From contig NZ_RCNT01000003.1 in NCBI RefSeq assembly GCF_003688285.1, forward strand, positions 193,501 through 257,500: a stretch of DNA of 64,000 nucleotides, written 5' to 3'. The notes beneath the pieces are model-generated. The model did no database searches, was not told the origin of the DNA, and saw only the letters and a program-made list of their open reading frames with translations. Below are positions 1-64,000 of the stretch, one piece after another. Position 1 is the first letter of the stretch, and every line of letters starts with the position of its first letter. The translations under genes were made by a program, and so were the position numbers. Source of the stretch: Rhodophyticola porphyridii. Lineage in GTDB: Bacteria; Pseudomonadota; Alphaproteobacteria; Rhodobacterales; Rhodobacteraceae.

Positions 1-93
1 CTGGTTCTGGATCGGGGTGGGTTCCTTGAAACCGCTCTTCTTCAGCGCGGTCATCAGGGTCGGCGAGAGGCCGAGCATATCGAAATCGAACAA
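1..93 (-). CDS. DEAD-box ATP-dependent RNA helicase, N-terminal fragment
   Basis: Only the first 31 codons are inside the window; the gene runs off the left edge. The reading ends in KSGFKEPTPIQNQ, the Q motif (aromatic residue followed by PTPIQ) that starts DEAD-box RNA helicases of the RhlE type. These are cytoplasmic enzymes that remodel RNA during ribosome assembly and decay. The proposed start is a TTG codon at 91-93 with an AGGAAAGG Shine-Dalgarno about 7 nt upstream. An internal ATG at 76-78 lacks such a site. The Q motif is seen directly; the family call is inferred from this short piece, and the helicase core cannot be checked. Confidence 0.72.
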   Translation of the reverse strand, partial: MFDFDMLGLSPTLMTALKKSGFKEPTPIQNQ

Positions 94-418
94 ATAGTAC
101 CTTTCCTGCGCGGAACAGACTGGCCCGCGCGATAACATGGGTCGGAACCGCGGCAATGCGCGGCGTCGAAGGGTGCGATCCGGCGCTAGGGCGACACGGG
201 CGTTTCCCGTGCAGACCGGCCAAATCGTCAGACCCTGCGTGATGGGGGCTGTGGAGATATCATCATTCTGTCGCGCGGATGCGCGGCTGCTCACGCGGCA
301 GCGCAGAATGCTTGCAAGGCACATGCGGCCTTGCCGTGTATAAGTCAAGGCTCATGGGGCTTTTCCTTTGCGATAGCATCCTTTATGTGCCGCGCATCCA
401 GACCTGAAGGATATGACA
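94..418. other. Intergenic region between divergent helicase and asd
   Basis: About 325 bases without a convincing gene. It must hold the promoters of the leftward helicase and the rightward asd gene. A TATAAG hexamer lies at 339-344 and a TTGCAA at 312-317, but the 21-base gap is too long for a standard sigma-70 pair, so I do not call a promoter. Short ORFs here have arginine-rich, non-protein-like composition. I see no tRNA, riboswitch or clear hairpin terminator. Confidence 0.5.
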
Positions 419-1441
419 ATGGGCTATCGAGTCGTCGTCGCCGGCGCCACGGGCAATGTGGGCCGCGAAATGCTGAACATACTGGCCGAGCGCCAGTTTC
501 CCATCGATGAAATCGTGGCGCTGGCGTCGCGCAAGTCGCTTGGAACCCAGTGCAGCTTTGGCGATAAAACCCTGACCACAAAGGATCTGGACACGTTCGA
601 CTTCAGCGGCTGGGACATCGCCTTCTTTGCCATCGGATCGGAGGCGACGGAGAAATACGCGCCCAAGGCCGCGAAGGCTGGCTGCGTCGTGATCGACAAC
701 TCCTCGCTCTACCGCTACGACCCGGACGTTCCTTTGGTCGTGCCGGAAGTGAACCCCGAGGCCGTGGACGGCTATGCCAGAAAAAACATCATCGCCAATC
801 CGAATTGTTCGACCGCGCAAATGGTCGTGACGCTGAAGCCGCTCCACGATCGGGCGCGGATCAAGCGCGTCGTCGTCAGCACCTATCAATCCGTCTCGGG
901 CACCGGGAAGGCCGCGATGGACGAGCTGTGGGACCAGACCAAGGGCATGTATGTTCCGGGTCAGGAAAGGGAGCCGTCGATCTACCCCAAGCAGATTGCC
1001 TTCAACGTCATCCCCCAATGCGACAAGTTCATGGAGGATGGCAGCACGCGCGAGGAATGGAAGATGGTGGCCGAGACCAAGAAGATCGTCGACCCCGCGA
1101 TCAAGGTCACCGCCACCTGCGTGCGCGTGCCGGTCTTCGTGGGCCATTCCGAGGCGATCAACATCGAGTTCGAGGAGTTCCTCGACGAGGATGAAGCGCG
1201 CGATATCCTGCGGGAAAGCCCCGGCATCATGGTCATCGACAAGCGCGAGGACGGGGGGTACGTCACGCCCGTGGAATGCGTGGGGGATTACGCGACCTTT
1301 ATCAGCCGCATCCGGCAGGACAGTACCATAGATAACGGGCTGAACCTGTGGTGCGTGTCGGACAATCTGCGCAAGGGCGCGGCGCTGAACGCGGTTCAGA
1401 TAGCCGAAACCCTCGGCAACCGGATCCTGAAGAAGGGTTGA
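419..1441 (+). CDS. asd: Aspartate-semialdehyde dehydrogenase
   Basis: Converts L-aspartyl-4-phosphate to L-aspartate semialdehyde with NADPH, the branch-point step for lysine/diaminopimelate, threonine and methionine. The N-terminus carries the nucleotide-binding motif GATGNVG, and the active-site cysteine lies in NPNCSTAQ at about residue 130. The STYQSVSGTGKAA stretch is typical of the family. Length, about 340 residues, is normal. Two in-frame ATGs (413 and 419) exist; the AAGG at 407-410 is only 2 nt from the first and 8 nt from the second, so 419 is preferred. It appears to be transcribed alone; a short hairpin follows the stop. Confidence 0.95.
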   Translation: MGYRVVVAGATGNVGREMLNILAERQFPIDEIVALASRKSLGTQCSFGDKTLTTKDLDTFDFSGWDIAFFAIGSEATEKYAPKAAKAGCVVIDNSSLYRYDPDVPLVVPEVNPEAVDGYARKNIIANPNCSTAQMVVTLKPLHDRARIKRVVVSTYQSVSGTGKAAMDELWDQTKGMYVPGQEREPSIYPKQIAFNVIPQCDKFMEDGSTREEWKMVAETKKIVDPAIKVTATCVRVPVFVGHSEAINIEFEEFLDEDEARDILRESPGIMVIDKREDGGYVTPVECVGDYATFISRIRQDSTIDNGLNLWCVSDNLRKGAALNAVQIAETLGNRILKKG

Positions 1442-1451
1442 GCTTGCCGGG

Positions 1452-1472
1452 GCTGGTTATTGTATAACCGGC
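1452..1472 (+). terminator. Short hairpin downstream of asd
   Basis: GCTGGTTAT and ATAACCGGC form a 9-bp stem (one G-T pair) around a TGT loop between asd and the next gene. There is no T-run after it, so it is a weak terminator candidate or a processing/protein site. Confidence 0.3.
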
Positions 1473-1520
1473 ACAGTCAGGGGAAGCTTTGCGGGATGTT
1501 CTTTCCCGGAGGTTTCCCCG

Positions 1521-3161
1521 ATGCGTTTTCCCGTTTCCGCTCTCGCCCTGATAGCGGCCACTGCGGCCCATGCGGACGATATTGTGACCCGCGCGGATAT
1601 TGCGCGGGCGACCGTCTACATCGGTGCGGCCGAGATCAGCCGCACCACAACCATTACCGTACCGGCAGGAACCCATCGGGTGATCGTCGCCTTGCCTGGC
1701 GGTTCCGCCGAAGCGCCGCAGGTTTCGACCGGGGCGGATGTGGTCCTAGGTGTGCCGAATGAGGTGTTCGGCGTTCCCGTGGCCGAGGGCGCGCTGGACA
1801 CCGCCGCGCAGGCCCGGGCCCGCGACGCGGTCGATGCCGCGCGAGAGGCGGTGCAGACGGCGGAAGACAGAATTGCCCGTGCCGATGCAAGGATACGCGG
1901 TGCAACTCTGCAGATCGCTTATCTGGAAGCTTTGGCGCGGGGTGGAGAAAACGGGGCGGAGATGCCCGATGACCCGAATGATCTTGCCATCTATCTTGGC
2001 GCGATCGGCACAGAAAGCGCACGGGTCGGCGAAGATCTGCAGGAGGCACTGGTCGCCCGGCGTGACCTGACCGATGATCTTGACGCCCGCCAGACCGATT
2101 TGCGCAGTGCCGAGCAGAGGCTGGCCGCGCTGCGGCCTTTCGGAACAACGGTCAACGGTCTGGCCATCGAGGTCACAGCAGCCGCCGAAACGACACTTGA
2201 CCTGACACTGGAACATTTCGCTCAAGACGTTGCCTGGTCCCCCAGCTACGAATGGCATCTCGACAGCGAAACAGGCGAGCTGTCGCTTGATCGGTTCATC
2301 TCTCTATCCGTCGGCGGCGGGGAGTTTTGGCAGAACGTCGCGGTTACCTTTTCCACCTCCGACCCGTTCCGACAACGAGAGCCCAGCGAGCTTCTTCCGC
2401 GGCCCGCACGCATTCATGAGCCCCGCCCCCAGCCGACCCTGCGGGGCGCAGCGGACATGTCATCGGCCGCCTTGAGTGCCGATGTCGTTGCCATGGAACC
2501 TGTCGGGATCGCCGAAGAGACATCCGAAGTTTCTTTCCTCGGGCTTGAGGTTAGCTACACCTACAACGCGCCGGTTGTCGTGGGAGCCACCGGGCAGACG
2601 ATCCTGCCCCTCGATAGCCTGGAATTTGAAACGGAACTGACCAATCGCGCCGTGCCGCGGGACGACTTGACCGCCTTTCTTGTCGCAGAGTTCGAAAATG
2701 ACAGCGGTGAGCCGATCCTTCCGGGCGAGGCCCTGTTCTTTCGTGATGGAGGGTTGATTGGAAACGAGTGGATCCGGATGATATCGGCCGGCGCCTCCGA
2801 GGAGCTTGCGTTCGGCCCTGTCGACCATCTGCGCCTGACCTGGCAGGATCTTTCGCTGGACGAAGGCGATCGGGGCATTTTCGTGCAAACGAACACGCAG
2901 GAGCGGCGGGTCGGGTTCACCGTCGAGAACACCTCCGACAACCCCGAAGATGTCAGCGTGCTATACGCCACACCCTTCGCGGAGCAGGAGGATCTGGATG
3001 TGGATGTCATGCTCACCCCGCAGCCCACCGCGCGCGATGTCGACGACCTGCGCGGAGTGGTGGCATGGGATATTACCCTCGCCCCCGGGGAGACGCGGGA
3101 TTTCCGGATGGATGTCAGCTTCGACTGGCCGGAGGGGCTGGTGTTGAACTGGCGGCCATGA
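1521..3161 (+). CDS. DUF4139/MuiA-family exported protein
   Basis: A 546-residue protein with an N-terminal signal peptide ending near AHA-DD, so it is predicted to be exported to the periplasm or envelope. The N-terminal part resembles the DUF4140 domain, followed by an Ala/Arg/Glu-rich coiled-coil stretch at about residues 105-215, then a beta-rich DUF4139 domain to the C-terminus. This is the layout of 'mucoidy inhibitor MuiA family' proteins, whose biochemical role is unknown. GGAGG lies 8 nt before the ATG. It converges on the SRPBCC gene, and its stop codon sits in the loop of a GC-rich hairpin. Family call is fairly sure; no function is claimed. Confidence 0.82.
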   Translation: MRFPVSALALIAATAAHADDIVTRADIARATVYIGAAEISRTTTITVPAGTHRVIVALPGGSAEAPQVSTGADVVLGVPNEVFGVPVAEGALDTAAQARARDAVDAAREAVQTAEDRIARADARIRGATLQIAYLEALARGGENGAEMPDDPNDLAIYLGAIGTESARVGEDLQEALVARRDLTDDLDARQTDLRSAEQRLAALRPFGTTVNGLAIEVTAAAETTLDLTLEHFAQDVAWSPSYEWHLDSETGELSLDRFISLSVGGGEFWQNVAVTFSTSDPFRQREPSELLPRPARIHEPRPQPTLRGAADMSSAALSADVVAMEPVGIAEETSEVSFLGLEVSYTYNAPVVVGATGQTILPLDSLEFETELTNRAVPRDDLTAFLVAEFENDSGEPILPGEALFFRDGGLIGNEWIRMISAGASEELAFGPVDHLRLTWQDLSLDEGDRGIFVQTNTQERRVGFTVENTSDNPEDVSVLYATPFAEQEDLDVDVMLTPQPTARDVDDLRGVVAWDITLAPGETRDFRMDVSFDWPEGLVLNWRP

Positions 3162-3171
3162 GGGCCGCCAG
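3149..3171. terminator. Hairpin between two convergent genes, overlapping a stop codon
   Basis: CTGGCGGCC (3149-3157) and GGCCGCCAG (3163-3171) form a perfect 9-bp stem with loop ATGAG that contains the TGA stop of the preceding gene. It lies between convergent genes and could act for both strands, but it has no U-tract, so intrinsic termination is uncertain. Confidence 0.4.
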
Positions 3172-3175
3172 CAGG

Positions 3176-3709
3176 TTATCCGGCCTCGGCCAGCGCCTTG
3201 AGATTGGCCAGTCCCGTCTCGTAATCGCCTCCCACGAGGCCATCCATCGTCAACCCCATCCAGCGACCGATGGGATTGTTGCCCATATCCATATCGAGGC
3301 CCCAGGTGACAGTCGTATTGCCCCCATTTTCTGCCAGATCGAACCAGGCCTCGGCGGTGCCCATATCGCCGAAGTCCAGCGCCGTTACGACACGTTCATT
3401 CTCGACGCTTTCGACGATTTCCTGACGGCCATCGCCAACACTCGGCTCATCGGACCTCCACTCCATGGTGGCGCCAACTCCGGCCTCGGGCCCGCTATGG
3501 GTGACCTGAACATTTGGATCAAGCGCCATCCAGGGCGACCATTCCTGCCCCCGTCGAAGGGAATTGACCAGCGGAAACACCTCCTCCGGCGGCGCGTCGA
3601 TCGTGATCTGGCGTTCGACGATGACGTTGCGGGGCAACAGATACGCCCCCGCCACAAGCAAAATGGCCAGCACGACCAGGCCAATGAACAGATTTCGAAC
3701 CAGGCGCAT
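3176..3709 (-). CDS. SRPBCC-family (START-like) membrane-anchored protein
   Basis: 177 residues: an N-terminal hydrophobic segment (about residues 4-24) acting as a membrane anchor or uncleaved signal, then a SRPBCC/polyketide-cyclase-like domain. The start of that domain, with VERQITIDAPPEEVFPLVNSL followed by W-SPW, is the usual first strand and helix of the fold, which makes a deep hydrophobic ligand pocket. The ligand cannot be told from sequence. GGGAGG is placed 7 nt before the ATG. It stands alone, convergent with the DUF4139 gene. Confidence 0.8.
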   Translation of the reverse strand: MRLVRNLFIGLVVLAILLVAGAYLLPRNVIVERQITIDAPPEEVFPLVNSLRRGQEWSPWMALDPNVQVTHSGPEAGVGATMEWRSDEPSVGDGRQEIVESVENERVVTALDFGDMGTAEAWFDLAENGGNTTVTWGLDMDMGNNPIGRWMGLTMDGLVGGDYETGLANLKALAEAG

Positions 3710-4071
3710 GACACAACCTCCCTGCCGTTTCGTGCCGCCAGACTATCATGAAGCCTCCGGAATTGCGCCGCTGGTCATATCACGACTGGCTAATGCCATC
3801 AGACAGGCACGCGATGCGAACACGGCATATGTGAGATGGACGAGCGGACCGGGGTCACCGCCCGGGTCCGAAATGGCGAAACAGGGCGGGCTTGCGATCC
3901 ATGTCTTCGGCCCTCCTGCAGTGCGGTTGCAGTTCCAAAGCCTCATTCCGGGGTCATTGACCTGCAATGGGCCGCTTCGGCGAAAACATCTCGCGGGTTC
4001 AGAAAATGATACCGCTTTCCGTGCGTTTCCGCGCGCCCCTAGAGGTCATTCGGACATTGCGGGTACGCCGC
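3710..4071. other. Intergenic region, no confident gene
   Basis: About 360 bases between the SRPBCC gene and the SbtB-like gene, both on the minus strand. Small open frames exist on both strands (for example 3746-3967 minus, 73 codons), but none has a good ribosome-binding site, a recognisable domain or convincing composition. I see no tRNA, repeat or terminator. The promoter of the SRPBCC gene must lie at its left end. Confidence 0.5.
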
Positions 4072-4383
4072 CTAGAAGCGCTCGGCCCTCAGAACCTCGC
4101 AATCAAGTACGCTGACCACCCCGATATGGCGATCCACCACGCTGAAGGCGGCATCCAGAAGGTCATCCAGTTTCTCGGGCCGTATGATGCAGACAACGCT
4201 GACCATACCGCCCGCGCGGCTGACCTGCCCCTCGCGGCTCCACCGACCCGACCGGCCCGAGCCGCCAAGTACAGGCAGGATCGTGAAGCCTGTGACGCCC
4301 GCTTCGATCAGCGCGTCTGACAACCTGCTTTCCATCACCGATTCGATGGCGATTTCGACCCGTTTCGCTTTGTGGGTTTGCAT
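4072..4383 (-). CDS. PII-like regulator (SbtB-like)
   Basis: 103 residues with the PII-like ferredoxin fold pattern: strand KRVEIAIES, a helix, then GVTGFTILPVLGGSGRSG, where GII signalling proteins bind nucleotide, and a later MVSVVCIIRPEKLDDLLDAAF strand-helix. In cyanobacteria SbtB binds adenine nucleotides and gates the bicarbonate transporter SbtA. Here the gene starts 5 nt after the stop of an SbtA-like permease gene, with GGAGG upstream, so it is very likely the regulatory partner. The canonical PII T-loop tyrosine is not evident, which fits SbtB rather than GlnB. The ligand is inferred, not shown. Confidence 0.78.
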   Translation of the reverse strand: MQTHKAKRVEIAIESVMESRLSDALIEAGVTGFTILPVLGGSGRSGRWSREGQVSRAGGMVSVVCIIRPEKLDDLLDAAFSVVDRHIGVVSVLDCEVLRAERF

Positions 4384-4388
4384 TGGTG

Positions 4389-5372
4389 TCAGCCTCCGGT
4401 GACAGTGCGGGCAATCGCCAGATATATCGGAATGCCAAGCGTCAGGTTAAACGGGAACGTGACCCCGAGCGAGAGTGTCAGATAGATCGACGGGTTTGCC
4501 TCGGGCAGGGCCACACGCATGGCAGCGGGGACCGCGATATAGGACGCCGAGGCCGATAGCGTCATAAAGAGAAGCACGCCGCCGGTCGACAGGCCCAGAA
4601 GCAGCCCGGCCGCGAGGCCAAACATGCTTCCGATCAAGGGCATCATCACCCCGAAAAGAAACAGCGGCGGACGCAGCACGCCACGGGCTTCGCGCAGGCC
4701 CCGCCCCGCGACCAGCCCCATATCCAGCAGGAACAGGCACAGCACACCCTGAAACGGCGCGACGATGAAGCTTGCGATCAGGTCGAGCCCTTCCTGCCCT
4801 GTGATCCAGCCGATCAGGAATGAACCGACCAGCAGAACGATGGAGCCGTTCAGCAGGATCTCCCGGATCAGCCCCGGTTCCATGCCACCCTGTCCAGCGC
4901 CGCCAAACCGCGCGATCAGCCAGAGCGCCGACAGGATCGCGGGGGCCTCCATCATGGCTGCGACGGCTACCATGTAGCCTTCGCTGTCGAGACCGGCGCT
5001 GGCGATGACGGAGCTTGCGGCGACGAAGGTCACGATCGAGATCGACCCGTAATGTCCGGCAACCGCCGCCGCATCGACAACGGACAGCCCGGTCATGACC
5101 CGCAGAAGCGCGAAGGCGACAAACGGGATCAGAAAGGACAGGATCGCGCCCGCGACCAGCGACATGATCAGGGTTGCATCCAGCCCATGCGCGGCAACGC
5201 TGGCCCCGCCCTTGAACCCGATGGCAAAGAGCAGATACAGTGACATGCCCTTGGCGACGGCCTCGGGGACGGACAGATCGGACCGCGCGAATGCCGCCGC
5301 AAGTCCCAATGCGAAGAACAGGATGATCGGCGAGATCAGGTTATCCGCCGCAAGTGCCAGAATGCCGTCCAT
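4389..5372 (-). CDS. SbtA-like sodium-dependent bicarbonate permease
   Basis: About 327 residues with roughly ten hydrophobic segments and a soluble central break, typical of the SbtA/DUF897 family of Na+-dependent bicarbonate transporters (known family function: HCO3- uptake across the inner membrane). The N-terminus MDGILALAADNLISPIILFF and the GHYGSISIVTF stretch are characteristic. A GTG at 5396 gives an 8-residue longer form, but it has no ribosome-binding site; ATG 5372 follows AAAGGCGG and matches family length. It lies between a carbonic anhydrase gene (61 nt upstream) and the PII-like gene (5 nt downstream), forming a likely operon for inorganic carbon supply. Confidence 0.85.
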   Translation of the reverse strand: MDGILALAADNLISPIILFFALGLAAAFARSDLSVPEAVAKGMSLYLLFAIGFKGGASVAAHGLDATLIMSLVAGAILSFLIPFVAFALLRVMTGLSVVDAAAVAGHYGSISIVTFVAASSVIASAGLDSEGYMVAVAAMMEAPAILSALWLIARFGGAGQGGMEPGLIREILLNGSIVLLVGSFLIGWITGQEGLDLIASFIVAPFQGVLCLFLLDMGLVAGRGLREARGVLRPPLFLFGVMMPLIGSMFGLAAGLLLGLSTGGVLLFMTLSASASYIAVPAAMRVALPEANPSIYLTLSLGVTFPFNLTLGIPIYLAIARTVTGG

Positions 5373-5433
5373 GGGGCCGCCTTTGCCAAGCTTCACGCGG
5401 GGATAGTCGCTGACTCACGTCAGGTAAAGGGGC

Positions 5434-6084
5434 CTAGCTCTTGACGAAACGCCTGACGGTGCCGTCGAACACCTCAAGGTCACCATCGGCCAGTTCCGCC
5501 CACAGCCCGTGCAGGCTCAACTCGTCCCGATCCACCGCCTCGGCCACGAAGGGGTAGCTCAGAAGGTTTTCCAGAGAGACCTGAATACCCTCCTTCTCCA
5601 GCGCGGTCTGGCGCAAAGCCGGGTCTTCGATGTCGCCGATCCGCTCATAGCCCACACGCAGAACATCGAGCCAGCGGCCGATGAAGCTTTCCTTCTGCTC
5701 CAGCTCGGGCGCGGTGCCGGAACACATCTCGATGCAGCCCCTGACGCCGCCGCAATTGGAGTGCCCCAGAACCAGAATATGCTCCACCTTGAGCACCTTG
5801 ACCGCGAACTCCACCGCCGCCGCCGTACCGTGATGCTCGCCATCGGGCGTGTAGGGCGGCACAAGATTGGCGATGTTGCGATGCACGAAGATTTCGCCGA
5901 TCTGCTGGCCGAAGACCGACGTGACCGCGACGCGGCTGTCGCAACAGGCGATGGCCATGGCGCGCGGATGCTGACCCTCCTGCGCCAACCGCTGAAACCA
6001 GTCGCGATTTTCGACAAATGTGGTTTCTTTCCAGCCCTTGTAACGGCTCATCAGGTAGGATGGCAGGGTTTTGACGCGGTGCAT
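5434..6084 (-). CDS. Beta-class carbonic anhydrase
   Basis: 216 residues, normal for a bacterial beta-carbonic anhydrase, which interconverts CO2 and bicarbonate. The zinc ligands are visible: C47 and D49 in CCDSR, and H108 and C111 in LGHSNCGG. D49/R51 form the usual catalytic dyad. No signal peptide, so cytoplasmic. AAGGAAA lies about 8 nt before the ATG. It is the first gene of a minus-strand set with the SbtA-like permease and PII-like protein. This context suggests coupling of bicarbonate uptake to interconversion with CO2, for anaplerotic carboxylation or pH control, as no Rubisco gene is present in this window. Confidence 0.95.
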   Translation of the reverse strand: MHRVKTLPSYLMSRYKGWKETTFVENRDWFQRLAQEGQHPRAMAIACCDSRVAVTSVFGQQIGEIFVHRNIANLVPPYTPDGEHHGTAAAVEFAVKVLKVEHILVLGHSNCGGVRGCIEMCSGTAPELEQKESFIGRWLDVLRVGYERIGDIEDPALRQTALEKEGIQVSLENLLSYPFVAEAVDRDELSLHGLWAELADGDLEVFDGTVRRFVKS

Positions 6085-6223
6085 GTCTCGACTTTCCTTG
6101 GGGCGCTACGCAACTAATGCGCATTCAGTGCAATTTCGAGATGTTTTTCCGCCGCGCCTCAATCGTTTCTTCAGAAGCTCGGCCCAGTTTGCCCGGGCCG
6201 TGGGGGCAGAAGTGGAGTGAGCA

Positions 6224-6607
6224 ATGGAGCGATCCGTAACGATTTTGCGGGTGGAGGAGCCTGCCCGGTTCAATCCGGATCGGCTGGAAAAGCTGTGCGC
6301 CGAACTGGGTGAGGTGCAGGCGGAATCCGAGGTGGCAAATGCCCTTGGTGAGATCGGGGTTCTGCTGGAAAGAATCGCAGCGATCGGGGACCGGAATGGC
6401 ATAGCGCAACTGGCGGGCTTTCTGGGCAAGCTGATATCGGCCTCCGACAAGATCGGCATGGCGACACTGGCGCGCGTGGCCCGCGATGTCGAGGCAAGCT
6501 ACGCCCGTGGAGACGCGGTCGCACTTGCCGCTACCCTGGCGCGGCTGCAAAGGGTTGGTGAACGGTCGATCCTCGCGGTCTGGGATCTGGAGGATCTGTC
6601 GGGCTGA
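6224..6607 (+). CDS. Conserved small helical protein of unknown function
   Basis: 127 residues, soluble, almost entirely helical by composition (Leu, Ala, Glu, Arg rich), with no signal peptide or membrane segment. GGAG lies about 7 nt before the ATG, and codon use resembles the neighbours, so it is probably real. The pattern of amphipathic helices recalls a four-helix Hpt-like bundle, but I cannot find the conserved histidine-x-x-K/R-G-S motif, so a phosphotransfer role is not supported. It is divergent from the carbonic anhydrase gene and precedes an aminopeptidase gene by 58 nt. Function unknown. Confidence 0.65.
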   Translation: MERSVTILRVEEPARFNPDRLEKLCAELGEVQAESEVANALGEIGVLLERIAAIGDRNGIAQLAGFLGKLISASDKIGMATLARVARDVEASYARGDAVALAATLARLQRVGERSILAVWDLEDLSG

Positions 6608-6665
6608 TGGGGCTTGCAGCGCAAATCGGGCGCGCTAGGGTGGCGCAACACAAGGAAACTGCCCG

Positions 6666-8051
6666 ATGTCCGCCCGATTTGCCGAAGAGAGCGCCGAAGC
6701 GATCCCGCTTCATCTGCTTGCACCCGATGATATTCCCGATGAGCTCCCGTCCCTGACCGCCGCTCAGCGCGCATGGGTCACGCATCTGGGCTTTTCGGGA
6801 AAAGCCGGCGAGGCTGTTAGTCTCGCCGATACGGAGGGCGCGCCGGCAATGGTCCTTGTCGGGCTTGGCACAGCGCGGGACCGGGCCCGCGAACGGTTCG
6901 CGGCAGGGGCTGCTATCGCGGGCCTTCCGAAAGGCACCTACCGTATCGCCGCCACGCCCGGCGGCGCCGCCGGTCACGAAATCGCGCTTGGGTATCTGCT
7001 GGCCTGCTACCGGTTTGACAGATACCGGACGCAGCCGGGGCCGGAGGCGGCGCTGGTGGCCCCGGACGGCTGTGATGCCAACCGGCTGGAACAGATCGCC
7101 GCGGCCGAGTTTCTGACCCGCGACCTGATCAACACCCCCGCCGAGGACATGGGCCCCGATGCATTGGAGGCCGCACTGCGCGGACTTGCGGGGCGCTACG
7201 GGGGCGAGGTGAACTCCACCGAGGGCGCGGCGCTGATCGCGGCCAATCTGCCGCTGATCCATACGGTCGGCCGCGCCGCCGCGCGCGCCCCGAGACTGCT
7301 GGACATGACCTGGGGCGAGAACGGCCCGGCCCTCACGCTGGTGGGCAAGGGCGTGTGTTTCGACACCGGCGGGCTGAACCTGAAGCCAAGCGCCTCCATG
7401 GGCCTGATGAAGAAGGATATGGGCGGAGCCGCCACCGTGCTGGGCCTGGCGAGGATGATCATGGCCGCCAACATGCCTTTGCGCCTGCGGGTTCTGATCC
7501 CGGCGGTTGAAAATGCCATTTCTGGGAACGCGTTCCGGCCCGGCGACATCCTGACCGCGCGGAACGGGCTGACCGTCGAGATCAACAACACCGATGCCGA
7601 AGGTCGGCTCGTGCTGGCAGATGCTCTCGCACTGGCCAGCGAAACACCACCCGATCTGCTGGTTTCGATGGCGACGTTGACCGGGGCGGCCCGGGTTGCC
7701 GTGGGCCCGGACCTCGCGCCGTTCTACACCGATGACGAGGCCCTGGCCGCGGCGCTGGCGACAGCCGCGGGCGCAGTGGCGGATCCGGTCTGGCGCATGC
7801 CGTTCCACGAACCCTACGAAACCATGATCGAACCGGGCATCGCCGATCTGGACAATGCGCCGAAAGGTGGCTTTGCGGGTTCGATCACGGCCGCGTTGTT
7901 CCTGCGCCGCTTTGTGGCCGATACCCCGCGCTATGCTCATTTCGACATCTATGGCTGGCAGCCCAGCGCAGCCCCGGCGCGGCCAAAGGGCGGCGTCGGC
8001 CAGGGCGCGCGCTGTCTGTTCGAGGCCTTGCCGAAGGTGTTGGGCCTATGA
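6666..8051 (+). CDS. M17 leucyl aminopeptidase family protein
   Basis: 461 residues. The C-terminal catalytic domain has the M17 signature NTDAEGRLVLADAL and the GKGVCFDTGGLNLKP segment containing metal and catalytic lysine residues; KKDMGGAA follows. These enzymes use two metal ions to release N-terminal amino acids from peptides in the cytoplasm. The N-terminal macro-like domain is more divergent, as in the PepB-like branch found in alphaproteobacteria. AAGGAAA lies about 10 nt before the ATG. Its stop overlaps the ATG of the next gene (ATGA at 8048-8051), so the peptidase and the cell-wall-type hydrolase are co-translated. Confidence 0.92.
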   Translation: MSARFAEESAEAIPLHLLAPDDIPDELPSLTAAQRAWVTHLGFSGKAGEAVSLADTEGAPAMVLVGLGTARDRARERFAAGAAIAGLPKGTYRIAATPGGAAGHEIALGYLLACYRFDRYRTQPGPEAALVAPDGCDANRLEQIAAAEFLTRDLINTPAEDMGPDALEAALRGLAGRYGGEVNSTEGAALIAANLPLIHTVGRAAARAPRLLDMTWGENGPALTLVGKGVCFDTGGLNLKPSASMGLMKKDMGGAATVLGLARMIMAANMPLRLRVLIPAVENAISGNAFRPGDILTARNGLTVEINNTDAEGRLVLADALALASETPPDLLVSMATLTGAARVAVGPDLAPFYTDDEALAAALATAAGAVADPVWRMPFHEPYETMIEPGIADLDNAPKGGFAGSITAALFLRRFVADTPRYAHFDIYGWQPSAAPARPKGGVGQGARCLFEALPKVLGL

Positions 8052-8884
8052 ATGACCCGCGGATGACCCCGAGCAACGGGCGCGTCGCCCATGTCTCCCT
8101 TCAGGGGAAGATCGACGCGAAGAAGTTCGTGCAGGGGCGCTGGACCATGGTGCAGCAGCCGATGGCTAACGTTACCGACCAGCCCGGCGGGAACCGCATC
8201 AGCCAGTTGGTTTTCGGAGAGCGGTTTCTGGTGCTGGAGGCGAAGGACGGCGCGGTGTTCGGCCAGTGTGAACGGGATGGCTATGTCGGCTACATGGTTG
8301 CGGGCGCGCTGACCGAACCGGAGGACCCGACCCATTGGGTCGTCGCGCCAGCCACGCATCTTTACCCCAAGGCAGATTTCAAGGCGCCGCCGGATGTTTC
8401 GGTGTTTTTCGGCTCCCGGGTCCGGGTGCGTGCAGAGCGCGAGAGGTTCCTGCGCATTCACACCGGTCATTTCATTCCCAGGTCGCATCTGCAGCCCATC
8501 ACGGCCCGGTTCGGCGACATGGTGGGCGTTGCCGATCTGTTTCTTGGCACACCGTACCTGTGGGGCGGGACAAGCCGTTGGGGCATCGATTGCTCGGGCC
8601 TGGTGCAGACGGCGCTTCTGGCATGTGGCGTGGCCTGCCCCCGCGACAGCGACCAGCAGCAGGAAGCCCTTGGCCGCGAGCTGCAATATGGTGAGCCGTT
8701 GCAAAGAGGCGATCTGGTATTCTGGAAGGGGCATGTCGGGATCATGGCGAATGAGCGGATGCTGCTGCACGCCAATGCCCATCACATGGCCGTGGCCTAT
8801 GAACCGCTGAAAGACGCCGCAGCGAGGATCGAGGCCGCAGGCGATGGCACGATCACGGCACGCCGCAGGGTCGGGATCGGCTGA
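8048..8884 (+). CDS. C40-family (NlpC/P60) peptidase
   Basis: 278 residues. The N-terminal half (about 10-155) looks like paired SH3-like domains, and the C-terminal NlpC/P60 domain has the catalytic cysteine in GIDCSGLV (C182), histidine H229 in FWKGHVGIM, and a third polar residue near H241. The family cleaves D-gamma-glutamyl-diaminopimelate bonds in peptidoglycan peptides. No signal peptide is visible, so it more likely acts on recycled muropeptides in the cytoplasm, as known for YkfC-type enzymes. Coupling to an M17 aminopeptidase gene supports a peptide-recycling pair. It converges on the DUF2794 gene with only 4 nt between. Confidence 0.88.
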   Translation: MNDPRMTPSNGRVAHVSLQGKIDAKKFVQGRWTMVQQPMANVTDQPGGNRISQLVFGERFLVLEAKDGAVFGQCERDGYVGYMVAGALTEPEDPTHWVVAPATHLYPKADFKAPPDVSVFFGSRVRVRAERERFLRIHTGHFIPRSHLQPITARFGDMVGVADLFLGTPYLWGGTSRWGIDCSGLVQTALLACGVACPRDSDQQQEALGRELQYGEPLQRGDLVFWKGHVGIMANERMLLHANAHHMAVAYEPLKDAAARIEAAGDGTITARRRVGIG

Positions 8885-8888
8885 AAGC

Positions 8889-9230
8889 TCACTCCACGGC
8901 GCGGATCAGCTTGCGTTCCAGAATGCGTAGAACGGCTTTCAGGTCGTGGCCGCGTTTCAGGATGCGGCCATCCATGCCGATCACCGAATACTGCCCCTGA
9001 CGCGCCGCGAGCTTGGGGCGTTTTTCGATCCGGTAGATCGGGTGCTCGGCACTGCGCCGGAAAATCGAAAAAACGGCAACGTCGCTCAAGAGCGAAATGC
9101 CGTAGTCCCGCCATTCGCCTGCGGCAACCATCCGACCATAGACGGCAAGGATCACGGCAAGTTCCTTGCGATCAAATGCAACCTTTTCAGGAATACGCTC
9201 GGGGCTTCTGGGCTGGATCTGGACGACCAT
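8889..9230 (-). CDS. DUF2794 domain-containing protein
   Basis: 113 residues, matching in length and sequence character the DUF2794 family that is widespread and single-copy in Rhodobacterales and other alphaproteobacteria. The central part ELAVILAVYGRMVAAGEWRDY and the IYRIEKRPKL segment are the conserved core. It has no signal peptide or known catalytic motif, and no biochemical function is established. It has a weak ribosome-binding site and is transcribed alone, convergent with the C40 peptidase gene. Confidence 0.85.
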   Translation of the reverse strand: MVVQIQPRSPERIPEKVAFDRKELAVILAVYGRMVAAGEWRDYGISLLSDVAVFSIFRRSAEHPIYRIEKRPKLAARQGQYSVIGMDGRILKRGHDLKAVLRILERKLIRAVE

Positions 9231-9333
9231 CTTTCAAATCTGGCGCGGGTCGCGGCGTAAATCAAGCGCGGCCCGCCCATGATGTGTGAAAGGGCGACAT
9301 ACTCCCCCCTTCTTTAGGATCACGCGGTGTGGT

Positions 9334-10203
9334 CTACTCCCGCACCTTGGCTTCATAAGCCTCGGCGATATCGCGGGCCAGCGCGCCAACCTCGAAGTTA
9401 TAGTCCCCGATCCGGCCCACAGGCGTGACCTCCGCCGCCGTGCCGGTCAGCCAGCATTGCTCGAAGCCTTCCAACTCCTCAGGCATGATATGGCGCTCAT
9501 GCACCTTGATCTGGCGCTCTTTCAACATGCCGATCACCGTCTGCCGGGTGATACCGTTCAGGAAGCAGTCGGGGTCGGGCGTATGCACTTCGCCATCCTT
9601 GACGAAAAAGATGTTCGCGCCCGTCGCCTCAGCTACGTAACCGCGGTAGTCGAACATCATAGCATCGGAACATCCCTTCGCCTCCGCGGCGTGTTTCGAC
9701 ATGGTACAGATCATGTAGAGGCCCGCCGCCTTGGCATGCGACGGGATCGTCTCCGGTGAGGGGCGTTTCCATTTGGAGATGTCGAGCTTCGCACCCTTCA
9801 TCTTCGCATCGCCGTAATAGGCTCCCCAAGCCCACGCCGCCACGGCCAGCCGAACCGGGTTGCGAGCCGAGGAGACACCCATATCATCGCCGGATCCGCG
9901 CCAGGCAACCGCGCGCACATAGGCATCGGTCAGGCCATTGGCCTTCATCACCTCATATTTCGCGGCCTCGATCTCATCGACGGTCCAGGGGATCTCCACA
10001 TCTATGTAACGCCCCGAAGCCAGCAGACGTTCGGAATGCTTCCGGCTTTCGAAGATCTTGCCGTTATAGGCCCGCTCACCTTCGAAGACGGCCGAGGCGT
10101 AATGCATCGCGTGGGTCAGAATGTGCACATTGGCCTCGCGCCACGGCACCAATGCACCGTCCATCCAGATCGTGCCATCGCGGTCATCATAGGTTCCGCT
10201 CAT
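9334..10203 (-). CDS. ilvE: Branched-chain amino acid aminotransferase
   Basis: About 289 residues, fold-type IV PLP aminotransferase. It catalyses the reversible last step of leucine, isoleucine and valine synthesis with glutamate as amino donor. The PLP lysine is K158 in SHAKAAGLY, with the downstream conserved EATGANIFFVKDG segment and the GITRQTVI motif that binds the PLP phosphate. Starts at 10212 and 10203 are both ATG; the AAGGA lies about 8 nt before 10203 but abuts 10212, so 10203 is preferred. It is divergent from the MarR-type regulator gene, and the shared intergenic region has palindromic repeats. Confidence 0.93.
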   Translation of the reverse strand: MSGTYDDRDGTIWMDGALVPWREANVHILTHAMHYASAVFEGERAYNGKIFESRKHSERLLASGRYIDVEIPWTVDEIEAAKYEVMKANGLTDAYVRAVAWRGSGDDMGVSSARNPVRLAVAAWAWGAYYGDAKMKGAKLDISKWKRPSPETIPSHAKAAGLYMICTMSKHAAEAKGCSDAMMFDYRGYVAEATGANIFFVKDGEVHTPDPDCFLNGITRQTVIGMLKERQIKVHERHIMPEELEGFEQCWLTGTAAEVTPVGRIGDYNFEVGALARDIAEAYEAKVRE

Positions 10204-10255
10204 GTTTCCCATCCTTCATCATCTTACGGCGCCGAGGGGTTGCCGTTTTCGTTTG

Positions 10256-10297
10256 TTGCGCAAAATATGACCGAAACGGACATAAAATTGCGCAAAA
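10256..10297. promoter_or_regulatory. Paired TTGCGCAAAA palindromes between ilvE and petP
   Basis: The decamer TTGCGCAAAA, whose core TTGCGCAA is a perfect palindrome, occurs at 10256-10265 and 10288-10297, 32 bp apart (about three helical turns). It lies between the divergent ilvE and MarR-type genes. MarR proteins usually bind palindromes in their own promoters, so autoregulation is a reasonable inference. Confidence 0.45.
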
Positions 10298-10361
10298 CCG
10301 CGCAACCGCTACCAATTGATTCTTGGAAAGTCAACAAGGCTGACATAAACTGGCACAAAGC
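10279..10361. repeat. Imperfect 20-bp direct repeat upstream of petP
   Basis: GACATAAAATTGCGCAAAAC (10279-10298) and GACATAAACTGGCACAAAGC (10342-10361) match at 16 of 20 positions and start 63 bp apart, about six helical turns. The second copy ends about 28 nt before the MarR-type start codon. It is a candidate operator pair. Confidence 0.45.
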
Positions 10362-10388
10362 CCCGATAGGGACGAAGGAAGGGACATC

Positions 10389-10907
10389 ATGATGGCGGAT
10401 CGCGGAACAGCCAATGCGTTGGTCAGCGGCGAAAGCCTGCTGTTCCTGACCGATGAGCAGTTGCGCCGCGGGATCGAGGCAATGTTCTTCGCCTATCGCG
10501 GGTTTACGGCAGACCCGGACCGGATCTTGCAGAATTACGCCTATGGCCGCGCCCATCATCGGGCGATCCACTTCATCAATCGGAGTCCCGGCACGACGGT
10601 CAACAATCTTCTGGATATTCTCGGGGTTACCAAGCAGTCGCTGAACAGGGTCCTGCGTGCACTGGTCGATGACGGGCTGGTGGAAAGCCGGGTCGGCACC
10701 CGGGACAAACGAGAACGGCATCTGTTTCTGACCGATGCGGGCACCGCGCTGGAGCGTGAGTTGTCGGATGCGCAGCGAAGCCGGATGCGGGCCGCCTATC
10801 GCGCCGCCGGCCCCGAAGCCGTAGCCGGGTTTCGCACCGTTCTGGAGCAGATGATGGACCCCGACATGCGCCGCCACTATCAGACGACAACCGAGAGCGC
10901 ATCATGA
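10389..10907 (+). CDS. petP: MarR-family transcriptional regulator, PetP-like
   Basis: 172 residues with a central winged helix-turn-helix: NNLLDILGVTKQSLNRVLRALVDDGLVESRVGTRDKRERHLFLT gives helix, recognition helix and wing, typical of MarR proteins. It is followed directly (ATGA overlap) by an OmpR-type response regulator. This pair matches petP-petR of Rhodobacter capsulatus, known for a role linked to cytochrome bc1 and respiratory or photosynthetic growth. Orthology is inferred from gene order and domain types, not from alignment. GGAAGGGA lies upstream of two tandem ATGs at 10389 and 10392. Palindromic repeats in the promoter suggest self-control. Confidence 0.85.
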   Translation: MMADRGTANALVSGESLLFLTDEQLRRGIEAMFFAYRGFTADPDRILQNYAYGRAHHRAIHFINRSPGTTVNNLLDILGVTKQSLNRVLRALVDDGLVESRVGTRDKRERHLFLTDAGTALERELSDAQRSRMRAAYRAAGPEAVAGFRTVLEQMMDPDMRRHYQTTTESAS

Positions 10908-11617
10908 ACGAGACCGTCGCCCATCTGCTGATTGTCGATGATGACGAGCGCATTCGCGGATTGCTGCAGAAATTCCTGATCCGTCATGGCTTCATGACCA
11001 GCGTGGCCCGTGACGCGGCCCATGCGCGGCGGCTTCTGTCCGGCCTGGAGTTCGATCTGATCGTGCTGGATGTGATGATGCCCGGCGAAGACGGGCTGGA
11101 CCTGACCCGTGCGCTTCGCGAGACGCTGAGCACGCCGATCCTGCTGCTGACGGCCAAGGGAGAGGCAAGTGAACGGATCAAGGGGCTGGAAGCCGGCGCG
11201 GATGATTATCTGCCCAAGCCGTTCGAACCGAAGGAGCTGCTTCTGCGGATAAATGCAATCCTGCGCCGCCTGCCTGCTATGACCGAACCGCAGGACGCCC
11301 CCAAGGTTCTGCATCTCGGCAGCATCCGCTACGATCTGGAACGCGGCGAGATGTGGCAGGGTCAGGACAGTATCCGCCTGACGGCGACCGAAGCCGCGCT
11401 CATGCGGATCTTTTCTGCCTGTCCGCATGAGCCGGTCAGCCGGGCGCAACTGGTAGAGGATCTGGGCCGCGACAAGGGGGCGGGTGCAGAACAGGCGCAG
11501 GAACGCGCGGTCGACGTTCAGATCACGCGGCTCAGACGCAAGATCGAAGCCGATCCGAAGCAACCCCGCTATCTGCAGACCGTGCGCGGGGCGGGCTACA
11601 TGCTGGTACCCGACTGA
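10904..11617 (+). CDS. petR: OmpR-family response regulator, PetR-like
   Basis: 237 residues: receiver domain at about 8-120 with acidic pocket D12-D14 and phosphoacceptor D56 in LDVMMP, the conserved lysine in LPKPFEP, and a C-terminal winged-helix DNA-binding domain (about 145-235) ending in YLQTVRGAGYML. No sensor kinase gene is adjacent. The MarR partner gene immediately upstream, overlapping by ATGA, is the arrangement of petPR in R. capsulatus. The stop overlaps the next start (TGATG), so translation continues into the deacetylase gene. Regulated promoters cannot be named from this sequence. Confidence 0.87.
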   Translation: MNETVAHLLIVDDDERIRGLLQKFLIRHGFMTSVARDAAHARRLLSGLEFDLIVLDVMMPGEDGLDLTRALRETLSTPILLLTAKGEASERIKGLEAGADDYLPKPFEPKELLLRINAILRRLPAMTEPQDAPKVLHLGSIRYDLERGEMWQGQDSIRLTATEAALMRIFSACPHEPVSRAQLVEDLGRDKGAGAEQAQERAVDVQITRLRRKIEADPKQPRYLQTVRGAGYMLVPD

Positions 11618-12552
11618 TGCCGACGCTTCTGGTCGAAAACCGCGCCGGGCTGGCACATGAGATGCCCGCCGGACATCCGGAACAGATTGCCCGCCTCCAG
11701 GCGGTGCTGGATGTGCTTGCCGGACCGGGCTTTTCCGGGCTGATCCGCGCTGAGGCGCCGATGGCCGGCGAGGACGATCTGCTGCTGGCCCATCCCGCGG
11801 AGCATATCGCCGCGATCCGGGACGCGATCCCGGAAACCGGGCTGGCCGCACTTGACCCAGACACCTCGGTCTCGCCCGGATCCTGGGAGGCGGCTCTGAA
11901 AGGTGTCGGCGGCTGCCTGTATGCCGTCGATCAGGTGCTGTCAGGCGAAGCAACGAACGCCTTTGTCGCCACACGTCCGCCCGGTCATCACGCGGAACGC
12001 ATCCGGCCCATGGGCTTTTGCCTGTTCGGCAACATCGCGATCGCCGCGAAACACGCATTGGAGAGGCATGGCCTGTCCCGTGTGGCGGTGGTGGATTTTG
12101 ACGTGCATCACGGCAATGGCACACAGGATCTGCTGTGGGATGAGTCGCGCGCCTTCTTCGTCTCCTCCCACCAGATGCCGCTCTACCCCGGCACGGGCGC
12201 GCCTTCGGAACGGGGCGGGTCGAACAACATCCTCAACCTGCCGCTTGGACCCGGAACCGGCGGCGCGGAAATGCAGCGGATCGTGGAAACCCGGATGCTG
12301 CCACGACTGGCGGAGATCGCACCCGACCTGCTGCTGATCTCCGCCGGTTTTGACGCCCACAAAGCGGACCCGCTGGCCAATCTGAACTGGGATACCGAGG
12401 ATTTCGCCTGGATCACGAGAACGCTCTGCGCCTTTGCCGGGGCGCATTGCGGCGGGCGCGTGGTCTCGACTTTGGAAGGCGGCTATGATCTGGATGCACT
12501 CGCGGCCTCGGTCGCGACCCATGTGACGGTGTTGATGGAGCAAGACGGATGA
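11617..12552 (+). CDS. Histone-deacetylase-superfamily protein (AcuC/acetylpolyamine amidohydrolase type)
   Basis: 311 residues with the zinc-deacetylase core: RPPGHHAERIRPMGFCLFGN carries the catalytic histidine pair, DFDVHHGNGT gives the zinc-binding Asp and His, and SAGFDAHKADPLA gives the second zinc Asp; EGGYD supports the charge-relay end. Bacterial members deacetylate acetylpolyamines, small amides or acetyl-lysine on enzymes such as acetyl-CoA synthetase. The substrate cannot be told. It overlaps petR at its start and xseB at its end, forming one transcript with regulator and isoprenoid genes. Confidence 0.9.
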   Translation: MPTLLVENRAGLAHEMPAGHPEQIARLQAVLDVLAGPGFSGLIRAEAPMAGEDDLLLAHPAEHIAAIRDAIPETGLAALDPDTSVSPGSWEAALKGVGGCLYAVDQVLSGEATNAFVATRPPGHHAERIRPMGFCLFGNIAIAAKHALERHGLSRVAVVDFDVHHGNGTQDLLWDESRAFFVSSHQMPLYPGTGAPSERGGSNNILNLPLGPGTGGAEMQRIVETRMLPRLAEIAPDLLLISAGFDAHKADPLANLNWDTEDFAWITRTLCAFAGAHCGGRVVSTLEGGYDLDALAASVATHVTVLMEQDG

Positions 12553-12794
12553 GCGCGCAGAAACCGATTGAGGACATGAGCTTCGAAGAGGCCATTCGCG
12601 AGCTTGAAACCGTTGTCACGGCGCTTGATCGCGGAGATGTGGCGCTGGAGGAATCCATCGGGCTTTACGAACGGGGCGCAGCTCTCAAGGCAAGATGCGA
12701 GGCCAAGCTGAAAGAGGCCGAGGAGAAGGTTGCGCAGATCACGCTGGATGCGACTGGCCAGGCAACGGGAACGACGCCTGCCGACGGCTTGTAA
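12549..12794 (+). CDS. xseB: Exodeoxyribonuclease VII small subunit
   Basis: 81 residues, the usual size of XseB, which binds the large subunit XseA to form the single-strand-specific nuclease exonuclease VII. The SFEEAIRELETVVTALDRGDVALEESIGLYERG segment forms the conserved antiparallel helical pair of the family. The start overlaps the deacetylase stop (ATGA), and the TAA stop abuts the GTG start of the prenyl synthase gene. The xseB-ispA-dxs order is common in proteobacteria. xseA is not in this window. Confidence 0.95.
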   Translation: MSAQKPIEDMSFEEAIRELETVVTALDRGDVALEESIGLYERGAALKARCEAKLKEAEEKVAQITLDATGQATGTTPADGL

Positions 12795-13661
12795 GTGTTT
12801 CAGAATGCGCTTGGCGAGGCGCAATCCGCTATCGGGCAGTTTCTGGAAAACCGGATGGCTCGACTTGCGCCCGGCACGATATCCGACGCGATGCGCTACG
12901 CAACGACGGGTGGAAAAAGGCTGCGCGGGTTTCTGGCATTGGAGTCCGCACGGCTCTTCGATGTACCTTTTGCGCAATCGGTTCATGCAGCCGGCGCCGT
13001 GGAATGCCTGCACGCCTATTCGCTGGTCCATGACGATCTGCCCTGCATGGATGATGATGACCTGCGCCGGGGCCAGCCCACAATCCATGTGAAGTGGGAT
13101 GAGGCCACCGCGGTGCTTGTGGGCGATGCATTGCAAAGCTTCGCCTTCGAGCTCCTGGCCGATCCCGACGCAGGCGATGCGACCCAAAGGATAGACCTTG
13201 TGGCCGGTCTGGCGCGTGCTTCGGGCGCCGACGGTATGGTGCTGGGACAGGCCCAGGATATTGCGGCGGAAGCCGCCGGTCGCGCGCTGTCTATCGACGA
13301 GATTACCGAGTTGCAGGCCAACAAGACCGGCGCGCTCATCGCATGGCCGGCGGAAGCGGGCGCAATTCTGGGGCGTGCAGACCCGGTGCCGCTGCGGCGA
13401 TACGCTCATGCCATCGGCCTTGCTTTCCAGATCGCCGATGACATCTTGGACATCGAGGGCGATGTCGCGAAGGCAGGCAAGAGGCTTCAGAAAGATGCCG
13501 CCGCCGGAAAGGCCACCTTCGTGTCGCTGCTGGGGCTGGACGGAGCGAAGGCACGCGCCGCCGATTTGGTGGAAGAGGCGGAAGCCGCGCTGACACCCTA
13601 TGGCGACCGGGCACGGACCTTGAAGGCGCTGGCCCGCTATATTATCGCCCGCGACAGGTGA
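12795..13661 (+). CDS. ispA: Polyprenyl synthetase (farnesyl diphosphate synthase type)
   Basis: 288 residues. First aspartate-rich motif [10 protein letters not shown] begins at about residue 80, and the second, DDILD, at about 215; GGKRLRGFL supplies the isopentenyl diphosphate-binding lysine and arginines. It condenses IPP with DMAPP and GPP to farnesyl diphosphate, feeding quinones, undecaprenyl carriers and, where present, carotenoids. It starts with GTG directly after the xseB stop and is followed by dxs 26 nt downstream, so early and middle isoprenoid steps are co-transcribed. Chain-length specificity is inferred from gene order and size. Confidence 0.92.
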
Positions 13662-13687
13662 ATGCGCCCCTGAAGGGAGGCCAGACG

Positions 13688-15613
13688 ATGACCAGCCAAC
13701 CCCACACCCCGCTGCTCGACCGGGTCAGAAGCCCCGCCGATCTGAAGCGCATGTCCGACGCGGAGCTTCGGGCGCTTGCCGATGAACTGCGCGCGGAAAC
13801 CATCGCGTCGGTCAGCAAAACGGGCGGGCACCTGGGCGCAGGGCTTGGCGTGGTGGAAATGACGGTTGCCATCCACGCCGTGTTCGACACTCCAAGGGAC
13901 CGGCTGATCTGGGATGTGAGCCACCAGTGCTACCCGCACAAGATCCTGACCGGGCGCCGCGACCGGATGCCGAGCCTGCGGCAGAAAGACGGGATCAGCG
14001 GGTTCACCAAACGCAGCGAAAGCCCCTACGATCCCTTTGGCGCGGCACATTCTTCCACCAGCATTTCCGCCGCCCTCGGCTTTGCCGTGGCCCGCGATCT
14101 GGGGGGCGCGCCCGAGCATGGGCTGGGCGACGCGATTGCGGTGATCGGCGATGGCGCGCTCAGCGCCGGCATGGCCTATGAAGCGATGAACAATGCGGGC
14201 CATCTGGGCAAGCGCCTGATTGTCATCTTGAACGACAACGAGATGAGCATCGCCCCGCCCACGGGCGCTATGTCGTCCTATCTCTCGCGGCTCTACGCGG
14301 GCGCCCCGTTTCAGGAGTTGAAGGCCGCGGCCAAAGGGGCCGTTTCCTTGCTGCCGGAGCCCTTTCAGGAAGGTGCGCGCCGGGCCAAGGAACTGCTGAA
14401 AGCCGCCACAGTCGGGGGCACCTTGTTCGAGGAACTCGGCTTTTCCTATGTCGGGCCGATTGACGGGCACGATATGGAACAGCTTCTCGCCGTTCTCAGA
14501 ACCGTCAAGGTCCGGGCCGACGGGCCGATCCTGATCCATGCGATCACCAAGAAGGGCAAGGGATACGTCCATGCCGAGAGCAAGCCGGACGGCGGCCACG
14601 CCACCACGAAATTCGACGTGCTCACCGGAGAGCAGAAAAAGGCGCCCTCCAACGCGCCCTCCTATACCAAGGTCTTTGCGCAGGCCCTGATCCGAGAGGC
14701 GGAGGATGATCCGCTGATCACCGCTGTGACGGCCGCGATGCCCGATGGCACCGGTCTCAATCTTTTTGCCGAGCGGTTTCCGAACCGGTGTTTCGACGTG
14801 GGTATTGCCGAGCAGCATGCGGTGACGTTCAGTGCCGGCATGGCGGCCGGGGGCCTGAAACCGTTCTGCGCGCTCTACTCCACTTTCCTGCAGCGCGGGT
14901 ATGATCAGGTCGTCCATGATGTGGCGATCCAGCGCCTGCCCGTTCGGTTCGCGATTGACCGCGCGGGCCTTGTTGGCGCGGATGGGGCAACCCACGCAGG
15001 CAGTTTCGACATCGCCTATCTGGCAAATCTGCCTGGCTTCGTCGTGATGGCCGCGGCGGATGAAGCGGAACTGGTCCATATGGTCGCCACCGCACGGGCA
15101 ATCGACGACCGGCCATCGGCCTTCCGCTTCCCCCGGGGCGAAGGTGTCGGCGTCGAAATGCCAGAACGCGGGACGGTACTGGAGATCGGCAAGGGCCGCA
15201 TCGTGGCGGAAGGCTCCCGGGTTGCGATCCTGTCCTTCGGAACCCGCCTGAAGGAAGTGCAGGACGCCGCCGAAGCGCTGAGTGCCAACGGGATTACGCC
15301 GACGATCGCGGACGCCCGTTTCGCCAAGCCGCTGGACGAGGATCTGATCCTGCAACTTGCCCGTCATCACGAGGCGCTGATCACCATCGAGGAAGGCGCC
15401 ATTGGCGGTTTCGGATCGCATGTCGCGCAGCTTCTGGCCGAAAACGGGATGTTCGACAGCGGTCTCAGATATCGCTCAATGGTGTTGCCGGATATCTTCA
15501 TCGATCAGGCCAGCCCGCGGGACATGTACGCCGTGGCCGCCATGAATGCCGAGGACATCGTGGCGAAGGTGCTGCGCACACTGGATATCGGCGTGATCGG
15601 AAAACGCGCCTAG
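13688..15613 (+). CDS. dxs: 1-deoxy-D-xylulose-5-phosphate synthase
   Basis: About 641 residues, normal for DXS, the thiamine-diphosphate enzyme that joins pyruvate and glyceraldehyde 3-phosphate in the first step of the MEP isoprenoid pathway. Visible are the TPP-binding [16 protein letters not shown], the [16 protein letters not shown] loop, the transketolase-like [17 protein letters not shown] with its catalytic Glu, and the C-terminal domain. A GTG at 13658 would extend it, but AAGGGAGG just before ATG 13688 fixes the start there. Its stop overlaps by 4 bp the stop of the convergent hydantoinase gene. Confidence 0.97.
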
Positions 15614-17049
15614 GACGGCAGGGTCGCCGCGGGATCGGGCAGAGGCCGCATCGACGTGCTGATCTCCATCGGCAGGCGCCGCCCCCTACCCGGCTTGCCC
15701 AGCACACGACCCTGATCCACAACGATCTCCCCGCGCGAGATGACGGTTTCGGGCCAGCCTCTTACCACCCGCCCGGCATAGGGGTTGTAGCCGGTGTTGT
15801 CGTGCAGATCATCCACGCCAAAGGTGACGGTCCTGTCAGGATCCCATAGTACGATATCCGCATCCGCGCCGGGCGCGATCCTGCCCTTGCCGGGCAGACC
15901 GTAGATATCGGCCGGATTTGTCGCAGTAAGCGCCACGAAGCGTTCGGCCCCAAGCCGGCCTTGCGACACCATCGCGTCGAACAGAAGCGGCAGACGGGTT
16001 TCCAGCCCCGGCATGCCATTGGCGATCTTGTTGAACGGCGCATCGCGGCCATGGGCAAACTTGCCGGTGTCATCCAGCCGATAAGGGGCATGGTCGGAGG
16101 AGACCACCTGCAGATACCCCCGTTCCAATGCCTGCCACAAAGCCTCCTGATCCTTGAGTTCCCGCTGCGGCGGACTGCACATCAGGCCAGCGGCCTCATT
16201 GCCCGGAAGATCAAGCTGATCTACCGTCATGAAGAGGTAATGGGGGCAGGTTTCGGCCAGCGCGGGCACACCGCGCGCGCGGGCAGCCCGAACAATCTCC
16301 ACGCCCTCGGCGCAGGAGATATGAAACAGCATGACGGGCTGCCCCGTCACCTCGGAAAAGATGCACATCCGGTTCAGCGCTTCGATTTCGGCGGCGCGGG
16401 GGTGGGACGCGGGATGGAACCGCGCGCCTGTTTTCCCGGCTTCGATCAGACGCCGGGTCATCCAGCGGATCAGCCCGTCATTCTCGGAGTGGATGTTGAC
16501 CAGACCACCATGGCAGCGCGCGCACCACAACACATCCAGGATATCCTCATCGCCCATGCGCACCCTGTCATAAACCGTGAAAAGCTTGATTGAGCGGTGA
16601 CCCTGAGCAAGAAGCGACGGCAGATCATCCGTCAGATTCCCGCCAGACAGATCTGATACGATGATATGAAACGCATGATCGCAGATCGCGCCTTTGGCGG
16701 CGAGCGCCTGATAATCCTCCACCACCTTTGAAAGCTTTTGCCCCGGGTGCTGCGCCGCAAAGGAAATCGTTGTCGTGGTGCCCCCAATCAGAGCCGAACG
16801 CGTCGCTGTTTCGAAGCTGTCGGCATTCATCAGCCCGGCGCCGGAAAGCTGTTCGATATGGCAATGGCTGTCGACGCCGCCCGGCATGACCAGCCGCTCG
16901 GTGGCGTCAATCTCCACCGGGGCCTGCCCGATCTGCTGGCCGACCGCCACGACTTTCCCGCCCTGAACAGCGATATCCGCGCGCTCCGTGCGCTCGGCGG
17001 TAACCACTGTTCCGTTGCGGATTATCATGTCATGAGACTGTCTTGCCAT
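15610..17049 (-). CDS. Hydantoinase/dihydropyrimidinase-family amidohydrolase
   Basis: About 479 residues, cyclic-amide hydrolase fold. The two-metal site is complete: H62 and H64 in DSHCHIEQ, the carbamylated lysine K155 in SIKLF, histidines in NIHSEND and LFHISCAEG, and the catalytic Asp in SSDHAPY. Family members open dihydropyrimidine, hydantoin or related five- and six-membered cyclic amides. It is divergent from a GntR regulator gene and a transport/catabolic operon that includes a hydantoin-racemase-like protein, supporting a hydantoin-like substrate. Start is uncertain: ATG 17049 or 17028, both with weak ribosome-binding sites. The stop overlaps dxs by 4 bp. Confidence 0.88.
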
Positions 17050-17080
17050 GCGTTTGCCATCTGCCCAGAGTTGCCCAGTT

Positions 17081-17099
17081 CGGTACACTTACGGTATAC
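17081..17099. promoter_or_regulatory. Tandem GGTACAC/GGTATAC operator candidate before the hydantoinase gene
   Basis: CGGTACAC (17081-17088) and CGGTATAC (17092-17099) are direct repeats 11 bp apart, about 30 nt upstream of the hydantoinase start. The same unit recurs upstream of the transport operon at 17905-17934. FadR-type GntR proteins such as E. coli NanR bind GGTATA repeats, so the GntR encoded next door is the likely ligand. Confidence 0.5.
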
Positions 17100-17173
17100 G
17101 TAGACAAAGCCGGAGGGCAAGTTGCCGCGAAAGTGGTCCTGTCGGCCCCTTGTAGCGGGAGGTTATGAAGATA

Positions 17174-17836
17174 ATGAGTATCAACCAGGCGCAATCCGGG
17201 GCAAAAACGCTGAGCGCGGCGGTGCATGACCGGCTGAAGGGGATGATCCTGGGCGGAGATCTTCCGGCCGGCACCCGGCTTCAGGAGAAAGCATTCGCCG
17301 AACGGCTTGGCGTGTCGCGGACGCCCGTGCGCGAAGCGATTGCCAGACTGGTGAGCGAAGGCCTGGTCAGCCGCGTGAATGGTGGCGCGCCCACTGTCAG
17401 CAATATCTCGATCACCGACATCATGGAGCTTCTGCATGTCCGGCGGCTGCTGGAATGCGAGGCGGCGCGCCAGGCGGCCGGCGTCAACGGGCCACCGGAG
17501 CCATTCATCTCCTTGCGCAAAAGGGTGACGGACTTCCTTGGCTCGGAACGGCCGACACCCACGGAGCATGCCGCGCTGGACGATGAACTACATGCGCTTA
17601 TCGCAAAACGCGCCGGATCCGGCCTTCTGCATGAGTTGATCGTCGGATTGAAGCTGAAGACCAGGATGTTCGACAACGGCTCGATCCCGGAGCGGTTCGA
17701 GCCGGGCTGCCGGGAGCATATCGAGATCATCGATGCGATTCTGGCGCAAGACCCGAACCGCGCCGACAAGGCGATGCGGCTTCATCTGGAAAATGTCCGG
17801 TCGGCGATTCTGGCGCATGTAAACCGTCTTTTCTGA
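17174..17836 (+). CDS. GntR-family (FadR/FCD-type) transcriptional regulator
   Basis: About 220 residues. N-terminal winged helix-turn-helix: RLQEKAFAERLGVSRTPVREAIARLVSEGLV is the GntR signature; the C-terminal helical FCD ligand domain has the metal-binding histidines expected (D-x3-H near DDELHALI, then REHIEIIDAI and LHLENV). Such regulators usually repress catabolic operons and release DNA on binding a pathway acid. ATG 17165 is only 2 nt from GGGAGG while ATG 17174 is 11 nt away; the second is preferred. It sits between the hydantoinase gene and the transporter operon, both preceded by GGTATAC repeats. Confidence 0.9.
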   Translation: MSINQAQSGAKTLSAAVHDRLKGMILGGDLPAGTRLQEKAFAERLGVSRTPVREAIARLVSEGLVSRVNGGAPTVSNISITDIMELLHVRRLLECEAARQAAGVNGPPEPFISLRKRVTDFLGSERPTPTEHAALDDELHALIAKRAGSGLLHELIVGLKLKTRMFDNGSIPERFEPGCREHIEIIDAILAQDPNRADKAMRLHLENVRSAILAHVNRLF

Positions 17837-17898
17837 CGGCATCCTGCCTTTTCGATGAGCAGATCCACCTGATCGGCGGGCTGATCCCGCCATCTCCG

Positions 17899-17934
17899 TT
17901 GACAGGATATACTTTTGGTATACCGTCGGTATGG
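17899..17934 (+). promoter_or_regulatory. Promoter/operator region of the transport-catabolic operon
   Basis: A consensus -35 TTGACA lies at 17899-17904. Just downstream are three units, GGATATAC, TGGTATACC (GGTATACC at 17917-17924 is a perfect palindrome) and CGGTATGG, whose TAT elements begin at 17908, 17919 and 17930, exactly 11 bp apart. Overlap with the space where the -10 should be suggests repression by a GntR protein. No good -10 hexamer at 16-18 bp is seen. Confidence 0.5.
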
Positions 17935-17958
17935 AATCAGGGAAATGAGGGCGCGCGC

Positions 17959-18369
17959 GTGAGCAGTTCAATCGATACCACCCCGGCAAAGGCGAGACCG
18001 GGCGGAGAGGTCGAGCTTGCAATCACCTTCCTGTATTACCGCGACCTGTCCACAGCGATGGCCTTCTACGAAACGGTTCTGGGATTGAAACTGGCCATCG
18101 ATCAGGGTTGGTCGAAGATCTACCGGATTGCCGGGCAGGCCCATGTGGGGCTGGTTGACGAGACCCGCGGCATGCAGCGCGCGTCGGAGCAGAAACCCGT
18201 GCAGATCTGTCTGCGCGTGGCGGATGTCGACGCCTGGTACGACTGGATAAGGACCAGTGAGGCCAAGGGTCTGACCCGGATGTTCGACAGCACCGAACTT
18301 GGCATCCGCGCCTTTGCCTTCAACGACCCCGAAGGCTACCAGATCGAGATCCAATCGGTGTTGGCGTAA
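17959..18369 (+). CDS. VOC-family (glyoxalase/bleomycin-resistance fold) protein
   Basis: About 136 residues in one VOC module of two beta-alpha-beta-beta-beta halves: AITFLYYRDLSTAMAFYETVLGLKL is the classical first repeat and ICLRVADVDAWYDWI the second; NDPEGYQIEIQSV ends with the usual metal-ligand Glu. VOC enzymes are lyases, isomerases or dioxygenases acting on small acids. Start GTG 17959 follows GAGG by about 9 nt; a longer TTG form would begin inside the promoter. It is the first gene of the operon downstream of the GntR gene, so it probably acts on the transported compound or a product of it. Confidence 0.8.
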   Translation: MSSSIDTTPAKARPGGEVELAITFLYYRDLSTAMAFYETVLGLKLAIDQGWSKIYRIAGQAHVGLVDETRGMQRASEQKPVQICLRVADVDAWYDWIRTSEAKGLTRMFDSTELGIRAFAFNDPEGYQIEIQSVLA

Positions 18370-18442
18370 GCGCCAGCACTGCAACGAGACAAGGGCGGCG
18401 AAACGCTCAGGCAGAACGCCATCAACAAGGAGACAGCTGAAA

Positions 18443-20008
18443 ATGACGAAGCAATTCCCAACCAAGCTGAAAGGGCTGCTGGCAACGGCCGCGCTTGCTC
18501 TGGTCCTGCCCGGCATCGCCGCGGCGCAGGATCAGACCCTGACCGTCGGCTTGACCGCCGACGCCGTACATCTTGACCCGCAGGCCGGCGAAGAGCTGTC
18601 CAGCAACATCATGTTCTACCACCTTTACGACCCGCTGGTGCGCCGCGACGCGAACCTTCAATTCGGGCCCGGATTGGCGGAAAGCTGGGAACTGGTGGAT
18701 GACGTCACCTGGCGGTTCACCCTGCGCGAAGGCGTCACCTTCCATAACGGGGAGCCGTTCACCGCCGACGACGTGATTTTCACCTTCGACCGGCTGAAAG
18801 ACTCGCTGATGTCGAACCTGGCCAAGAACATCGACACCTATACAGCCGTTGACGAGCGCACGATAGAGATCGTCACCTACCAGCCCTATGCAGCCCTGCC
18901 GAACGATCTGGCCGCGATCCTGATCCTGAACAGGGATCACGCCGAGGCAGTGGGCGAAGACCAGATGGAGTTGCAGCCGGTCGGCACGGGCCCCTATCAG
19001 TTGAATGAATGGATCCGCGAAGACCGTATCGTTCTGGATGCGTTTCAGGAATATTATGCGGGACCCGCGGAGATCGATCAGGTGGTCTTCCGCCCGCTGA
19101 CAAACCCCGCGACACGGACGGCGGCCCTGCTGACCGGAGAGCTGGATATCGTGCAGGATCTCTCGGTGCGCGATGTGGAACGGGTTGCAGCAGAGGACGG
19201 ATTTGAGGTCGTCACGCGGCCCAGCCTTCTGAATCTCGTTCTGGCACTGGATGTGCGCCCCCAATCGCCGACAATCGATCTCGACACCAACCCGATGACC
19301 GACCGGCGCGTGCGGGAGGCGATTGCCCGCGCGATCGATGTGGAAACGATCCGCACGGTGATCATGAACGGGCTGTCCACCCCTTCGGAACAATATGTGC
19401 CCTCCACCCATGTCGGATATCTCGAAGGCGCCAATTTCCGCGAGATGTACCCGTTCGATCTGGAGGCGGCCCGCGCTCTGATGGCCGAGGCGGGATATGC
19501 GGACGGCTTTACCATGACCCTTGACGCCACCAACAACCGCTATGTGAACGATGCGCAGATCGCTCAGGCGCTCGCCTCGATGCTGTCGCAGATCGGGATC
19601 ACGCTGGAATTGAACCTGATGCCGCGCGCGAACTTCTTCGGCTATATCCGGGTGCCGTCCGAGCAGTCGAGCTTCATCATGTCCGGCTGGGATGTGCCTT
19701 CGGGCGATGCCGGATCGATGTATGCCAGCATGTTCTATTCACCCGGCACCCGCGAAGGGTATTCGCAGGTCAACCGCGGCCACTACTCCAATCCGGAAGT
19801 CGACCGTCTGATCGATCTGGCGGACTCGACCCCGCGGGTCGAGGAGCGCGATGCCCATTTGCAGCAGGTCACCGAAATCCTGTTGCAGGACATTCCGATG
19901 ATCCCGGTTCATTACGAGCAGGATATCTACGGCGTGCGCGACGGGATCGAGTTTGAACCCCGGACAGACAAGTTCCTCTGGGCCTACGACATCCGAATCG
20001 CCGAGTGA
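18443..20008 (+). CDS. ABC transporter substrate-binding protein, peptide/nickel/opine family
   Basis: About 521 residues with a clear signal peptide (KLKGLLATAALALVLPGIAAAQ), so periplasmic. It is a SBP_bac_5 (DppA/OppA-type cluster C) protein: HLDPQAGEELSSN, LAESWELVDDVTWRFTLREGVTFHNGEPFTADD and the PVGTGPYQLNEW motif are all diagnostic. AAGGAG is 10 nt before ATG 18443. Permeases and ATPases follow, after a 116-nt gap holding a strong hairpin terminator, which would give excess binding protein over membrane components. The ligand is unknown; the neighbouring hydantoinase and amidohydrolase suggest a small amide or ureide rather than a peptide. Confidence 0.93.
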   Translation: MTKQFPTKLKGLLATAALALVLPGIAAAQDQTLTVGLTADAVHLDPQAGEELSSNIMFYHLYDPLVRRDANLQFGPGLAESWELVDDVTWRFTLREGVTFHNGEPFTADDVIFTFDRLKDSLMSNLAKNIDTYTAVDERTIEIVTYQPYAALPNDLAAILILNRDHAEAVGEDQMELQPVGTGPYQLNEWIREDRIVLDAFQEYYAGPAEIDQVVFRPLTNPATRTAALLTGELDIVQDLSVRDVERVAAEDGFEVVTRPSLLNLVLALDVRPQSPTIDLDTNPMTDRRVREAIARAIDVETIRTVIMNGLSTPSEQYVPSTHVGYLEGANFREMYPFDLEAARALMAEAGYADGFTMTLDATNNRYVNDAQIAQALASMLSQIGITLELNLMPRANFFGYIRVPSEQSSFIMSGWDVPSGDAGSMYASMFYSPGTREGYSQVNRGHYSNPEVDRLIDLADSTPRVEERDAHLQQVTEILLQDIPMIPVHYEQDIYGVRDGIEFEPRTDKFLWAYDIRIAE

Positions 20009-20019
20009 TCTCTCCCACG

Positions 20020-20057
20020 GGGGGTGGCGCCGGGTCTGGTGCCACCCCCTGCTTTTT
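20020..20057 (+). terminator. Intrinsic terminator/attenuator between SBP and permease genes
   Basis: A 12-bp GC-rich stem (20020-20031 with 20038-20049, one G-T pair), loop GGGTCT, followed by TGCTTTTT at 20050-20057. It is a textbook rho-independent terminator placed inside an operon, so read-through probably sets the ratio of binding protein to transporter. Confidence 0.85.
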
Positions 20058-20124
20058 CGAACACACGGAACCCGGGCCTGCCCCGGTTGCGCGGCGGGCC
20101 TCGCCCCCGCAATGAGGACATGGC

Positions 20125-21090
20125 ATGTTCGCCTATACCATCAAACGCCTGATCCAGATGGTGGTCGTCCTGTGGGCCGTCTCGGTAATCGTCTTCCTGA
20201 TGATGAGTTTCACCGGCGATCCGGTTTTCATGGTGATCCCGATCGATTCCTCCGAAGCCGAGATTGAACAGGCACGGCGGATTCTGGGTCTCGACCGGTC
20301 CCTGACCGAGCAATACTTCATCTTTCTGGGCAATCTGCTGCAGGGCGACTTCGGCACCTCCTACGTGTTTCGCCAGCCCGCAATCGATCTGATCCTGGAA
20401 CGTCTTCCCGCCACACTGGAAATCGTGGTGGTGGCCATGGTCATCGCCACAACCATCGCAATCCCGCTCGGGGTCTATGCGGGCGCCAATCCGGGCAGGC
20501 CGCTCAGCCGGTTGATCATGTCGGGCTCTCTCCTGGGTATCTCCCTGCCCGGCTTTTGGGTCGGCATGATGCTGATCTATTTCTTCGCGGTCGAATGGCG
20601 CATCTTCCCGTCCTCCGGCCGCGGTGACACGGTGGAAGTCTTCGGCGTCCCGACCTCCCTTCTGACCGCGGATGGCTGGAGCCACGTCCTGTTGCCGGCA
20701 ATCACGCTTTCGGTCGGGACGCTGGCGATCCTGCTCAGGATCACGCGCGCGGGGATGATGGAGGTTTCACGACAGGATTACATGAAATTCGCCCGCGCCA
20801 AGGGCGTGTCCCGCAGGGGCGTCCTCTATGGCCACGGTCTGAGGAACGGCTTGATCCCGGTGGTGACCATCTTCGGGCTGCAACTGGGCGATCTTATCGC
20901 CTTCGCTACGATCACGGAAACGATCTTCGGCTGGCCTGGAATGGGCAAGCTGCTGGTCGACTCCATCTATCGCGCGGATCGCCCCGTGATTGTCGTCTAT
21001 CTGATGCTGGTGGCGCTGATCTTCGTGGTGATCAATTTCCTCATCGACATCCTCTACACGATGATCGACCCGCGCATCACGGTGAAATAG
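20125..21090 (+). CDS. ABC transporter permease, DppB/OppB type
   Basis: 321 residues, six predicted membrane helices; the first lies at about 9-30. The conserved permease coupling loop is visible in ARAKGVSRRGVLYGHGLRNGLIPVVT (A-x3-G-x-S...), which contacts the ATPases. It forms the inner-membrane pore with the DppC-type protein encoded 1 nt downstream. GAGGAC precedes the ATG. Family sure; transported compound unknown. Confidence 0.93.
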   Translation: MFAYTIKRLIQMVVVLWAVSVIVFLMMSFTGDPVFMVIPIDSSEAEIEQARRILGLDRSLTEQYFIFLGNLLQGDFGTSYVFRQPAIDLILERLPATLEIVVVAMVIATTIAIPLGVYAGANPGRPLSRLIMSGSLLGISLPGFWVGMMLIYFFAVEWRIFPSSGRGDTVEVFGVPTSLLTADGWSHVLLPAITLSVGTLAILLRITRAGMMEVSRQDYMKFARAKGVSRRGVLYGHGLRNGLIPVVTIFGLQLGDLIAFATITETIFGWPGMGKLLVDSIYRADRPVIVVYLMLVALIFVVINFLIDILYTMIDPRITVK

Positions 21091-21091
21091 G

Positions 21092-21967
21092 ATGATGCAA
21101 GCCTTTCTCGCCTCGCAATTCTTCTTCAACTGGCGCCGCAACCTGTCGGCGATCATCGGGAGCGTCATCATCGCGATCTTCATCGTGATCGTGGCGTTCG
21201 GCCCGTTGATGGTGGCGCAGGATCCCTATGACCTGACGCAACTGAACCTGCTGGACAGCTACAAACCGCCGGCATGGCTGCCGGGCGGCGACCCGCGATA
21301 CCTGCTGGGAACCGACGGACAGGGGCGCGATGTTCTGGCGTCGATCATATATGGCACGCGGGTATCGGCGATGATCGGAATCGCGGCGATGCTCTGCTCC
21401 TGCCTGATCGGAACCAGTCTCGGGCTTCTGGCGGGGTTCTACGGCGGGCGGCTCGACGCGATCATCATGCGGATTGCCGACCTGCAACTGTCCTTTCCCT
21501 CCATGCTGATCGCGCTGTTCCTGATGTCGGCGGTGGGCACCGGCGTCGACAAGGTGCTGATCGCGCTGACGGCCGTGGGGTGGGTTGTCTATGCCCGCAC
21601 GGTGCGCGGCTCCACACTCGGAGAGATCGAGAAGGAATATGTGCAGGCCGCGCGGGTTGCCGGGCTCACGAACGCAAAGATCATCCGCCGCCACGTGCTT
21701 CCCAACGTTCTGACCCCGCTGATCGTGATTGCGACCGTGCAGGTCGGCACGTTCATCCTGATCGAAGCATCGCTCAGCTTTCTGGGCGTTGGTGTGCCGA
21801 TCACGCAGCCATCCCTCGGCCTCCTCATCAAGAACGGGTTCGACGTCCTGTTTTCCGGGCTCTGGTGGACCTCGGTCTTCCCCGGCCTGATGATCATGGC
21901 GATGGTTTTCGGCATCAACCTGTTTGGCGATTTCCTCCGCGACGAACTGAACCCGAGGTTGAAATGA
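21092..21967 (+). CDS. ABC transporter permease, DppC/OppC type
   Basis: 291 residues with an N-terminal cytoplasmic/first-helix extension and the DppC-type central permease domain. LGTDGQGRDVLASIIYGTRVS and the coupling loop AARVAGLTNAKIIRRHVLPNVLTPLIV are typical. Pairs with the upstream DppB-type permease. The gene overlaps the ATPase gene downstream by ATGA (21964-21967), giving translational coupling through the whole transporter. Confidence 0.93.
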   Translation: MMQAFLASQFFFNWRRNLSAIIGSVIIAIFIVIVAFGPLMVAQDPYDLTQLNLLDSYKPPAWLPGGDPRYLLGTDGQGRDVLASIIYGTRVSAMIGIAAMLCSCLIGTSLGLLAGFYGGRLDAIIMRIADLQLSFPSMLIALFLMSAVGTGVDKVLIALTAVGWVVYARTVRGSTLGEIEKEYVQAARVAGLTNAKIIRRHVLPNVLTPLIVIATVQVGTFILIEASLSFLGVGVPITQPSLGLLIKNGFDVLFSGLWWTSVFPGLMIMAMVFGINLFGDFLRDELNPRLK

Positions 21968-22965
21968 CCATGCAGAGCGAGAGCCGGGATCCGCTGTTGT
22001 CCGTTCGCGACCTGAGAACATGGTTCCACACATTTTCCGGCGTGGTGAAGGCCGTGAACGACGTCAGCTTCGATCTGGCCCAGGGCGAGATCATGGGGCT
22101 TGTGGGTGAATCCGGCGGTGGCAAATCGGTCGTCGGGTTTTCGATCCTGGGTTTGATCGACCCGCCGGGACGGATCGAGGGTGGGCAGATACTGCTCGAT
22201 GGCGAGGATCTCGCCAAGGCCTCTGAAGACAGGTTGCGCAAGATCCGCGGACGGGAGATTGCGATGATTTTCCAGGATCCGATGACCTCGCTCAATCCCG
22301 TTCACACGATCGGGCGACAGATGGATGAAATGCTGCGCCTTCACACGGATATGGACGAGGCCGCCCGCCGGAAACGCTGTATCGAGATGCTCGAAAGTGT
22401 CGGCATTTCCCAGGCCGAGGACCGGTTGCGCGCCTATCCGCACCAGTTTTCCGGCGGCATGCGCCAACGCGTGGTGATCGCCATCGCCATGCTGGCCCAT
22501 CCAAGGCTGATCATCGCGGATGAGCCGACGACGGCGCTCGACGTCACCATTCAGTCGCAGATCCTGAAGCTCATGAAACGGCAGGTCGCGGATCATGGTG
22601 CCTCGATGATCCTCGTCACCCATGATCTGGCCGTGGTTTCGGAGGTCGTGGACAAGATCACCGTGCTTTATTGCGGGCAGGTCGTGGAACGCGGCGATGT
22701 CCGCGATGTCATCTCGGCGCCATCCCACCCCTATACCCGCGGCCTGATCGATTCGATCCCCAACCCCGATCATCGGCAGCCCCGGCTGAGCCAGATCCCC
22801 GGCACGGTCCCGGATATCCGGAACCTGCCCAAGGGCTGCAACTTCCGCGACAGATGCCCCCGGGCGCAGGCACTCTGCGCGCAGGAGGAACCCAAGCTAT
22901 CCCCCACCCGCCAGAGCCTGTTTGCCGCATGTCATTTCCCAATCGGAACCGGAGGTGACGCATGA
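21964..22965 (+). CDS. ABC transporter ATP-binding protein, DppD type
   Basis: About 333 residues. Walker A GESGGGKS at 48-55, Q-loop FQDP, signature FSGGM, Walker B LIIADEP followed by TTALD, and H-loop VTHD are all intact. The C-terminal oligopeptide-transporter extension has [14 protein letters not shown], the cysteine cluster seen in DppD/OppD proteins. It powers uptake together with the DppF-type ATPase. ATG 21964 overlaps the permease stop; the next gene overlaps its stop in the same way, with GGAGG in between. Confidence 0.95.
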
Positions 22966-23981
22966 ACGCGATGCTGGATGTGGAGGGGCTGGAACAGCGG
23001 TTCCATCTGAACCCCGGCCTGCTGGACCGGCTGAGCTTCGAGGGCGGCCGGCCGCGGTTGAAAGATCTCGTCGTTCATGCGGTCAATGGCGTCAGCTTTT
23101 CGATCGCCAAGGGCGAAGTACTTGCATTGGTGGGGGAATCCGGCTGCGGGAAATCTACCGTCGCCAAGACCATCGCCCGGATCTACGACCCGTCCTCGGG
23201 GCGCATCCGCATCGAAGGAGAGGATATCACCGACTACGACCATGCAAAGCTCCTGCCGGTCCGCGCCAAGATGCAGATGATCTTTCAGGACCCGTTCGCC
23301 TCTCTGAACCCGCGTCAGAAGGTTCGCGATATCGTGGCCGAGCCCCTGTTGCAGCAAGTCGGCGATGGTGCACGCGCCGAGGTGGCAGACAAGACCGAGG
23401 CCCTGCTGGCCCGCGTCGGGCTCAACGCCGAACATGGCGGGCGGTATCCGCACCAGTTTTCCGGCGGACAGAGACAGCGCATCGGGATTGCCCGGGCCTT
23501 GTCGGTCAACCCCGGTCTGATCATCGCCGATGAGCCGGTCTCCGCACTTGATGTCTCGATCCAGGCGCAGATTCTGAACCTGATGATGGACCTGCGGGAT
23601 GAATTCGGTCTGGCCTATCTGTTCATCAGCCATGATCTGTCGGTTGTGCATCACATCGCCGACCGGATCGGCGTGATGTATCTGGGGTTCATGGTGGAAA
23701 CCGCGCCGCGCGATCAGCTTTTCGCAAGGCCGCGCCATCCCTACACCCGGGCGCTCTTGTCCGCCGCGCCCAGCATCCGGCCAAGCCGAATGACGGAAGA
23801 GATCGAACTGACGGGCGAGGTGCCGAGCGCCTTGTCGCTTCCCACGGGCTGCTGCTTCCGCACCCGCTGCCCCTTTGCCTGGGACCGATGCGCCGTGGAA
23901 CGCCCCGTCCTGCAGGATATCGGCGACGGGCAAAGCGCTGCCTGTCACCTCATCGACGAGCCGGAAAGAGATAACCAATGA
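22962..23981 (+). CDS. ABC transporter ATP-binding protein, DppF type
   Basis: 339 residues. Walker A GESGCGKS, Q-loop FQDP, signature FSGGQ, Walker B LIIADEP with VSALD and H-loop ISHD are complete; the C-terminal CCFRTRCPFAWDRC cluster matches the family. An N-terminal insertion of about 20 residues between the first strand and Walker A (LLDRLSFEGGRPRLKD) is common in DppF. It completes the ATPase heterodimer. Its stop overlaps the start of a second SBP-like gene (ATGA at 23978-23981). Confidence 0.94.
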   Translation: MNAMLDVEGLEQRFHLNPGLLDRLSFEGGRPRLKDLVVHAVNGVSFSIAKGEVLALVGESGCGKSTVAKTIARIYDPSSGRIRIEGEDITDYDHAKLLPVRAKMQMIFQDPFASLNPRQKVRDIVAEPLLQQVGDGARAEVADKTEALLARVGLNAEHGGRYPHQFSGGQRQRIGIARALSVNPGLIIADEPVSALDVSIQAQILNLMMDLRDEFGLAYLFISHDLSVVHHIADRIGVMYLGFMVETAPRDQLFARPRHPYTRALLSAAPSIRPSRMTEEIELTGEVPSALSLPTGCCFRTRCPFAWDRCAVERPVLQDIGDGQSAACHLIDEPERDNQ

Positions 23982-25426
23982 ACCGCCCCCTGATCATCGT
24001 GCAGCCCCGTCTGCCGCTGCGAGACCCGCATGATTGCACCGACGCAAACGATGAGCTGGCGATTTACGAAGCCGTATTCGACACGCTGATCAGACGGAAG
24101 GGGACAGGCTTCGTTCCCCGCCTCGCCGAAAGCTGGACAGTGTCGGACGATGCGAAAGACTGGGTTTTCAAGCTGCGCGCGGGTGTCCGGTTCCATGATG
24201 GCAGCCCTTGCGACGCGGCCTCGGTTTGCCTGTCGCTGTTGCGGATGGCGCGGCCGGACAAAGGTTATGCACTCGGTTCTCCGGGTGTCTGGCGGCAGTA
24301 TCTGGGCGGGGCGCGCGTTACCGCGCCGGATGATCGGACCGTTTCGATCAGCCTCGCAACGCCGATGGCCGATTTGCTTGACGTCTTGGTGCAGGGCTAC
24401 ATCGCGGCGCCCGCCAGTCTTGGCGATCTGGACGCGGGCATCACCGGCCGGCCGACAGGCACGGGCCCATACCGCGTGACCCACGCGGATAGCGCAGCGT
24501 TGGAACTGGTCCGTGTGCCGGATCATTTCTCGGCGACGCCCGCGCATCAGCACATCCAGATCCGCCTTGTTCCCGATGCCGGGCAACGCCTGTCGATGCT
24601 GCAGGAGGCGGCAGCTGATGTTGCCACATCGCTGGACTATCACGCCAGCCAAAGCCTGAGCGCGCCCCGCTTCACGCGTGTGGAAACCACCGTACCGGTT
24701 GCGATCATCTATCTGCTGAACGCAGCGAAAGGTCCGCTGGCCGATGCCCGTCTTCGCCGTGCGCTGAACCTTGCACTTGACCGGCAGGCTTTGATCGACA
24801 CGGTGGTCGGCGGCGCGGCGCGGCCCCTGTTGGGGTTCGTAAGTCCGATGCATTTCGGCGCGGGGGGCGGGGCCGCATTGCCTCAGGATCTGACCGCGGC
24901 CAAGGCGCTTCTGACAGATGCCGGATATGCCGACGGGCTGACGCTTTCACTGGACTGCCCGACCCGCCTGCCGGACGAGGCGGAAAAGCTTACCGCCGCC
25001 TTGGGCGCACAATTGGCCAAAATCGGCATCACGCTGGACATCCAGTTACACTCAGACCGCGAAGCCTATGCCCATATGGTCCGCCGCAAGGAAATCGGCG
25101 ATCTGTGCGTCTTCGATTCAAGCCCCCTGTCCACCTTCAGGGTGCTGCATGAAAAGATCGACGCACGGGTCAAGGGGGCGTGGTGGCAGGGCTATCACAA
25201 TGCCGATGTGGAAAGCCTGCTCGACGCGGCGCGGACCACACCGAACGAGATCACCCGCGCCGCCCTGTTTCAGGAGGCCTATGCCGAGATGCAGCGCGAT
25301 CCGCCCTGGCTGACACTTTACAATCCGATCCGCGTCACCGGCCTGCGCGGCGATCATCCCGGCTTCGCCTTGCCGGTGGATGGCGTACTGAACATTGCCG
25401 GGCTGCCCGGGATGGAGGACGCGTGA
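23978..25426 (+). CDS. SBP_bac_5-fold protein without a signal peptide
   Basis: 482 residues, clearly related to DppA-type binding proteins: LIRRKGTGFVPRLAESWTVSDDAKDWVFKLRAGVRFHDG and the PTGTGPYRVTH motif are visible. Unlike the first SBP of this operon it begins MNRPLIIVQPRLPLRDPHD, with no hydrophobic signal segment. An in-frame TAA only four bases before the ATG (23972-23974) rules out a longer N-terminus. It is therefore predicted to be cytoplasmic, unless exported by an unusual route. A ligand sensor, chaperone or storage role is possible; none is proved. It is coupled by ATGA to the DppF gene and by TGATG to the amidohydrolase gene. Confidence 0.85.
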   Translation: MNRPLIIVQPRLPLRDPHDCTDANDELAIYEAVFDTLIRRKGTGFVPRLAESWTVSDDAKDWVFKLRAGVRFHDGSPCDAASVCLSLLRMARPDKGYALGSPGVWRQYLGGARVTAPDDRTVSISLATPMADLLDVLVQGYIAAPASLGDLDAGITGRPTGTGPYRVTHADSAALELVRVPDHFSATPAHQHIQIRLVPDAGQRLSMLQEAAADVATSLDYHASQSLSAPRFTRVETTVPVAIIYLLNAAKGPLADARLRRALNLALDRQALIDTVVGGAARPLLGFVSPMHFGAGGGAALPQDLTAAKALLTDAGYADGLTLSLDCPTRLPDEAEKLTAALGAQLAKIGITLDIQLHSDREAYAHMVRRKEIGDLCVFDSSPLSTFRVLHEKIDARVKGAWWQGYHNADVESLLDAARTTPNEITRAALFQEAYAEMQRDPPWLTLYNPIRVTGLRGDHPGFALPVDGVLNIAGLPGMEDA

Positions 25427-26880
25427 TGGCCGATCTGCTTGTCACGGGCGCCACGATCATCCCCGTCGATGCGGCCCGCAGGGTGATTTACGACGGGGCG
25501 ATGGCCATCACCGAAGGGCGGATCACAGCCATCGGCCCGCGCGACGAGGTCGAGGCCCGCCATGACGCCCCGCAGGTCATCGATGCCAAGGGCAAGGTGA
25601 TGCTTCCCGGTCTGATCGATGTGCATGCCCATGCGGGCCACGGGCTGATCAAAACCATGGGCATGGAACAGGCGAACCATTGGGAACGGATTTGCGGAGA
25701 AGTCTATACCACCGGTTCAACGCCGGCTTTCTGGTATGCGGAGGCCCGGCTGGCGGCGCTGGAACGGTTGCGCTTCGGGGTTACCTGCGGTGTCTCGCTT
25801 CTGGGCGGCGGCGATACCATCATGCGAACCGACAGCCCGGAATATGCGGCCGCCCATATGCAAGGCGTGGCCGAGATCGGCACGCGCGACGTAATGGCCG
25901 TCGGCCCCACACGAGCCCCACATCCGCTGAGCTATGCAACGTGGCAGGCCGATGGCCGCGCCACCCATCATCCGGTGAGCTTCGAGCAGCAGCGTGCCAC
26001 TTGCGAGGAGGTGCTGAGCCGCTGGCATGGAGCCAATGCGGGGCGGCTGTCGGTCGCCTTGATTTATCCGGTCCTGCGCGACGAACACGAATGCAACATG
26101 GCCCCTCGCGATTACGAGGACGCCTGCCGTCAGGCGCGGATCATCCGCGCTCTGGCGCGCGAGGCGGGCGTGGTGTTCACCCAGGACGGGCATTGGCGCG
26201 GATCGGTCCGCCGTGCCCATGATCTCGGCTTGCTTGGCCCCGATACGCTTCTTTCCCACGCGATCGATCTGCACGAAGACGAAATCCTGCTTTGCGCAGA
26301 TAGCGACACGCGGATCGCGCATAATCCCTCAGCCATTGCATCGGTCATGGGCCGTTGCCCGGCGGTCGAACTGATCGAGGCGGGTGCGACCGTGGCGCTA
26401 GGTTCGGATGCGACCGCGCCGGATCGTTCGGCAGACATGTTTCGGCACATGCAGCAGGCGATGCACTACCACCGCCGGCATTTCAGGGACGCCGGCATCC
26501 TGCCCCCCGGCAAGACTCTTGAAATGGCGACCATCGATGGCGCGACCGCGCTTGGGCTGGCCGATCAGATCGGTTCGCTGGAAGTTGGAAAGAAGGCCGA
26601 TGCAATCCTGATCGACATGCAACGCCCTCATCTCTACCCGCTGAACATGGAACCGTTCCGTGTCGTCTATTTCGCCAATGGCAATGATGTGGATACGGTT
26701 CTGATCGATGGCGAAGTGCTGTTGAGCGATGGGATGCCTACCCGGGTCGAGACCGGCGCGGTGCTGGCCGAGGCTCAGGCGGAGGCGGACGCGATGATTG
26801 ATCGGATCGGCGCCAGAGACATGCTCGGTGTACCGCCGGGGTTCTGGGGACAGGCCCGGTATGACGGAGGGACAGTATGA
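25426..26880 (+). CDS. ATZ/TRZ-type amidohydrolase
   Basis: About 484 residues, TIM-barrel metal-dependent hydrolase. Metal ligands are expected in DVHAHAGHG (HxH at the end of strand 1), a histidine in QDGHWRG, LSHAIDLHEDE, and the Asp in LGSDATAPDRS. The N-terminal MADLLVTGATIIPVD and C-terminal VGKKADAILID strands build the side beta-sandwich of this family. Relatives deaminate or dechlorinate triazines, guanine, S-adenosylhomocysteine and other N-heterocycles or remove amino groups. Start ATG 25426 overlaps the preceding stop. In this operon it probably performs a hydrolytic step on an imported nitrogen heterocycle; substrate unknown. Confidence 0.87.
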   Translation: MADLLVTGATIIPVDAARRVIYDGAMAITEGRITAIGPRDEVEARHDAPQVIDAKGKVMLPGLIDVHAHAGHGLIKTMGMEQANHWERICGEVYTTGSTPAFWYAEARLAALERLRFGVTCGVSLLGGGDTIMRTDSPEYAAAHMQGVAEIGTRDVMAVGPTRAPHPLSYATWQADGRATHHPVSFEQQRATCEEVLSRWHGANAGRLSVALIYPVLRDEHECNMAPRDYEDACRQARIIRALAREAGVVFTQDGHWRGSVRRAHDLGLLGPDTLLSHAIDLHEDEILLCADSDTRIAHNPSAIASVMGRCPAVELIEAGATVALGSDATAPDRSADMFRHMQQAMHYHRRHFRDAGILPPGKTLEMATIDGATALGLADQIGSLEVGKKADAILIDMQRPHLYPLNMEPFRVVYFANGNDVDTVLIDGEVLLSDGMPTRVETGAVLAEAQAEADAMIDRIGARDMLGVPPGFWGQARYDGGTV

Positions 26881-27539
26881 GCATCCATATCATCAATCCC
26901 AACAGCAGCCGGACCGTGACCGACGGTATCGACGCGGCCATTGACCCGATGCGCACGGCCAGCTCCGTCCCGATCCTCTGCAGCCATCTGCACGGCACCC
27001 CACCGGGGATCGAAACCCAGGCCCATGTCGATGGCGTGGTTGCCCCGCTTCTGGCGCGTGCCGCAGAGCTGGAAGACGAGGCATCGGCCTTCGTGATCGC
27101 CTGTTTCTCGGATCCCGGGCTTGCGGCATTGCGCGAGCAAAGCGCCAAACCCGTTCTGGGTATCGCCGAAAGTGCGGTTCTGACAGCGATGACCCTTGGC
27201 CAGCGCTTCGGTATCCTGTCGATCCTGCCCACCTCCGTTCCGCGGCATATGCGGTTTCTTGGGGCAATGGGTGTGATGGACAGGCTGGCCGGGGATCTGC
27301 CGCTGAATCTGGGTGTGGCCGATCTCGGCGACGAGGGCAGGACATTTGCCCGCCAGAAGGAGGTGGGCGCGCGCCTGCGCGACAGCCACGGCGCGGATGT
27401 GCTGATCCTCGGATGCGCGGGCATGACGGCCTATCGCAAACGCCTGTCCGAGGCGCTTGGCCTGCCCGTTGTCGAACCCTGTCAGGCCGCTGCCGCAATG
27501 GCGATCGGCCGTGTCGCCCTAGCCAAGACCGATGTCTAA
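26877..27539 (+). CDS. Asp/Glu/hydantoin racemase family protein
   Basis: 220 residues. Starts SIHIINPNSS, the nucleotide-free racemase motif seen in hydantoin racemases (HyuE), and holds the two catalytic cysteines in VIACFSDPGL and LILGCAGMT. Such enzymes interconvert D- and L-5-substituted hydantoins or related acids, or act as arylmalonate decarboxylase-like or maleate isomerase-like enzymes. Together with the divergent hydantoinase this argues for hydantoin or ureide metabolism. It overlaps the amidohydrolase stop (ATGA) and is 15 nt from the DapA-like gene. Confidence 0.87.
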   Translation: MSIHIINPNSSRTVTDGIDAAIDPMRTASSVPILCSHLHGTPPGIETQAHVDGVVAPLLARAAELEDEASAFVIACFSDPGLAALREQSAKPVLGIAESAVLTAMTLGQRFGILSILPTSVPRHMRFLGAMGVMDRLAGDLPLNLGVADLGDEGRTFARQKEVGARLRDSHGADVLILGCAGMTAYRKRLSEALGLPVVEPCQAAAAMAIGRVALAKTDV

Positions 27540-27554
27540 CAAAGGATCCTTGCC

Positions 27555-28478
27555 ATGACCCATCTGACCGAAGACGCGCATGGCGTTTACGTGATTGCCG
27601 TCACCCCGTTCCTGCCCGATGGCGGCCTGGATCTGGAAAGCACCGACCGGATGGTGGATTTCTATCTGGAGACCGGGGCGACCGGCCTGACGGTTCTGGG
27701 CATGATGGGGGAGGCACCAAAGCTGACCATCGAGGAGTCGCGCATCGTCGTGCGGCGCATCCTGGCCCGTGTGGCTGGCCGTGTGCCGGTTGTCGTCGGA
27801 GTGTCGGCACCGGGTCTTGCGCAGATTCAGGCGCTCAGCACGGCGGTCATGGATGATGGGGCCGCAGGCGTCATGATCGCGCCGCCCGGCAACCTGCACA
27901 CCGATGACCAGATCGTCTCATACTACCATCAGGCGGCACATTTCATCGGTGACACACCCTTCGTCCTGCAGGATTTTCCGCTGGCCACGGGCGTTCACAT
28001 GTCCGTCCCGGTCATCAAGCGGATCATCGAAGATCTGCCCGGTTGCGTTTGCCTCAAACACGAAGACTGGCCTGGACTGGAGAAGATATCTGCATTGCGG
28101 GCGGAAGGCGCCGTTTCGCGGCGGATCTCCGTGCTTTGCGGCAATGGCGGGCTGTTCCTGCCCGAAGAAATGGCGCGAGGCGCGGACGGGGCGATGACGG
28201 GGTTCGGGTATCCGGAAATGATGGTCGACGTCGTCCGCCACCATCGGGCGGGTACGCCCGACCGTGGGCAGGACATATTCGACGCCTATCTGCCGCTGGC
28301 GCGCTATGAGTTGCAGCCGGGGGCGGGGCTGGCGGTTCGGAAATACGTGCTGGCCAAACGCGGCGTGATTGCGCATGCCACGCTCCGCCGCCCCGGCGCG
28401 GCCATCACCGATGCCGCGCGCGCCGAAGTGGATCGGCTGATCGAGAGACAAGAGAAACGTTTGAAGGAGATTGGCTGA
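27555..28478 (+). CDS. DapA-like (dihydrodipicolinate synthase/NAL family) aldolase
   Basis: 307 residues, class I Schiff-base TIM barrel. GVYVIAVTPFLPDGGLDLES is the standard N-terminus, TGLTVLGMMGEAPKLTIEE carries the substrate-binding G-x-x-G-E motif, FVLQDFP supplies the aromatic/acid residue where true DapA has YN-P, and the Schiff-base lysine is in CLKHEDW. The replacement of the usual Y-N-x-P by Q-D-F-P argues against a housekeeping lysine enzyme. Family members cleave or form 2-oxo acid aldols or dehydrate sugar acids. In this operon it probably acts late in the pathway. Confidence 0.88.
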   Translation: MTHLTEDAHGVYVIAVTPFLPDGGLDLESTDRMVDFYLETGATGLTVLGMMGEAPKLTIEESRIVVRRILARVAGRVPVVVGVSAPGLAQIQALSTAVMDDGAAGVMIAPPGNLHTDDQIVSYYHQAAHFIGDTPFVLQDFPLATGVHMSVPVIKRIIEDLPGCVCLKHEDWPGLEKISALRAEGAVSRRISVLCGNGGLFLPEEMARGADGAMTGFGYPEMMVDVVRHHRAGTPDRGQDIFDAYLPLARYELQPGAGLAVRKYVLAKRGVIAHATLRRPGAAITDAARAEVDRLIERQEKRLKEIG

Positions 28479-29245
28479 TGGAATTGGGAATAACCGGGAA
28501 ACGCGCATTGGTTCTGGGGGCCAGCCGGGGTCTGGGCCGCGCTATAGCCGAAGGTCTGGCCGCGGAGGGCGTCAAGGTTTTTGCCGCCGCGCGCAGCGTC
28601 GACAGGATCACCGACTGGTCCGCAGATCTGCCGAACGTCACGCCCATGCGGGTCGATCTCGCCGATCATGCCAGCGTCGCGCAGCTTGCCGAAACGCTTC
28701 TGTCGGCGGGCGGCGTCGACATTCTGGTCACAAACTCCGGCGGCCCGGCCCCCGGCCCCGCAGCCACCGCCGCGCGCAGCGACTGGATCGCGCAGTTCGA
28801 AGCGATGGCGGCGAACATCTTCGATCTTTCCGCCCGGCTTCTGCCCGGCATGCGCGAGCGTGGCTGGGGCCGGATCATCTGCATCACATCGTCGGGCGTG
28901 GAACAGCCCATTCCCAATCTGGCGCTTTCGAACGGTATCCGGTCTGCCGTGGTGGGCTGGGCCAAGACACTGGCCGCCGAGGTCGCAGCGGACGGTGTGA
29001 CCGTGAATGCAGTTCTGCCGGGCCGTATCCATACCGACAGGGTGGATGAACTGGACGCCGCCGCCGCGAAACGGAGCGGCAAACCGGTGGAGGATATCAA
29101 GTCCGCCTCCGCCGCCAGCATTCCCATGGGCCGCTATGGCAAACCATCGGAATTCGCCGATATGGTGGTGTTTCTCGCCTCGGAGCGCGCGTCCTATGTT
29201 ACCGGCAGCCGGGTCCGGATCGACGGAGGATCTATCCGCTCCTAG
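28478..29245 (+). CDS. SDR-family NAD(P)-dependent oxidoreductase
   Basis: 255 residues. Rossmann motif GASRGLGRAIAEGLA in the classical T/S-G-x3-G-x-G form, NSGGPAPG in place of NNAG, and C-terminal YVTGSRVRIDGG are present. At the catalytic position the sequence reads CITSSGVEQPIPNLALSNGIRSAVVGWAKTLA; the usual tyrosine of Y-x3-K is not obvious (NLALSNGIR), as in the 3-oxoacyl reductase-like FabL/ 'SDR without Tyr' set. The reaction is thus uncertain. It overlaps the DapA-like stop (TGATG) and ends 0 nt from the convergent channel gene. Last gene of the operon. Confidence 0.85.
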   Translation: MELGITGKRALVLGASRGLGRAIAEGLAAEGVKVFAAARSVDRITDWSADLPNVTPMRVDLADHASVAQLAETLLSAGGVDILVTNSGGPAPGPAATAARSDWIAQFEAMAANIFDLSARLLPGMRERGWGRIICITSSGVEQPIPNLALSNGIRSAVVGWAKTLAAEVAADGVTVNAVLPGRIHTDRVDELDAAAAKRSGKPVEDIKSASAASIPMGRYGKPSEFADMVVFLASERASYVTGSRVRIDGGSIRS

Positions 29246-30043
29246 TCAGTCGGAGCCTGTCCGCTGCCGCTCCCCGTCCCGCTCCTGAAGATGCTTCTCG
29301 ATCATCTCCAGGCGGGCCAGAACCTCGTCGCGATAGGCATCCGTCGCGGCGTTGCTTTCCTCCGCATGGGCGTCCTGCATCGAGTTCACGATCAGACCCA
29401 CCAGAAGGTTCACCACCGCGAAGGTCGTCATCATGATGAAGGGCACGAAAAACACCCACGCGTACTGATAGACCTCCAGAACCGGGCGCACGATACCCAT
29501 CGACCAGCTTTCCAGCGTCATGATCTGAAAGAGCGAATAGAGCGACCGCCCGAGGGTACCGAACCATTCGGGGAAGCTGGCCCCGAAAAGCTTGGTCGCC
29601 ATCACCGCCCCGATGTAGAAGATAATCGCCATCAGCAGAAAGACCGAGCCCATGCCGGGTAGCGCGGTCACGAATCCTTCGACCACCCGGCGCAGGCGCG
29701 GCGCGACCGAGATCACCCGCAGAACCCGCAAAATCCGCAGCGCCCGCAAGACCGACAGACCCTGGCCCGCCGGGATCAGGGCGATCCCGACAATGACGAA
29801 GTCGAAGTTGTTCCAGCCGGACCGGAAGAAATTCAGCCGGTGCGCGATCAGCTTCAGCGCGATTTCTATCACGAAGATGCTCAGGCAGATCCGGTCGAGC
29901 AGCAGGATAAGCGGCCCCGCCGCATTCATCAGCGTGGGCGAGGTTTCCATCCCCAGCAGAATGGCATTGAAGATGATGACACCGATAATACCGAATCGCA
30001 CCTGAGGTGTGTCCAGAAAATCCGCAAGTTTTTGTCGTGTCAT
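29246..30043 (-). CDS. Voltage-gated sodium channel, NaChBac/NavSp1 type
   Basis: About 265 residues, six membrane segments and a cytoplasmic helical tail, the layout of homotetrameric bacterial Nav channels. The S4 voltage sensor has arginines at every third position (R100, R103, R106, R109), and the selectivity filter reads TLESW (176-180), followed by SMGIVRP as in known NavAb/NavSp proteins; NavSp1 comes from Silicibacter pomeroyi. The tail EVLARLEMIEKHL is the coiled coil. ATG 30043 follows AAGGGG and overlaps the methyltransferase stop (ATGA), so the longer GTG/ATG forms are rejected. Confidence 0.94.
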   Translation of the reverse strand: MTRQKLADFLDTPQVRFGIIGVIIFNAILLGMETSPTLMNAAGPLILLLDRICLSIFVIEIALKLIAHRLNFFRSGWNNFDFVIVGIALIPAGQGLSVLRALRILRVLRVISVAPRLRRVVEGFVTALPGMGSVFLLMAIIFYIGAVMATKLFGASFPEWFGTLGRSLYSLFQIMTLESWSMGIVRPVLEVYQYAWVFFVPFIMMTTFAVVNLLVGLIVNSMQDAHAEESNAATDAYRDEVLARLEMIEKHLQERDGERQRTGSD

Positions 30044-31278
30044 CCCTGCCCCTTCTTCGGCTTCGCCTCGATATGGGGCAGGGTCAGGCTCGCAGCAAGC
30101 TCCACATGAGGGCTCCAGCGAAACTGATCGACGACTTGCACCCAATTCAGGCGATAGCCTGCCTTGATGAGGGTTTTGGCGTCGCGGGCGAAGGTGACCG
30201 GGTTGCAGGAAACCATTGCCACGCGCGGCACCTGTGCCGTGGCGATCTCGCGGGTCTGCGCCTCGGCACCCGCGCGCGGCGGGTCGATCAGGACGGCATC
30301 AAATCGAGCCAGTTCATCAGCGAGAAGCGGGCGGCGGAACAGATCCCGGGTTTCGGTCGTCAGTGGCTTGAGTCCGGTCGCAAGGCGCAGCCCACGGTCC
30401 AGCGCCGCGATCATCTCGCCATCCCCCTCGACGGCGTGGACGCTTGCCGCAAGCGCAAGCGGCAGTGCAAAGGTGCCGCATCCCGCGAAAAGATCCGCGA
30501 TCTGCATCGCAGAGCCGGTGGCCTCCCTGACCGCGGCCAGCAGCGCCACTTCCCCGTCCTTGGTGGCCTGCAGGAAAGCCCCGGGCGGTGGTGCCACCTT
30601 GGCCGGACCGAATTCCTGTGTCGGCTGGGCACCGGTGAAAACGGTTTCGCCGTCCCATGCAAGGCGCGCAAATCGGCCGATATATCTCGGCAGCGACATG
30701 CGCAGAGTCCCATCCAGCGGCTTACCGCCAGTGACGGCGCAATCGATCCCCGCTTCCGATAGGGTCAGGGCGAAGGACAGCGTGGCACTGCGCGATCCGC
30801 CCAGCCGGGTTATCTCCTCCAGTGCCGGGATCACCGCCAGCAGGTCCGGGTGCAGTACAAAACAGTCTCTGATGGGCACGATTGTGTCTGATTTTCGCGC
30901 GTGAAATCCGACCATCGCCGCCTTTTTGGTACGCTTTCCCGCAAGGGTCGCGCGACGGCGGGATCGTGCGGGGGACACGTGAATCGGACGAAAGTCGGTC
31001 TCAAGACCCTGTGCCGCCAGAGCCTTGCGCACGACATCCTCCTTCCAGTCAGCCAGAAACCGGTCGGACGCATGTTGCAACGAGCAGCCGCCGCAACTCC
31101 TAAAATGCGGGCATGGCGCACGAACCCTCTCTGCGGAGGGGGTCAGGATACGCGCATCCTCGAGCCTGCCGTTCAGGACAGTGCCGTCCACGATTTCGCC
31201 GGGGAGGGTCAGGGGCACATAGACAGGCCCTGGCGCGATACCGTCGCCATGGTGGCCAAGCCGTTCGATTTCAAGCAT
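30040..31278 (-). CDS. TrmA/RlmD-type class I RNA methyltransferase with 4Fe-4S site
   Basis: About 412 residues. N-terminal TRAM-like strand segment, then an iron-sulfur cluster motif CPHFRSCGGCSLQH plus the later Cys in RDCFVLH, a SAM-binding Rossmann domain with DLFAGCGTFALPLA, the DPPRAG motif, and the nucleophilic Cys in MVSCNPVTFARD. This family makes 5-methyluridine in 23S rRNA (RlmD/RlmC) or tRNA (TrmA). The exact target cannot be told. ATG 31278 has GAGG 5 nt upstream; GTG 31284 is an alternative. Its stop overlaps the channel start. Confidence 0.92.
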   Translation of the reverse strand: MLEIERLGHHGDGIAPGPVYVPLTLPGEIVDGTVLNGRLEDARILTPSAERVRAPCPHFRSCGGCSLQHASDRFLADWKEDVVRKALAAQGLETDFRPIHVSPARSRRRATLAGKRTKKAAMVGFHARKSDTIVPIRDCFVLHPDLLAVIPALEEITRLGGSRSATLSFALTLSEAGIDCAVTGGKPLDGTLRMSLPRYIGRFARLAWDGETVFTGAQPTQEFGPAKVAPPPGAFLQATKDGEVALLAAVREATGSAMQIADLFAGCGTFALPLALAASVHAVEGDGEMIAALDRGLRLATGLKPLTTETRDLFRRPLLADELARFDAVLIDPPRAGAEAQTREIATAQVPRVAMVSCNPVTFARDAKTLIKAGYRLNWVQVVDQFRWSPHVELAASLTLPHIEAKPKKGQG

Positions 31279-31380
31279 GGGCACCTCTTGGTCCGCGCAC
31301 GGCGGCGATCACGCCCTCAGGACCGTACCGCGGTGGCGACGGCTGGCCCGCAGCGCCTGACGCATGAGCAGCATTCTCCG

Positions 31381-33243
31381 TCACTCCGCGGCCTCGCGGA
31401 TGCCGATAAAGCCGCCCGATTGCCGGTTCCAGTACCGCGCATAGAGCCCGTCCTGCTCCAGAAGCGACTCGTGTGTGCCCTCTTCCACGATGCGGCCCTC
31501 GTCCAGAACAACGATCCGGTCCATCCGCGCGATGGTCGACAGGCGGTGAGCGATGGCGATCACGGTCTTACCCTCCATCACGTCGGCCAGCGTCGTCTGA
31601 ATCGCGGCCTCGACCTCGCTGTCAAGCGCGCTTGTCGCTTCGTCAAGGATCAGCACCGGCGCGTTTTTCAGAAACGCCCGGGCCAGCGCGATCCTCTGGC
31701 GCTGCCCGCCGGACAGCTTGACGCCCCGTTCGCCAAGATGCGCATCGTAACCTTTGCGGCCCTTGTGATCCTCCAGATCCTTGATGAACTCATGGGCCTC
31801 GGCACGTTTCGCGGCGGCAAGCATCTCCGCCTCGGATGCGCCGGGGCGACCGTAGAGGATATTGTCCCGGGCCGACCGGTTGAACATCGCGGTTTCCTGC
31901 GTGACCATCCCGATCTGACGGCGCAGACTGTCCTGGGTCAGGTCTCGCACATCACAGTCATCAAGCAGGATACGACCCTCTTCCGCATCATAGAGCCGTA
32001 AAAGCAGTGCGACCAAGGTTGATTTCCCCGCGCCAGAGGCCCCGACAAGCCCCAGCTTTTCGCCGGGTTCCACCACCAGAGACAGGTTGCTGATACCGCC
32101 CAGATCCCGGCCATAGGAGAAGCTCACGTCGGAATATGTGATCCGGCCCTTGGCACGCTCCAGCTCCAGCGCGCTTTCATCGTCGATAAGGCTGTGGGCG
32201 GGGGTCAGCGTATTCATCCCATCCTCGACCTCGCCAATGCTGCTGTAGATGCCCATGAGCGTAAAGCTGACCCAGCCGGTCATCTGCGAAATTCTCATCG
32301 CGATCGCCCCGGTCGCGGCGATGTCGCCCGGTGTCGCGATGCCCTGACGCCAGAGCAGGATCACGCCGAGAATCAGAATGACCGGAAGGAGCCCCGCGAC
32401 AGCCATCAGCGCAAAGCGGAAACCGGTTGAAAGATAACCGAACTCAAGAGACCGCTCGCGCAGCATCTGCATCGCGCGGATCGCCGCGGTATCCTCATGG
32501 GCGGTGTGCCCGAAAAGTTTGACCGTCTTGATGTTGGTGATCGTGTCCACCACCTGCCCGGTCACCATCGCCCGGGCGCCGGCACGCGCGGCCGCCCTCC
32601 GGCGGATACGGGGCAGGAACCAGGCGATCATCCAGAAGTAAAGCGCCAGCCAGACAAGCAGAACGAGAGCGATCCGCCAGTCGATGAATGTCAGCAGCAG
32701 GACCGATCCGATCATCGAGGCCAGCGCGAAGGCGATGGCGTTGATGATTTCGCCCAGGGAGTTGGTCAGGGCCTGCGCCGTCTGCATCTGCTTTTGCGCG
32801 ATGCGGCCTGCAAAATCGTTGTCAAAGAAGCTGACCGCATGGCCAAGCGACCACCGATGCAGGCGGCTTTGCACCAGCGGATAGACATTGGGCGGCAGGA
32901 CAATACCGTTGAACGCGGCGCTGGCGCCAAAGACAACCGGGCGCAGCAAAACAAAAAACGCGGCATATCCCAGCACCAGTAGCCAGTTTTCGGCGAAATA
33001 GGCGGCCGCGTCGCCGCTGTTGACGGCGCTGTCGATGATCATGCCCAGCAGAAGTGCAGTAAACACCTCCGTGGTCCCTGCGATGGCCGAGGCGGCGGTG
33101 GCGATGAAGATGACCGGCCAGGCACCGGCGAGACACCAGCGACAGAAGGCCATAAGCGTGCGCGGCGGCGGGCCTTCGGCGGGCGCAAACCCGTCGATCA
33201 TGTCGCCCAGGCGCTGCATGAGGGTCATCACGGCCTGTTTCAT
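31381..33243 (-). CDS. ABC exporter half-transporter (MsbA/ABCB-like), second of pair
   Basis: 620 residues: six-helix membrane domain (about 35-335) fused to an ATPase. Walker A GASGAGKST, signature LSGGQ, Walker B LILDEATSALD and an H-loop IAHRLST are intact. It exports lipids, peptides or drugs across the inner membrane. The start overlaps the stop of a homologous exporter gene (ATGA at 33240-33243), so the two probably form a heterodimer. Substrate unknown; no peptide or LPS genes adjoin. The 102 nt on its right end side to the methyltransferase gene hold no gene. Confidence 0.92.
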   Translation of the reverse strand: MKQAVMTLMQRLGDMIDGFAPAEGPPPRTLMAFCRWCLAGAWPVIFIATAASAIAGTTEVFTALLLGMIIDSAVNSGDAAAYFAENWLLVLGYAAFFVLLRPVVFGASAAFNGIVLPPNVYPLVQSRLHRWSLGHAVSFFDNDFAGRIAQKQMQTAQALTNSLGEIINAIAFALASMIGSVLLLTFIDWRIALVLLVWLALYFWMIAWFLPRIRRRAAARAGARAMVTGQVVDTITNIKTVKLFGHTAHEDTAAIRAMQMLRERSLEFGYLSTGFRFALMAVAGLLPVILILGVILLWRQGIATPGDIAATGAIAMRISQMTGWVSFTLMGIYSSIGEVEDGMNTLTPAHSLIDDESALELERAKGRITYSDVSFSYGRDLGGISNLSLVVEPGEKLGLVGASGAGKSTLVALLLRLYDAEEGRILLDDCDVRDLTQDSLRRQIGMVTQETAMFNRSARDNILYGRPGASEAEMLAAAKRAEAHEFIKDLEDHKGRKGYDAHLGERGVKLSGGQRQRIALARAFLKNAPVLILDEATSALDSEVEAAIQTTLADVMEGKTVIAIAHRLSTIARMDRIVVLDEGRIVEEGTHESLLEQDGLYARYWNRQSGGFIGIREAAE

Positions 33244-35081
33244 TCCGCGGCCTCGGTGCCGATGAACCCACCCGACTGGCGGGCCCAGAACCCGGCATAG
33301 AGACCGTCTTTCGCCAGGAGTTCGCCATGGCTGCCCTCTTCGGCAATCCGACCGCCATCCAGCACGAGAATCCGGTCCATCTGGGCGATCGTGGACAGGC
33401 GATGGGCAATGGCAATCACGGTTTTTCCTTTCATCACGCCGTAAAGCGTGTCTTGAATCGCGGCCTCCACCTCACTGTCGAGTGCCGATGTCGCCTCGTC
33501 CAGAATCAGGATCGGGGCGTCTTTCAGAATGACCCGCGCAAGCGCCACGCGCTGCCGCTGGCCGCCGGAAAGCTTCACACCGCGTTCGCCCACCTGTGCG
33601 TCGTATCCCTGCCGGCCTTCGGGGTCCTGCAGGTCAAGAATGAACTCATGGGCCTCGGCCCGCTTGGCCGCGGCGATCACCTCATCCTCCGACGCGTCCG
33701 GCCGGCCGTAGAGGATGTTCTCGCGGACCGAGCGATGAAGCAGCGAGCTGTCTTGCTGCACCATGCCGATGGCCTGGCGCAGGCTGTCCTGCGTGACATC
33801 GGTGATGTCCTGCCCGTCGATCAGAATCCGACCCTGTTCCGCATCGTAGAACCTGAGCAGAAGTTTGACGAGCGTGGATTTCCCAGCACCGGAGCGGCCA
33901 ATCAGGCCGATCTTCTGCCCGGGCTCGATCACGAGGGACACGTCCTGCAGCCCGCCGCCCTTGCGGCCGTAATGATGGGTTAGTCGCTGAAGCTCGATAG
34001 AACCCTTTTTCAGAACCAGTTCCTTCGCGTCGGGCTTGTCCACCAGCGTGATTGGCTGGGCGATGGTCTCCATCCCTTCGGCAACAATGCCAAGGTTCCG
34101 GAAAAGCGACGACAGGGCCCACATGATCCAGCCGGTCATCGCGTTGAGACGAAGGGTCAGCGCGGTCGCGGCGGCAACCGTGCCGACGGAGGCAGCGCCG
34201 ACGCTCCACAGCCAGACCGCCCAACTGACAACGCTGACAATCAGGAACCCGTTAATGGCGGTCAGCGCCACATCCATCGTAGTGAAAATCCGCATCTCTC
34301 TGGCAAAGGTCACGCGGGCATGCTCGATCGCTTCCTTGGCGTAGTTGATCTCACTGTCGTGATGGGCGAACAGCTTGACCGAATGGATGTTGGTATAGCT
34401 GTCCACCACGCGACCGGTGGTCTGCGAGCGCGCGTCGGAACTGGCCTTCGAGGCTGGGCCGACCCGGCGTATCGTCCAGCGCACCAGCCCCGAGTAAAGA
34501 CCCAGCCAGATTATCAGTGGCACCGCAAGGCGCGGATCCGCCTCGGCCAGCAGGATCGCGGCACCGATCAGATAGGCCACCGAAAAGGTGATGGCGTCGA
34601 ACACCTGAAAAATTGCCTCGCCAGCGGCAGGTGGTGTCTGCATGATCCGGTTTGCGATCCGGCCCGCGAAGTCGTTTTCGAACCAGCCAACCGATTGGCG
34701 CAAAACGTGCTTGTGGGCCCGCCAGCGAATGAGCGTGCCAAAATTCGGCAGGATGCCGTTGTTCAGCAGCGCCACGTTCACACCCTGCAACAGGGGCCGG
34801 AAGATCAGGATGAACACCGCCACCAGAACAAGTTCCAGACCGTAACTGGCCAGCACGGTCGACGGATCGCCCGACGACAGCAGATCGACAACGCGGCCCA
34901 TGTAGTAAATCAGCGCCACCTCGACGGCCGCCACGAGCAGCGACGTGGCCGCCGTCAGCGCAAAGAGCCGTTTGAACGGCAGGGAATACTCCCAAAGGAA
35001 CGGCCAAAGACGGGTCTCCGGCCTGTCCCGTTCGGGATAGTCCGTGTAGGGATCGACCAGATTCTCAAAAAAACGGTACAT
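33240..35081 (-). CDS. ABC exporter half-transporter (MsbA/ABCB-like), first of pair
   Basis: About 613 residues with the same layout as its partner: membrane domain (about 60-350) then ATPase with GRSGAGKST, LSGGQ, LILDEATSALD and IAHRLST. Both members keep all ATPase motifs, so both composite sites may hydrolyse ATP, unlike strongly asymmetric heterodimers. Start chosen at ATG 35081 (MYRFFENLVDPYTDYPE); a longer form would overlap the LysE gene and lacks a better ribosome site, although this ATG also has a weak one. Confidence 0.9.
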   Translation of the reverse strand: MYRFFENLVDPYTDYPERDRPETRLWPFLWEYSLPFKRLFALTAATSLLVAAVEVALIYYMGRVVDLLSSGDPSTVLASYGLELVLVAVFILIFRPLLQGVNVALLNNGILPNFGTLIRWRAHKHVLRQSVGWFENDFAGRIANRIMQTPPAAGEAIFQVFDAITFSVAYLIGAAILLAEADPRLAVPLIIWLGLYSGLVRWTIRRVGPASKASSDARSQTTGRVVDSYTNIHSVKLFAHHDSEINYAKEAIEHARVTFAREMRIFTTMDVALTAINGFLIVSVVSWAVWLWSVGAASVGTVAAATALTLRLNAMTGWIMWALSSLFRNLGIVAEGMETIAQPITLVDKPDAKELVLKKGSIELQRLTHHYGRKGGGLQDVSLVIEPGQKIGLIGRSGAGKSTLVKLLLRFYDAEQGRILIDGQDITDVTQDSLRQAIGMVQQDSSLLHRSVRENILYGRPDASEDEVIAAAKRAEAHEFILDLQDPEGRQGYDAQVGERGVKLSGGQRQRVALARVILKDAPILILDEATSALDSEVEAAIQDTLYGVMKGKTVIAIAHRLSTIAQMDRILVLDGGRIAEEGSHGELLAKDGLYAGFWARQSGGFIGTEAAE

Positions 35082-35139
35082 CGGACCATGCCGGTTTGCG
35101 GGCGCTGAAATGGCTGAGACTCGGGATATAACCCCCCGG

Positions 35140-35697
35140 TCAAAGAAAAACCATGACAGCCGATACCGCCAGACCGCTTGCCATGATCCGCGCAAAGATC
35201 CGCCAAGCCCGTGGTGTCGTTAGCAGATAGGCCAAAGCGGCTCCCGCAAGGGTCCAAAACAGGCAGACAAAAAGATTCAAACCCGAAAATGCTGTCGCGA
35301 GCCGTTGCGCCTCGCCCATTGGCCCGAGACCGGCGCCGTAACCGGCGGCGGCGGCCATTGCGACGGCCCATACCTTGGGGTTGACCCATTGAAACAGGAC
35401 CGCCTCCACGAAGGTGAAGGGCCGGTCGCCCTCCTGCCGGACACCGCCCGCGGCAGAGGATTGCCAAAGCTTCCAGGCCATCCACAGGATCCAGCCGCAG
35501 GCCGCCAGCTTCAGCGCGGTTTCCAGTCCGGGGCCCGCTGCCGCCAGCGCGGCGCCGACCCCAAGGCCCGTCAGCCCCGCAGTGACGCCGACGCCCACGA
35601 CAACACCCAGGATATGCGGCAGCGTCGGGCCAAAGCCGAACCGTGCCCCCGATGCGGTCAACAGGATGACGTTCGGACCTGGGGAGAAGAGGCCCAC
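35140..35697 (-). CDS. LysE/RhtB-family amino-acid exporter
   Basis: 185 residues from the GTG at 35697, about five to six membrane segments. SPGPNVILLTASGARFGFGPTLPHILG is the conserved LysE/RhtB start, and FQWVNPKVW in the middle is also typical. The family exports amino acids or homoserine lactones by proton exchange. Upstream in frame the sequence reads LDPLYAFVFVGLFSPGPN, the usual family N-terminus, but it has no ATG/GTG/TTG; a CTG at 35724 with GGAG 8 nt upstream may be the real start. The 16-nt gap to the cca gene suggests an operon. Confidence 0.85.
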   Translation of the reverse strand: MGLFSPGPNVILLTASGARFGFGPTLPHILGVVVGVGVTAGLTGLGVGAALAAAGPGLETALKLAACGWILWMAWKLWQSSAAGGVRQEGDRPFTFVEAVLFQWVNPKVWAVAMAAAAGYGAGLGPMGEAQRLATAFSGLNLFVCLFWTLAGAALAYLLTTPRAWRIFARIMASGLAVSAVMVFL

Positions 35698-35740
35698 GAA
35701 AACAAAGGCATATAGCGGATCCAGAACGTGTTCTCCGCTG

Positions 35741-36892
35741 TCAGGACAGAAGCGCGGTGCGGTCGAGCGTGAAGCCGGATGCGATCCAGCGGTTTTCCAG
35801 CTCCTTCAGTTTCGCCCCGAGTGCCGGGCCGGACAGCGCAGGCATCAGATCCGCGGCGGTAATCGGGAAAAGGGCGACAGCCCCACGCGCGACGTCATCC
35901 AGCTCGGCCGGATCAAGCCGCCGCTCGAAACTGGCCGCGCGCAGCATCAGAATATCGCGGGCATCGTCTGCGCCATGGCGATATCCAAGCTCCATGGGCC
36001 CGGTGGCGGTTCCAATCTGTTCGGCAATCAGGGAAAGACGCCGACCTTCCGCCTTGCTGAGCCTCAGGGCGCTTTCCGGAGATTGCCCCCCCAGCGCGGC
36101 CAGTCTTCGGATCGGATCGGCCGGAATGTCATGCGCATCCTCGATGTCAATCAGGATCGGCAAGCGGCATGCATCCGCGCCGGGCAGGGCATGGATCAAG
36201 ACACCGGTCTGCGCCATTGCCGCGACAGCCGGGGCCGGGTTCGGGGCTGACAGGAGTTTCTTGATTTCACTGCCGATGCGTTCCTTCGACAAAGTCTCCA
36301 GACCGGCGGAGAGAGCCGCACAGGCAGACAGCCCATCCGGGTCCAGGCCGTTTTCCGGGTCCGCGTACCAGGCGTGGAACCGGAAGAAACGAAGGATGCG
36401 AAGATAATCCTCACGGATGCGATCCTCCGCACGCCCGATAAAGCGGAGCCGTCGGCTGGACAGGTCCGCAAGGCCTTCGCCCGTCGGATCGAGAACCTCC
36501 CCGTCCGGTGACGCATAAAGCGCGTTCATCGTGAAATCCCGACGCGCGGCATCCTCGGCGATATCGGTCGAGAAGGCGACGGTCGCATGCCTGCCATGGG
36601 TTTCGACATCCTTGCGAAAGGTCGTGACCTCGTGGGGTTTGCCCTGGGCGATCACGGTGACGGTGCCATGCTCTATCCCGGTGGGCACGGCGCGCAGCCC
36701 GGCATTTTCGGCCAGATCGCATACCACGTCCGGCGTTGCATCGGTGGCGATATCGATATCGCTCACCCGCACGCCGATAAGACCGTTGCGCACACAGCCA
36801 CCCACGAAAAGCGCCTGAAACCCGGCCGCTTTCAGCATGTTGCAGACCGCCTGCGTTCCGACATGTTCCATCCACGGGCCCTGCAACCTCAT
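35741..36892 (-). CDS. cca: CCA tRNA nucleotidyltransferase / poly(A) polymerase family
   Basis: About 383 residues, class II nucleotidyltransferase. GGCVRN at 31-36 and the catalytic DID at 45-47, then RRDFTMNALYASPDGEVLDPTGEGLADL and RFIGRAEDRIREDYLRILRFFRF are the family blocks. It adds or repairs the CCA end of tRNAs; poly(A) polymerases share these motifs, but size and lack of a C-terminal extension favour CCA addition. ATG 36892 overlaps the stop of the NUDIX gene (ATGA). Confidence 0.93.
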   Translation of the reverse strand: MRLQGPWMEHVGTQAVCNMLKAAGFQALFVGGCVRNGLIGVRVSDIDIATDATPDVVCDLAENAGLRAVPTGIEHGTVTVIAQGKPHEVTTFRKDVETHGRHATVAFSTDIAEDAARRDFTMNALYASPDGEVLDPTGEGLADLSSRRLRFIGRAEDRIREDYLRILRFFRFHAWYADPENGLDPDGLSACAALSAGLETLSKERIGSEIKKLLSAPNPAPAVAAMAQTGVLIHALPGADACRLPILIDIEDAHDIPADPIRRLAALGGQSPESALRLSKAEGRRLSLIAEQIGTATGPMELGYRHGADDARDILMLRAASFERRLDPAELDDVARGAVALFPITAADLMPALSGPALGAKLKELENRWIASGFTLDRTALLS

Positions 36893-37500
36893 TGCGTCAC
36901 CCTGTCGGCCAGAGACTTGAGCATCCGCGCCGTCGCACCCCAGATATAGTAGGGCCCGTATGGCACGACATAGAACTGCCGCCAAACACCGCGCCAGCGT
37001 CTCCGTTCGACGCGATAAACCATCGGATCCATCAGCATCGCAAGCGGCGCGAAAAAGACCTCCGCGACCTCTCCGGGCTCGGGAACGGCCACGAACTCGC
37101 GATTGAGAGAGGCCAGCACCGGGGTCACCTCATAGCCTGTGACCGTTTCGTGACCCGGCAGCTGCCCCATCACCGAGACATCGCGGCGACCAAGACCGAT
37201 CTCTTCCTCCGCCTCGCGCAGGGCGGCATCCACCGCATCTGTGTCGCCGTGATCCACTTTGCCGCCGGGAAATGCAATCTGACCTGGATGATGCTTGAGG
37301 TGGGAGGCGCGTTTTGTCAGGATCACCTGCGCTGTGCCGCCCGTTTCGGCAATTGCCACCAACACCGCAGCGGGGCGGAGTTTCCGACCCTGCGGCAGGG
37401 CGATATCAGGGTTCAGATCGTAATCGGACGATGGTCGCGCGGGCCTGGCCAGCGCGGCGCGCAGCATGTCCAGATCAACTGGCCGGCCCATCGCCATCAT
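36889..37500 (-). CDS. CoA pyrophosphatase (NUDIX hydrolase)
   Basis: 203 residues. NUDIX box GGKVDHGDTDAVDAALREAEEEIGL with the metal-binding glutamates, preceded by LTKRASHLKHHPGQIAFPGG, the NuCoA signature for coenzyme A pyrophosphatases (YeaB/NudL). It splits CoA into phosphopantetheine and 3',5'-ADP. Several ATGs (37500, 37497, 37491) are possible; the first overlaps the 3' end of hslO by about 24 nt. Co-transcribed with cca. Confidence 0.9.
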   Translation of the reverse strand: MMAMGRPVDLDMLRAALARPARPSSDYDLNPDIALPQGRKLRPAAVLVAIAETGGTAQVILTKRASHLKHHPGQIAFPGGKVDHGDTDAVDAALREAEEEIGLGRRDVSVMGQLPGHETVTGYEVTPVLASLNREFVAVPEPGEVAEVFFAPLAMLMDPMVYRVERRRWRGVWRQFYVVPYGPYYIWGATARMLKSLADRVTQ

Positions 37501-38488
37501 CCACGGGTCTTGCCGCCTCGAACCCCAGGGTCAGGGGGTCGAACTCGTAATGCGCGCCGCAAAACTGGCAATCGGCCGTCACGATGCCGCTTTCGGTCGT
37601 CATGTGAGAGATATCCTTGGCCGAATAGATCGACAGGCTTTGCCGTACCTTCGCCGGCGAGCAGGTACACCCGAACTGGACGGCCTGCGCGTCGAAAACC
37701 CTGGGGCTTTCCTCGTGAAAGAGACGTACCAGAAGATCGGTCGGGGCGACGCGCGGACCGATCAGTTCCAGATCTTCCACCGTATCCAGAAGCGTGTTGG
37801 CGCGGTTCCAGTTTTCCCCTTCATCGGCATTCAGGATATCCTCGGCCAAGAGCAGTCCTTCTTCGCCGGAGCCGCCCTCGCCGGTTATTTGCGGAGACGC
37901 CTTGGGCATGTGCTGCAACATCACGCCGCCCGCGCGCCAATGCACGCCCTCGCCCGGCTCCTGCGAACGGCCATAGCTGAGCGCGAACCGCGTCGGCAAC
38001 TGCTCGGACTGGGCAAAATAGGCCTCGGCACAGGCGGTCAGGGCCCCACCTGCAATCGGTGTGATCCCCTGATAGGGCGCATTGCCCGCACCCTGATCGA
38101 TCAGGATCGCGAAATACCCCTTGCCGATCTGGGCAAACGGATCGGCGGCATCGTCGAAGCCATCCTTGTCATAACTTGCGTAGGCGCGGATCTGTGCCGG
38201 CACTCCATCCTCGGCAGGCGCAAAGAAATCAGTCGCAATCAGGCGCAAGGGTCCGTCACCGCGGACTTGCAGCGACAGTTTCCAGCGCAGCTTGATGGTC
38301 TGTCCGACCAGAGCGGTCAGAAGCGCCATCTCGGCCACCATCGCCTCCACGCCCGCAGGGTAATTGTGCTGCGACAGGATATTATCCAGCGTCCCGTCCA
38401 GACGTGCCACGCGGCCCCTGATATCGGAGCGGTCAAGCTGGAACGGGAGGACGGTATCGTCCCACGCGATTTTTGCAGTCAATGTCAT
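37475..38488 (-). CDS. hslO: Hsp33 redox-regulated chaperone
   Basis: About 337 residues. Hsp33 fold N-terminal domain (SQHNYPAGVEAMVAEMALLTALVGQTIKLRWKLSLQVRGDG) and the C-terminal zinc redox switch with C-x-C (FGCTCSP) and, about 30 residues later, C-x2-C (CQFCGAHYEF). Oxidation releases zinc and activates the holdase. It acts in the cytoplasm under oxidative and heat stress. AAGGAA lies 6 nt before ATG 38488. It is divergent from rfbC, and heads the hslO-NUDIX-cca group. Confidence 0.95.
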   Translation of the reverse strand: MTLTAKIAWDDTVLPFQLDRSDIRGRVARLDGTLDNILSQHNYPAGVEAMVAEMALLTALVGQTIKLRWKLSLQVRGDGPLRLIATDFFAPAEDGVPAQIRAYASYDKDGFDDAADPFAQIGKGYFAILIDQGAGNAPYQGITPIAGGALTACAEAYFAQSEQLPTRFALSYGRSQEPGEGVHWRAGGVMLQHMPKASPQITGEGGSGEEGLLLAEDILNADEGENWNRANTLLDTVEDLELIGPRVAPTDLLVRLFHEESPRVFDAQAVQFGCTCSPAKVRQSLSIYSAKDISHMTTESGIVTADCQFCGAHYEFDPLTLGFEAARPVDDGDGPAS

Positions 38489-38521
38489 TGGGTTTCCTTG
38501 TGCCCCATTGGGCTGGCATAT

Positions 38522-38589
38522 CGCGCCCATATAGGCGCGGCAACTCCAATCCCAAGGGGTTTCGGGGTGACTTGCCCCGGTTCCCTTGG
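38522..38589. promoter_or_regulatory. Two hairpins in the hslO-rfbC intergenic region
   Basis: CGCGCC-CATATA-GGCGCG (38522-38539) is a 6-bp inverted repeat. About 13 nt on, CCAAGGG (38552-38558) pairs with CCCTTGG (38583-38589) and encloses CGGGG/CCCCG with loop TGACTTG. Both sit in the 141-nt space between divergent genes and could be operators or leader structures. Confidence 0.45.
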
Positions 38590-38629
38590 TATCGAGCGGA
38601 TCGTGAGCCTTTTGGTCAGGGACGCCGGA

Positions 38630-39202
38630 ATGAACATTGAAACGACACCGCTGGCCGGTTTGCTGATCCTGACGCCGCGCCGTTTTTCCGATGAAAGGGG
38701 GTATTTCAGCGAAAGCTGGAACCGCAGGACGCTTGCAGGCCACGGGATAGAGGCGGAGTTTGTGCAGGACAATCACTCCATGTCCGAAGCGGTCGGAACA
38801 ATCCGCGGCCTCCATGCGCAGACCCCGCCCCATGTGCAGACCAAGCTGGTGCGCTGTGGCCGTGGATGCGTGTTCGATGTGGCCGTGGATGCAAGGACAG
38901 GCTCGCCTACCCGCGGGCAATGGTTCGGTGTCGAGTTGAGTGCCGAAAACGGGCGCCAGCTTCTGATCCCCGGCGGCTTCCTGCACGGCTTTGTCACCCG
39001 CGCCCCGCATAGTGAGCTGATCTACAAATGCAGCGACTTCTACGCGCCCGATTGCGAGGCCAGCGTGCGGTTTGACGACCCCGATCTCGCGATCGACTGG
39101 GGCCTTGGCAATACATCTCCCGTCCTGTCGGCGAAAGACGAGACGGCTGGCCGGTTCGCAACGTTCGACTCGGGCGTCCCCTGGGCGGGAGACGTCTCAT
39201 GA
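38630..39202 (+). CDS. rfbC: dTDP-4-dehydrorhamnose 3,5-epimerase
   Basis: About 190 residues, cupin fold. RGYFSESWNRR, QDNHSMSE with the catalytic His region, GLHAQTPPHVQTKLVRCGRG (GLH/K motif) and GFLHGFVT are the RmlC blocks. Third step of dTDP-L-rhamnose synthesis from dTDP-4-keto-6-deoxyglucose. ATG 38630 starts the gene; its stop overlaps the rfbB start (ATGA at 39199-39202). First gene of the rfbCBDA operon. Confidence 0.95.
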   Translation: MNIETTPLAGLLILTPRRFSDERGYFSESWNRRTLAGHGIEAEFVQDNHSMSEAVGTIRGLHAQTPPHVQTKLVRCGRGCVFDVAVDARTGSPTRGQWFGVELSAENGRQLLIPGGFLHGFVTRAPHSELIYKCSDFYAPDCEASVRFDDPDLAIDWGLGNTSPVLSAKDETAGRFATFDSGVPWAGDVS

Positions 39203-40239
39203 AGCTGATGGTAACCGGCGGCGCCGGGTTTATCGGCTCTGCCGTGGTGCGGCTGGCAGTCGCCCGCGGCCACGATGTGGTGAATGTCGATGCGCTGACC
39301 TATGCGGCCTGTCTGGAAAACGTCGCCATGGTTGCCGACAGCCCGCTTTACACCTTCGAACAGGCCGATATCCGCGACGCAGCGGCGATGAACCGCGTGC
39401 TGAGTGCCCACCGGCCGGACGCGATCATGCATCTTGCCGCCGAAAGTCATGTGGACCGTTCCATCGACGGGCCACTGGCCTTTGTCGACACCAATCTGCG
39501 CGGTACCGCGACCCTGTTGGAGGCCGCGCGCAGGTTTTGGGTGGAACAGGGGCGGCCCGAGACGTTCCGGTTCCATCACGTTTCCACCGACGAGGTGTTC
39601 GGCAGTCTGGGGGAGACCGGCCGGTTTTCCGAAGAGAGCCCCTACGCCCCGAACAGCCCCTATGCCGCCTCCAAGGCCGGTGCCGATCATCTGGTACGCG
39701 CGTGGCATGAGACCTATGATCTGCCGGTCGTGCTCAGCAACTGTTCCAACAATTACGGGCCGTTTCACTTCCCCGAAAAGCTGATCCCCGTGGTGATCCT
39801 GAAAGCCTTGGCGGGAGAGACCATTCCCGTTTACGGAACAGGCTCTAACGTGCGGGATTGGCTCTATGTCGAAGATCATGCGGAGGCCTTGATGACGGTG
39901 CTCCAGAAGGGCCGGGTCGGGCGCAGCTACGCGATCGGGGGCGAGGCCGAGGCGCGCAATATCGATCTGGTCGAGACGCTTTGCAGGATCCTCGACCGCA
40001 AACGCCCCAAGACCCGCTCCTATGCCGATCAGATCAGCTTTGTCACGGATCGCCCGGGCCATGATCAGCGCTACGCTATCGATCCCACGCGCATCCGCGA
40101 AGAACTCGGCTGGCGGCCCAGCCTGTCCTTGCAGGAGGGGCTGGAGCGCACCGTGGACTGGTATCTGGTAAATGAGGACTGGTGGCGCGCCCTGCAATCC
40201 CGGGACGGGATCGGCGACCGGCTCGGGATCTTGCCATGA
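39199..40239 (+). CDS. rfbB: dTDP-glucose 4,6-dehydratase
   Basis: 346 residues, extended SDR. NAD motif TGGAGFIGSA, catalytic STDEVFG with the Asp-Glu pair, and the Y-x3-K in SPYAASKAGADH. Second step of dTDP-rhamnose synthesis, needing bound NAD. Coupled by ATGA to rfbC before it and rfbD after it. Confidence 0.96.
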   Translation: MKLMVTGGAGFIGSAVVRLAVARGHDVVNVDALTYAACLENVAMVADSPLYTFEQADIRDAAAMNRVLSAHRPDAIMHLAAESHVDRSIDGPLAFVDTNLRGTATLLEAARRFWVEQGRPETFRFHHVSTDEVFGSLGETGRFSEESPYAPNSPYAASKAGADHLVRAWHETYDLPVVLSNCSNNYGPFHFPEKLIPVVILKALAGETIPVYGTGSNVRDWLYVEDHAEALMTVLQKGRVGRSYAIGGEAEARNIDLVETLCRILDRKRPKTRSYADQISFVTDRPGHDQRYAIDPTRIREELGWRPSLSLQEGLERTVDWYLVNEDWWRALQSRDGIGDRLGILP

Positions 40240-41090
40240 CGGTTCTGGTCTTCGGTGCATCCGGCCAGGTTGGCGGGGTTCTGGCAGGCCTGCCGGAGGT
40301 CCTGGCCCTCGATCGCCACAAGGCTGACCTTAGCCGACCGGATATCTGCGCCAGGGCCATCGTGGATGCGAAGCCCGATCTGGTGGTCAACGCGGCCGCT
40401 TTCACCGATGTGGACGGCGCCGAGGAGCGGGAGGCGCTCGCCCATCGGATCAATGCCGATGCTCCCGAGGCGATGGCGCGCGCCTGCGCGACGATGAATA
40501 TCCCCTTTGTTCACATCTCGACCGATTATGTCTTCGACGGCGCCGGGCAGACGGCACGGGCGCCCGATGCGTCGGTCGGGCCACTCGGAGCCTACGGGCG
40601 GAGCAAACTGGCGGGCGAAACAGCAATTCGTGCGGCGGGAGGGATCCATGCGATCCTACGCACCTCCTGGGTATTTGACGGGCACGGAAAGAACTTCGTG
40701 ACCACCATGCTGCGGCTTGGGGCCAGCCGTGACCGGCTTGCAATCGTCGCCGACCAGATCGGCGGGCCTACACCGGCCGATGCGCTGGCCCATGCCTGCC
40801 TGTCCGTCGGGCGGCATCTCGGCCTCTCGCCAGACGACGGCGGCACCTATCATTTTGCAGGAACCCCGGATGTGAGCTGGGCCGATTTCGCGCGGTCGAT
40901 CTTCGATATCGCGGAACTTGACTGCGAAGTGGAGGACATACCAACAACAGCCTATCCGACACCTGCCCGGCGGCCTTTGAATTCGCGCCTGGACTGCACC
41001 CGGACGGCGACCATCTTTGGCCTTCAGCGCCCCGACTGGCGGACTCATCTGACGGCATATCTCTCTTCCGGTGAAAGGTCCCCCATATGA
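40236..41090 (+). CDS. rfbD: dTDP-4-dehydrorhamnose reductase
   Basis: About 284 residues, SDR fold. GASGQVGGVL nucleotide motif, STDYVFDG, and GAYGRSKLAGE (Y-x3-K) are present. Last step, giving dTDP-L-rhamnose with NADPH. ATG 40236 overlaps the rfbB stop; its own stop overlaps rfbA (ATGA at 41087-41090). Confidence 0.95.
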   Translation: MTVLVFGASGQVGGVLAGLPEVLALDRHKADLSRPDICARAIVDAKPDLVVNAAAFTDVDGAEEREALAHRINADAPEAMARACATMNIPFVHISTDYVFDGAGQTARAPDASVGPLGAYGRSKLAGETAIRAAGGIHAILRTSWVFDGHGKNFVTTMLRLGASRDRLAIVADQIGGPTPADALAHACLSVGRHLGLSPDDGGTYHFAGTPDVSWADFARSIFDIAELDCEVEDIPTTAYPTPARRPLNSRLDCTRTATIFGLQRPDWRTHLTAYLSSGERSPI

Positions 41091-41965
41091 CGGATCGCAA
41101 AGGCATCATTCTGGCGGGCGGATCCGGGACGCGACTTTACCCAATCACCATGGGCGTGTCGAAGCAGTTGCTGCCGGTTTACGACAAACCGATGATCTAC
41201 TACCCGCTCAGCGTCCTGATGCTGGCGGGTATCCGCGAGATCGCGATCATCACCACACCACAGGATCAGGCCCAGTTCGAGGCCCTGATGGGCAACGGCC
41301 ATCAGTGGGGCCTCGATATCAGCTTTATCACGCAACCCTCCCCCGATGGCCTGGCGCAGGCCTATATTCTGGCAGACACCTTTCTGGCCGGTAATCCCTC
41401 CGCGATGATCCTTGGCGACAACCTGTTTTTCGGCCATGGCCTGCCCGACCTGATGGCGGACGCCTCATATCTTGGCGGCACCGTCTTCGGCTATCACGTC
41501 TCCGACCCGGAACGGTATGGCGTTGTCAGCTTTACGGCCGAAGGAAAAGCCCGGGAGATTGTCGAGAAACCGGCCAGGCCTGCGTCCAACTACGCTGTCA
41601 CCGGTCTTTACTTTCTGGACGGAAGCGCACCGGAACGGGCGCGTGCGCAGGCCCCCTCCGCCCGGGGTGAACTGGAAATCACCGATCTGCTGCAAAGCTA
41701 TCTGGATGACGGCGCGCTGGATGTTCAACTTATGGGGCGCGGCTATGCATGGCTGGACACAGGCACCCATACCAGCCTGCTTGATGCAGGCAATTTCGTC
41801 CGCACACTGGAAACCCGGCAGGGCCTTCAGGTCGGCTGCCCCGAAGAGATCGCCTTCGAGCAGGGCTGGATCACCCTTGATGAGCTTGCCGCCCGCGCCA
41901 GTCTGTTCGGCAAGAACGACTATGGTCGCTATCTCTCCGAACTTGTCGCGGCTGCGTCCCGCTAA
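41087..41965 (+). CDS. rfbA: Glucose-1-phosphate thymidylyltransferase
   Basis: 292 residues. ILAGGSGTRLYPIT is the nucleotidyltransferase signature, VYDKPMIYYPLSVLMLAGI and ILGDNLFFGHG complete the active site, and AWLDTGTHTSLLDA is the conserved C-terminal block of RmlA. First step of dTDP-rhamnose synthesis, normally feedback-inhibited by the product. Last of four ATGA-coupled rfb genes. Confidence 0.96.
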   Translation: MTDRKGIILAGGSGTRLYPITMGVSKQLLPVYDKPMIYYPLSVLMLAGIREIAIITTPQDQAQFEALMGNGHQWGLDISFITQPSPDGLAQAYILADTFLAGNPSAMILGDNLFFGHGLPDLMADASYLGGTVFGYHVSDPERYGVVSFTAEGKAREIVEKPARPASNYAVTGLYFLDGSAPERARAQAPSARGELEITDLLQSYLDDGALDVQLMGRGYAWLDTGTHTSLLDAGNFVRTLETRQGLQVGCPEEIAFEQGWITLDELAARASLFGKNDYGRYLSELVAAASR

Positions 41966-42031
41966 CGGGTTGCGGCGGCGCAGGATACCGGAAAGGGTGA
42001 CGTTGAGGTTGGTCCAAAGGCTTCGATTGCA

Positions 42032-43282
42032 ATGAAAATCCTCTTTGTGCATCAGAACTTCCCGGGCCAATACCGGCAGTTGGTCAACTGGCTGATCGCG
42101 CAGGGCGGTCACCAGATGGTCGCGCTGACACAAAGCAAAACACCCCCGCAGATCCCGGGAATGGCGGTTTACGGCTACACACCCCATCATCGCCCGTCGG
42201 ACAAGGCCTATGCGCTGTCAAAATACTGGGAGGAGTGTTGCGGCGCGGGCTTTGGCGTGGTCCGCGCGTGCCGGAAGCTGGAAGCCGAGGGGTTTGTCCC
42301 CGATCTGGTGTTGGGGCATGTGGGGTGGGGGGAGCTGACATTCCTGAAACAGCTCTGGCCAGATGTGCCGATAATCGGGTTTTTCGAGTATTTCTATCTC
42401 GCCAGAGGCGGGTCCGTGGGGTTCGACCCCGAGTTTCCCGCCTCACCTGACACGCCCTTTGTGATGCACGCGCGCAATGCGGTAAACTTCGCCAATATCG
42501 AAACCGTTGATCTGGGCCATTCCCCAACGCGGTGGCAGATGGAGACATTTCCGAAAAGCTTTCATCCGAAACTCTATTGCTGCCATGATGGTATCCGCGC
42601 CGATCTGTTGGGCCCGAACCCCGAGGCCGATGTTCGCCTAGGGCGGCTGAACCGCAGCGTTACCCGCGAGGACGAGATCTTCACCTACATGGCCCGCAAC
42701 ATGGAACCGACCCGTGGTTTCCACATCTTCATGCGTGCCCTGCCCGACATTCTCGCCGCCCGGCCCAAGGCCCGTGTTCTGGTCATTGGCGGAAGCGAGA
42801 CCTCCTATGGCAAGAAAAGCAACCTTCAGGGCGGCTATCGCGCCGAAATGGAACGAGAGATCGGTGACCGGGTGGATTGGGACCGTGTTCATTTTCTGGG
42901 CCGTGTGCCCTATGGGGATTTCCAGAAGATCATCCAGATCAGCCGGTGCCATATCTATCTGACGGTTCCCTTCGTTCTATCCTGGTCGTTGCTGGAATGC
43001 ATGGCGATGGAAGCCACGATCGTGGCCTCCGACACCGCCCCGGTGCGGGAGGTGATGACCCATGGCGAAACTGGTCTTCTGGTCGATTTCTTCAATCCCG
43101 AAGCCCTGGCCGGTCAGGTGATAGATGTTCTGGAGCGGCCCGGCGATCATCTGCATCTGGGGCCAGCGGCGCGGGCGCATGTCCTTGAAAAATATGATTT
43201 CCTCAGCCGAACCTTGCCTGTGCATCTGGACCATATGAACCATCTGCTTCCCCGGGCCAAACAGATCCCGATGCCGGGTTGA
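42032..43282 (+). CDS. GT4-family glycosyltransferase
   Basis: 416 residues, GT-B fold. N-terminal MKILFVHQNFPGQYRQL; C-terminal domain with the retaining E-x7-E region LSWSLLECMAMEATIVASDTAPVREVMTHGETGLLVDF. It transfers a sugar from a nucleotide donor to a growing glycan on the cytoplasmic face. It follows rfbA by 66 nt, so rhamnose is one possible donor sugar. It converges on the Wza-like gene with 9 nt between. The ribosome-binding site is weak. Confidence 0.88.
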   Translation: MKILFVHQNFPGQYRQLVNWLIAQGGHQMVALTQSKTPPQIPGMAVYGYTPHHRPSDKAYALSKYWEECCGAGFGVVRACRKLEAEGFVPDLVLGHVGWGELTFLKQLWPDVPIIGFFEYFYLARGGSVGFDPEFPASPDTPFVMHARNAVNFANIETVDLGHSPTRWQMETFPKSFHPKLYCCHDGIRADLLGPNPEADVRLGRLNRSVTREDEIFTYMARNMEPTRGFHIFMRALPDILAARPKARVLVIGGSETSYGKKSNLQGGYRAEMEREIGDRVDWDRVHFLGRVPYGDFQKIIQISRCHIYLTVPFVLSWSLLECMAMEATIVASDTAPVREVMTHGETGLLVDFFNPEALAGQVIDVLERPGDHLHLGPAARAHVLEKYDFLSRTLPVHLDHMNHLLPRAKQIPMPG

Positions 43283-43291
43283 AGCCTCTGT

Positions 43292-44407
43292 CTAGTCCGA
43301 AATGTTCGCCGCCTGATTTCCCAGTCCGACAACCGAGCCGAACAGGCCGAAGATGGTCTGCGCCGCCGTCACCGGGCTTTCTGTTACCAAAACCAGATCG
43401 CCCGGCGCGATGCGGAAGTTGCGGGCGCTGAAGAGCCCATCGGATGTGGTCAGGTCAAGAGTGAACACCACCCGCTGCTGTCGCGGCCCGCGGGTGCCAG
43501 CTTGCAAGGCGGAAGGGGGGTATTCCCGCAGGATCAGCACACCCTGAGGATCGGCGCGGCCCGCCGAAACCCCGCCGATAATGGCCATGGCATCCAGCGC
43601 CGTCACGACATCCTGCGGGAAGCGATGCTGAGCCTGAAGCCCGGCTGCACCAAGCGACAGGAAATACCGCCTGTCCTCTTCGACGATAATCTGATCGCCG
43701 CCGCGCAGGCGCGTATCCAGTTGCGGTTCGCTGTAAAGACGGTTGATGGATGTTCCGTAGATCCGGCCGGCCCGGACCAGTCGGATCTGCGGATTTGCAA
43801 GCGCGGGCTGGATCCCCCCGCCCCGCGCGATCAGGCCAAGAACGGTGAACGACCGGTCCGGCATCGGATATGACCCGGGCGCATTCACACCGCCCACGAG
43901 ATCCACGGAGTTGCCGCGCCCCTCGGAAAGACTCAACTGCACCTGCGCCGAAGGCACGATCGCTTCCAGCGCCTCCTGAATGCGCTCCCGCGCAACTTCG
44001 GGCGACATGCCTGCCACCTGCGTGCTGCCCACATAAGGCACGAAGACCGACCCGTTGGGCGCGACCCGAAGATTCGTCAGCGGGACCGCGCGCTGCTCAT
44101 CCGTGCTCAGAAGCGAGTTTTCATTGCTGTCCCAGATCGTGAGATCCAGCGCGTCGCCTGCGGCAATCACTTGCCCGCTGGACCCGGCACTGGCGGCGAT
44201 CCATTGCCGATGCGGTTCGCCCGTAAGCGGCCATTCGGCCAAGGTTGGCAGAAAGTCGCGCGTCACGGCATAGACCGCAAAATCTGCAGCGTCATCGTCG
44301 GCGCCTTGAAGTATCTCTCGTTCCAGCGGCGCCCCGCGTGGCAACGCGCAGGCGGCAAGGCCAAGACAAATCAGAACAACAATACCGACGCGCGATATGC
44401 GCTTCAT
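43292..44407 (-). CDS. Wza-like polysaccharide export outer-membrane lipoprotein
   Basis: About 371 residues with lipobox LAAC (Cys20), so a lipoprotein. After it come a poly-export domain (GDALDLTIWDSNENSLL... FVPYVGSTQVAGMSPEVARERI) and SLBB-type repeats (VNAPGSYPMPDRSFTVLGLIARGGGI; LRGGDQIIVEEDRRYFLSLGAAGL). It builds the outer-membrane channel for exopolysaccharide. ATG 44407 is preferred over the GTG at 44413. A perfect CtrA-type box sits 23 nt upstream. No Wzc-type tyrosine kinase adjoins. Confidence 0.92.
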   Translation of the reverse strand: MKRISRVGIVVLICLGLAACALPRGAPLEREILQGADDDAADFAVYAVTRDFLPTLAEWPLTGEPHRQWIAASAGSSGQVIAAGDALDLTIWDSNENSLLSTDEQRAVPLTNLRVAPNGSVFVPYVGSTQVAGMSPEVARERIQEALEAIVPSAQVQLSLSEGRGNSVDLVGGVNAPGSYPMPDRSFTVLGLIARGGGIQPALANPQIRLVRAGRIYGTSINRLYSEPQLDTRLRGGDQIIVEEDRRYFLSLGAAGLQAQHRFPQDVVTALDAMAIIGGVSAGRADPQGVLILREYPPSALQAGTRGPRQQRVVFTLDLTTSDGLFSARNFRIAPGDLVLVTESPVTAAQTIFGLFGSVVGLGNQAANISD

Positions 44408-44429
44408 ACTCACCCGCCCGCTTTGCTCA

Positions 44430-44445
44430 TTAAAGTCGTCTTAAC
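44430..44445. promoter_or_regulatory. CtrA-type box TTAA-N7-TTAAC
   Basis: TTAA (44430-44433), AGTCGTC, TTAAC (44441-44445) matches the full CtrA consensus exactly. It lies between the divergent Wza-like gene (start 44407) and the epimerase gene (start 44512), so it could control both. CtrA regulation of surface and motility genes is known in alphaproteobacteria; binding here is inferred. Confidence 0.6.
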
Positions 44446-44511
44446 ACTCTTCGAACGACAATAGGCAGGTGGCCAGAACGGTCAACGATTTGCGTTCGGA
44501 AAGGCGGTAAT

Positions 44512-45363
44512 GTGCGAGTTTTGGTCCTTGGAGCAACAGGTCGATTGGGGCAGATGCTGCGATGGGCGTGGCTTGATCGGCCAGGCTTCGATGTCACCTG
44601 GCAGACCAGGCGGGCGATGCCGGGCGACGACTGGCTCGTTCTGGACCCGCTGGCCGAGCCTGAACGCCTGAGGCAGGCCGCATCCGGGCGCGACGCCGTC
44701 GTGGTGCTGGCGGGTGTCGTACCCGGCCGAACCGAACCGATGTCCGACAATACGCGCCTGGCGTTAGCGGCAGTGAATGCGGTTACTGAGGACGGGCCGC
44801 ATGTTTTTCTCGCCTCTTCGGCGGCGGTGTACGGGTGCCCCGACACACCGTGCCGGGAGACGACGACGCCTCGGCCCACGACCCATTACGGTCATGCCAA
44901 ATTACGGATGGAACGGGTGGCCAGCGCCCGGATCTCGGCGGTCACCTGTCTCAGGATCGGCAATGTGGCCGGGGCCGATGCGCTTTTGCACGCGCGCGGA
45001 CAGGAAAGCGGGCCGGTATCGCTGGACCACTTCCCCGACGGACGCAGCCCCAGGCGCAGCTATATCGGCCCGGCCAGCTTCGCCCGGGTTCTCGCCGAAC
45101 TGATCGAAGCCGGTGCGCACGGCGTTCGGTTGCCCCCGACACTGAACATTGCCGCACCCGGTCCGGTCGAGATGGCGGACCTTCTGGAGGCGGCCGCCAT
45201 ACCGTGGGAAACCCGCCCCGCCCCACCCGACGCCCTGGCCAGATTGGACCTCGATGTAACGAGACTGAGCAAGCTTGTATCCTTGCCCGACGCGACCGGC
45301 ACACCGGCATCTCTCATCGCGGAGTGGCGCACCTACCCCGGACATGGCGGTGCGATCAGGTGA
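44512..45363 (+). CDS. NAD(P)-dependent epimerase/dehydratase-family protein
   Basis: 283 residues, extended-SDR fold with LGATGRLGQML for nucleotide binding, FLASSAAVYG and the catalytic Y-x3-K in HYGHAKLRMERV. Probably converts a nucleotide-activated sugar for the adjacent polysaccharide pathway, but the substrate cannot be told and the protein is shorter than typical GalE. GTG start with AAAGGCGG upstream. Its stop overlaps the GTG of the sugar transferase gene (GTGA at 45360-45363). Confidence 0.83.
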   Translation: MRVLVLGATGRLGQMLRWAWLDRPGFDVTWQTRRAMPGDDWLVLDPLAEPERLRQAASGRDAVVVLAGVVPGRTEPMSDNTRLALAAVNAVTEDGPHVFLASSAAVYGCPDTPCRETTTPRPTTHYGHAKLRMERVASARISAVTCLRIGNVAGADALLHARGQESGPVSLDHFPDGRSPRRSYIGPASFARVLAELIEAGAHGVRLPPTLNIAAPGPVEMADLLEAAAIPWETRPAPPDALARLDLDVTRLSKLVSLPDATGTPASLIAEWRTYPGHGGAIR

Positions 45364-45968
45364 CCTGGTACAAACGCGCGTTCGATCTGCTGCTGGCGAG
45401 TATTCTGGCAATCGTTCTGGCCCCGGTCTTTGTGGGCCTGATCATCTGGCTTTGGTGGGTTCAGGGCTGGCCCATGTTCTATGTTTCCGAACGGATGCGC
45501 AGTCCGGACCGGGCATTCCAGCTTGTCAAATTCCGCACAATGACGCGCGCCCAGGTCGATAGCGGTGTCTCGGGCGGCGACAAGTCCGACCGGATCACGC
45601 CCGCGGGCAAATGGCTCCGCGCCCGCCGGTTTGATGAGCTTCCGCAGCTTTGGAACGTGTTCAAAGGCGATCTCAGCTTCGTAGGGCCGCGTCCCCCGCT
45701 GCGCCTTTATGTCGAACGGTACCCGGATGTCTATGCAAGGGTGCTCAGAAGCAGACCGGGGATCACGGGTCTCGCGACGCTGGTCTACCATCGCCACGAA
45801 GAGCGGCTGCTGTCCCGGTGCAGAACGCCGGCGCAGACCGACGCCGTCTATGCCCGGGCCTGCATCCCCCGTAAGGCGCGGCTCGATCTCCTTTATCAGC
45901 GCCACTGCAGCTTGTGTTTCGACACGGCCCTGATGCTGAAGACGATCCGCCGGGTAGTTGCACGCTAG
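45360..45968 (+). CDS. Polyprenyl-phosphate sugar-1-phosphate transferase (phosphoglycosyl transferase)
   Basis: About 202 residues, the short monotopic PglC-like form: one hydrophobic segment (about 8-32) then the catalytic domain with KFRTMTRAQ, RITPAGKWLR, the DE pair in RRFDELPQLWNVFKGDLSFVGPRP. It loads the first sugar phosphate on undecaprenyl phosphate to begin repeat-unit assembly. GTG start overlaps the preceding stop. Sugar specificity unknown. Confidence 0.92.
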   Translation: MTWYKRAFDLLLASILAIVLAPVFVGLIIWLWWVQGWPMFYVSERMRSPDRAFQLVKFRTMTRAQVDSGVSGGDKSDRITPAGKWLRARRFDELPQLWNVFKGDLSFVGPRPPLRLYVERYPDVYARVLRSRPGITGLATLVYHRHEERLLSRCRTPAQTDAVYARACIPRKARLDLLYQRHCSLCFDTALMLKTIRRVVAR

Positions 45969-46054
45969 CCCAGCGCGGGAGGCGCCCAAGCCTGGTTTGA
46001 CCTCTCAGACAAATCATGTCAGCACTCGGCGATCAGGGGCACAAGGTGATGCGG

Positions 46055-47065
46055 ATGACAGATAAGATACTCCTGACCGGGGGGGCGGGATATATCGGCT
46101 CTCATACCTATCTCGCCCTGGTCGAAGCGGGATACGAGGTCGTCATCCTCGACAGCTTCGCAAATGCCCATGCGGATGTGCCGGACAGGCTTGCCCGGAT
46201 TTCCGGCGCGCCGGTGATCTGCATAACCGGTGATGTGCGCGATAGCGCCTTGCTCGATCGGATTTTTTCCAACCACCGGATTACCGCGGTTGTTCATTTC
46301 GCGGCCCTCAAATCCGTGGCCGAAAGCGTTCAGATGCCACTGGAATATCTGGAGAATAATCTCGGCGGGCTTCTGGTGCTGCTTGCCGCGATGGATCGGG
46401 CCGGGTGCCGCAAGCTCGTGTTTTCCTCCTCCGCCACGGTTTATGGCATCCCCGATGAAACCCCGACGCCCGAAACCGCCCCGCGGCGCAGCATGAACCC
46501 CTATGGCAAAAGCAAAATCATGAGCGAGGAGGTTCTGGAGGAGCTTGACGCGACGAATGCGGATTGGGCCATCGGCATTCTGCGCTATTTCAACCCCGCG
46601 GGCGCGCACAGCTCCGCGCTTCTGGGCGAAAACCCCCGCGATCTGCCGAACAATCTGATGCCGTTCGTGGCAAAGGTCGCCTTGGGCGAGCTGCCGCGGA
46701 TCCAGGTCTTCGGAAATGATTACAACACGCCCGACGGCACGGGCGTCCGCGATTACATTCATGTCGAGGACCTGGCGCGGGGGCATGTTTTGTCACTGGA
46801 TGCTCTCATCTCCAAAGGGCAAAGCCATCTGGTCAATCTGGGGACGGGACAAGGTCAGTCCGTTTTGGAAATCATCGCCGCCTATTCGGACGCCTGCGGG
46901 CGCGATCTGCCATTCGAGATTGTGGCCCGCCGGCCCGGCGATGTACCCATCTATTGCGCGCGTACCGAACGTGCGAAGGACATACTTGGCTTCTCGACGG
47001 AAAAAAGCCTCGCCGATATGTGCCGGAGCAGTTGGGCCTGGGCGATGCAGGGTGGGTCGAACTAG
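46055..47065 (+). CDS. galE: UDP-glucose 4-epimerase
   Basis: About 336 residues. TGGAGYIGSHTYLALVEAGYEV, FSSSATVYG and NPYGKSKIMSEEVL (Y-x3-K) with RYFNPAGAHSSALLGE are all typical of GalE, which interconverts UDP-glucose and UDP-galactose. ATG 46055 has AAGG 8 nt upstream; an ATG at 46016 has none. Followed by a bidirectional terminator hairpin. Confidence 0.94.
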   Translation: MTDKILLTGGAGYIGSHTYLALVEAGYEVVILDSFANAHADVPDRLARISGAPVICITGDVRDSALLDRIFSNHRITAVVHFAALKSVAESVQMPLEYLENNLGGLLVLLAAMDRAGCRKLVFSSSATVYGIPDETPTPETAPRRSMNPYGKSKIMSEEVLEELDATNADWAIGILRYFNPAGAHSSALLGENPRDLPNNLMPFVAKVALGELPRIQVFGNDYNTPDGTGVRDYIHVEDLARGHVLSLDALISKGQSHLVNLGTGQGQSVLEIIAAYSDACGRDLPFEIVARRPGDVPIYCARTERAKDILGFSTEKSLADMCRSSWAWAMQGGSN

Positions 47066-47102
47066 ATCCGCGCCGCGCCATCCTGCGGACAGCACATGCA
47101 AA

Positions 47103-47125
47103 GACGGCCCCGCCTGGGGGCCGTC
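47103..47125. terminator. Bidirectional terminator between galE and the YjbE-like gene
   Basis: GACGGCCCC (47103-47111) and GGGGCCGTC (47117-47125) form a perfect 9-bp stem with loop GCCTG, flanked by AAA on the left and AAGTTT on the right. It lies between convergent gene ends and suits both directions. Confidence 0.7.
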
Positions 47126-47152
47126 AAGTTTCCGTGAGTGTACCGATCCAGA

Positions 47153-47482
47153 TCAGGGTGCAAGACTGCCTGTGGTTGTGGCTGTGGTCGTCGAGTCGTC
47201 TCCGCCACCGACGATGACCGCCACGAGGAGGCCAGCCCCTGCAGCTGCGGCGATCCCGGTTCCCGCGAACCCGGTTCCCGCGCCGGCCGGCAATGTGGCC
47301 GTCGGTGCCGCAGGTGTCGTCAATCCCGCAGCCTGAGCCTGCGCCTGGGTCAATTGGCAGGTTCCACCCACGACCGTACCGCCGAATGAGGTGCATTGGC
47401 CGGGCGTGACCTGAGCGGCAGCCGGCAGAGCGAGGGTTGCGGCAAGAACTGCCGCTGCAAAAAAGACCGAGGGGCGTTTCAT
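47153..47482 (-). CDS. Small exported YjbE/GfcA-like protein
   Basis: About 109 residues: signal peptide cleaving after LALPAAAQ, a short cysteine-containing part (QCTSFGGTVVGGTCQL), an Ala/Gly/Thr-rich stretch, a hydrophobic run GTGIAAAAGAGLLVAVIVGG and a GGGDDSTTTATTTG end. E. coli YjbE and GfcA have the same small size, signal and a GGGD-S-Thr-rich end, and sit next to YjbF as here. Role in exopolysaccharide secretion is known only genetically. It follows the YjbF-like gene by 106 nt and may have its own promoter. Confidence 0.72.
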   Translation of the reverse strand: MKRPSVFFAAAVLAATLALPAAAQVTPGQCTSFGGTVVGGTCQLTQAQAQAAGLTTPAAPTATLPAGAGTGFAGTGIAAAAGAGLLVAVIVGGGDDSTTTATTTGSLAP

Positions 47483-47588
47483 CGGGGGAACTCTCCAAAC
47501 AGTGAACAAGACCTTGTCATTTTGGTAGCATCTGAGGCCTATCCGATCAACGGGACAGGCAGGGCCGCGGCGGTCGGGCGGCAAACCG

Positions 47589-48263
47589 CTAATCGATTAC
47601 GCGCTCCAGCAAAATATAGCCCAAATCGGCCCCAACCCACTGCCGGGAGCGGCGCATGACTGAATAGCTAAAATTGTCTGTATCTCGCCAATACGTGTTG
47701 TCGATAGCGTCTGCGCCCGAGCGACATGTCTCTTGAAAACGCCGGGTTGCGTAGGCCTGTCCAAAAACGGTGATACGCTCCGGGCCGACGTCGGCAAGAT
47801 GACAATCGAACCGGGTCACGACGATCTGGTCGAGACCGTCCAGATGGCGATATCGGCGCGTATAGACCATCGGTCCGTCGCCCCGCATCGCCGCCAGAAC
47901 CGGCGCCGTCTCAGCGGTGTAGAGATCCTGGCCAAGGCCCCTGGTCCCGGTCAGAACGCCCCCGGCCTCGCTCAGCGTGCTGGCATCACCCGCCTGCCAG
48001 GTGACCACACCCCGGTTTTCCGCGACCTGAACCAGACCGGCGCGCCGCATGCGGGTTTCGGAAAAGCCCACCAGAAAGGGACTGTCGAAGCCTTGAGCCG
48101 CGAGACTGGCCCTTGTCACGGTAAACCGGTCATTCCCACGATCTTCGCGGCCTTGCACCCATTCGCCGGCAAGCGGGCCAAGCTGTGCAAACGGATCGGT
48201 GTTGCCGCCGGGGCCGCACCCCCACAGGGCGAATGCCAGAACGATGCCCAGTCCGATCCTCAT
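47589..48263 (-). CDS. YjbF/GfcB-family lipoprotein
   Basis: About 224 residues with a lipobox ending in Cys16 (FALWGC), so an outer-membrane or periplasm-facing lipoprotein. The body, including FLVGFSETRMRRAGLVQVAENRGVVTWQAG and VTRFDCHLADVG, has the all-beta pattern of YjbF/GfcB, required for group 4 capsule or Yjb exopolysaccharide. ATG 48263 overlaps the YjbH stop (ATGA). Two cysteines in the C-terminal half could form a disulfide. Confidence 0.85.
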   Translation of the reverse strand: MRIGLGIVLAFALWGCGPGGNTDPFAQLGPLAGEWVQGREDRGNDRFTVTRASLAAQGFDSPFLVGFSETRMRRAGLVQVAENRGVVTWQAGDASTLSEAGGVLTGTRGLGQDLYTAETAPVLAAMRGDGPMVYTRRYRHLDGLDQIVVTRFDCHLADVGPERITVFGQAYATRRFQETCRSGADAIDNTYWRDTDNFSYSVMRRSRQWVGADLGYILLERVID

Positions 48264-50473
48264 CGCCACACCCGTGCCCATTGATCGTCGATGCGATGGA
48301 TCTGCCCCTGCCGCACCCGGTCATGAAGCCGGCCCGGGACACTCAGGCGCGCGCCGCCGTCGCGCGTAACCGGGCGGATTGTCGTGCCGACACTTTGCTG
48401 GCTGGGCCGCCCGGTAAACCAGCTGACCGGGATGCTGAGCGTGATGCCCTTGTCGAAGCTGCCTTCGCCAAACTCCTCCGCGGATGCATCGGTGAGCGTG
48501 GCAAAGGCACCAACGCGCCATCCATTGCCGAATTCCCGGGAGATGGTCAGCGTTGAACCCAGATCGCCCGCGAGGTACCGACCCACGTCAAGCTGCGCCC
48601 GGAAGCCATTGTCAAAGCGGTAGTACGCCGACAGATGGCCGGTCACCACGTCATAGTCCCTTACGCCGAAGAGCATGTCGTAGTCGCGCTGGATCGCGTA
48701 GTTAATCTCGGCTCCCAAAGCCAGCCGGCTGTCCACCGGCGCCCAGAGCAGCTCCGCAGAGACGCCGGCGAACATGCGCTCCAGATAGCCGATCGTAACT
48801 CGGCCATAGATGTCATCTCCCAGGCTTCGGTAATGGGCGAAAGTCAGCGTCTCGATGACCGGGCTGTCATTGCCTTCGTAGAGCGGCAGGCTGGTCCGCA
48901 CCGGCGGCAGGCGCGAGGGGGAGACCCTTGCCCGATCAAGCGTGCCGGCCAGACGTTGCGCGATCGATCCTTCCACGACCCAACCGGGCTGAAGTTCATA
49001 GCTGCCGCGCAGGCGCAGGCCCAGATCCAGCAGCACGGGGTTTTCCGGGTCGAAGAAGCTTGTCCGGGTGTAGGGCCCCAACGACCACGAAAGGCGCGGG
49101 TAAAGCTCCGCCACCAGATCCTCCGGATCGGTTGGAGCCGCGGCTGTGATGCCTGTGACGGCGCGCAACGCTTCGGCCGCGTTCGGCGCAACGTCGAGAG
49201 CCTCCAGATCGGAGCGACGCAGCACAACCGTCGACAAGGCAAGCCCCTGATCCATTAACACGATCCGGAAGGTTTCGACCGAGAGCGGCATGGTCGCATG
49301 AAGCACACGGGCGGTTCTGCCGATCGCCTGCGCAGTGGCGAGGTAGCGGGTGTTCTCGACACGTATCTCGACCCCGTTCGCGCGGATGTCATATGCGATG
49401 AGGGTCTGGCCCTCGGCCTCCAGCGCGGCCCGCAAGCGGTCAGCCAGCGTCGTGTCGATACCCGGGATCTCGCGCCAGGTTTGCGCCCACGCATCTGGCG
49501 CTTCGGCGCGCGCGGGGCGTGGCACGATCGGCGGTGGCGCGGTCTGGCGCAACCCGCCGGAGGGCGGGCGCGCCGGGTTGAAGGAAAGCTGTGCGGTCAG
49601 GCCAAGCTCCGACCCGTAGAGGTAGTATCCGCCCAATCTCAAACTGTCATTGACCTGATACTCCACTCCGAAGTTCCAGGGGGACTGCCGTGTGAAAACG
49701 CCGCGGCCGGTTTCCGGCCTATACGCATCGGATGAGTATTCGACCTTGAACCCAAGCCGGTCGGTCGGCCGCCATTCCAGACCACCGAAAAACGCGGCTT
49801 CCCCCCGGAACCACTGATCGACGGACAGCTCGCCGCCGGTGCTGTTCGGATCGAAGGTCGGACGCGTGCCGGAGACAGGTGCCCCAAAGGAATTGTAGCT
49901 GCCCAGACGGCCCCATCCGACACCGGCGGTCAGCGTCAGATCCGTCCCGAACCTGCGGGAGGCGACCACATATTCACCAGCGTAAATGCCGGTTCCGACG
50001 AAATCCTGAAGCCCGATCACGACCGAAGGCCAATATCGCCCCTCTTCCAGCACCTGATAGCGAAGATCGAAGCTGCGGTCGTAATAGGTCTCGAACCCGT
50101 CCGAGTTCCAATCCGCCGTCGCTGCGTATCGGAAAGATCCTGACAGGCGCGGCGTTATCTGGAAGCTCAGCGTGTTTCGGGTGATGCCGCCAAAATGCGA
50201 TACGGTGATATTCAGTTCGCCATCGGGCTGCATCTGGGCCGATGGCATATCGACAAGCCCGGTGGCACCGAAGAAGTTCAGGCTTGGTCGTGTGATCGTA
50301 TCGGGTTGCAGGCCCTGGCTCGTGGCGGGTGACGCGAGACCAATGATGATCGAAAGCGCCGCCATTCCCGCCCTTGCGGCGCCTGCCCTCCGCGGCCCCG
50401 CCTGCGGGTCGGCAATGCGCGAAACCTGTAACCGGGCCTCTGCCGCCCGCGTGATGAACTCATGCGCTGTCAC
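48260..50473 (-). CDS. YjbH-family outer-membrane beta-barrel protein
   Basis: About 737 residues. After an N-terminal region and a hydrophobic signal-like segment (MAALSIIIGLASPATSQ) comes a beta-barrel half with LNFFGATGLVDMPSAQMQPDGELNITVSHF, the typical YjbH start, a helical linker around 330-430, and a second barrel half rich in aromatic strand ends. It is thought to form an exopolysaccharide exit path with YjbF. GTG 50473 overlaps the CapD-type gene stop (GTGA); an ATG at 50365 would give a shorter leader. Confidence 0.85.
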   Translation of the reverse strand: MTAHEFITRAAEARLQVSRIADPQAGPRRAGAARAGMAALSIIIGLASPATSQGLQPDTITRPSLNFFGATGLVDMPSAQMQPDGELNITVSHFGGITRNTLSFQITPRLSGSFRYAATADWNSDGFETYYDRSFDLRYQVLEEGRYWPSVVIGLQDFVGTGIYAGEYVVASRRFGTDLTLTAGVGWGRLGSYNSFGAPVSGTRPTFDPNSTGGELSVDQWFRGEAAFFGGLEWRPTDRLGFKVEYSSDAYRPETGRGVFTRQSPWNFGVEYQVNDSLRLGGYYLYGSELGLTAQLSFNPARPPSGGLRQTAPPPIVPRPARAEAPDAWAQTWREIPGIDTTLADRLRAALEAEGQTLIAYDIRANGVEIRVENTRYLATAQAIGRTARVLHATMPLSVETFRIVLMDQGLALSTVVLRRSDLEALDVAPNAAEALRAVTGITAAAPTDPEDLVAELYPRLSWSLGPYTRTSFFDPENPVLLDLGLRLRGSYELQPGWVVEGSIAQRLAGTLDRARVSPSRLPPVRTSLPLYEGNDSPVIETLTFAHYRSLGDDIYGRVTIGYLERMFAGVSAELLWAPVDSRLALGAEINYAIQRDYDMLFGVRDYDVVTGHLSAYYRFDNGFRAQLDVGRYLAGDLGSTLTISREFGNGWRVGAFATLTDASAEEFGEGSFDKGITLSIPVSWFTGRPSQQSVGTTIRPVTRDGGARLSVPGRLHDRVRQGQIHRIDDQWARVWR

Positions 50474-52350
50474 GATGCCCCTACGCCCCGCGTGTCTTCG
50501 TCCGGCATTGGCGGTCTGAGCCATCGGGCCACAAGCGCACGGCCGCGCCTCGCATCCCCCGAGGCGATGGCTTCCCGCGTACCCCGAATGATGGAGGCCA
50601 CCTCGATTTCAGACAGAAGGGGTTCCTGCGCGAAGAGAATCTTGGGGTGGTGCGTGGCCGAAATGGTCCCGGAAACGGTCAGTTCCTCCTGCAATTTCTC
50701 ACCGTTCCGCAGCCCGGTAAAGACGATTTCGATATCGCCGTCCGGTGTCTCGTCATCCTTCACGGTGTAGCCCGCGCGTTCTATGACCTGGCGCGCAAGC
50801 TTCCAGACCGATACCGGCTCGCCCATCTCCAGCAGAAAGACCTCGCCGTCGCGGGCCATGGCGCCGGCGCGCAGGACCAGATGAACCGCCTCTCGCACGG
50901 TCATGAAATAGCGGATCACGTTCGGATCCGTCACGGTGACCGGCCCGCCCCGATTGACCTGTTCCTGAAACAGCGGCACGACGGAGCCGGAAGAGCCGAG
51001 AACATTTCCGAACCTCACGATACCGAACGCGGTATCGGGATGCCGCGACGCAAAATCCTGCACAACCAGCTCAGCGATGCGCTTGGTGGCGCCCATGACG
51101 CTTGTAGGCCGGACCGCCTTGTCGGAGGAGACCAGAACAAACCGTTCCACCCTTCCATCGGCGGCCTCGCGCGCCAGCGTATGGGTGCCGAGCACATTGT
51201 TTTTCAGCCCGGCCAGCGGATTGAGTTCGACCAAGGGGACATGTTTGTAAGCGGCTGCGTGAAGAACGACCTGAACGCCGTTTTCCTGGATAACCTGCCG
51301 CACCTGCCGCGCATCGGTCACCGACCCCAGAACCGGAACGATCTCTACCGCGCGGTCCTTGTTCAGGGGGCGAAGTTCCATTTCGATATTGTATAGCGCA
51401 AGCTCGCTCAGTTCGTAGAGAACCAGCCGGCTCGGCGCACAGGCTAGAACCTGGCGAGCCAGTTCCGCCCCGATAGAGCCCCCCGCGCCCGAGATCAGCA
51501 CGGATCGCCCGCAATAGCTGGAGCATGCCTCTTCAAGCTCCGCGGTCACCTGCGGGCGGTGCAGATAGGAATGAGCGTCAAGCGTGGTCAATCGTTCAAG
51601 CAAGGGCTCTTCGCCGATCAACTGTGAAAACGAGGGCAGGGTCTGAACTTCAAGGCCCTTGTCCTGAAGATTGCGGGCGATCCGCGCCTGTTTCGGCTGG
51701 CTGAGGGACGGGATCGCCAACAACACACGATCCACCTTCAGCTCTGCCACCAGGGTGTCTATCCGCACCGGCGCATGGACCGGAAGCCCGGCGATCAACA
51801 GTCCGTGGAGCGCCCGGTTGTCGTCGACAAACGCAACAGGATCTATCGTTTCATGCGATTTCAGTGCGGTGGCAAGCTGCATCCCGGTTGTTCCGGCGCC
51901 GTAGATCAACACACGGCATCGCTTGGTGTCCCACCGGTAGATCGCAAGGAGTATCTGGTACATCACCACGCGACTGGCGGCGGAAAGCAAAAAGAATGTA
52001 ATGCCGAAATCGATGTGCAGACTTGGCGGAATATCGACGGAAAACAGCCAACTCAACACCGCGGCTCCGATCGCCAGATAGATGGCGAACGCCATGGTTT
52101 TTGCCACGCCGCGCCATTCATATGCACTGACGCGGATATCCGGGACGCCCAGCACGACGGAAATCACCGCGCCAAGGGCCATCAGGTAGGGCAGGATCGG
52201 CAGCACGAATTCCAGGGTTTGCATGGGCGGAACGGGCATCGCCTGAACCGCGAAGGAAAACACCAAAGCCACAGGGATCAACACCACGTCCACGATCAGC
52301 AAGGTGACCTTCTTTTCGCGGCGCGTGAGAGATTTGGCGAAGTTCAGCAT
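50470..52350 (-). CDS. Polysaccharide biosynthesis nucleoside-diphosphate-sugar epimerase/dehydratase (CapD/FlaA1/WbpM type)
   Basis: 626 residues: four N-terminal membrane helices (about 17-140), a CoA-binding-like Rossmann domain (RVLIYGAGTTGMQL), then the catalytic domain with ISGAGGSIGAELARQ, HAAAYKHVPLVE and SSDKAVRPTSVMGATKR. Relatives turn UDP-GlcNAc into 4-keto-6-deoxy sugars for capsules and O-antigens. Heads the minus-strand group with YjbH, YjbF and the YjbE-like gene by GTGA coupling. Confidence 0.92.
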   Translation of the reverse strand: MLNFAKSLTRREKKVTLLIVDVVLIPVALVFSFAVQAMPVPPMQTLEFVLPILPYLMALGAVISVVLGVPDIRVSAYEWRGVAKTMAFAIYLAIGAAVLSWLFSVDIPPSLHIDFGITFFLLSAASRVVMYQILLAIYRWDTKRCRVLIYGAGTTGMQLATALKSHETIDPVAFVDDNRALHGLLIAGLPVHAPVRIDTLVAELKVDRVLLAIPSLSQPKQARIARNLQDKGLEVQTLPSFSQLIGEEPLLERLTTLDAHSYLHRPQVTAELEEACSSYCGRSVLISGAGGSIGAELARQVLACAPSRLVLYELSELALYNIEMELRPLNKDRAVEIVPVLGSVTDARQVRQVIQENGVQVVLHAAAYKHVPLVELNPLAGLKNNVLGTHTLAREAADGRVERFVLVSSDKAVRPTSVMGATKRIAELVVQDFASRHPDTAFGIVRFGNVLGSSGSVVPLFQEQVNRGGPVTVTDPNVIRYFMTVREAVHLVLRAGAMARDGEVFLLEMGEPVSVWKLARQVIERAGYTVKDDETPDGDIEIVFTGLRNGEKLQEELTVSGTISATHHPKILFAQEPLLSEIEVASIIRGTREAIASGDARRGRALVARWLRPPMPDEDTRGVGAS

Positions 52351-52625
52351 TCACAGTCCAGATCGGGCGCCTTTCTTTCGAAAAGCCAAAGGAGCAAAGG
52401 GGAACATGACACCCGAAGGCGACTAAGTTTGGTCTCTTTGCCCCCGATCCACCGTGGGCGTTATTGGTTTCCCAATTCTTAACGCTACCAAACATTCATC
52501 GCCTGCGACGAGGCCTCGGATGCTGCGCCTGCGAAATCCCGCCGACGACGCGCCGCCATGGCTGGCCTTGGCGGCGCGGGCGCGGATTGCTATGGCTGCA
52601 AAGCCCATACAGACAAGGACAGCTC

Positions 52626-53654
52626 ATGCCATCGCCCATTTCGCGCAAAGCGCTGGTCACCGGGTCTTCCGGCTTCATCGGATACCACCTGTGCAAGCGA
52701 CTACTGGCCGACGGATGGCAGGTGGTCGGCATAGATGCGCTCACCGATTACTACGACGTGAGGCTGAAAACCCGCAGGCAGGGGGAGCTGCTGCAAAACC
52801 GGGGCTTTCAGACTGTGACGGAACGGATCGAGACACCGGGCGCTCTGGATCGGCTTTTCACCGATCACAGGCCCGACGCGGTCATCCATCTCGCGGCGCA
52901 GGCGGGCGTGCGCTATTCGATCGAAAACCCCGAAAGCTACGTCAATGCGAACCTGGTAGGGACATTCCGGGTGCTGGAAGCCGCCCGTGCGGTGCCGCCT
53001 GCGCATCTGCTGCTGGCCTCGACCTCCTCCGTCTACGGGGCAAGTGCTGAAATGCCCTATGCGGAAACGGCAAAATCGGACACGCAGATGTCCTTCTATG
53101 CGGCCACCAAGAAAGCCAACGAGGCGATGGCCCATTCCTATGCCCATCTCTTCGGCCTTCCGACGACCATGTTCCGCTTTTTCACCGTCTACGGACCCTG
53201 GGGTCGCCCGGACATGGCGCTCTTCAAGTTTACCAAGGCGATTCTGGAGGGCGCGCCCATCGACATCTACAATCACGGCGATATGGCGCGCGACTTCACC
53301 TATGTGGATGACCTGGTCGACGGCATCGTTCGGCTGATCAATGTGGCACCCGTCCGTCCCGGGAACGCAGAGGAGATTGCAGAGGGTGACAGCCTCTCGC
53401 CCGTGGCGCCCTGGCGCGTGGTGAACATCGGCAACTCGGAGCCCGTCCAGTTGATGGATTTCATCGCCGCGATCGAAGACGCGATCGGCAAGCCCGCGAT
53501 CCGCAACATGATGGACATGCAGCCGGGCGACGTTCCGGCAACCTGGGCCGATGCGGATCTGCTGCACAGGCTGACCGGTTACACGCCGCAAACAAAGGTT
53601 GCCGACGGGGTTGCGCGTTTTGTGAGTTGGTATCGCGATTTCTATGATGTCTAG
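52626..53654 (+). CDS. UDP-glucuronate 4-epimerase-like NAD-dependent epimerase
   Basis: About 342 residues, extended SDR. TGSSGFIGYHLCKRLLADGW, HLAAQAGVRYSIENPESYV and STSSVYG, MSFYAATKKANE and FFTVYGPWGRPDMALFKFTKAILEG are the blocks of UDP-glucuronic acid 4-epimerases (WbnF/Gae type), giving UDP-galacturonate. AAGGA lies before ATG 52626. With ugd downstream, this gives a UDP-uronic acid branch. The 275 nt before it, shared with the divergent CapD-type gene, hold no gene. Confidence 0.9.
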   Translation: MPSPISRKALVTGSSGFIGYHLCKRLLADGWQVVGIDALTDYYDVRLKTRRQGELLQNRGFQTVTERIETPGALDRLFTDHRPDAVIHLAAQAGVRYSIENPESYVNANLVGTFRVLEAARAVPPAHLLLASTSSVYGASAEMPYAETAKSDTQMSFYAATKKANEAMAHSYAHLFGLPTTMFRFFTVYGPWGRPDMALFKFTKAILEGAPIDIYNHGDMARDFTYVDDLVDGIVRLINVAPVRPGNAEEIAEGDSLSPVAPWRVVNIGNSEPVQLMDFIAAIEDAIGKPAIRNMMDMQPGDVPATWADADLLHRLTGYTPQTKVADGVARFVSWYRDFYDV

Positions 53655-53736
53655 GCACCTCGCCTTGCCGAAAAGCCGGTGATAAGCTTGATGAAATCCA
53701 GCCCGGCAAAGGGCGTGACGAAAGGGCATTGGGCGC

Positions 53737-55044
53737 ATGCGTATCGCGATGATTGGAACGGGTTATGTCGGTCTTGTCTCCGGGGTGTGTTTTTCGGATT
53801 TCGGGCATGACGTTGTCTGCGTCGACAAGGATCCGCGCAAGATCGAGATGCTTGATGCGGGCAAGGTGCCCATCTACGAGCCGGGCCTCGACGTCCTGCT
53901 GGCCAAGAATGTGGAGGCCGGGCGGCTGACCTTCACAACCGATCTGGCCCGGGCGGTCGACGGGGCCGAGGCGGTCTTCATCGCGGTCGGAACGCCCACG
54001 CGGCGTGGCGACGGTCATGCGGATCTGACCTACGTGATGGCAGCGGCCGAAGAGGTTGCCAATGCCCTGACCGGCTACACCGTGATCGTGACGAAATCGA
54101 CTGTGCCCGTCGGGACGAACCGAAAGGTGAAACAGGTTGTCGCCAAGGCAAATCCGTCTGCCGAGTTCGATGTCGCCTCGAACCCGGAATTCCTGCGCGA
54201 AGGGGCTGCCATCGACGATTTCATGCGCCCCGACCGCGTGGTGGTCGGCGTGCAGTCGGAGCGCGCGGGTGAGGTCATGGCTGAAATCTACCGCCCGCTG
54301 TTTCTGCGCGACTTTCCGATCCTGACAACCGATCTGGAGAGCGCCGAGATGATCAAATACGCAGCCAACGCATTTCTCGCGACGAAAATCACCTTCATCA
54401 ACGAGGTTGCCGCTCTCTGCGAAAAGGTTGGCGCGGATGTGAAGGAGGTCTCCCGCGGAATGGGTCTGGACGGTCGTATCGGCAACAAGTTCCTGCATGC
54501 CGGACCGGGCTACGGCGGGTCCTGCTTTCCCAAGGATACCTCCGCCCTCGCCCGCATCGGGCAGGAACACGCGGTGCCGCAGCACATCGTTGAAACGGTG
54601 ATCCGCGTGAACGACCATGTGAAGCATCGCATGATCGAAAAGCTGCGCGATCTCTGCGACGATAGCTTCAACGGCAAAACCATCGCGGTTCTGGGCGTGA
54701 CGTTCAAACCCAACACCGACGACATGCGCGACGCGCCCTCACTGAGCATTGTACCCGCTCTTGTCGGCGGCGGTGCGAAGGTCCGCGTCGTGGACCCCCA
54801 GGGCCATCGCGAAGGGGAAAGCCTGCTGCCCGGTGTCAGTTGGCTCGATGATCCGTATAAGGCCGTAAACAATGCCGATCTGGTGGTTATCCTGACCGAA
54901 TGGAACGAGTTTCGGGCACTGGATCTGGAGCGGATGGCCAAAAAAATGGCAACGCCCCGCATGGCCGATCTGCGCAATATCTATTCGGCCAGAGATGCCA
55001 AGCGGGCCGGTTTCGAAGCATATACCGCCGTGGGGCGCGGGTAG
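53737..55044 (+). CDS. ugd: UDP-glucose 6-dehydrogenase
   Basis: 435 residues. N-terminal MRIAMIGTGYVGLVSGVCFSDFG, NPEFLREG, and the catalytic Cys263 in GPGYGGSCFPKD. Oxidises UDP-glucose to UDP-glucuronate with two NAD+, supplying the neighbouring uronate epimerase. Normal length. A weak hairpin (near 55069-55081) separates it from the convergent kdsD-like gene. Confidence 0.96.
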   Translation: MRIAMIGTGYVGLVSGVCFSDFGHDVVCVDKDPRKIEMLDAGKVPIYEPGLDVLLAKNVEAGRLTFTTDLARAVDGAEAVFIAVGTPTRRGDGHADLTYVMAAAEEVANALTGYTVIVTKSTVPVGTNRKVKQVVAKANPSAEFDVASNPEFLREGAAIDDFMRPDRVVVGVQSERAGEVMAEIYRPLFLRDFPILTTDLESAEMIKYAANAFLATKITFINEVAALCEKVGADVKEVSRGMGLDGRIGNKFLHAGPGYGGSCFPKDTSALARIGQEHAVPQHIVETVIRVNDHVKHRMIEKLRDLCDDSFNGKTIAVLGVTFKPNTDDMRDAPSLSIVPALVGGGAKVRVVDPQGHREGESLLPGVSWLDDPYKAVNNADLVVILTEWNEFRALDLERMAKKMATPRMADLRNIYSARDAKRAGFEAYTAVGRG

Positions 55045-55095
55045 ACCGGATCTGCCCAGAGCGCCGCCCTTCAGAGGGGCGACCGGAGTTTCAAG

Positions 55096-56073
55096 CTAGG
55101 CGATACCTGCGCGCAGGCAATCATGCAGGTGCAGAAGACCGATGGGTCGCCCTGTATCGTCGACCACGAACAGTGCCGTAATCTTGTTTTCCGACATCAT
55201 CGCCATCGCCTCGGCCGCCAGCATGTCCGGGCCGATGCTGCGTGGATTGCGCGTGGCCACATCACCGGCGGTTCTGTCCATCAAGCCATCCATATTGCGC
55301 CGAAGGTCCCCGTCGGAGATCACGCCGATCAACTTGTGATCGCCGACCACACCTGCGATGCCGAAGCTTTTCTCGCTCATCTCGAGGAGCGTATCGCCCA
55401 TTGCAGTCTCGGCGCGAACCAGCGGCAGTTCCTCGACACCATGCATCAGCTGGGCCACCTTACTGAGCTGGGCGCCAAGCTTGCCGCCGGGGTGGAAGGT
55501 GCGGAAATGCTCGGGAAGGAACCCGCGCCGCTCCATGACTGCAACGGCCAGAGCGTCGCCAAGCGCCAGTGTGAGCGTAGTCGACGTGGTGGGTGCCATG
55601 CCAATAATGCAGGCCTCGGGCGCAGACGGAAGGGTAAGCCTGAGATCGGCCGCACGCATCAATGTGCTGACGGCCTGACCGGATATTCCGATCATCGGGA
55701 TGGAAAATCGCGCCACATGGGCCACGATATCCCGAAGCTCCGCCGTTTCCCCGGAGTTGGAGATGAGAATTGCCAGATCGCCGGGCATGATCATGCCCAG
55801 ATCGCCATGGCTCGCCTCCGCAGGATGTACGAAGGCGGACGGGGTTCCGGTGGAGGCCAGGGTAGAGCTTATCTTTCGCGCGATATGGCCGGATTTGCCG
55901 ATGCCGGACAGGATGACCCGGCCCTTCACCTCCAAAATCGCCTCTACCGACGCTTCGAAATCCGGCGGCAGGTTCTCCGCCATGTCGGAAACCGCCTGCC
56001 CCTCGATCCGCAGAACGCGGGCCGCGGTGTCGCGGATCATCTGATCGGATGTCTTGTCCATATCCGGTTCCAT
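55096..56073 (-). CDS. kdsD: KpsF/GutQ-family arabinose-5-phosphate isomerase
   Basis: About 325 residues: an SIS sugar isomerase domain (GKSGHIARKISSTLASTGTPSAFVHPAEASHGDLGMI) followed by two CBS domains (VGDHKLIGVISDGDLRR; MMSENKITALFVVDDTGRPIGLLHLHD). It makes D-arabinose 5-phosphate from ribulose 5-phosphate, first step to Kdo for lipopolysaccharide or capsule. No kdsA/kdsB lies nearby. The start is uncertain: ATG 56073, ATG 56061 or TTG 56091. Confidence 0.9.
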   Translation of the reverse strand: MEPDMDKTSDQMIRDTAARVLRIEGQAVSDMAENLPPDFEASVEAILEVKGRVILSGIGKSGHIARKISSTLASTGTPSAFVHPAEASHGDLGMIMPGDLAILISNSGETAELRDIVAHVARFSIPMIGISGQAVSTLMRAADLRLTLPSAPEACIIGMAPTTSTTLTLALGDALAVAVMERRGFLPEHFRTFHPGGKLGAQLSKVAQLMHGVEELPLVRAETAMGDTLLEMSEKSFGIAGVVGDHKLIGVISDGDLRRNMDGLMDRTAGDVATRNPRSIGPDMLAAEAMAMMSENKITALFVVDDTGRPIGLLHLHDCLRAGIA

Positions 56074-56169
56074 AGCCCAAGGATTCGCCAAAGGACAGAG
56101 GCCGGGTTTTCAACCGGGCGCGGGGCTGCCATAGCTCTTCGCTGTGCCAAACACCACGATGGAGACCCC

Positions 56170-56616
56170 ATGAACCGCCGTTTCGGCAAGCCGCCCGATC
56201 CGACCCGCCGCTATACGCCCCGTGCCGGTGTTTATGCGATCATCCACTGCGGCGATGGGCTTCTGGCAACGTTTCAGGAACGCCCGCGGCCTGAATTCCA
56301 GCTTCCCGGCGGCGGTATCGACCCCGGCGAAAGTGCCATCGCCGCGTTGCATCGGGAGGTGATGGAGGAAACCGGGCACCGCATTTGCGCGCCGCTCCGG
56401 ATGGGGATGTTTCATCGCTTCACCTATATGCCGGAATACGATCTCTGGGCGCAGAAGCAATGCCACGTCTATCTGGCACGTCTCGGGCTTCGGATCGGTC
56501 CACCCTCCGAGCCGGGCCACTGGCCGGTGTTCCTTCCATGGGCAGAGGCCGCTGAACGACTGGCGGTTTCCGGCGACAGGCATTTCGTTGCGCAAGCCAT
56601 GGCGCGGCTCAGCTAG
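56170..56616 (+). CDS. NUDIX hydrolase
   Basis: About 148 residues with the NUDIX box GGGIDPGESAIAALHREVMEETGH, so a metal-dependent hydrolase of nucleoside diphosphate compounds. Substrate unknown. GGAG lies before ATG 56170. It overlaps the convergent phosphatase gene by 8 nt. Confidence 0.88.
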   Translation: MNRRFGKPPDPTRRYTPRAGVYAIIHCGDGLLATFQERPRPEFQLPGGGIDPGESAIAALHREVMEETGHRICAPLRMGMFHRFTYMPEYDLWAQKQCHVYLARLGLRIGPPSEPGHWPVFLPWAEAAERLAVSGDRHFVAQAMARLS

Positions 56617-57886
56617 CCGCGCCAGTGTATTCCAGCAAGATGGCCGACACGTCATCGGGAAAATCCGAGCCGTTGGCGTAGCCTTGCAGGTCGGTCAGGA
56701 GACCATCGAGAAACCGCCGTCCGGTTTGCAGGCGCCCGGTTTGCAGTATCTTGGTCAACCCCTCCTCCCCCAACATGTCCCCTTGAGGCCCGGGACATTC
56801 GGTCAGCCCGTCGGAATAGATCAGCAACCGGTCGCCGGGGGCCAGTTCGGCCTCCAGCGTTTCATATTCCGCATCAGGCAAGAGACCGACGGGCAGGCCA
56901 CCCCGGCCCAGAAACTCCACCCGGCCATCGCGGCGCTGCACGGCAGGATGGGGATGGCCGGCCTGGACCATCGATATCCTGCCTGTCGGAAGATCCAGGA
57001 TGACAAGACAAAGCGTGAAGTAGAGATCGGTTTCGACTTCCTCCAGCATCAGGCGGTTCAGACGCGCGGCCACCAGATGTGGAGAAAGGGGCGCATAGCC
57101 GCCGCCCGCCCGCCGTTCCAGCGCGATGTTCTGTTCCGGAGAGGCCGAGGTCAGCCGTCCGGCCAGCCGCGCGGTCATCATGGCGGAGGTAACGCCGTGG
57201 CCCGACACATCCAGCGAAAACAGCCCGATCTGATGGTCAGAAACCGGAAAACATCCGACAAGATCGCCCCCCACATGTCCGCTGGACTGCAGCAGGAACG
57301 ATGCCGCCGCGGTATCGAACTGTCGCTTGGTATCCTGCAGAAGCGAGGCCTGAAGCTTCTTCGCCTCCATCAGGTCGCGATCAAGCGCATCGTAAAGCGC
57401 GCTGATTTCGGACAGGGCCGCGCTGACCATCTTGTTCTTTGCCACCAGCTCCCGCTGCATGGCGACGATCCGTTCGCCCGCGTGAATGCGTGCACGCAAC
57501 TCCGGGCCATTGACCGGCTTGGTCAGGAAATCGTCGGCCCCTGCATCCAGACCATGTGCGATGGCGTTCTTGTCGCTTTTCGACGTCAGAAGCAGGATAT
57601 AGGCATAGCTTTCGCGCGCCATGGCACGCGCGCGGCGACAGAATTCAGGGCCATCCATTCCCGGCATCACCCAATCGCTCACAATCATCGTGATCGTCGG
57701 GTCCGCCAGAAGCTCAAGGGCGATTTCGGGGCGCTCACAGGACAGAACGTCATACCCCCATCGCTTCAGAAGTGAGCAGAGCAGCGTTCTTTGGGCCCTG
57801 CTGTCATCCAGCACCATCACCCGCTCGTACGGCAGGGCAGGGTCCAGCGTCGGCGCATGTGCCGACGGGCGCAGGGAAAGGTTCAT
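56609..57886 (-). CDS. Response-regulator SpoIIE/PP2C phosphatase, RbaY-like
   Basis: About 425 residues: receiver domain (about 22-145) with D71 in IVSDWVMPGMDG and Lys in FLTKPVNGPE, a coiled linker (about 150-190), and a SpoIIE-type PP2C phosphatase with GGDLVG, LDVSGHGV and PDDVSAILLEY. This layout is that of RbaY, which in R. capsulatus acts with RbaV/RbaW to control motility and gene transfer agent release. rbaV/rbaW are not in the window. GTGs at 57901/57895 are alternative starts. It is divergent from an Hpt gene. Confidence 0.87.
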   Translation of the reverse strand: MNLSLRPSAHAPTLDPALPYERVMVLDDSRAQRTLLCSLLKRWGYDVLSCERPEIALELLADPTITMIVSDWVMPGMDGPEFCRRARAMARESYAYILLLTSKSDKNAIAHGLDAGADDFLTKPVNGPELRARIHAGERIVAMQRELVAKNKMVSAALSEISALYDALDRDLMEAKKLQASLLQDTKRQFDTAAASFLLQSSGHVGGDLVGCFPVSDHQIGLFSLDVSGHGVTSAMMTARLAGRLTSASPEQNIALERRAGGGYAPLSPHLVAARLNRLMLEEVETDLYFTLCLVILDLPTGRISMVQAGHPHPAVQRRDGRVEFLGRGGLPVGLLPDAEYETLEAELAPGDRLLIYSDGLTECPGPQGDMLGEEGLTKILQTGRLQTGRRFLDGLLTDLQGYANGSDFPDDVSAILLEYTGAAS

Positions 57887-58004
57887 GTTCGGCACCGGCA
57901 CGACAGGGTTTTTCCGTTCTTCCGTAAGGTCGTCGCATGGCGGGCCTTAATGGAGCATGAAAGCGAAAATGCGAGCGATCTCGCCAGTGGCGCGAAACGT
58001 CGCC

Positions 58005-58019
58005 TTAACTATCGCCCCC
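58005..58019 (+). promoter_or_regulatory. CtrA-like half box upstream of the Hpt gene
   Basis: AAACGTCGCCTTAAC resembles the right half of the perfect CtrA box at 44430 (GTCGCC-TTAAC against GTCGTC-TTAAC), but the left TTAA is replaced by GAAA. It is a possible weak site about 37 nt before the Hpt start. Confidence 0.3.
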
Positions 58020-58055
58020 GTAAGACCTTGTGCCAATCTCAGGCAGAGGACGCTC

Positions 58056-58382
58056 ATGATCGACTGGGACAGATTGAACGAACTGCGCCGCGACATCGGC
58101 GAAGACGACTTCCTGGAGGTGGCCGAACTCTTCGTCGAGGAGTTGTCGGAGGTGATGGACCGCCTTGCGATCGCGCCGGCCACGGCAACACAGAATGATT
58201 TCCACTTCCTGCGCGGCAGTGCGGCCAATCTGGGCTTCGTTGAATTCGCCAGCCGCTGCGCCGCCGCCGAAGAGGCGTTGGGCAAGGGACAGTTCATTGA
58301 TTTTAAAGCACTTTGCGAAATCTACACAGAATCCCTGGCCGAAGCGGTGGGCGTCTTGCCCACGGCCAGTCAGGCCGCCTGA
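58056..58382 (+). CDS. Hpt-domain phosphotransfer protein
   Basis: 108 residues, four-helix Hpt module with the phosphoacceptor His50 in FHFLRGSAANLG. It relays phosphate between a hybrid histidine kinase and response regulators; the receiver-phosphatase encoded divergently 170 nt away is an obvious candidate partner. AGAGGA lies before the ATG. Convergent with ilvA, 8 nt apart. Confidence 0.88.
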   Translation: MIDWDRLNELRRDIGEDDFLEVAELFVEELSEVMDRLAIAPATATQNDFHFLRGSAANLGFVEFASRCAAAEEALGKGQFIDFKALCEIYTESLAEAVGVLPTASQAA

Positions 58383-58390
58383 GATCCCGG

Positions 58391-59638
58391 TCAGATCAGG
58401 AATTGCGCCAGAAGATCGTCATCGGTGATATCGCGCACGGCAAAACCGCGCGCCTTGATACGCGCGAACAACCCGTCGAACTGCTGCGGATCCCGCGTTT
58501 CGATGCCGATCAGGACGGATCCGAAATTCCGGGCGGATTTCTTGAGATACTCGAAACGTGCAATATCGTCATCCGGGCCCAGAAGGTTGAGGAACTCCTT
58601 CAACGCACCGGGGCGCTGCGGTAGACGCAGAATGAAGTACTTCTTCAATCCCTGATACCGCATCGCACGTTCCTTGACCTCGGGCAGGCGTTCGAAATCG
58701 AAATTGCCGCCGGAGGTCACACAGACCACGCTTTTGCCTTTAATCTCTTCGGAAACGCTGTCCAGCACGTCGACGGCCAAGGCGCCGGCCGGTTCCAGAA
58801 CAATGCCTTCGACATTCAGCATCTCGCCGATCGTCACGCAAATCCGGTTTTCCGGAGACAGAAGTACGCGTGCAGGGTCGATATCCTTGAGCACCTCGAA
58901 GGTCCGCACGCCGATTTGCGCAACCGCCGCGCCATCCACGAACGTATCGGTGATCGGGACGGTCACGGGTTTTCCGGCCGCCAGCGCCGCGGTCAGGCTG
59001 GGGCCGCCTTCGGGCTCCACCAGTGTCAGCCCCGTATCGGCCCCGACGCCGCGCAGGTAACGCGCGACACCCGAAGACAGACCGCCCCCGCCGACAGGCA
59101 GGATCATCAGATCAGGCGCGTGCCCCAACTCGTCAAGAACTTCCAGCGCGACCGAGGCCTGGCCCTCGATCACGTCCGGATCGTCGAAAGGCGACAGGAA
59201 ATGCGCGCCTTTCTCCGCACAGAACGACTGCGCGGCGGCGAGGGTTTCATCGAAGAAATCACCGATCAACGTGATCGAAACCGCGCCGCCGCCGAAGGCA
59301 CGCGTCTTCTCGATTTTCTGTTTCGGTGTGGTGACCGGCATGAAAACGGTGCCCTGCACCCCGAAATGCTGGCACACATAGGCCACGCCCTGGGCATGGT
59401 TGCCGGCGCTGGCACAAACGAATTGCCTTTGATCCGGGTTATCGGCCAACGCCTTGCGCATCGCATTGAAGGCGCCCCGGATCTTGTAGGACCGCACCGG
59501 GCTCAAATCTTCGCGTTTCAGCCAGATATCGCAACCATGGCGATCCGAGAGATGCACATTTCGCTGTAGCGGTGTGGGCGGAAAAAGCGCGCGCATCGCC
59601 TGCTCGGCCGCACGGGCGGTATCGGTGAAATCAGTCAT
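58391..59638 (-). CDS. ilvA: Threonine ammonia-lyase (threonine deaminase)
   Basis: About 415 residues. PLP lysine in SYKIRGAFNAM, the PLP phosphate-binding loop VGGGGLSSGVARY, and a C-terminal ACT-like domain (FILRLPQRPGALKEFLNLLG...FARIKARGFAVRDI), as in the single-ACT regulated form. It turns threonine into 2-oxobutanoate, the first step of isoleucine synthesis. ATG 59638 is preferred over GTG 59677; both have weak ribosome-binding sites. Together with ilvE at 9 kb, another isoleucine step. Confidence 0.93.
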   Translation of the reverse strand: MTDFTDTARAAEQAMRALFPPTPLQRNVHLSDRHGCDIWLKREDLSPVRSYKIRGAFNAMRKALADNPDQRQFVCASAGNHAQGVAYVCQHFGVQGTVFMPVTTPKQKIEKTRAFGGGAVSITLIGDFFDETLAAAQSFCAEKGAHFLSPFDDPDVIEGQASVALEVLDELGHAPDLMILPVGGGGLSSGVARYLRGVGADTGLTLVEPEGGPSLTAALAAGKPVTVPITDTFVDGAAVAQIGVRTFEVLKDIDPARVLLSPENRICVTIGEMLNVEGIVLEPAGALAVDVLDSVSEEIKGKSVVCVTSGGNFDFERLPEVKERAMRYQGLKKYFILRLPQRPGALKEFLNLLGPDDDIARFEYLKKSARNFGSVLIGIETRDPQQFDGLFARIKARGFAVRDITDDDLLAQFLI

Positions 59639-59677
59639 CCCATCGGCCTGCCGTGAAATCCCCGCGCTGTCCAGCAC

Positions 59678-60460
59678 CTAGTTCAGCGCGCGGCCTTCGA
59701 CCAGATTTCCGTAAAGCGTGGTCATCAGCGCCAGATTGACCAGGAGTTGAAGCCACAACACGAAAAAGACCAGAACGAGGCCGATCAATGGAACGAACTG
59801 CAAGGCACCATTCAGCAATGCAAAAACGCTCGGGATCACGATGATTGGCAACAGGATCGCCCCGGATACCGGACGTGTGAGGGACCAGCTTTCTCCAATT
59901 CTCATCGGCTTCCCAAGGGCGGCGGAGGGCAGGATCAGGCCGATCCGGGTCACGACCCAGAGAAATCCGATCGTGACGCCAAGACTCCGAAAGCTGAAAA
60001 CCGACGGTGATTGCGTCATGGCCCAGATGACTCCGCTCACGACGGATAACGCGAGGGCGATCATAAAGATACGGAACCCCGCCCAAAGATAGCGCGCGAC
60101 GAAGGACCAGTTCCAGTTTGGGAGGAGAACGCCTCCGCGTTCTTCGAGGAGGACATACCGATGCCAACCCACCGCAGCCCAAGCATAACATATGGCCGAG
60201 ACCACGAGCAGAAGAAGCACGTAGAGCAAGACAGTGCCCGTATATTCTAAAAAATACGCTTCAAAACGCTCCACTTCTTCGTGGTAACCAGGTGCAGTCT
60301 GATCCATTGCGATGAGGACTGGCCCCGCCAGTGGAATAACCAGTGCCACGGTCAGCGCGTAGGGCAGGATCGTCAGAAACAAGGTCAATCTCGCGGCCTG
60401 ACCCAGATTGCCAAAAACCTGCTGCACCACATGCCGCAGCAGCTGATATCCGTAGTCCAT
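59678..60460 (-). CDS. Integral membrane protein of unknown function
   Basis: 260 residues with about six hydrophobic helices (near 24-50, 75-98, 125-147, 155-175, 195-215 and 220-245). No recognisable transporter or enzyme motif. Hydrophilic loops are short; N-terminus [23 protein letters not shown] is basic and amphipathic. It ends about 39 nt before the ilvA start and may be co-transcribed. Divergent from argG. Real gene by length and codon use; function unknown. Confidence 0.75.
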
Positions 60461-60543
60461 TCCCGATCTCCGCCCGTCTTGCCCCGCCCCTGAAAACCCG
60501 CTATCCGCCCGTCGGTCAACATCAAAACCAGCCCGGAGTTCCC

Positions 60544-61764
60544 ATGTCCGCCCCCAAGAAAGTTGTCCTTGCCTATTCAGGTGGCCTCGACACGTCGATC
60601 ATTCTGAAATGGTTGCAGACCGAGTACGGGTGCGAGGTCGTGACCTTCACCGCCGATCTGGGACAGGGTGAGGAGCTTGAGCCCGCACGCAAGAAGGCCG
60701 AAATGATGGGGGCGACCTCGATCCATATCGAGGATCTTCGGGAGGAGTTCACACGGGATTTCGTTTTCCCGATGTTCCGTGCCAATGCTCTGTACGAGGG
60801 GCTTTATCTGCTCGGCACCTCCATCGCACGGCCGCTGATCTCGAAACGTCTGGTTGAAATCGCGGCTGCCGAAGGTGCTGACGCGGTTGCCCATGGCGCG
60901 ACGGGCAAGGGCAACGATCAGGTGCGGTTCGAACTGGCCGCCTATGCGCTCAACCCCGATATCAAGGTTATCGCACCCTGGCGCGAATGGGATCTGACAA
61001 GCCGGACGAAGCTGATCGATTTCGCCGAGAAAAACCAAATCCCCATCGCCAAGGACAAGCGCGGGGAGGCCCCGTTCAGCGTCGACGCGAACCTCCTTCA
61101 CACCTCCTCCGAGGGGAAGGTACTGGAGAACCCGGCGGACGAAGCGCCCGACTATGTCTATCAGCGCACCGTGCATCCCGAAGACGCGCCCGACACGCCC
61201 GAATACATCGAAATCGGGTTCGAAAAGGGGGATGCCGTCAGCATCGACGGCACCGCGATGTCCCCGGCGACGCTCCTGAGCAGGCTCAATGACCTGGGCG
61301 GCAAGCATGGGATCGGACGTCTTGATCTGGTGGAGGGCCGCTTTGTCGGCATGAAATCCCGCGGCATCTATGAAACGCCTGGCGGCACGATCCTCCTGGA
61401 GGCGCATCGCGGCATCGAGTCGATCACGCTGGACCGTGGGGCGGCCCATCTGAAAGACGAGCTGATGCCGCGCTATGCGGAGCTCATCTATAATGGCTTC
61501 TGGTTCTCCCCCGAACGTGAAATGCTGCAGGCGGCCATCGACCACTCGCAGGCCCATGTCACCGGTACGGTGCGGCTGAAGCTGTACAAGGGCCTCGCCC
61601 GGACCGTCGGGCGCTGGTCCGATCACAGCCTGTATTCGGAAGCGCATGTGACCTTCGAGGACGATGCGGGCGCATACGATCAGAAAGACGCGGCAGGCTT
61701 CATCCAGTTGAACGCCCTGCGCCTGAAACTGATCGCATCGCGAAACCGTCGGCTGAAGGGCTGA
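60544..61764 (+). CDS. argG: Argininosuccinate synthase
   Basis: About 406 residues. N-terminal ATP-PP loop [33 protein letters not shown] and the central [13 protein letters not shown] are typical. Joins citrulline and aspartate with ATP in arginine synthesis. GGAG lies before ATG 60544. Normal length. Followed by a weak hairpin. Confidence 0.97.
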
Positions 61765-61773
61765 GCGGGCAAT

Positions 61774-61790
61774 TGCGCCGGCAGGGCGCA
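61774..61790 (+). terminator. Weak hairpin downstream of argG
   Basis: TGCGCC (61774-61779) and GGCGCA (61785-61790) form a 6-bp stem with loop GGCAG, followed after GACAGAAC by CTTTTCC. A modest terminator candidate. Confidence 0.4.
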
Positions 61791-61843
61791 GACAGAACTT
61801 TTCCTACCCGGAAACGCGGGCTGGTTAATTGAAGGATGTATTT

Positions 61844-62128
61844 ATGGCGCTGGAAGACATGGCAGAGCGTATTCAGGCCGGGTTGTCGGGCAAGACCTTC
61901 GACGGGTCTTTGAAGTTCGATTGCGGCAAAGACGGCGTGATCGTGCTGGCCAACGGTGCCGCCACCACCCATGATCGCGACGCCGACTGCACCATCAAGA
62001 TATCTCAGGATAATCTGAGCAAGCTTCTGACCGGCAAGCTCAACCCGATGACCGGCGTCATGATGGGGAAGCTCAAACTCTCGGGCGACATGGGCGTGGC
62101 CATGAAGCTTGTTCCACTGTTGGGATAG
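61844..62128 (+). CDS. SCP2 sterol-binding domain protein
   Basis: About 94 residues, single SCP2-like domain (TFDGSLKFDCGKDGVIVLANGAATTHDRDADCTIKISQDNLSKLLTGKLNPMTGVMMGKLKLSGDMGVAMKLVPLL). Such small proteins bind fatty acyl or other lipids. AAGGA lies 8 nt before ATG 61844; TTG 61829 is unlikely. It converges on the dienoyl-CoA reductase gene, a lipid-catabolic neighbour. Confidence 0.85.
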   Translation: MALEDMAERIQAGLSGKTFDGSLKFDCGKDGVIVLANGAATTHDRDADCTIKISQDNLSKLLTGKLNPMTGVMMGKLKLSGDMGVAMKLVPLLG

Positions 62129-62169
62129 GCCGCCGCCGCAGGCCCGCTCGGGTCTGCGCGCGCCCGCCG

Positions 62170-64000
62170 CTACAACTCCGCCGCGAGGCGCGCGCCCTGA
62201 TCGATCGCGCGCTTGGCATCCAGTTCCGCCGCCACATCCGCACCGCCGATCACATGGGCGCGGATACCGGCAGCCTCGAGGTCATCCGCCAGGCTCCGTT
62301 CGGGAAGCTGACCGGCGCACAGGACCACCGTGTCGACCGCAATCAAGGTCGGATTTTCACGGGCATCGCCGAAGCTCACATGAAGACCATCCGCGTCGAT
62401 CTTCTCGTAGTTCACGCCGGTCACCATCTTGACGTTCTTCATCTTCAGCGCGGCGCGATGAATCCAGCCCGTGGTCTTGCCCAGACGTTTACCGGCCTTC
62501 TCGGCCTTGCGCTGAAGCAGCGTGACATCGCGGGCGGCAGGCTCCGGCTGCGGCCCCTCGGGCGCCAGCCCGCCCCGGTCCAGCTCCGGGTCGCTGACAC
62601 CCCATTCCTTCCGCCAAAGCGCCGCATCCTCGGTCGGGCTTTCGCCTTCATGGACCAGAAACTCCGCCACATCGAACCCGATACCTCCTGCACCGATGAT
62701 CGCGACCCGAGGGCCGACCGGGGCCTTGCCCGCCAGCACGTCGATGTATGACAACACATTCGGGCCGTCCTGCCCGGGAATCTCCGGGTCGCGGGGTTTG
62801 ACGCCTGTGGCAACCACCACCTCGTCGAAGCCGGAAAGCGCGTCGATGTCGGGCGCCACACCCAGGCGCAGGTCCACGCCACGCTTCGCGACAGCCGTCT
62901 CGAACCACTGTGTCAGGCCTTTGAACTCCTCCTTGCCCGGTATCTCCTTGGCCATGTTCAACTGGCCGCCGATCCGGTCATCCTTGTCGAACAACACAAC
63001 CTGATGCCCGCGTTCCGCCGCGACCATCGCGGTGGAGAGGCCAGCGGCGCCGGCACCCACAACCGCAATGCGTTTCACGGCCTTGGCGGGCTCGTACCGC
63101 AGCACGGTTTCATGGCAGGCGCGCGGGTTCACCAGGCAACTGGTCAGCTTGCCGCTGAACGTGTGATCCAGACAGGCCTGATTGCAGGCGATGCAGGGGG
63201 CGATTTCATCTGCCCGGCCCGCCTCCGCCTTCGCGACGAACTCCGCATCGGCCAGAAACGGGCGGGCCATTGACACCATGTCGGCGCAACCGTCGGCCAG
63301 CACCTCTTCGGCGACATCCGGCATATTGATGCGGTTGGAGGTGATCAGCGGAATGCCCACCTTGCCCATCAGCTTCTTGGTCACCCATGCAAAGCCCTTG
63401 CGCGGTACGCTGGTCGCGATCGTGGGAATCCGCGCCTCATGCCAGCCGATACCGGTATTCAGTATCGTGGCACCGGCCGCCTCGATCGACTGAGCAAGGG
63501 TCGCGACCTCCTCGAAGGTGGATCCGTTCGGGATCAGGTCGATCATGCTGAGACGGTAGATGATGATGAAGTCCCGGCCCACGGCCTCCCGGGTGCGACG
63601 CACGACCTCGACCGGCAGACGCATCCGGTTCTCATAGGAACCGCCCCAACGATCTTCCCGCTTGTTCGTGTGGGTCACGAGGAACTGGTTCAGGAAGTAT
63701 CCTTCCGATCCCATGATCTCCACGCCGTCATACCCTGCCTCCTGCGCGCGCAAGGCCGCGGTGACGATATCGGAGATCTGCTTTTCGATCCCCGCCTCAT
63801 CCAGCTCTTTCGGGGGAAACGGCGAGATCGGGGACTTTATCGGAGATGGCGCCACGCAGTCGGGCGAATAGGCATAACGCCCCGCATGCAGGATCTGCAT
63901 CGCGATCCGGCCGCCGGCCTCGTGCACCGCATCGGTGACCCCCTTGTGATTGGCGATATCCTGACCCGAGTAAAGACCCGCGGCACCGGGAAAAACACCG
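62170..64000 (-). CDS. NADPH-dependent 2,4-dienoyl-CoA reductase, 5' end outside the window
   Basis: At least 610 residues; the N-terminus lies beyond the right edge. Old-yellow-enzyme barrel with AMQILHAGRYAYSP and EIMGSEGYFLNQF; the 4Fe-4S cysteines in CIACNQACLDHTFSGKLTSCLVNPRAC; FAD/NAD(P) domains with AVVGAGAAGLSTAMVAAERG and AIIGAGGIGFDVAEFL. This is the FadH layout that reduces 2,4-dienoyl-CoA during oxidation of polyunsaturated fatty acids. Other members of the family reduce trimethylamine-like or steroid substrates, so the name is by layout. Confidence 0.9.
   Translation of the reverse strand, partial: GVFPGAAGLYSGQDIANHKGVTDAVHEAGGRIAMQILHAGRYAYSPDCVAPSPIKSPISPFPPKELDEAGIEKQISDIVTAALRAQEAGYDGVEIMGSEGYFLNQFLVTHTNKREDRWGGSYENRMRLPVEVVRRTREAVGRDFIIIYRLSMIDLIPNGSTFEEVATLAQSIEAAGATILNTGIGWHEARIPTIATSVPRKGFAWVTKKLMGKVGIPLITSNRINMPDVAEEVLADGCADMVSMARPFLADAEFVAKAEAGRADEIAPCIACNQACLDHTFSGKLTSCLVNPRACHETVLRYEPAKAVKRIAVVGAGAAGLSTAMVAAERGHQVVLFDKDDRIGGQLNMAKEIPGKEEFKGLTQWFETAVAKRGVDLRLGVAPDIDALSGFDEVVVATGVKPRDPEIPGQDGPNVLSYIDVLAGKAPVGPRVAIIGAGGIGFDVAEFLVHEGESPTEDAALWRKEWGVSDPELDRGGLAPEGPQPEPAARDVTLLQRKAEKAGKRLGKTTGWIHRAALKMKNVKMVTGVNYEKIDADGLHVSFGDARENPTLIAVDTVVLCAGQLPERSLADDLEAAGIRAHVIGGADVAAELDAKRAIDQGARLAAEL

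Follow-up and report, generated by a model that had tools for sequence, protein, structure and literature searches.

A thirteen-gene hydantoinase and DapA-like unit in Rhodophyticola porphyridii, probably GntR-controlled and devoted to catabolism of a cyclic ureide or close cyclic amide

The window analysed here, a stretch of 64,000 nucleotides from the genome of Rhodophyticola porphyridii, carries at positions 15610-29245 thirteen genes that run from a hydantoinase-type gene (HYD) to a gene of the SDR family. HYD lies on the reverse strand and is divergent from the regulator gene GntR, and all other genes and the promoter described below are on the forward strand. Both flanking genes are convergent with the unit: dxs on the left with a 4-base overlap, and an abutting ion-channel gene on the right. 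The gene content and the positions which an earlier note had given for the set HYD-GntR-VOC-transporter-SBP2-AMH-RAC-DAPA-SDR were confirmed. Nine of the thirteen proteins were covered by an NCBIfam and Pfam scan, while both permeases and both ATPases owe their names to homology with annotated loci. All thirteen genes are located between dxs and the ion-channel gene in four of seven genomes of the genus (G000, G198, G199 and G202; interval of about 13.6 kb), in G202 with a frame break in DAPA. The full unit is missing from the other three, where the interval amounts to 541 bp (G201, where VOC alone remains of the unit), 940 bp (G200) and 783 bp (G167). This comparison of genomes suggests joint gain or loss of the thirteen genes. 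The dN/dS values of all thirteen range from 0.013 to 0.159 against G198, for which dS is near saturation, and from 0.022 to 0.139 against G199.

The regulator (17165-17836) belongs to the GntR/FCD type, with PF00392 and PF07729 over cut-off. A promoter-operator of the pattern TTGACA-N14-TATAC with a palindromic GGTATACC core is found at 17899-17925, in front of the run from VOC to SDR. This pattern occurs in all ten GntR-VOC gaps (window included), and each of its 13 occurrences across 130 fetched loci stands before genes of the cluster. The motif KGTATACCR is present at a single place in the window (17916-17925), and KGTATACCRTCNG occurs once in the whole genome. A GGTATAC half-site (17093-17099, no strand assigned), retained in the loci L180-L182, precedes the divergent starts of HYD and GntR, so that one operator motif stands before both divergent starts. 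GntR would be a repressor of both promoters, acting via the GGTATACC-type palindrome until an intermediate of the pathway binds.

For the comparison with related loci, a sample of 128 non-duplicate DAPA loci was used. The earlier note had named scattered homologues as the observation that would contradict it; the gene order of the unit recurs, however, in other Rhodobacterales and in Hyphomicrobiales. RAC lies no more than 13 genes from DAPA in 72 of the 128 loci; the own genome encodes six PF01177 proteins in total, and by a rough estimate one would be that close to DAPA by chance in about 4% of loci. A ring-opening amidohydrolase, either HYD or an ErtD-like relative, accompanies DAPA within the same distance in 76 loci and is found together with RAC in 62, and in 42 loci this range contains neither of the two. 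HYD-VOC-RAC-DAPA is contiguous in 24 loci and is supported by gene order as the likely core of the unit; in 23 of these 24, none of the unit's transporter genes, SBP2 or AMH is present on the fetched stretch. A second contiguous run, VOC-SBP1-PER-PER-ATP-ATP-SBP2-AMH, was detected in 15 of the 128 loci. AMH travels with the transporter, and SBP2 accompanies it in 21 of 22 AMH loci. Block presence and absence, recurring gene order and the common operator set this grouping beyond chance, and they bear out the earlier view of one regulated unit; judged from the sequence, the thirteen genes from HYD to SDR are one unit.

Relatives of the unit belong to Alphaproteobacteria (marine roseobacters, rhizobia, Devosia, Bosea, Microvirga) and a few Betaproteobacteria. 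For at least two of the carriers, the source was an alga culture or a plant nodule. The tree of DAPA proteins was used solely to see that the genomic context switches repeatedly; its context labels reached only 8 genes, and loci with a hydantoinase about 11 genes away are therefore labelled 'other'. In the annotated plasmid records examined, the genes bear only generic names such as 'dihydrodipicolinate synthase family protein', and we found no description of the gene set in the open-licence PMC papers searched, which is no proof of its absence from print.

HYD (15610-17028, longest open reading frame to 17088) is a D-hydantoinase/dihydropyrimidinase-type amidohydrolase, scoring 497.7 bits against TIGR02033 (cut-off 393.25). 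The complete metal site noticed earlier is conserved with all six ligands of the binuclear centre (H75, H77, K168, H200, H256 and D332), each kept in at least 93% of 52 rows, and the nearest solved structure is the D-hydantoinase 1nfg. TIGR02033 covers five- and six-membered rings, and dihydropyrimidines, cyclic imides and further amide rings are likewise substrates of enzymes of this family. A hydantoinase-family ring opener is likewise part of ergothioneine utilisation (ErtD and ErtE, NCBIfam models), but HYD stays far below the ErtD cut-offs (225.1 bits against 650 for the best model, 186.1 against 600), for which reason ergothioneine utilisation proper was rejected; a sulfur step is also lacking in the window locus. 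RAC (26877-27539; PF01177, 185.1 bits) belongs to the Asp/Glu/hydantoin racemase family and has two conserved cysteines, C76 and C180, both found in at least 93% of 73 rows. Its nearest PDB entry is a putative hydantoin racemase, with hydantoin and allantoin racemase entries being closest overall. A D-hydantoinase-type ring opener together with a two-cysteine RAC would fit a cyclic ureide. Between GntR and the transporter lies the gene of a VOC-superfamily protein (17959-18369, PF00903 over cut-off), for which the GTG at 17959 is the most likely start, since the promoter-operator occupies 17899-17925.

The unit encodes a complete Dpp/Opp-type ABC importer. It consists of the family 5 solute-binding protein SBP1 (18443-20008, PF00496), the permeases PER1 (20125-21090, homologous to the annotated permease in L071) and PER2 (21092-21967), and the ATPases ATP1 (21964-22965) and ATP2 (22962-23981). 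SBP1 has a leader-like N-terminus, as do its relatives, and the ligands of its named PDB relatives are peptides, glutathione, opines or nickel chelates. A second family 5 fold, SBP2 (23978-25426, PF00496), shows no visible signal peptide, and none was visible in 21 of 21 relatives whose N-termini were judged by eye; the mature fold begins at once. Its AlphaFold model (mean pLDDT 85.6) places the first strand at residues 5-9 and is matched by 5u4o and 1uqw in Foldseek. Hydropathy alone does not separate the N-termini of SBP1 and SBP2, as the maximum 14-residue means overlap. The reading of SBP2 as signal-less is based on the start of the mature fold and on the 4-base overlap of its start with the ATP2 stop, which recurs in 15 of 21 relatives. 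A cytoplasmic family 5 binding protein was not described in the open-licence PMC papers searched.

AMH (25423-26880) is an ATZ/TRZ-type amidohydrolase. It shares fold and β-1 (HAHAGH), β-6 and β-8 motifs with AtzA, TrzN and their relatives, and the AtzA structure 4v1x is its nearest solved one. In contrast to these, it shows FTQDGH at the expected β-5 His motif, invariant in 17 rows. The predicted strand 250-253 (F-T-Q-D) contains no His, H255 follows two residues later, and alignments to solved structures are unsure at this place. With no His in the predicted β-strand 5, a deamination by AMH is a guess.

Known hyu-type loci for hydantoin utilisation comprise a hydantoinase, an N-carbamoylase, a hydantoin racemase and a transporter. 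Hydantoinase, racemase-family protein and importer are also present here, whereas no carbamoylase is found in the locus and the importer is a peptide-type ABC system instead of the NCS1-type HyuP; AMH, VOC, DAPA, SDR and the signal-less binding protein are additional. The lack of a HyuC-type carbamoylase, as the earlier note had it, holds for the locus, where whole-genome profile searches with TIGR01879 (HyuC-type) and PF00795 (CN-hydrolase) gave no match, but not for the genome, which elsewhere encodes two HyuC-type proteins over the TIGR01879 cut-off and three PF00795 matches. A gene of one of three carbamoylase-like clusters (k22, k83, k80) is present in 14 of the 128 DAPA loci; for k22 and k83 a single member each went through the profile scan, and k80 is judged by its annotation 'Zn-dependent hydrolase'. 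The ErtE-like cluster k83 occurs in L100, L109 and L113, the scanned member from L113 being over the ErtE cut-off. These clusters are found in none of the 22 AMH loci versus 14 of the 106 others, which had raised the idea of AMH as the missing carbamoylase. The pattern was set aside as evidence for this idea, since in Sulfitobacter alexandrii AMH occurs together with a gene annotated as carbon-nitrogen hydrolase directly after SDR (30% identity to k22 and hence left out of the cluster count), and L107 has neither AMH nor a carbamoylase-like gene on its stretch.

DAPA (27555-28478) is a Schiff-base enzyme of the DHDPS/NAL superfamily. The changed active-site loop reported before is present, reading GMMGE in place of the DapA-type consensus GTTGE. 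The catalytic Tyr is replaced by Gln139, which together with Lys168 and Glu170 is invariant in 28 of 28 sequences. The nearest solved structure is 3dz1 (338 bits), which carries a generic name only and for which no paper naming it was found among open-licence PMC papers; the L-2-keto-3-deoxyarabonate (L-KDA) dehydratase of A. brasilense (3fkk/7c0c) follows at about 105 bits. The latter enzyme has Gln143, Lys171 and Glu173 in the active site, with Glu200 proposed as second base (PMC9795676). DAPA Gln139, Lys168 and Glu170 align with the former three, including the Schiff-base Lys and the Lys-x-Glu pattern, but Glu199/Glu200 align with Asn197/Gly198. The second base is absent from DAPA, and with Gly198 at the Glu200 position we do not class DAPA as an L-KDA dehydratase. 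From its residues DAPA is probably no normal aldolase, and the proposal of an aldolase finishing the carbon skeleton finds no support, given Gln for the catalytic Tyr and Lys-x-Glu as in the dehydratase. Some DAPA relatives adjoin a gene of the L-arabinonate-dehydratase family and a lactonase-like gene, not hydantoinases, and the DAPA family is therefore not tied to ureides. The SDR-family protein (28478-29245) lacks the catalytic tyrosine, as noted earlier, and the lysine too: S151 and R155 occupy the Tyr and Lys positions of YxxxK, and the pattern SNxxR (S151, N152, R155) is conserved in at least 93% of 57 rows. Nor is a normal dehydrogenase role supported for SDR, to which the earlier note had given a part in finishing the carbon skeleton.

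Taken together, we consider it somewhat probable that the locus acts as one catabolic unit under GntR control and that its substrate is a cyclic ureide or close cyclic amide, with a 5-substituted hydantoin or a precursor of one as the most likely candidate. The compound would be taken up by SBP1 and the peptide-type ABC transporter, and AMH may perform a first hydrolysis of the imported form, probably a deamination. HYD would then open the ring, and RAC would interconvert mirror forms, so that a stereoselective ring opening could run to completion. Loss of the carbamoyl group might then be due to a carbamoylase from another part of the genome or to some further step within the locus. The 2-oxo acid thus formed would be bound by DAPA as a Schiff base, most likely followed by elimination of a leaving group, with a mechanism resembling that of L-KDA dehydratase and not aldol cleavage. 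SDR may act next to DAPA without classical SDR acid-base catalysis. We infer the class of the substrate and the order of the steps, and the parts played by VOC, SBP2, AMH and SDR are likewise putative.

Several observations speak against this reading, namely the other amide rings opened by the HYD family, the second base of L-KDA dehydratase missing in DAPA, the 42 DAPA loci with neither ring opener nor RAC, the DAPA relatives next to L-arabinonate-dehydratase-family and lactonase-like genes, the ligands of SBP1 relatives and the β-5 strand of AMH. A six-membered ring of the dihydropyrimidine type or a cyclic imide could be the substrate instead of a hydantoin, with RAC acting on the opened product. 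We regard this as unlikely, though a serious candidate: the HYD family spans both ring sizes, and a separate dihydropyrimidinase-type gene adjacent to a HyuC-type gene on contig C12 means that ordinary pyrimidine breakdown does not require HYD. The same pair led us to rule out reductive pyrimidine degradation (dihydropyrimidinase plus beta-ureidopropionase) as the main role, despite the shared type of ring opener. Against a six-membered ring stand the closeness of RAC to hydantoin and allantoin racemases and the order RAC-k4-DAPA in 13 of the 128 loci, k4 being an ErtD-like cluster, similar to hydantoin-5-propionate amidohydrolase, with members in 26 DAPA loci (a single k4 member, when scanned, gave 485.8 bits against a cut-off of 600).

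The peptide-type transporter might mark the true substrate as an amino acid conjugate resembling an opine or a peptide, and ring opening would then be a side step. Peptide-, glutathione-, agrocinopine- and opine-binding proteins among the nearest solved relatives of SBP1 and SBP2 would agree with this, as would genes for 5-oxoprolinase, D-amino-acid transaminase or PatB C-S lyase in some DAPA loci. However, the transporter is replaceable, its genes being missing from the fetched stretch in nearly all loci with the contiguous cassette, and amino-acid ABC or TRAP systems occur in other DAPA loci, which makes a conjugate improbable. Quite doubtful as well is a locus for detoxification of a ring-shaped antimetabolite of plant, algal or microbial origin, with growth support being secondary. 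It would accord with VOC alone remaining in G201, with drug-sequestering proteins being known among VOC proteins, and with the carriers from alga culture or plant nodule, but a dedicated ABC importer and two binding-protein genes argue for nutrient uptake, and no exporter-like gene is among the thirteen. That the genes are chance neighbours or separate, differently regulated units is hardly credible. Transporter, core cassette and SDR are each also found apart in related loci, and genes overlap in only 6 of the 11 rightward pairs; yet the presence or absence of the whole block within one genus, the recurring order and the operator before both divergent starts led us to rule out chance neighbourhood.

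A bolder and improbable version can also be formulated. DAPA might represent a new branch of Schiff-base lyases acting on a ring-opened 4-ureido-2-oxo acid, from which ureido or ammonia would depart as the nitrogen leaving group, and the minimal HYD-VOC-RAC-DAPA cassette would then degrade a ureide with no need for a carbamoylase or transaminase. In larger loci, SBP2, being cytoplasmic and signal-less, might take over the imported compound and pass it on to AMH. Together with its relatives, the unit makes up a pathway family in Alphaproteobacteria and a few Betaproteobacteria. Solving the pathway would assign functions to the DapA subfamily near 3dz1 and to the SDR group in which the catalytic Tyr and Lys are replaced, as well as to the ATZ/TRZ amidohydrolase with its unusual metal site and the conserved binding protein without signal peptide.

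Thirteen genes are present at 15610-29245, where the earlier note had seen a GntR-controlled hydantoinase gene set, and they form one unit. The hydantoinase gene (HYD) is read leftward and, as had been noted, is divergent from a gene for a GntR/FCD regulator, which is followed rightward by eleven further genes, encoding a VOC protein, a family 5 solute-binding protein (SBP1), two Dpp/Opp-type permeases (PER1, PER2), two ATPases (ATP1, ATP2), a second family 5 binding protein (SBP2), an ATZ/TRZ amidohydrolase (AMH), a member of the Asp/Glu/hydantoin racemase family (RAC), a DHDPS family protein (DAPA) and an SDR. Of the eleven pairs of neighbouring genes read rightward, six are joined by overlaps of one or four bases. 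The unit is flanked by dxs on its left side and by an ion-channel gene on its right, both convergent into it. In four of seven genomes of the genus (G000, the organism itself, G198, G199 and G202) these flanks are separated by about 13.6 kb with all thirteen genes. They are near neighbours in the other three, where the gap between matches is 783 bp (G167), 940 bp (G200, assembly 89% complete) and 541 bp (G201). A search at E 1e-15 detected no DAPA homologue in G200 and G167. The G201 site holds, of the whole unit, a lone VOC gene (L183:1062-1469; 75% identical, reading frame open throughout), the promoter of which has kept its TTGACA box and has a changed operator; a DAPA homologue of 63% identity with an internal stop is found elsewhere in this genome. 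This looks like a deletion which left VOC behind; less probably, VOC arrived first. In G202, the reading frame of DAPA (L182:13943-14862) is broken close to the 3' end, and the matches to the remaining twelve genes span most of each gene. For all thirteen genes dN/dS is low, with 0.013-0.159 against G198 (dS near saturation) and 0.022-0.139 against G199.

Among 198 genomes of the family, 45 contain DAPA homologues, the own genome counted. Loci were taken from 40 of 48 listed places in the family, from 15 out of 75 plasmid records and from the 80 best among at least 576 genome-contig matches; removal of identical DAPA copies reduced these 135 loci to 130, 128 of them with a called DAPA. In this sample, which was picked by DAPA similarity, is non-random and includes contigs that stop inside the locus, RAC lies within 13 genes of DAPA in 72 loci, HYD in 53 and an ErtD-like ring opener (cluster k4) in 26. 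At the same distance, HYD or k4 is found in 76 loci, RAC together with a ring opener in 62 and neither in 42, besides SDR in 57, VOC in 49, SBP2 in 23 and AMH in 22. Since the own genome encodes six PF01177 proteins, we estimate that about 4% of loci would have one at that distance by chance. The search for conserved synteny recovered the complete thirteen-gene order as annotated in Sulfitobacter alexandrii and S. faviae, and also in L033; Labrenzia has this order with one extra amidohydrolase, and Microvirga ossetica a rearranged form of the gene set. A HYD-VOC-RAC-DAPA cassette is contiguous in 24 of the 128 loci, and in 23 of these none of SBP1, SBP2, AMH, PER1, PER2 and ATP1 was seen on the fetched stretch; L043, a locus with this cassette, has one ATPase on the opposite strand. 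The series VOC-SBP1-PER-PER-ATP-ATP-SBP2-AMH is contiguous in 15/128 loci, and SBP2 accompanies AMH in 21 of 22 AMH loci. This suggests two modules: the transporter, SBP2 and AMH would serve import and first hydrolysis, and HYD, VOC, RAC, DAPA and often SDR would make up a core.

The proposed hydantoinase with a complete metal site is borne out by conserved ligands and a score above the D-hydantoinase cut-off, and both cysteines of RAC are conserved. AMH keeps HAHAGH, H277 and D327 and has AtzA as its nearest fold, but where the beta-5 His motif would be expected it carries FTQDGH, without variation across 17 rows (alignment A2), and in the model (pLDDT 84.7) strand 250-253 is without His. The VOC superfamily has an N-terminal metal His, which was not seen in the VOC of the unit. 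The SDR was rightly described as missing the obvious catalytic tyrosine: Tyr and Lys are replaced across the group (SNxxR), likewise in 5vps, the nearest solved relative.

The changed active-site loop of DAPA was correctly noted, but a role as an aldolase was not supported, as its residues make elimination more likely than aldol cleavage. Gln139, Lys168 and Glu170 are invariant (28/28) and correspond, counted along the alignment, to Gln143, Lys171 and Glu173 of L-2-keto-3-deoxyarabonate (L-KDA) dehydratase from A. brasilense. In that enzyme, Gln is described as standing in for the aldolase Tyr, Glu173, which other DHDPS/NAL enzymes do not conserve, as the proposed C3 base, and Glu200 as the proposed C5 base (PMC9795676). 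Because Glu199/Glu200 are replaced by Asn197/Gly198, we do not file DAPA as an L-KDA dehydratase. In Devosia and Rhizobium, the partners of DAPA are a lactonase-like protein and a member of the L-arabinonate-dehydratase family, which points to a 2-oxo acid as DAPA substrate. In L115, L116, L119, L121, L123, L129 and L146 it adjoins an L-arabinonate-dehydratase-family protein and a 4-sulfomuconolactone hydrolase-like protein, suggesting a sugar-acid role for these family members.

Judged by eye, SBP2 begins straight away with the mature fold in 21/21 relatives, and in 15 its start overlaps ATP2 by 4 bases. SBP1 relatives, also by eye, have leader-like N-termini in 19 of 20 cases; the last sequence is truncated where its stretch ends. 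The model of SBP2 shows a complete binding protein of family 5 (pLDDT 85.6; match to 5u4o, TM 0.84). On a direct reading, SBP2 would be a cytoplasmic binding protein supplied by the transporter. Other DAPA loci encode a further type of family 5-like protein (cluster k51) that also starts without a signal peptide (4/4 complete copies, by eye).

The pattern TTGAC[AT]-N14-16-TATAC is present in 10/10 GntR-VOC gaps tested, that of the window (17899) counted. Its 13 occurrences in about 5 million strand-bases (130 loci) all precede cluster genes (VOC 11, RAC 1, GntR 1). The palindrome KGTATACCR is found in the window only at 17916-17925, and 6 of 100 shuffled sequences have at least the two matches, counted over both strands, that a single palindrome yields; KGTATACCRTCNG has its single copy in the whole genome at this site. 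A half-site GGTATAC (17093-17099), upstream of the divergent HYD/GntR starts, is kept in L180-L182. GntR may be the repressor which binds these candidate sites.

The suggested import and breakdown of a cyclic amide or ureide is supported in part. Import would likely be followed by the action of AMH, then by that of HYD together with RAC, by removal of the carbamoyl group, and finally by DAPA and SDR. Carbamoyl removal could be performed by one of the HyuC-type proteins encoded elsewhere in the genome, at C16:39864 or at C12:284574, the latter adjoining a dihydropyrimidinase-type protein. Genes of three carbamoylase-like clusters lie within 13 genes of DAPA in 14/128 loci: k22 (nitrilase-family), k83 (ErtE-like; the L113 member scores 589.5 against the ErtE cut-off of 520) and k80 (annotated Zn-dependent hydrolase). 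Some DAPA loci add a D-amino-acid transaminase, 5-oxoprolinase, PatB C-S lyase or GlcD-like oxidase. These genes support a putative route from the ring via N-carbamoyl amino acid, amino acid and 2-oxo acid to DAPA. In S. alexandrii, a carbon-nitrogen hydrolase gene directly follows SDR.

Other gene combinations were observed as well. In L110, L132, L135, L137, L152 and L157, RAC-k4-DAPA is accompanied by a PatB-type C-S lyase, a rhodanese-like protein and a different transporter of the peptide type; four of these loci also encode the further type of signal-less family 5-like binding protein. Their substrate may contain sulfur. A HYD-DAPA locus on a Comamonadaceae plasmid (L083:469-3573) also has one gene annotated as allantoinase PuuE and one as ureidoglycolate lyase. 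On contig C17 of the own genome, a second cluster (L178:3125-19839) encodes a peptide-type ABC transporter and amidohydrolase-like, aminotransferase-like and aminopeptidase-P-like proteins, named by eye from their sequences. The thirteen-gene unit of R. porphyridii resembles known hydantoin-type loci and has several unusual parts.
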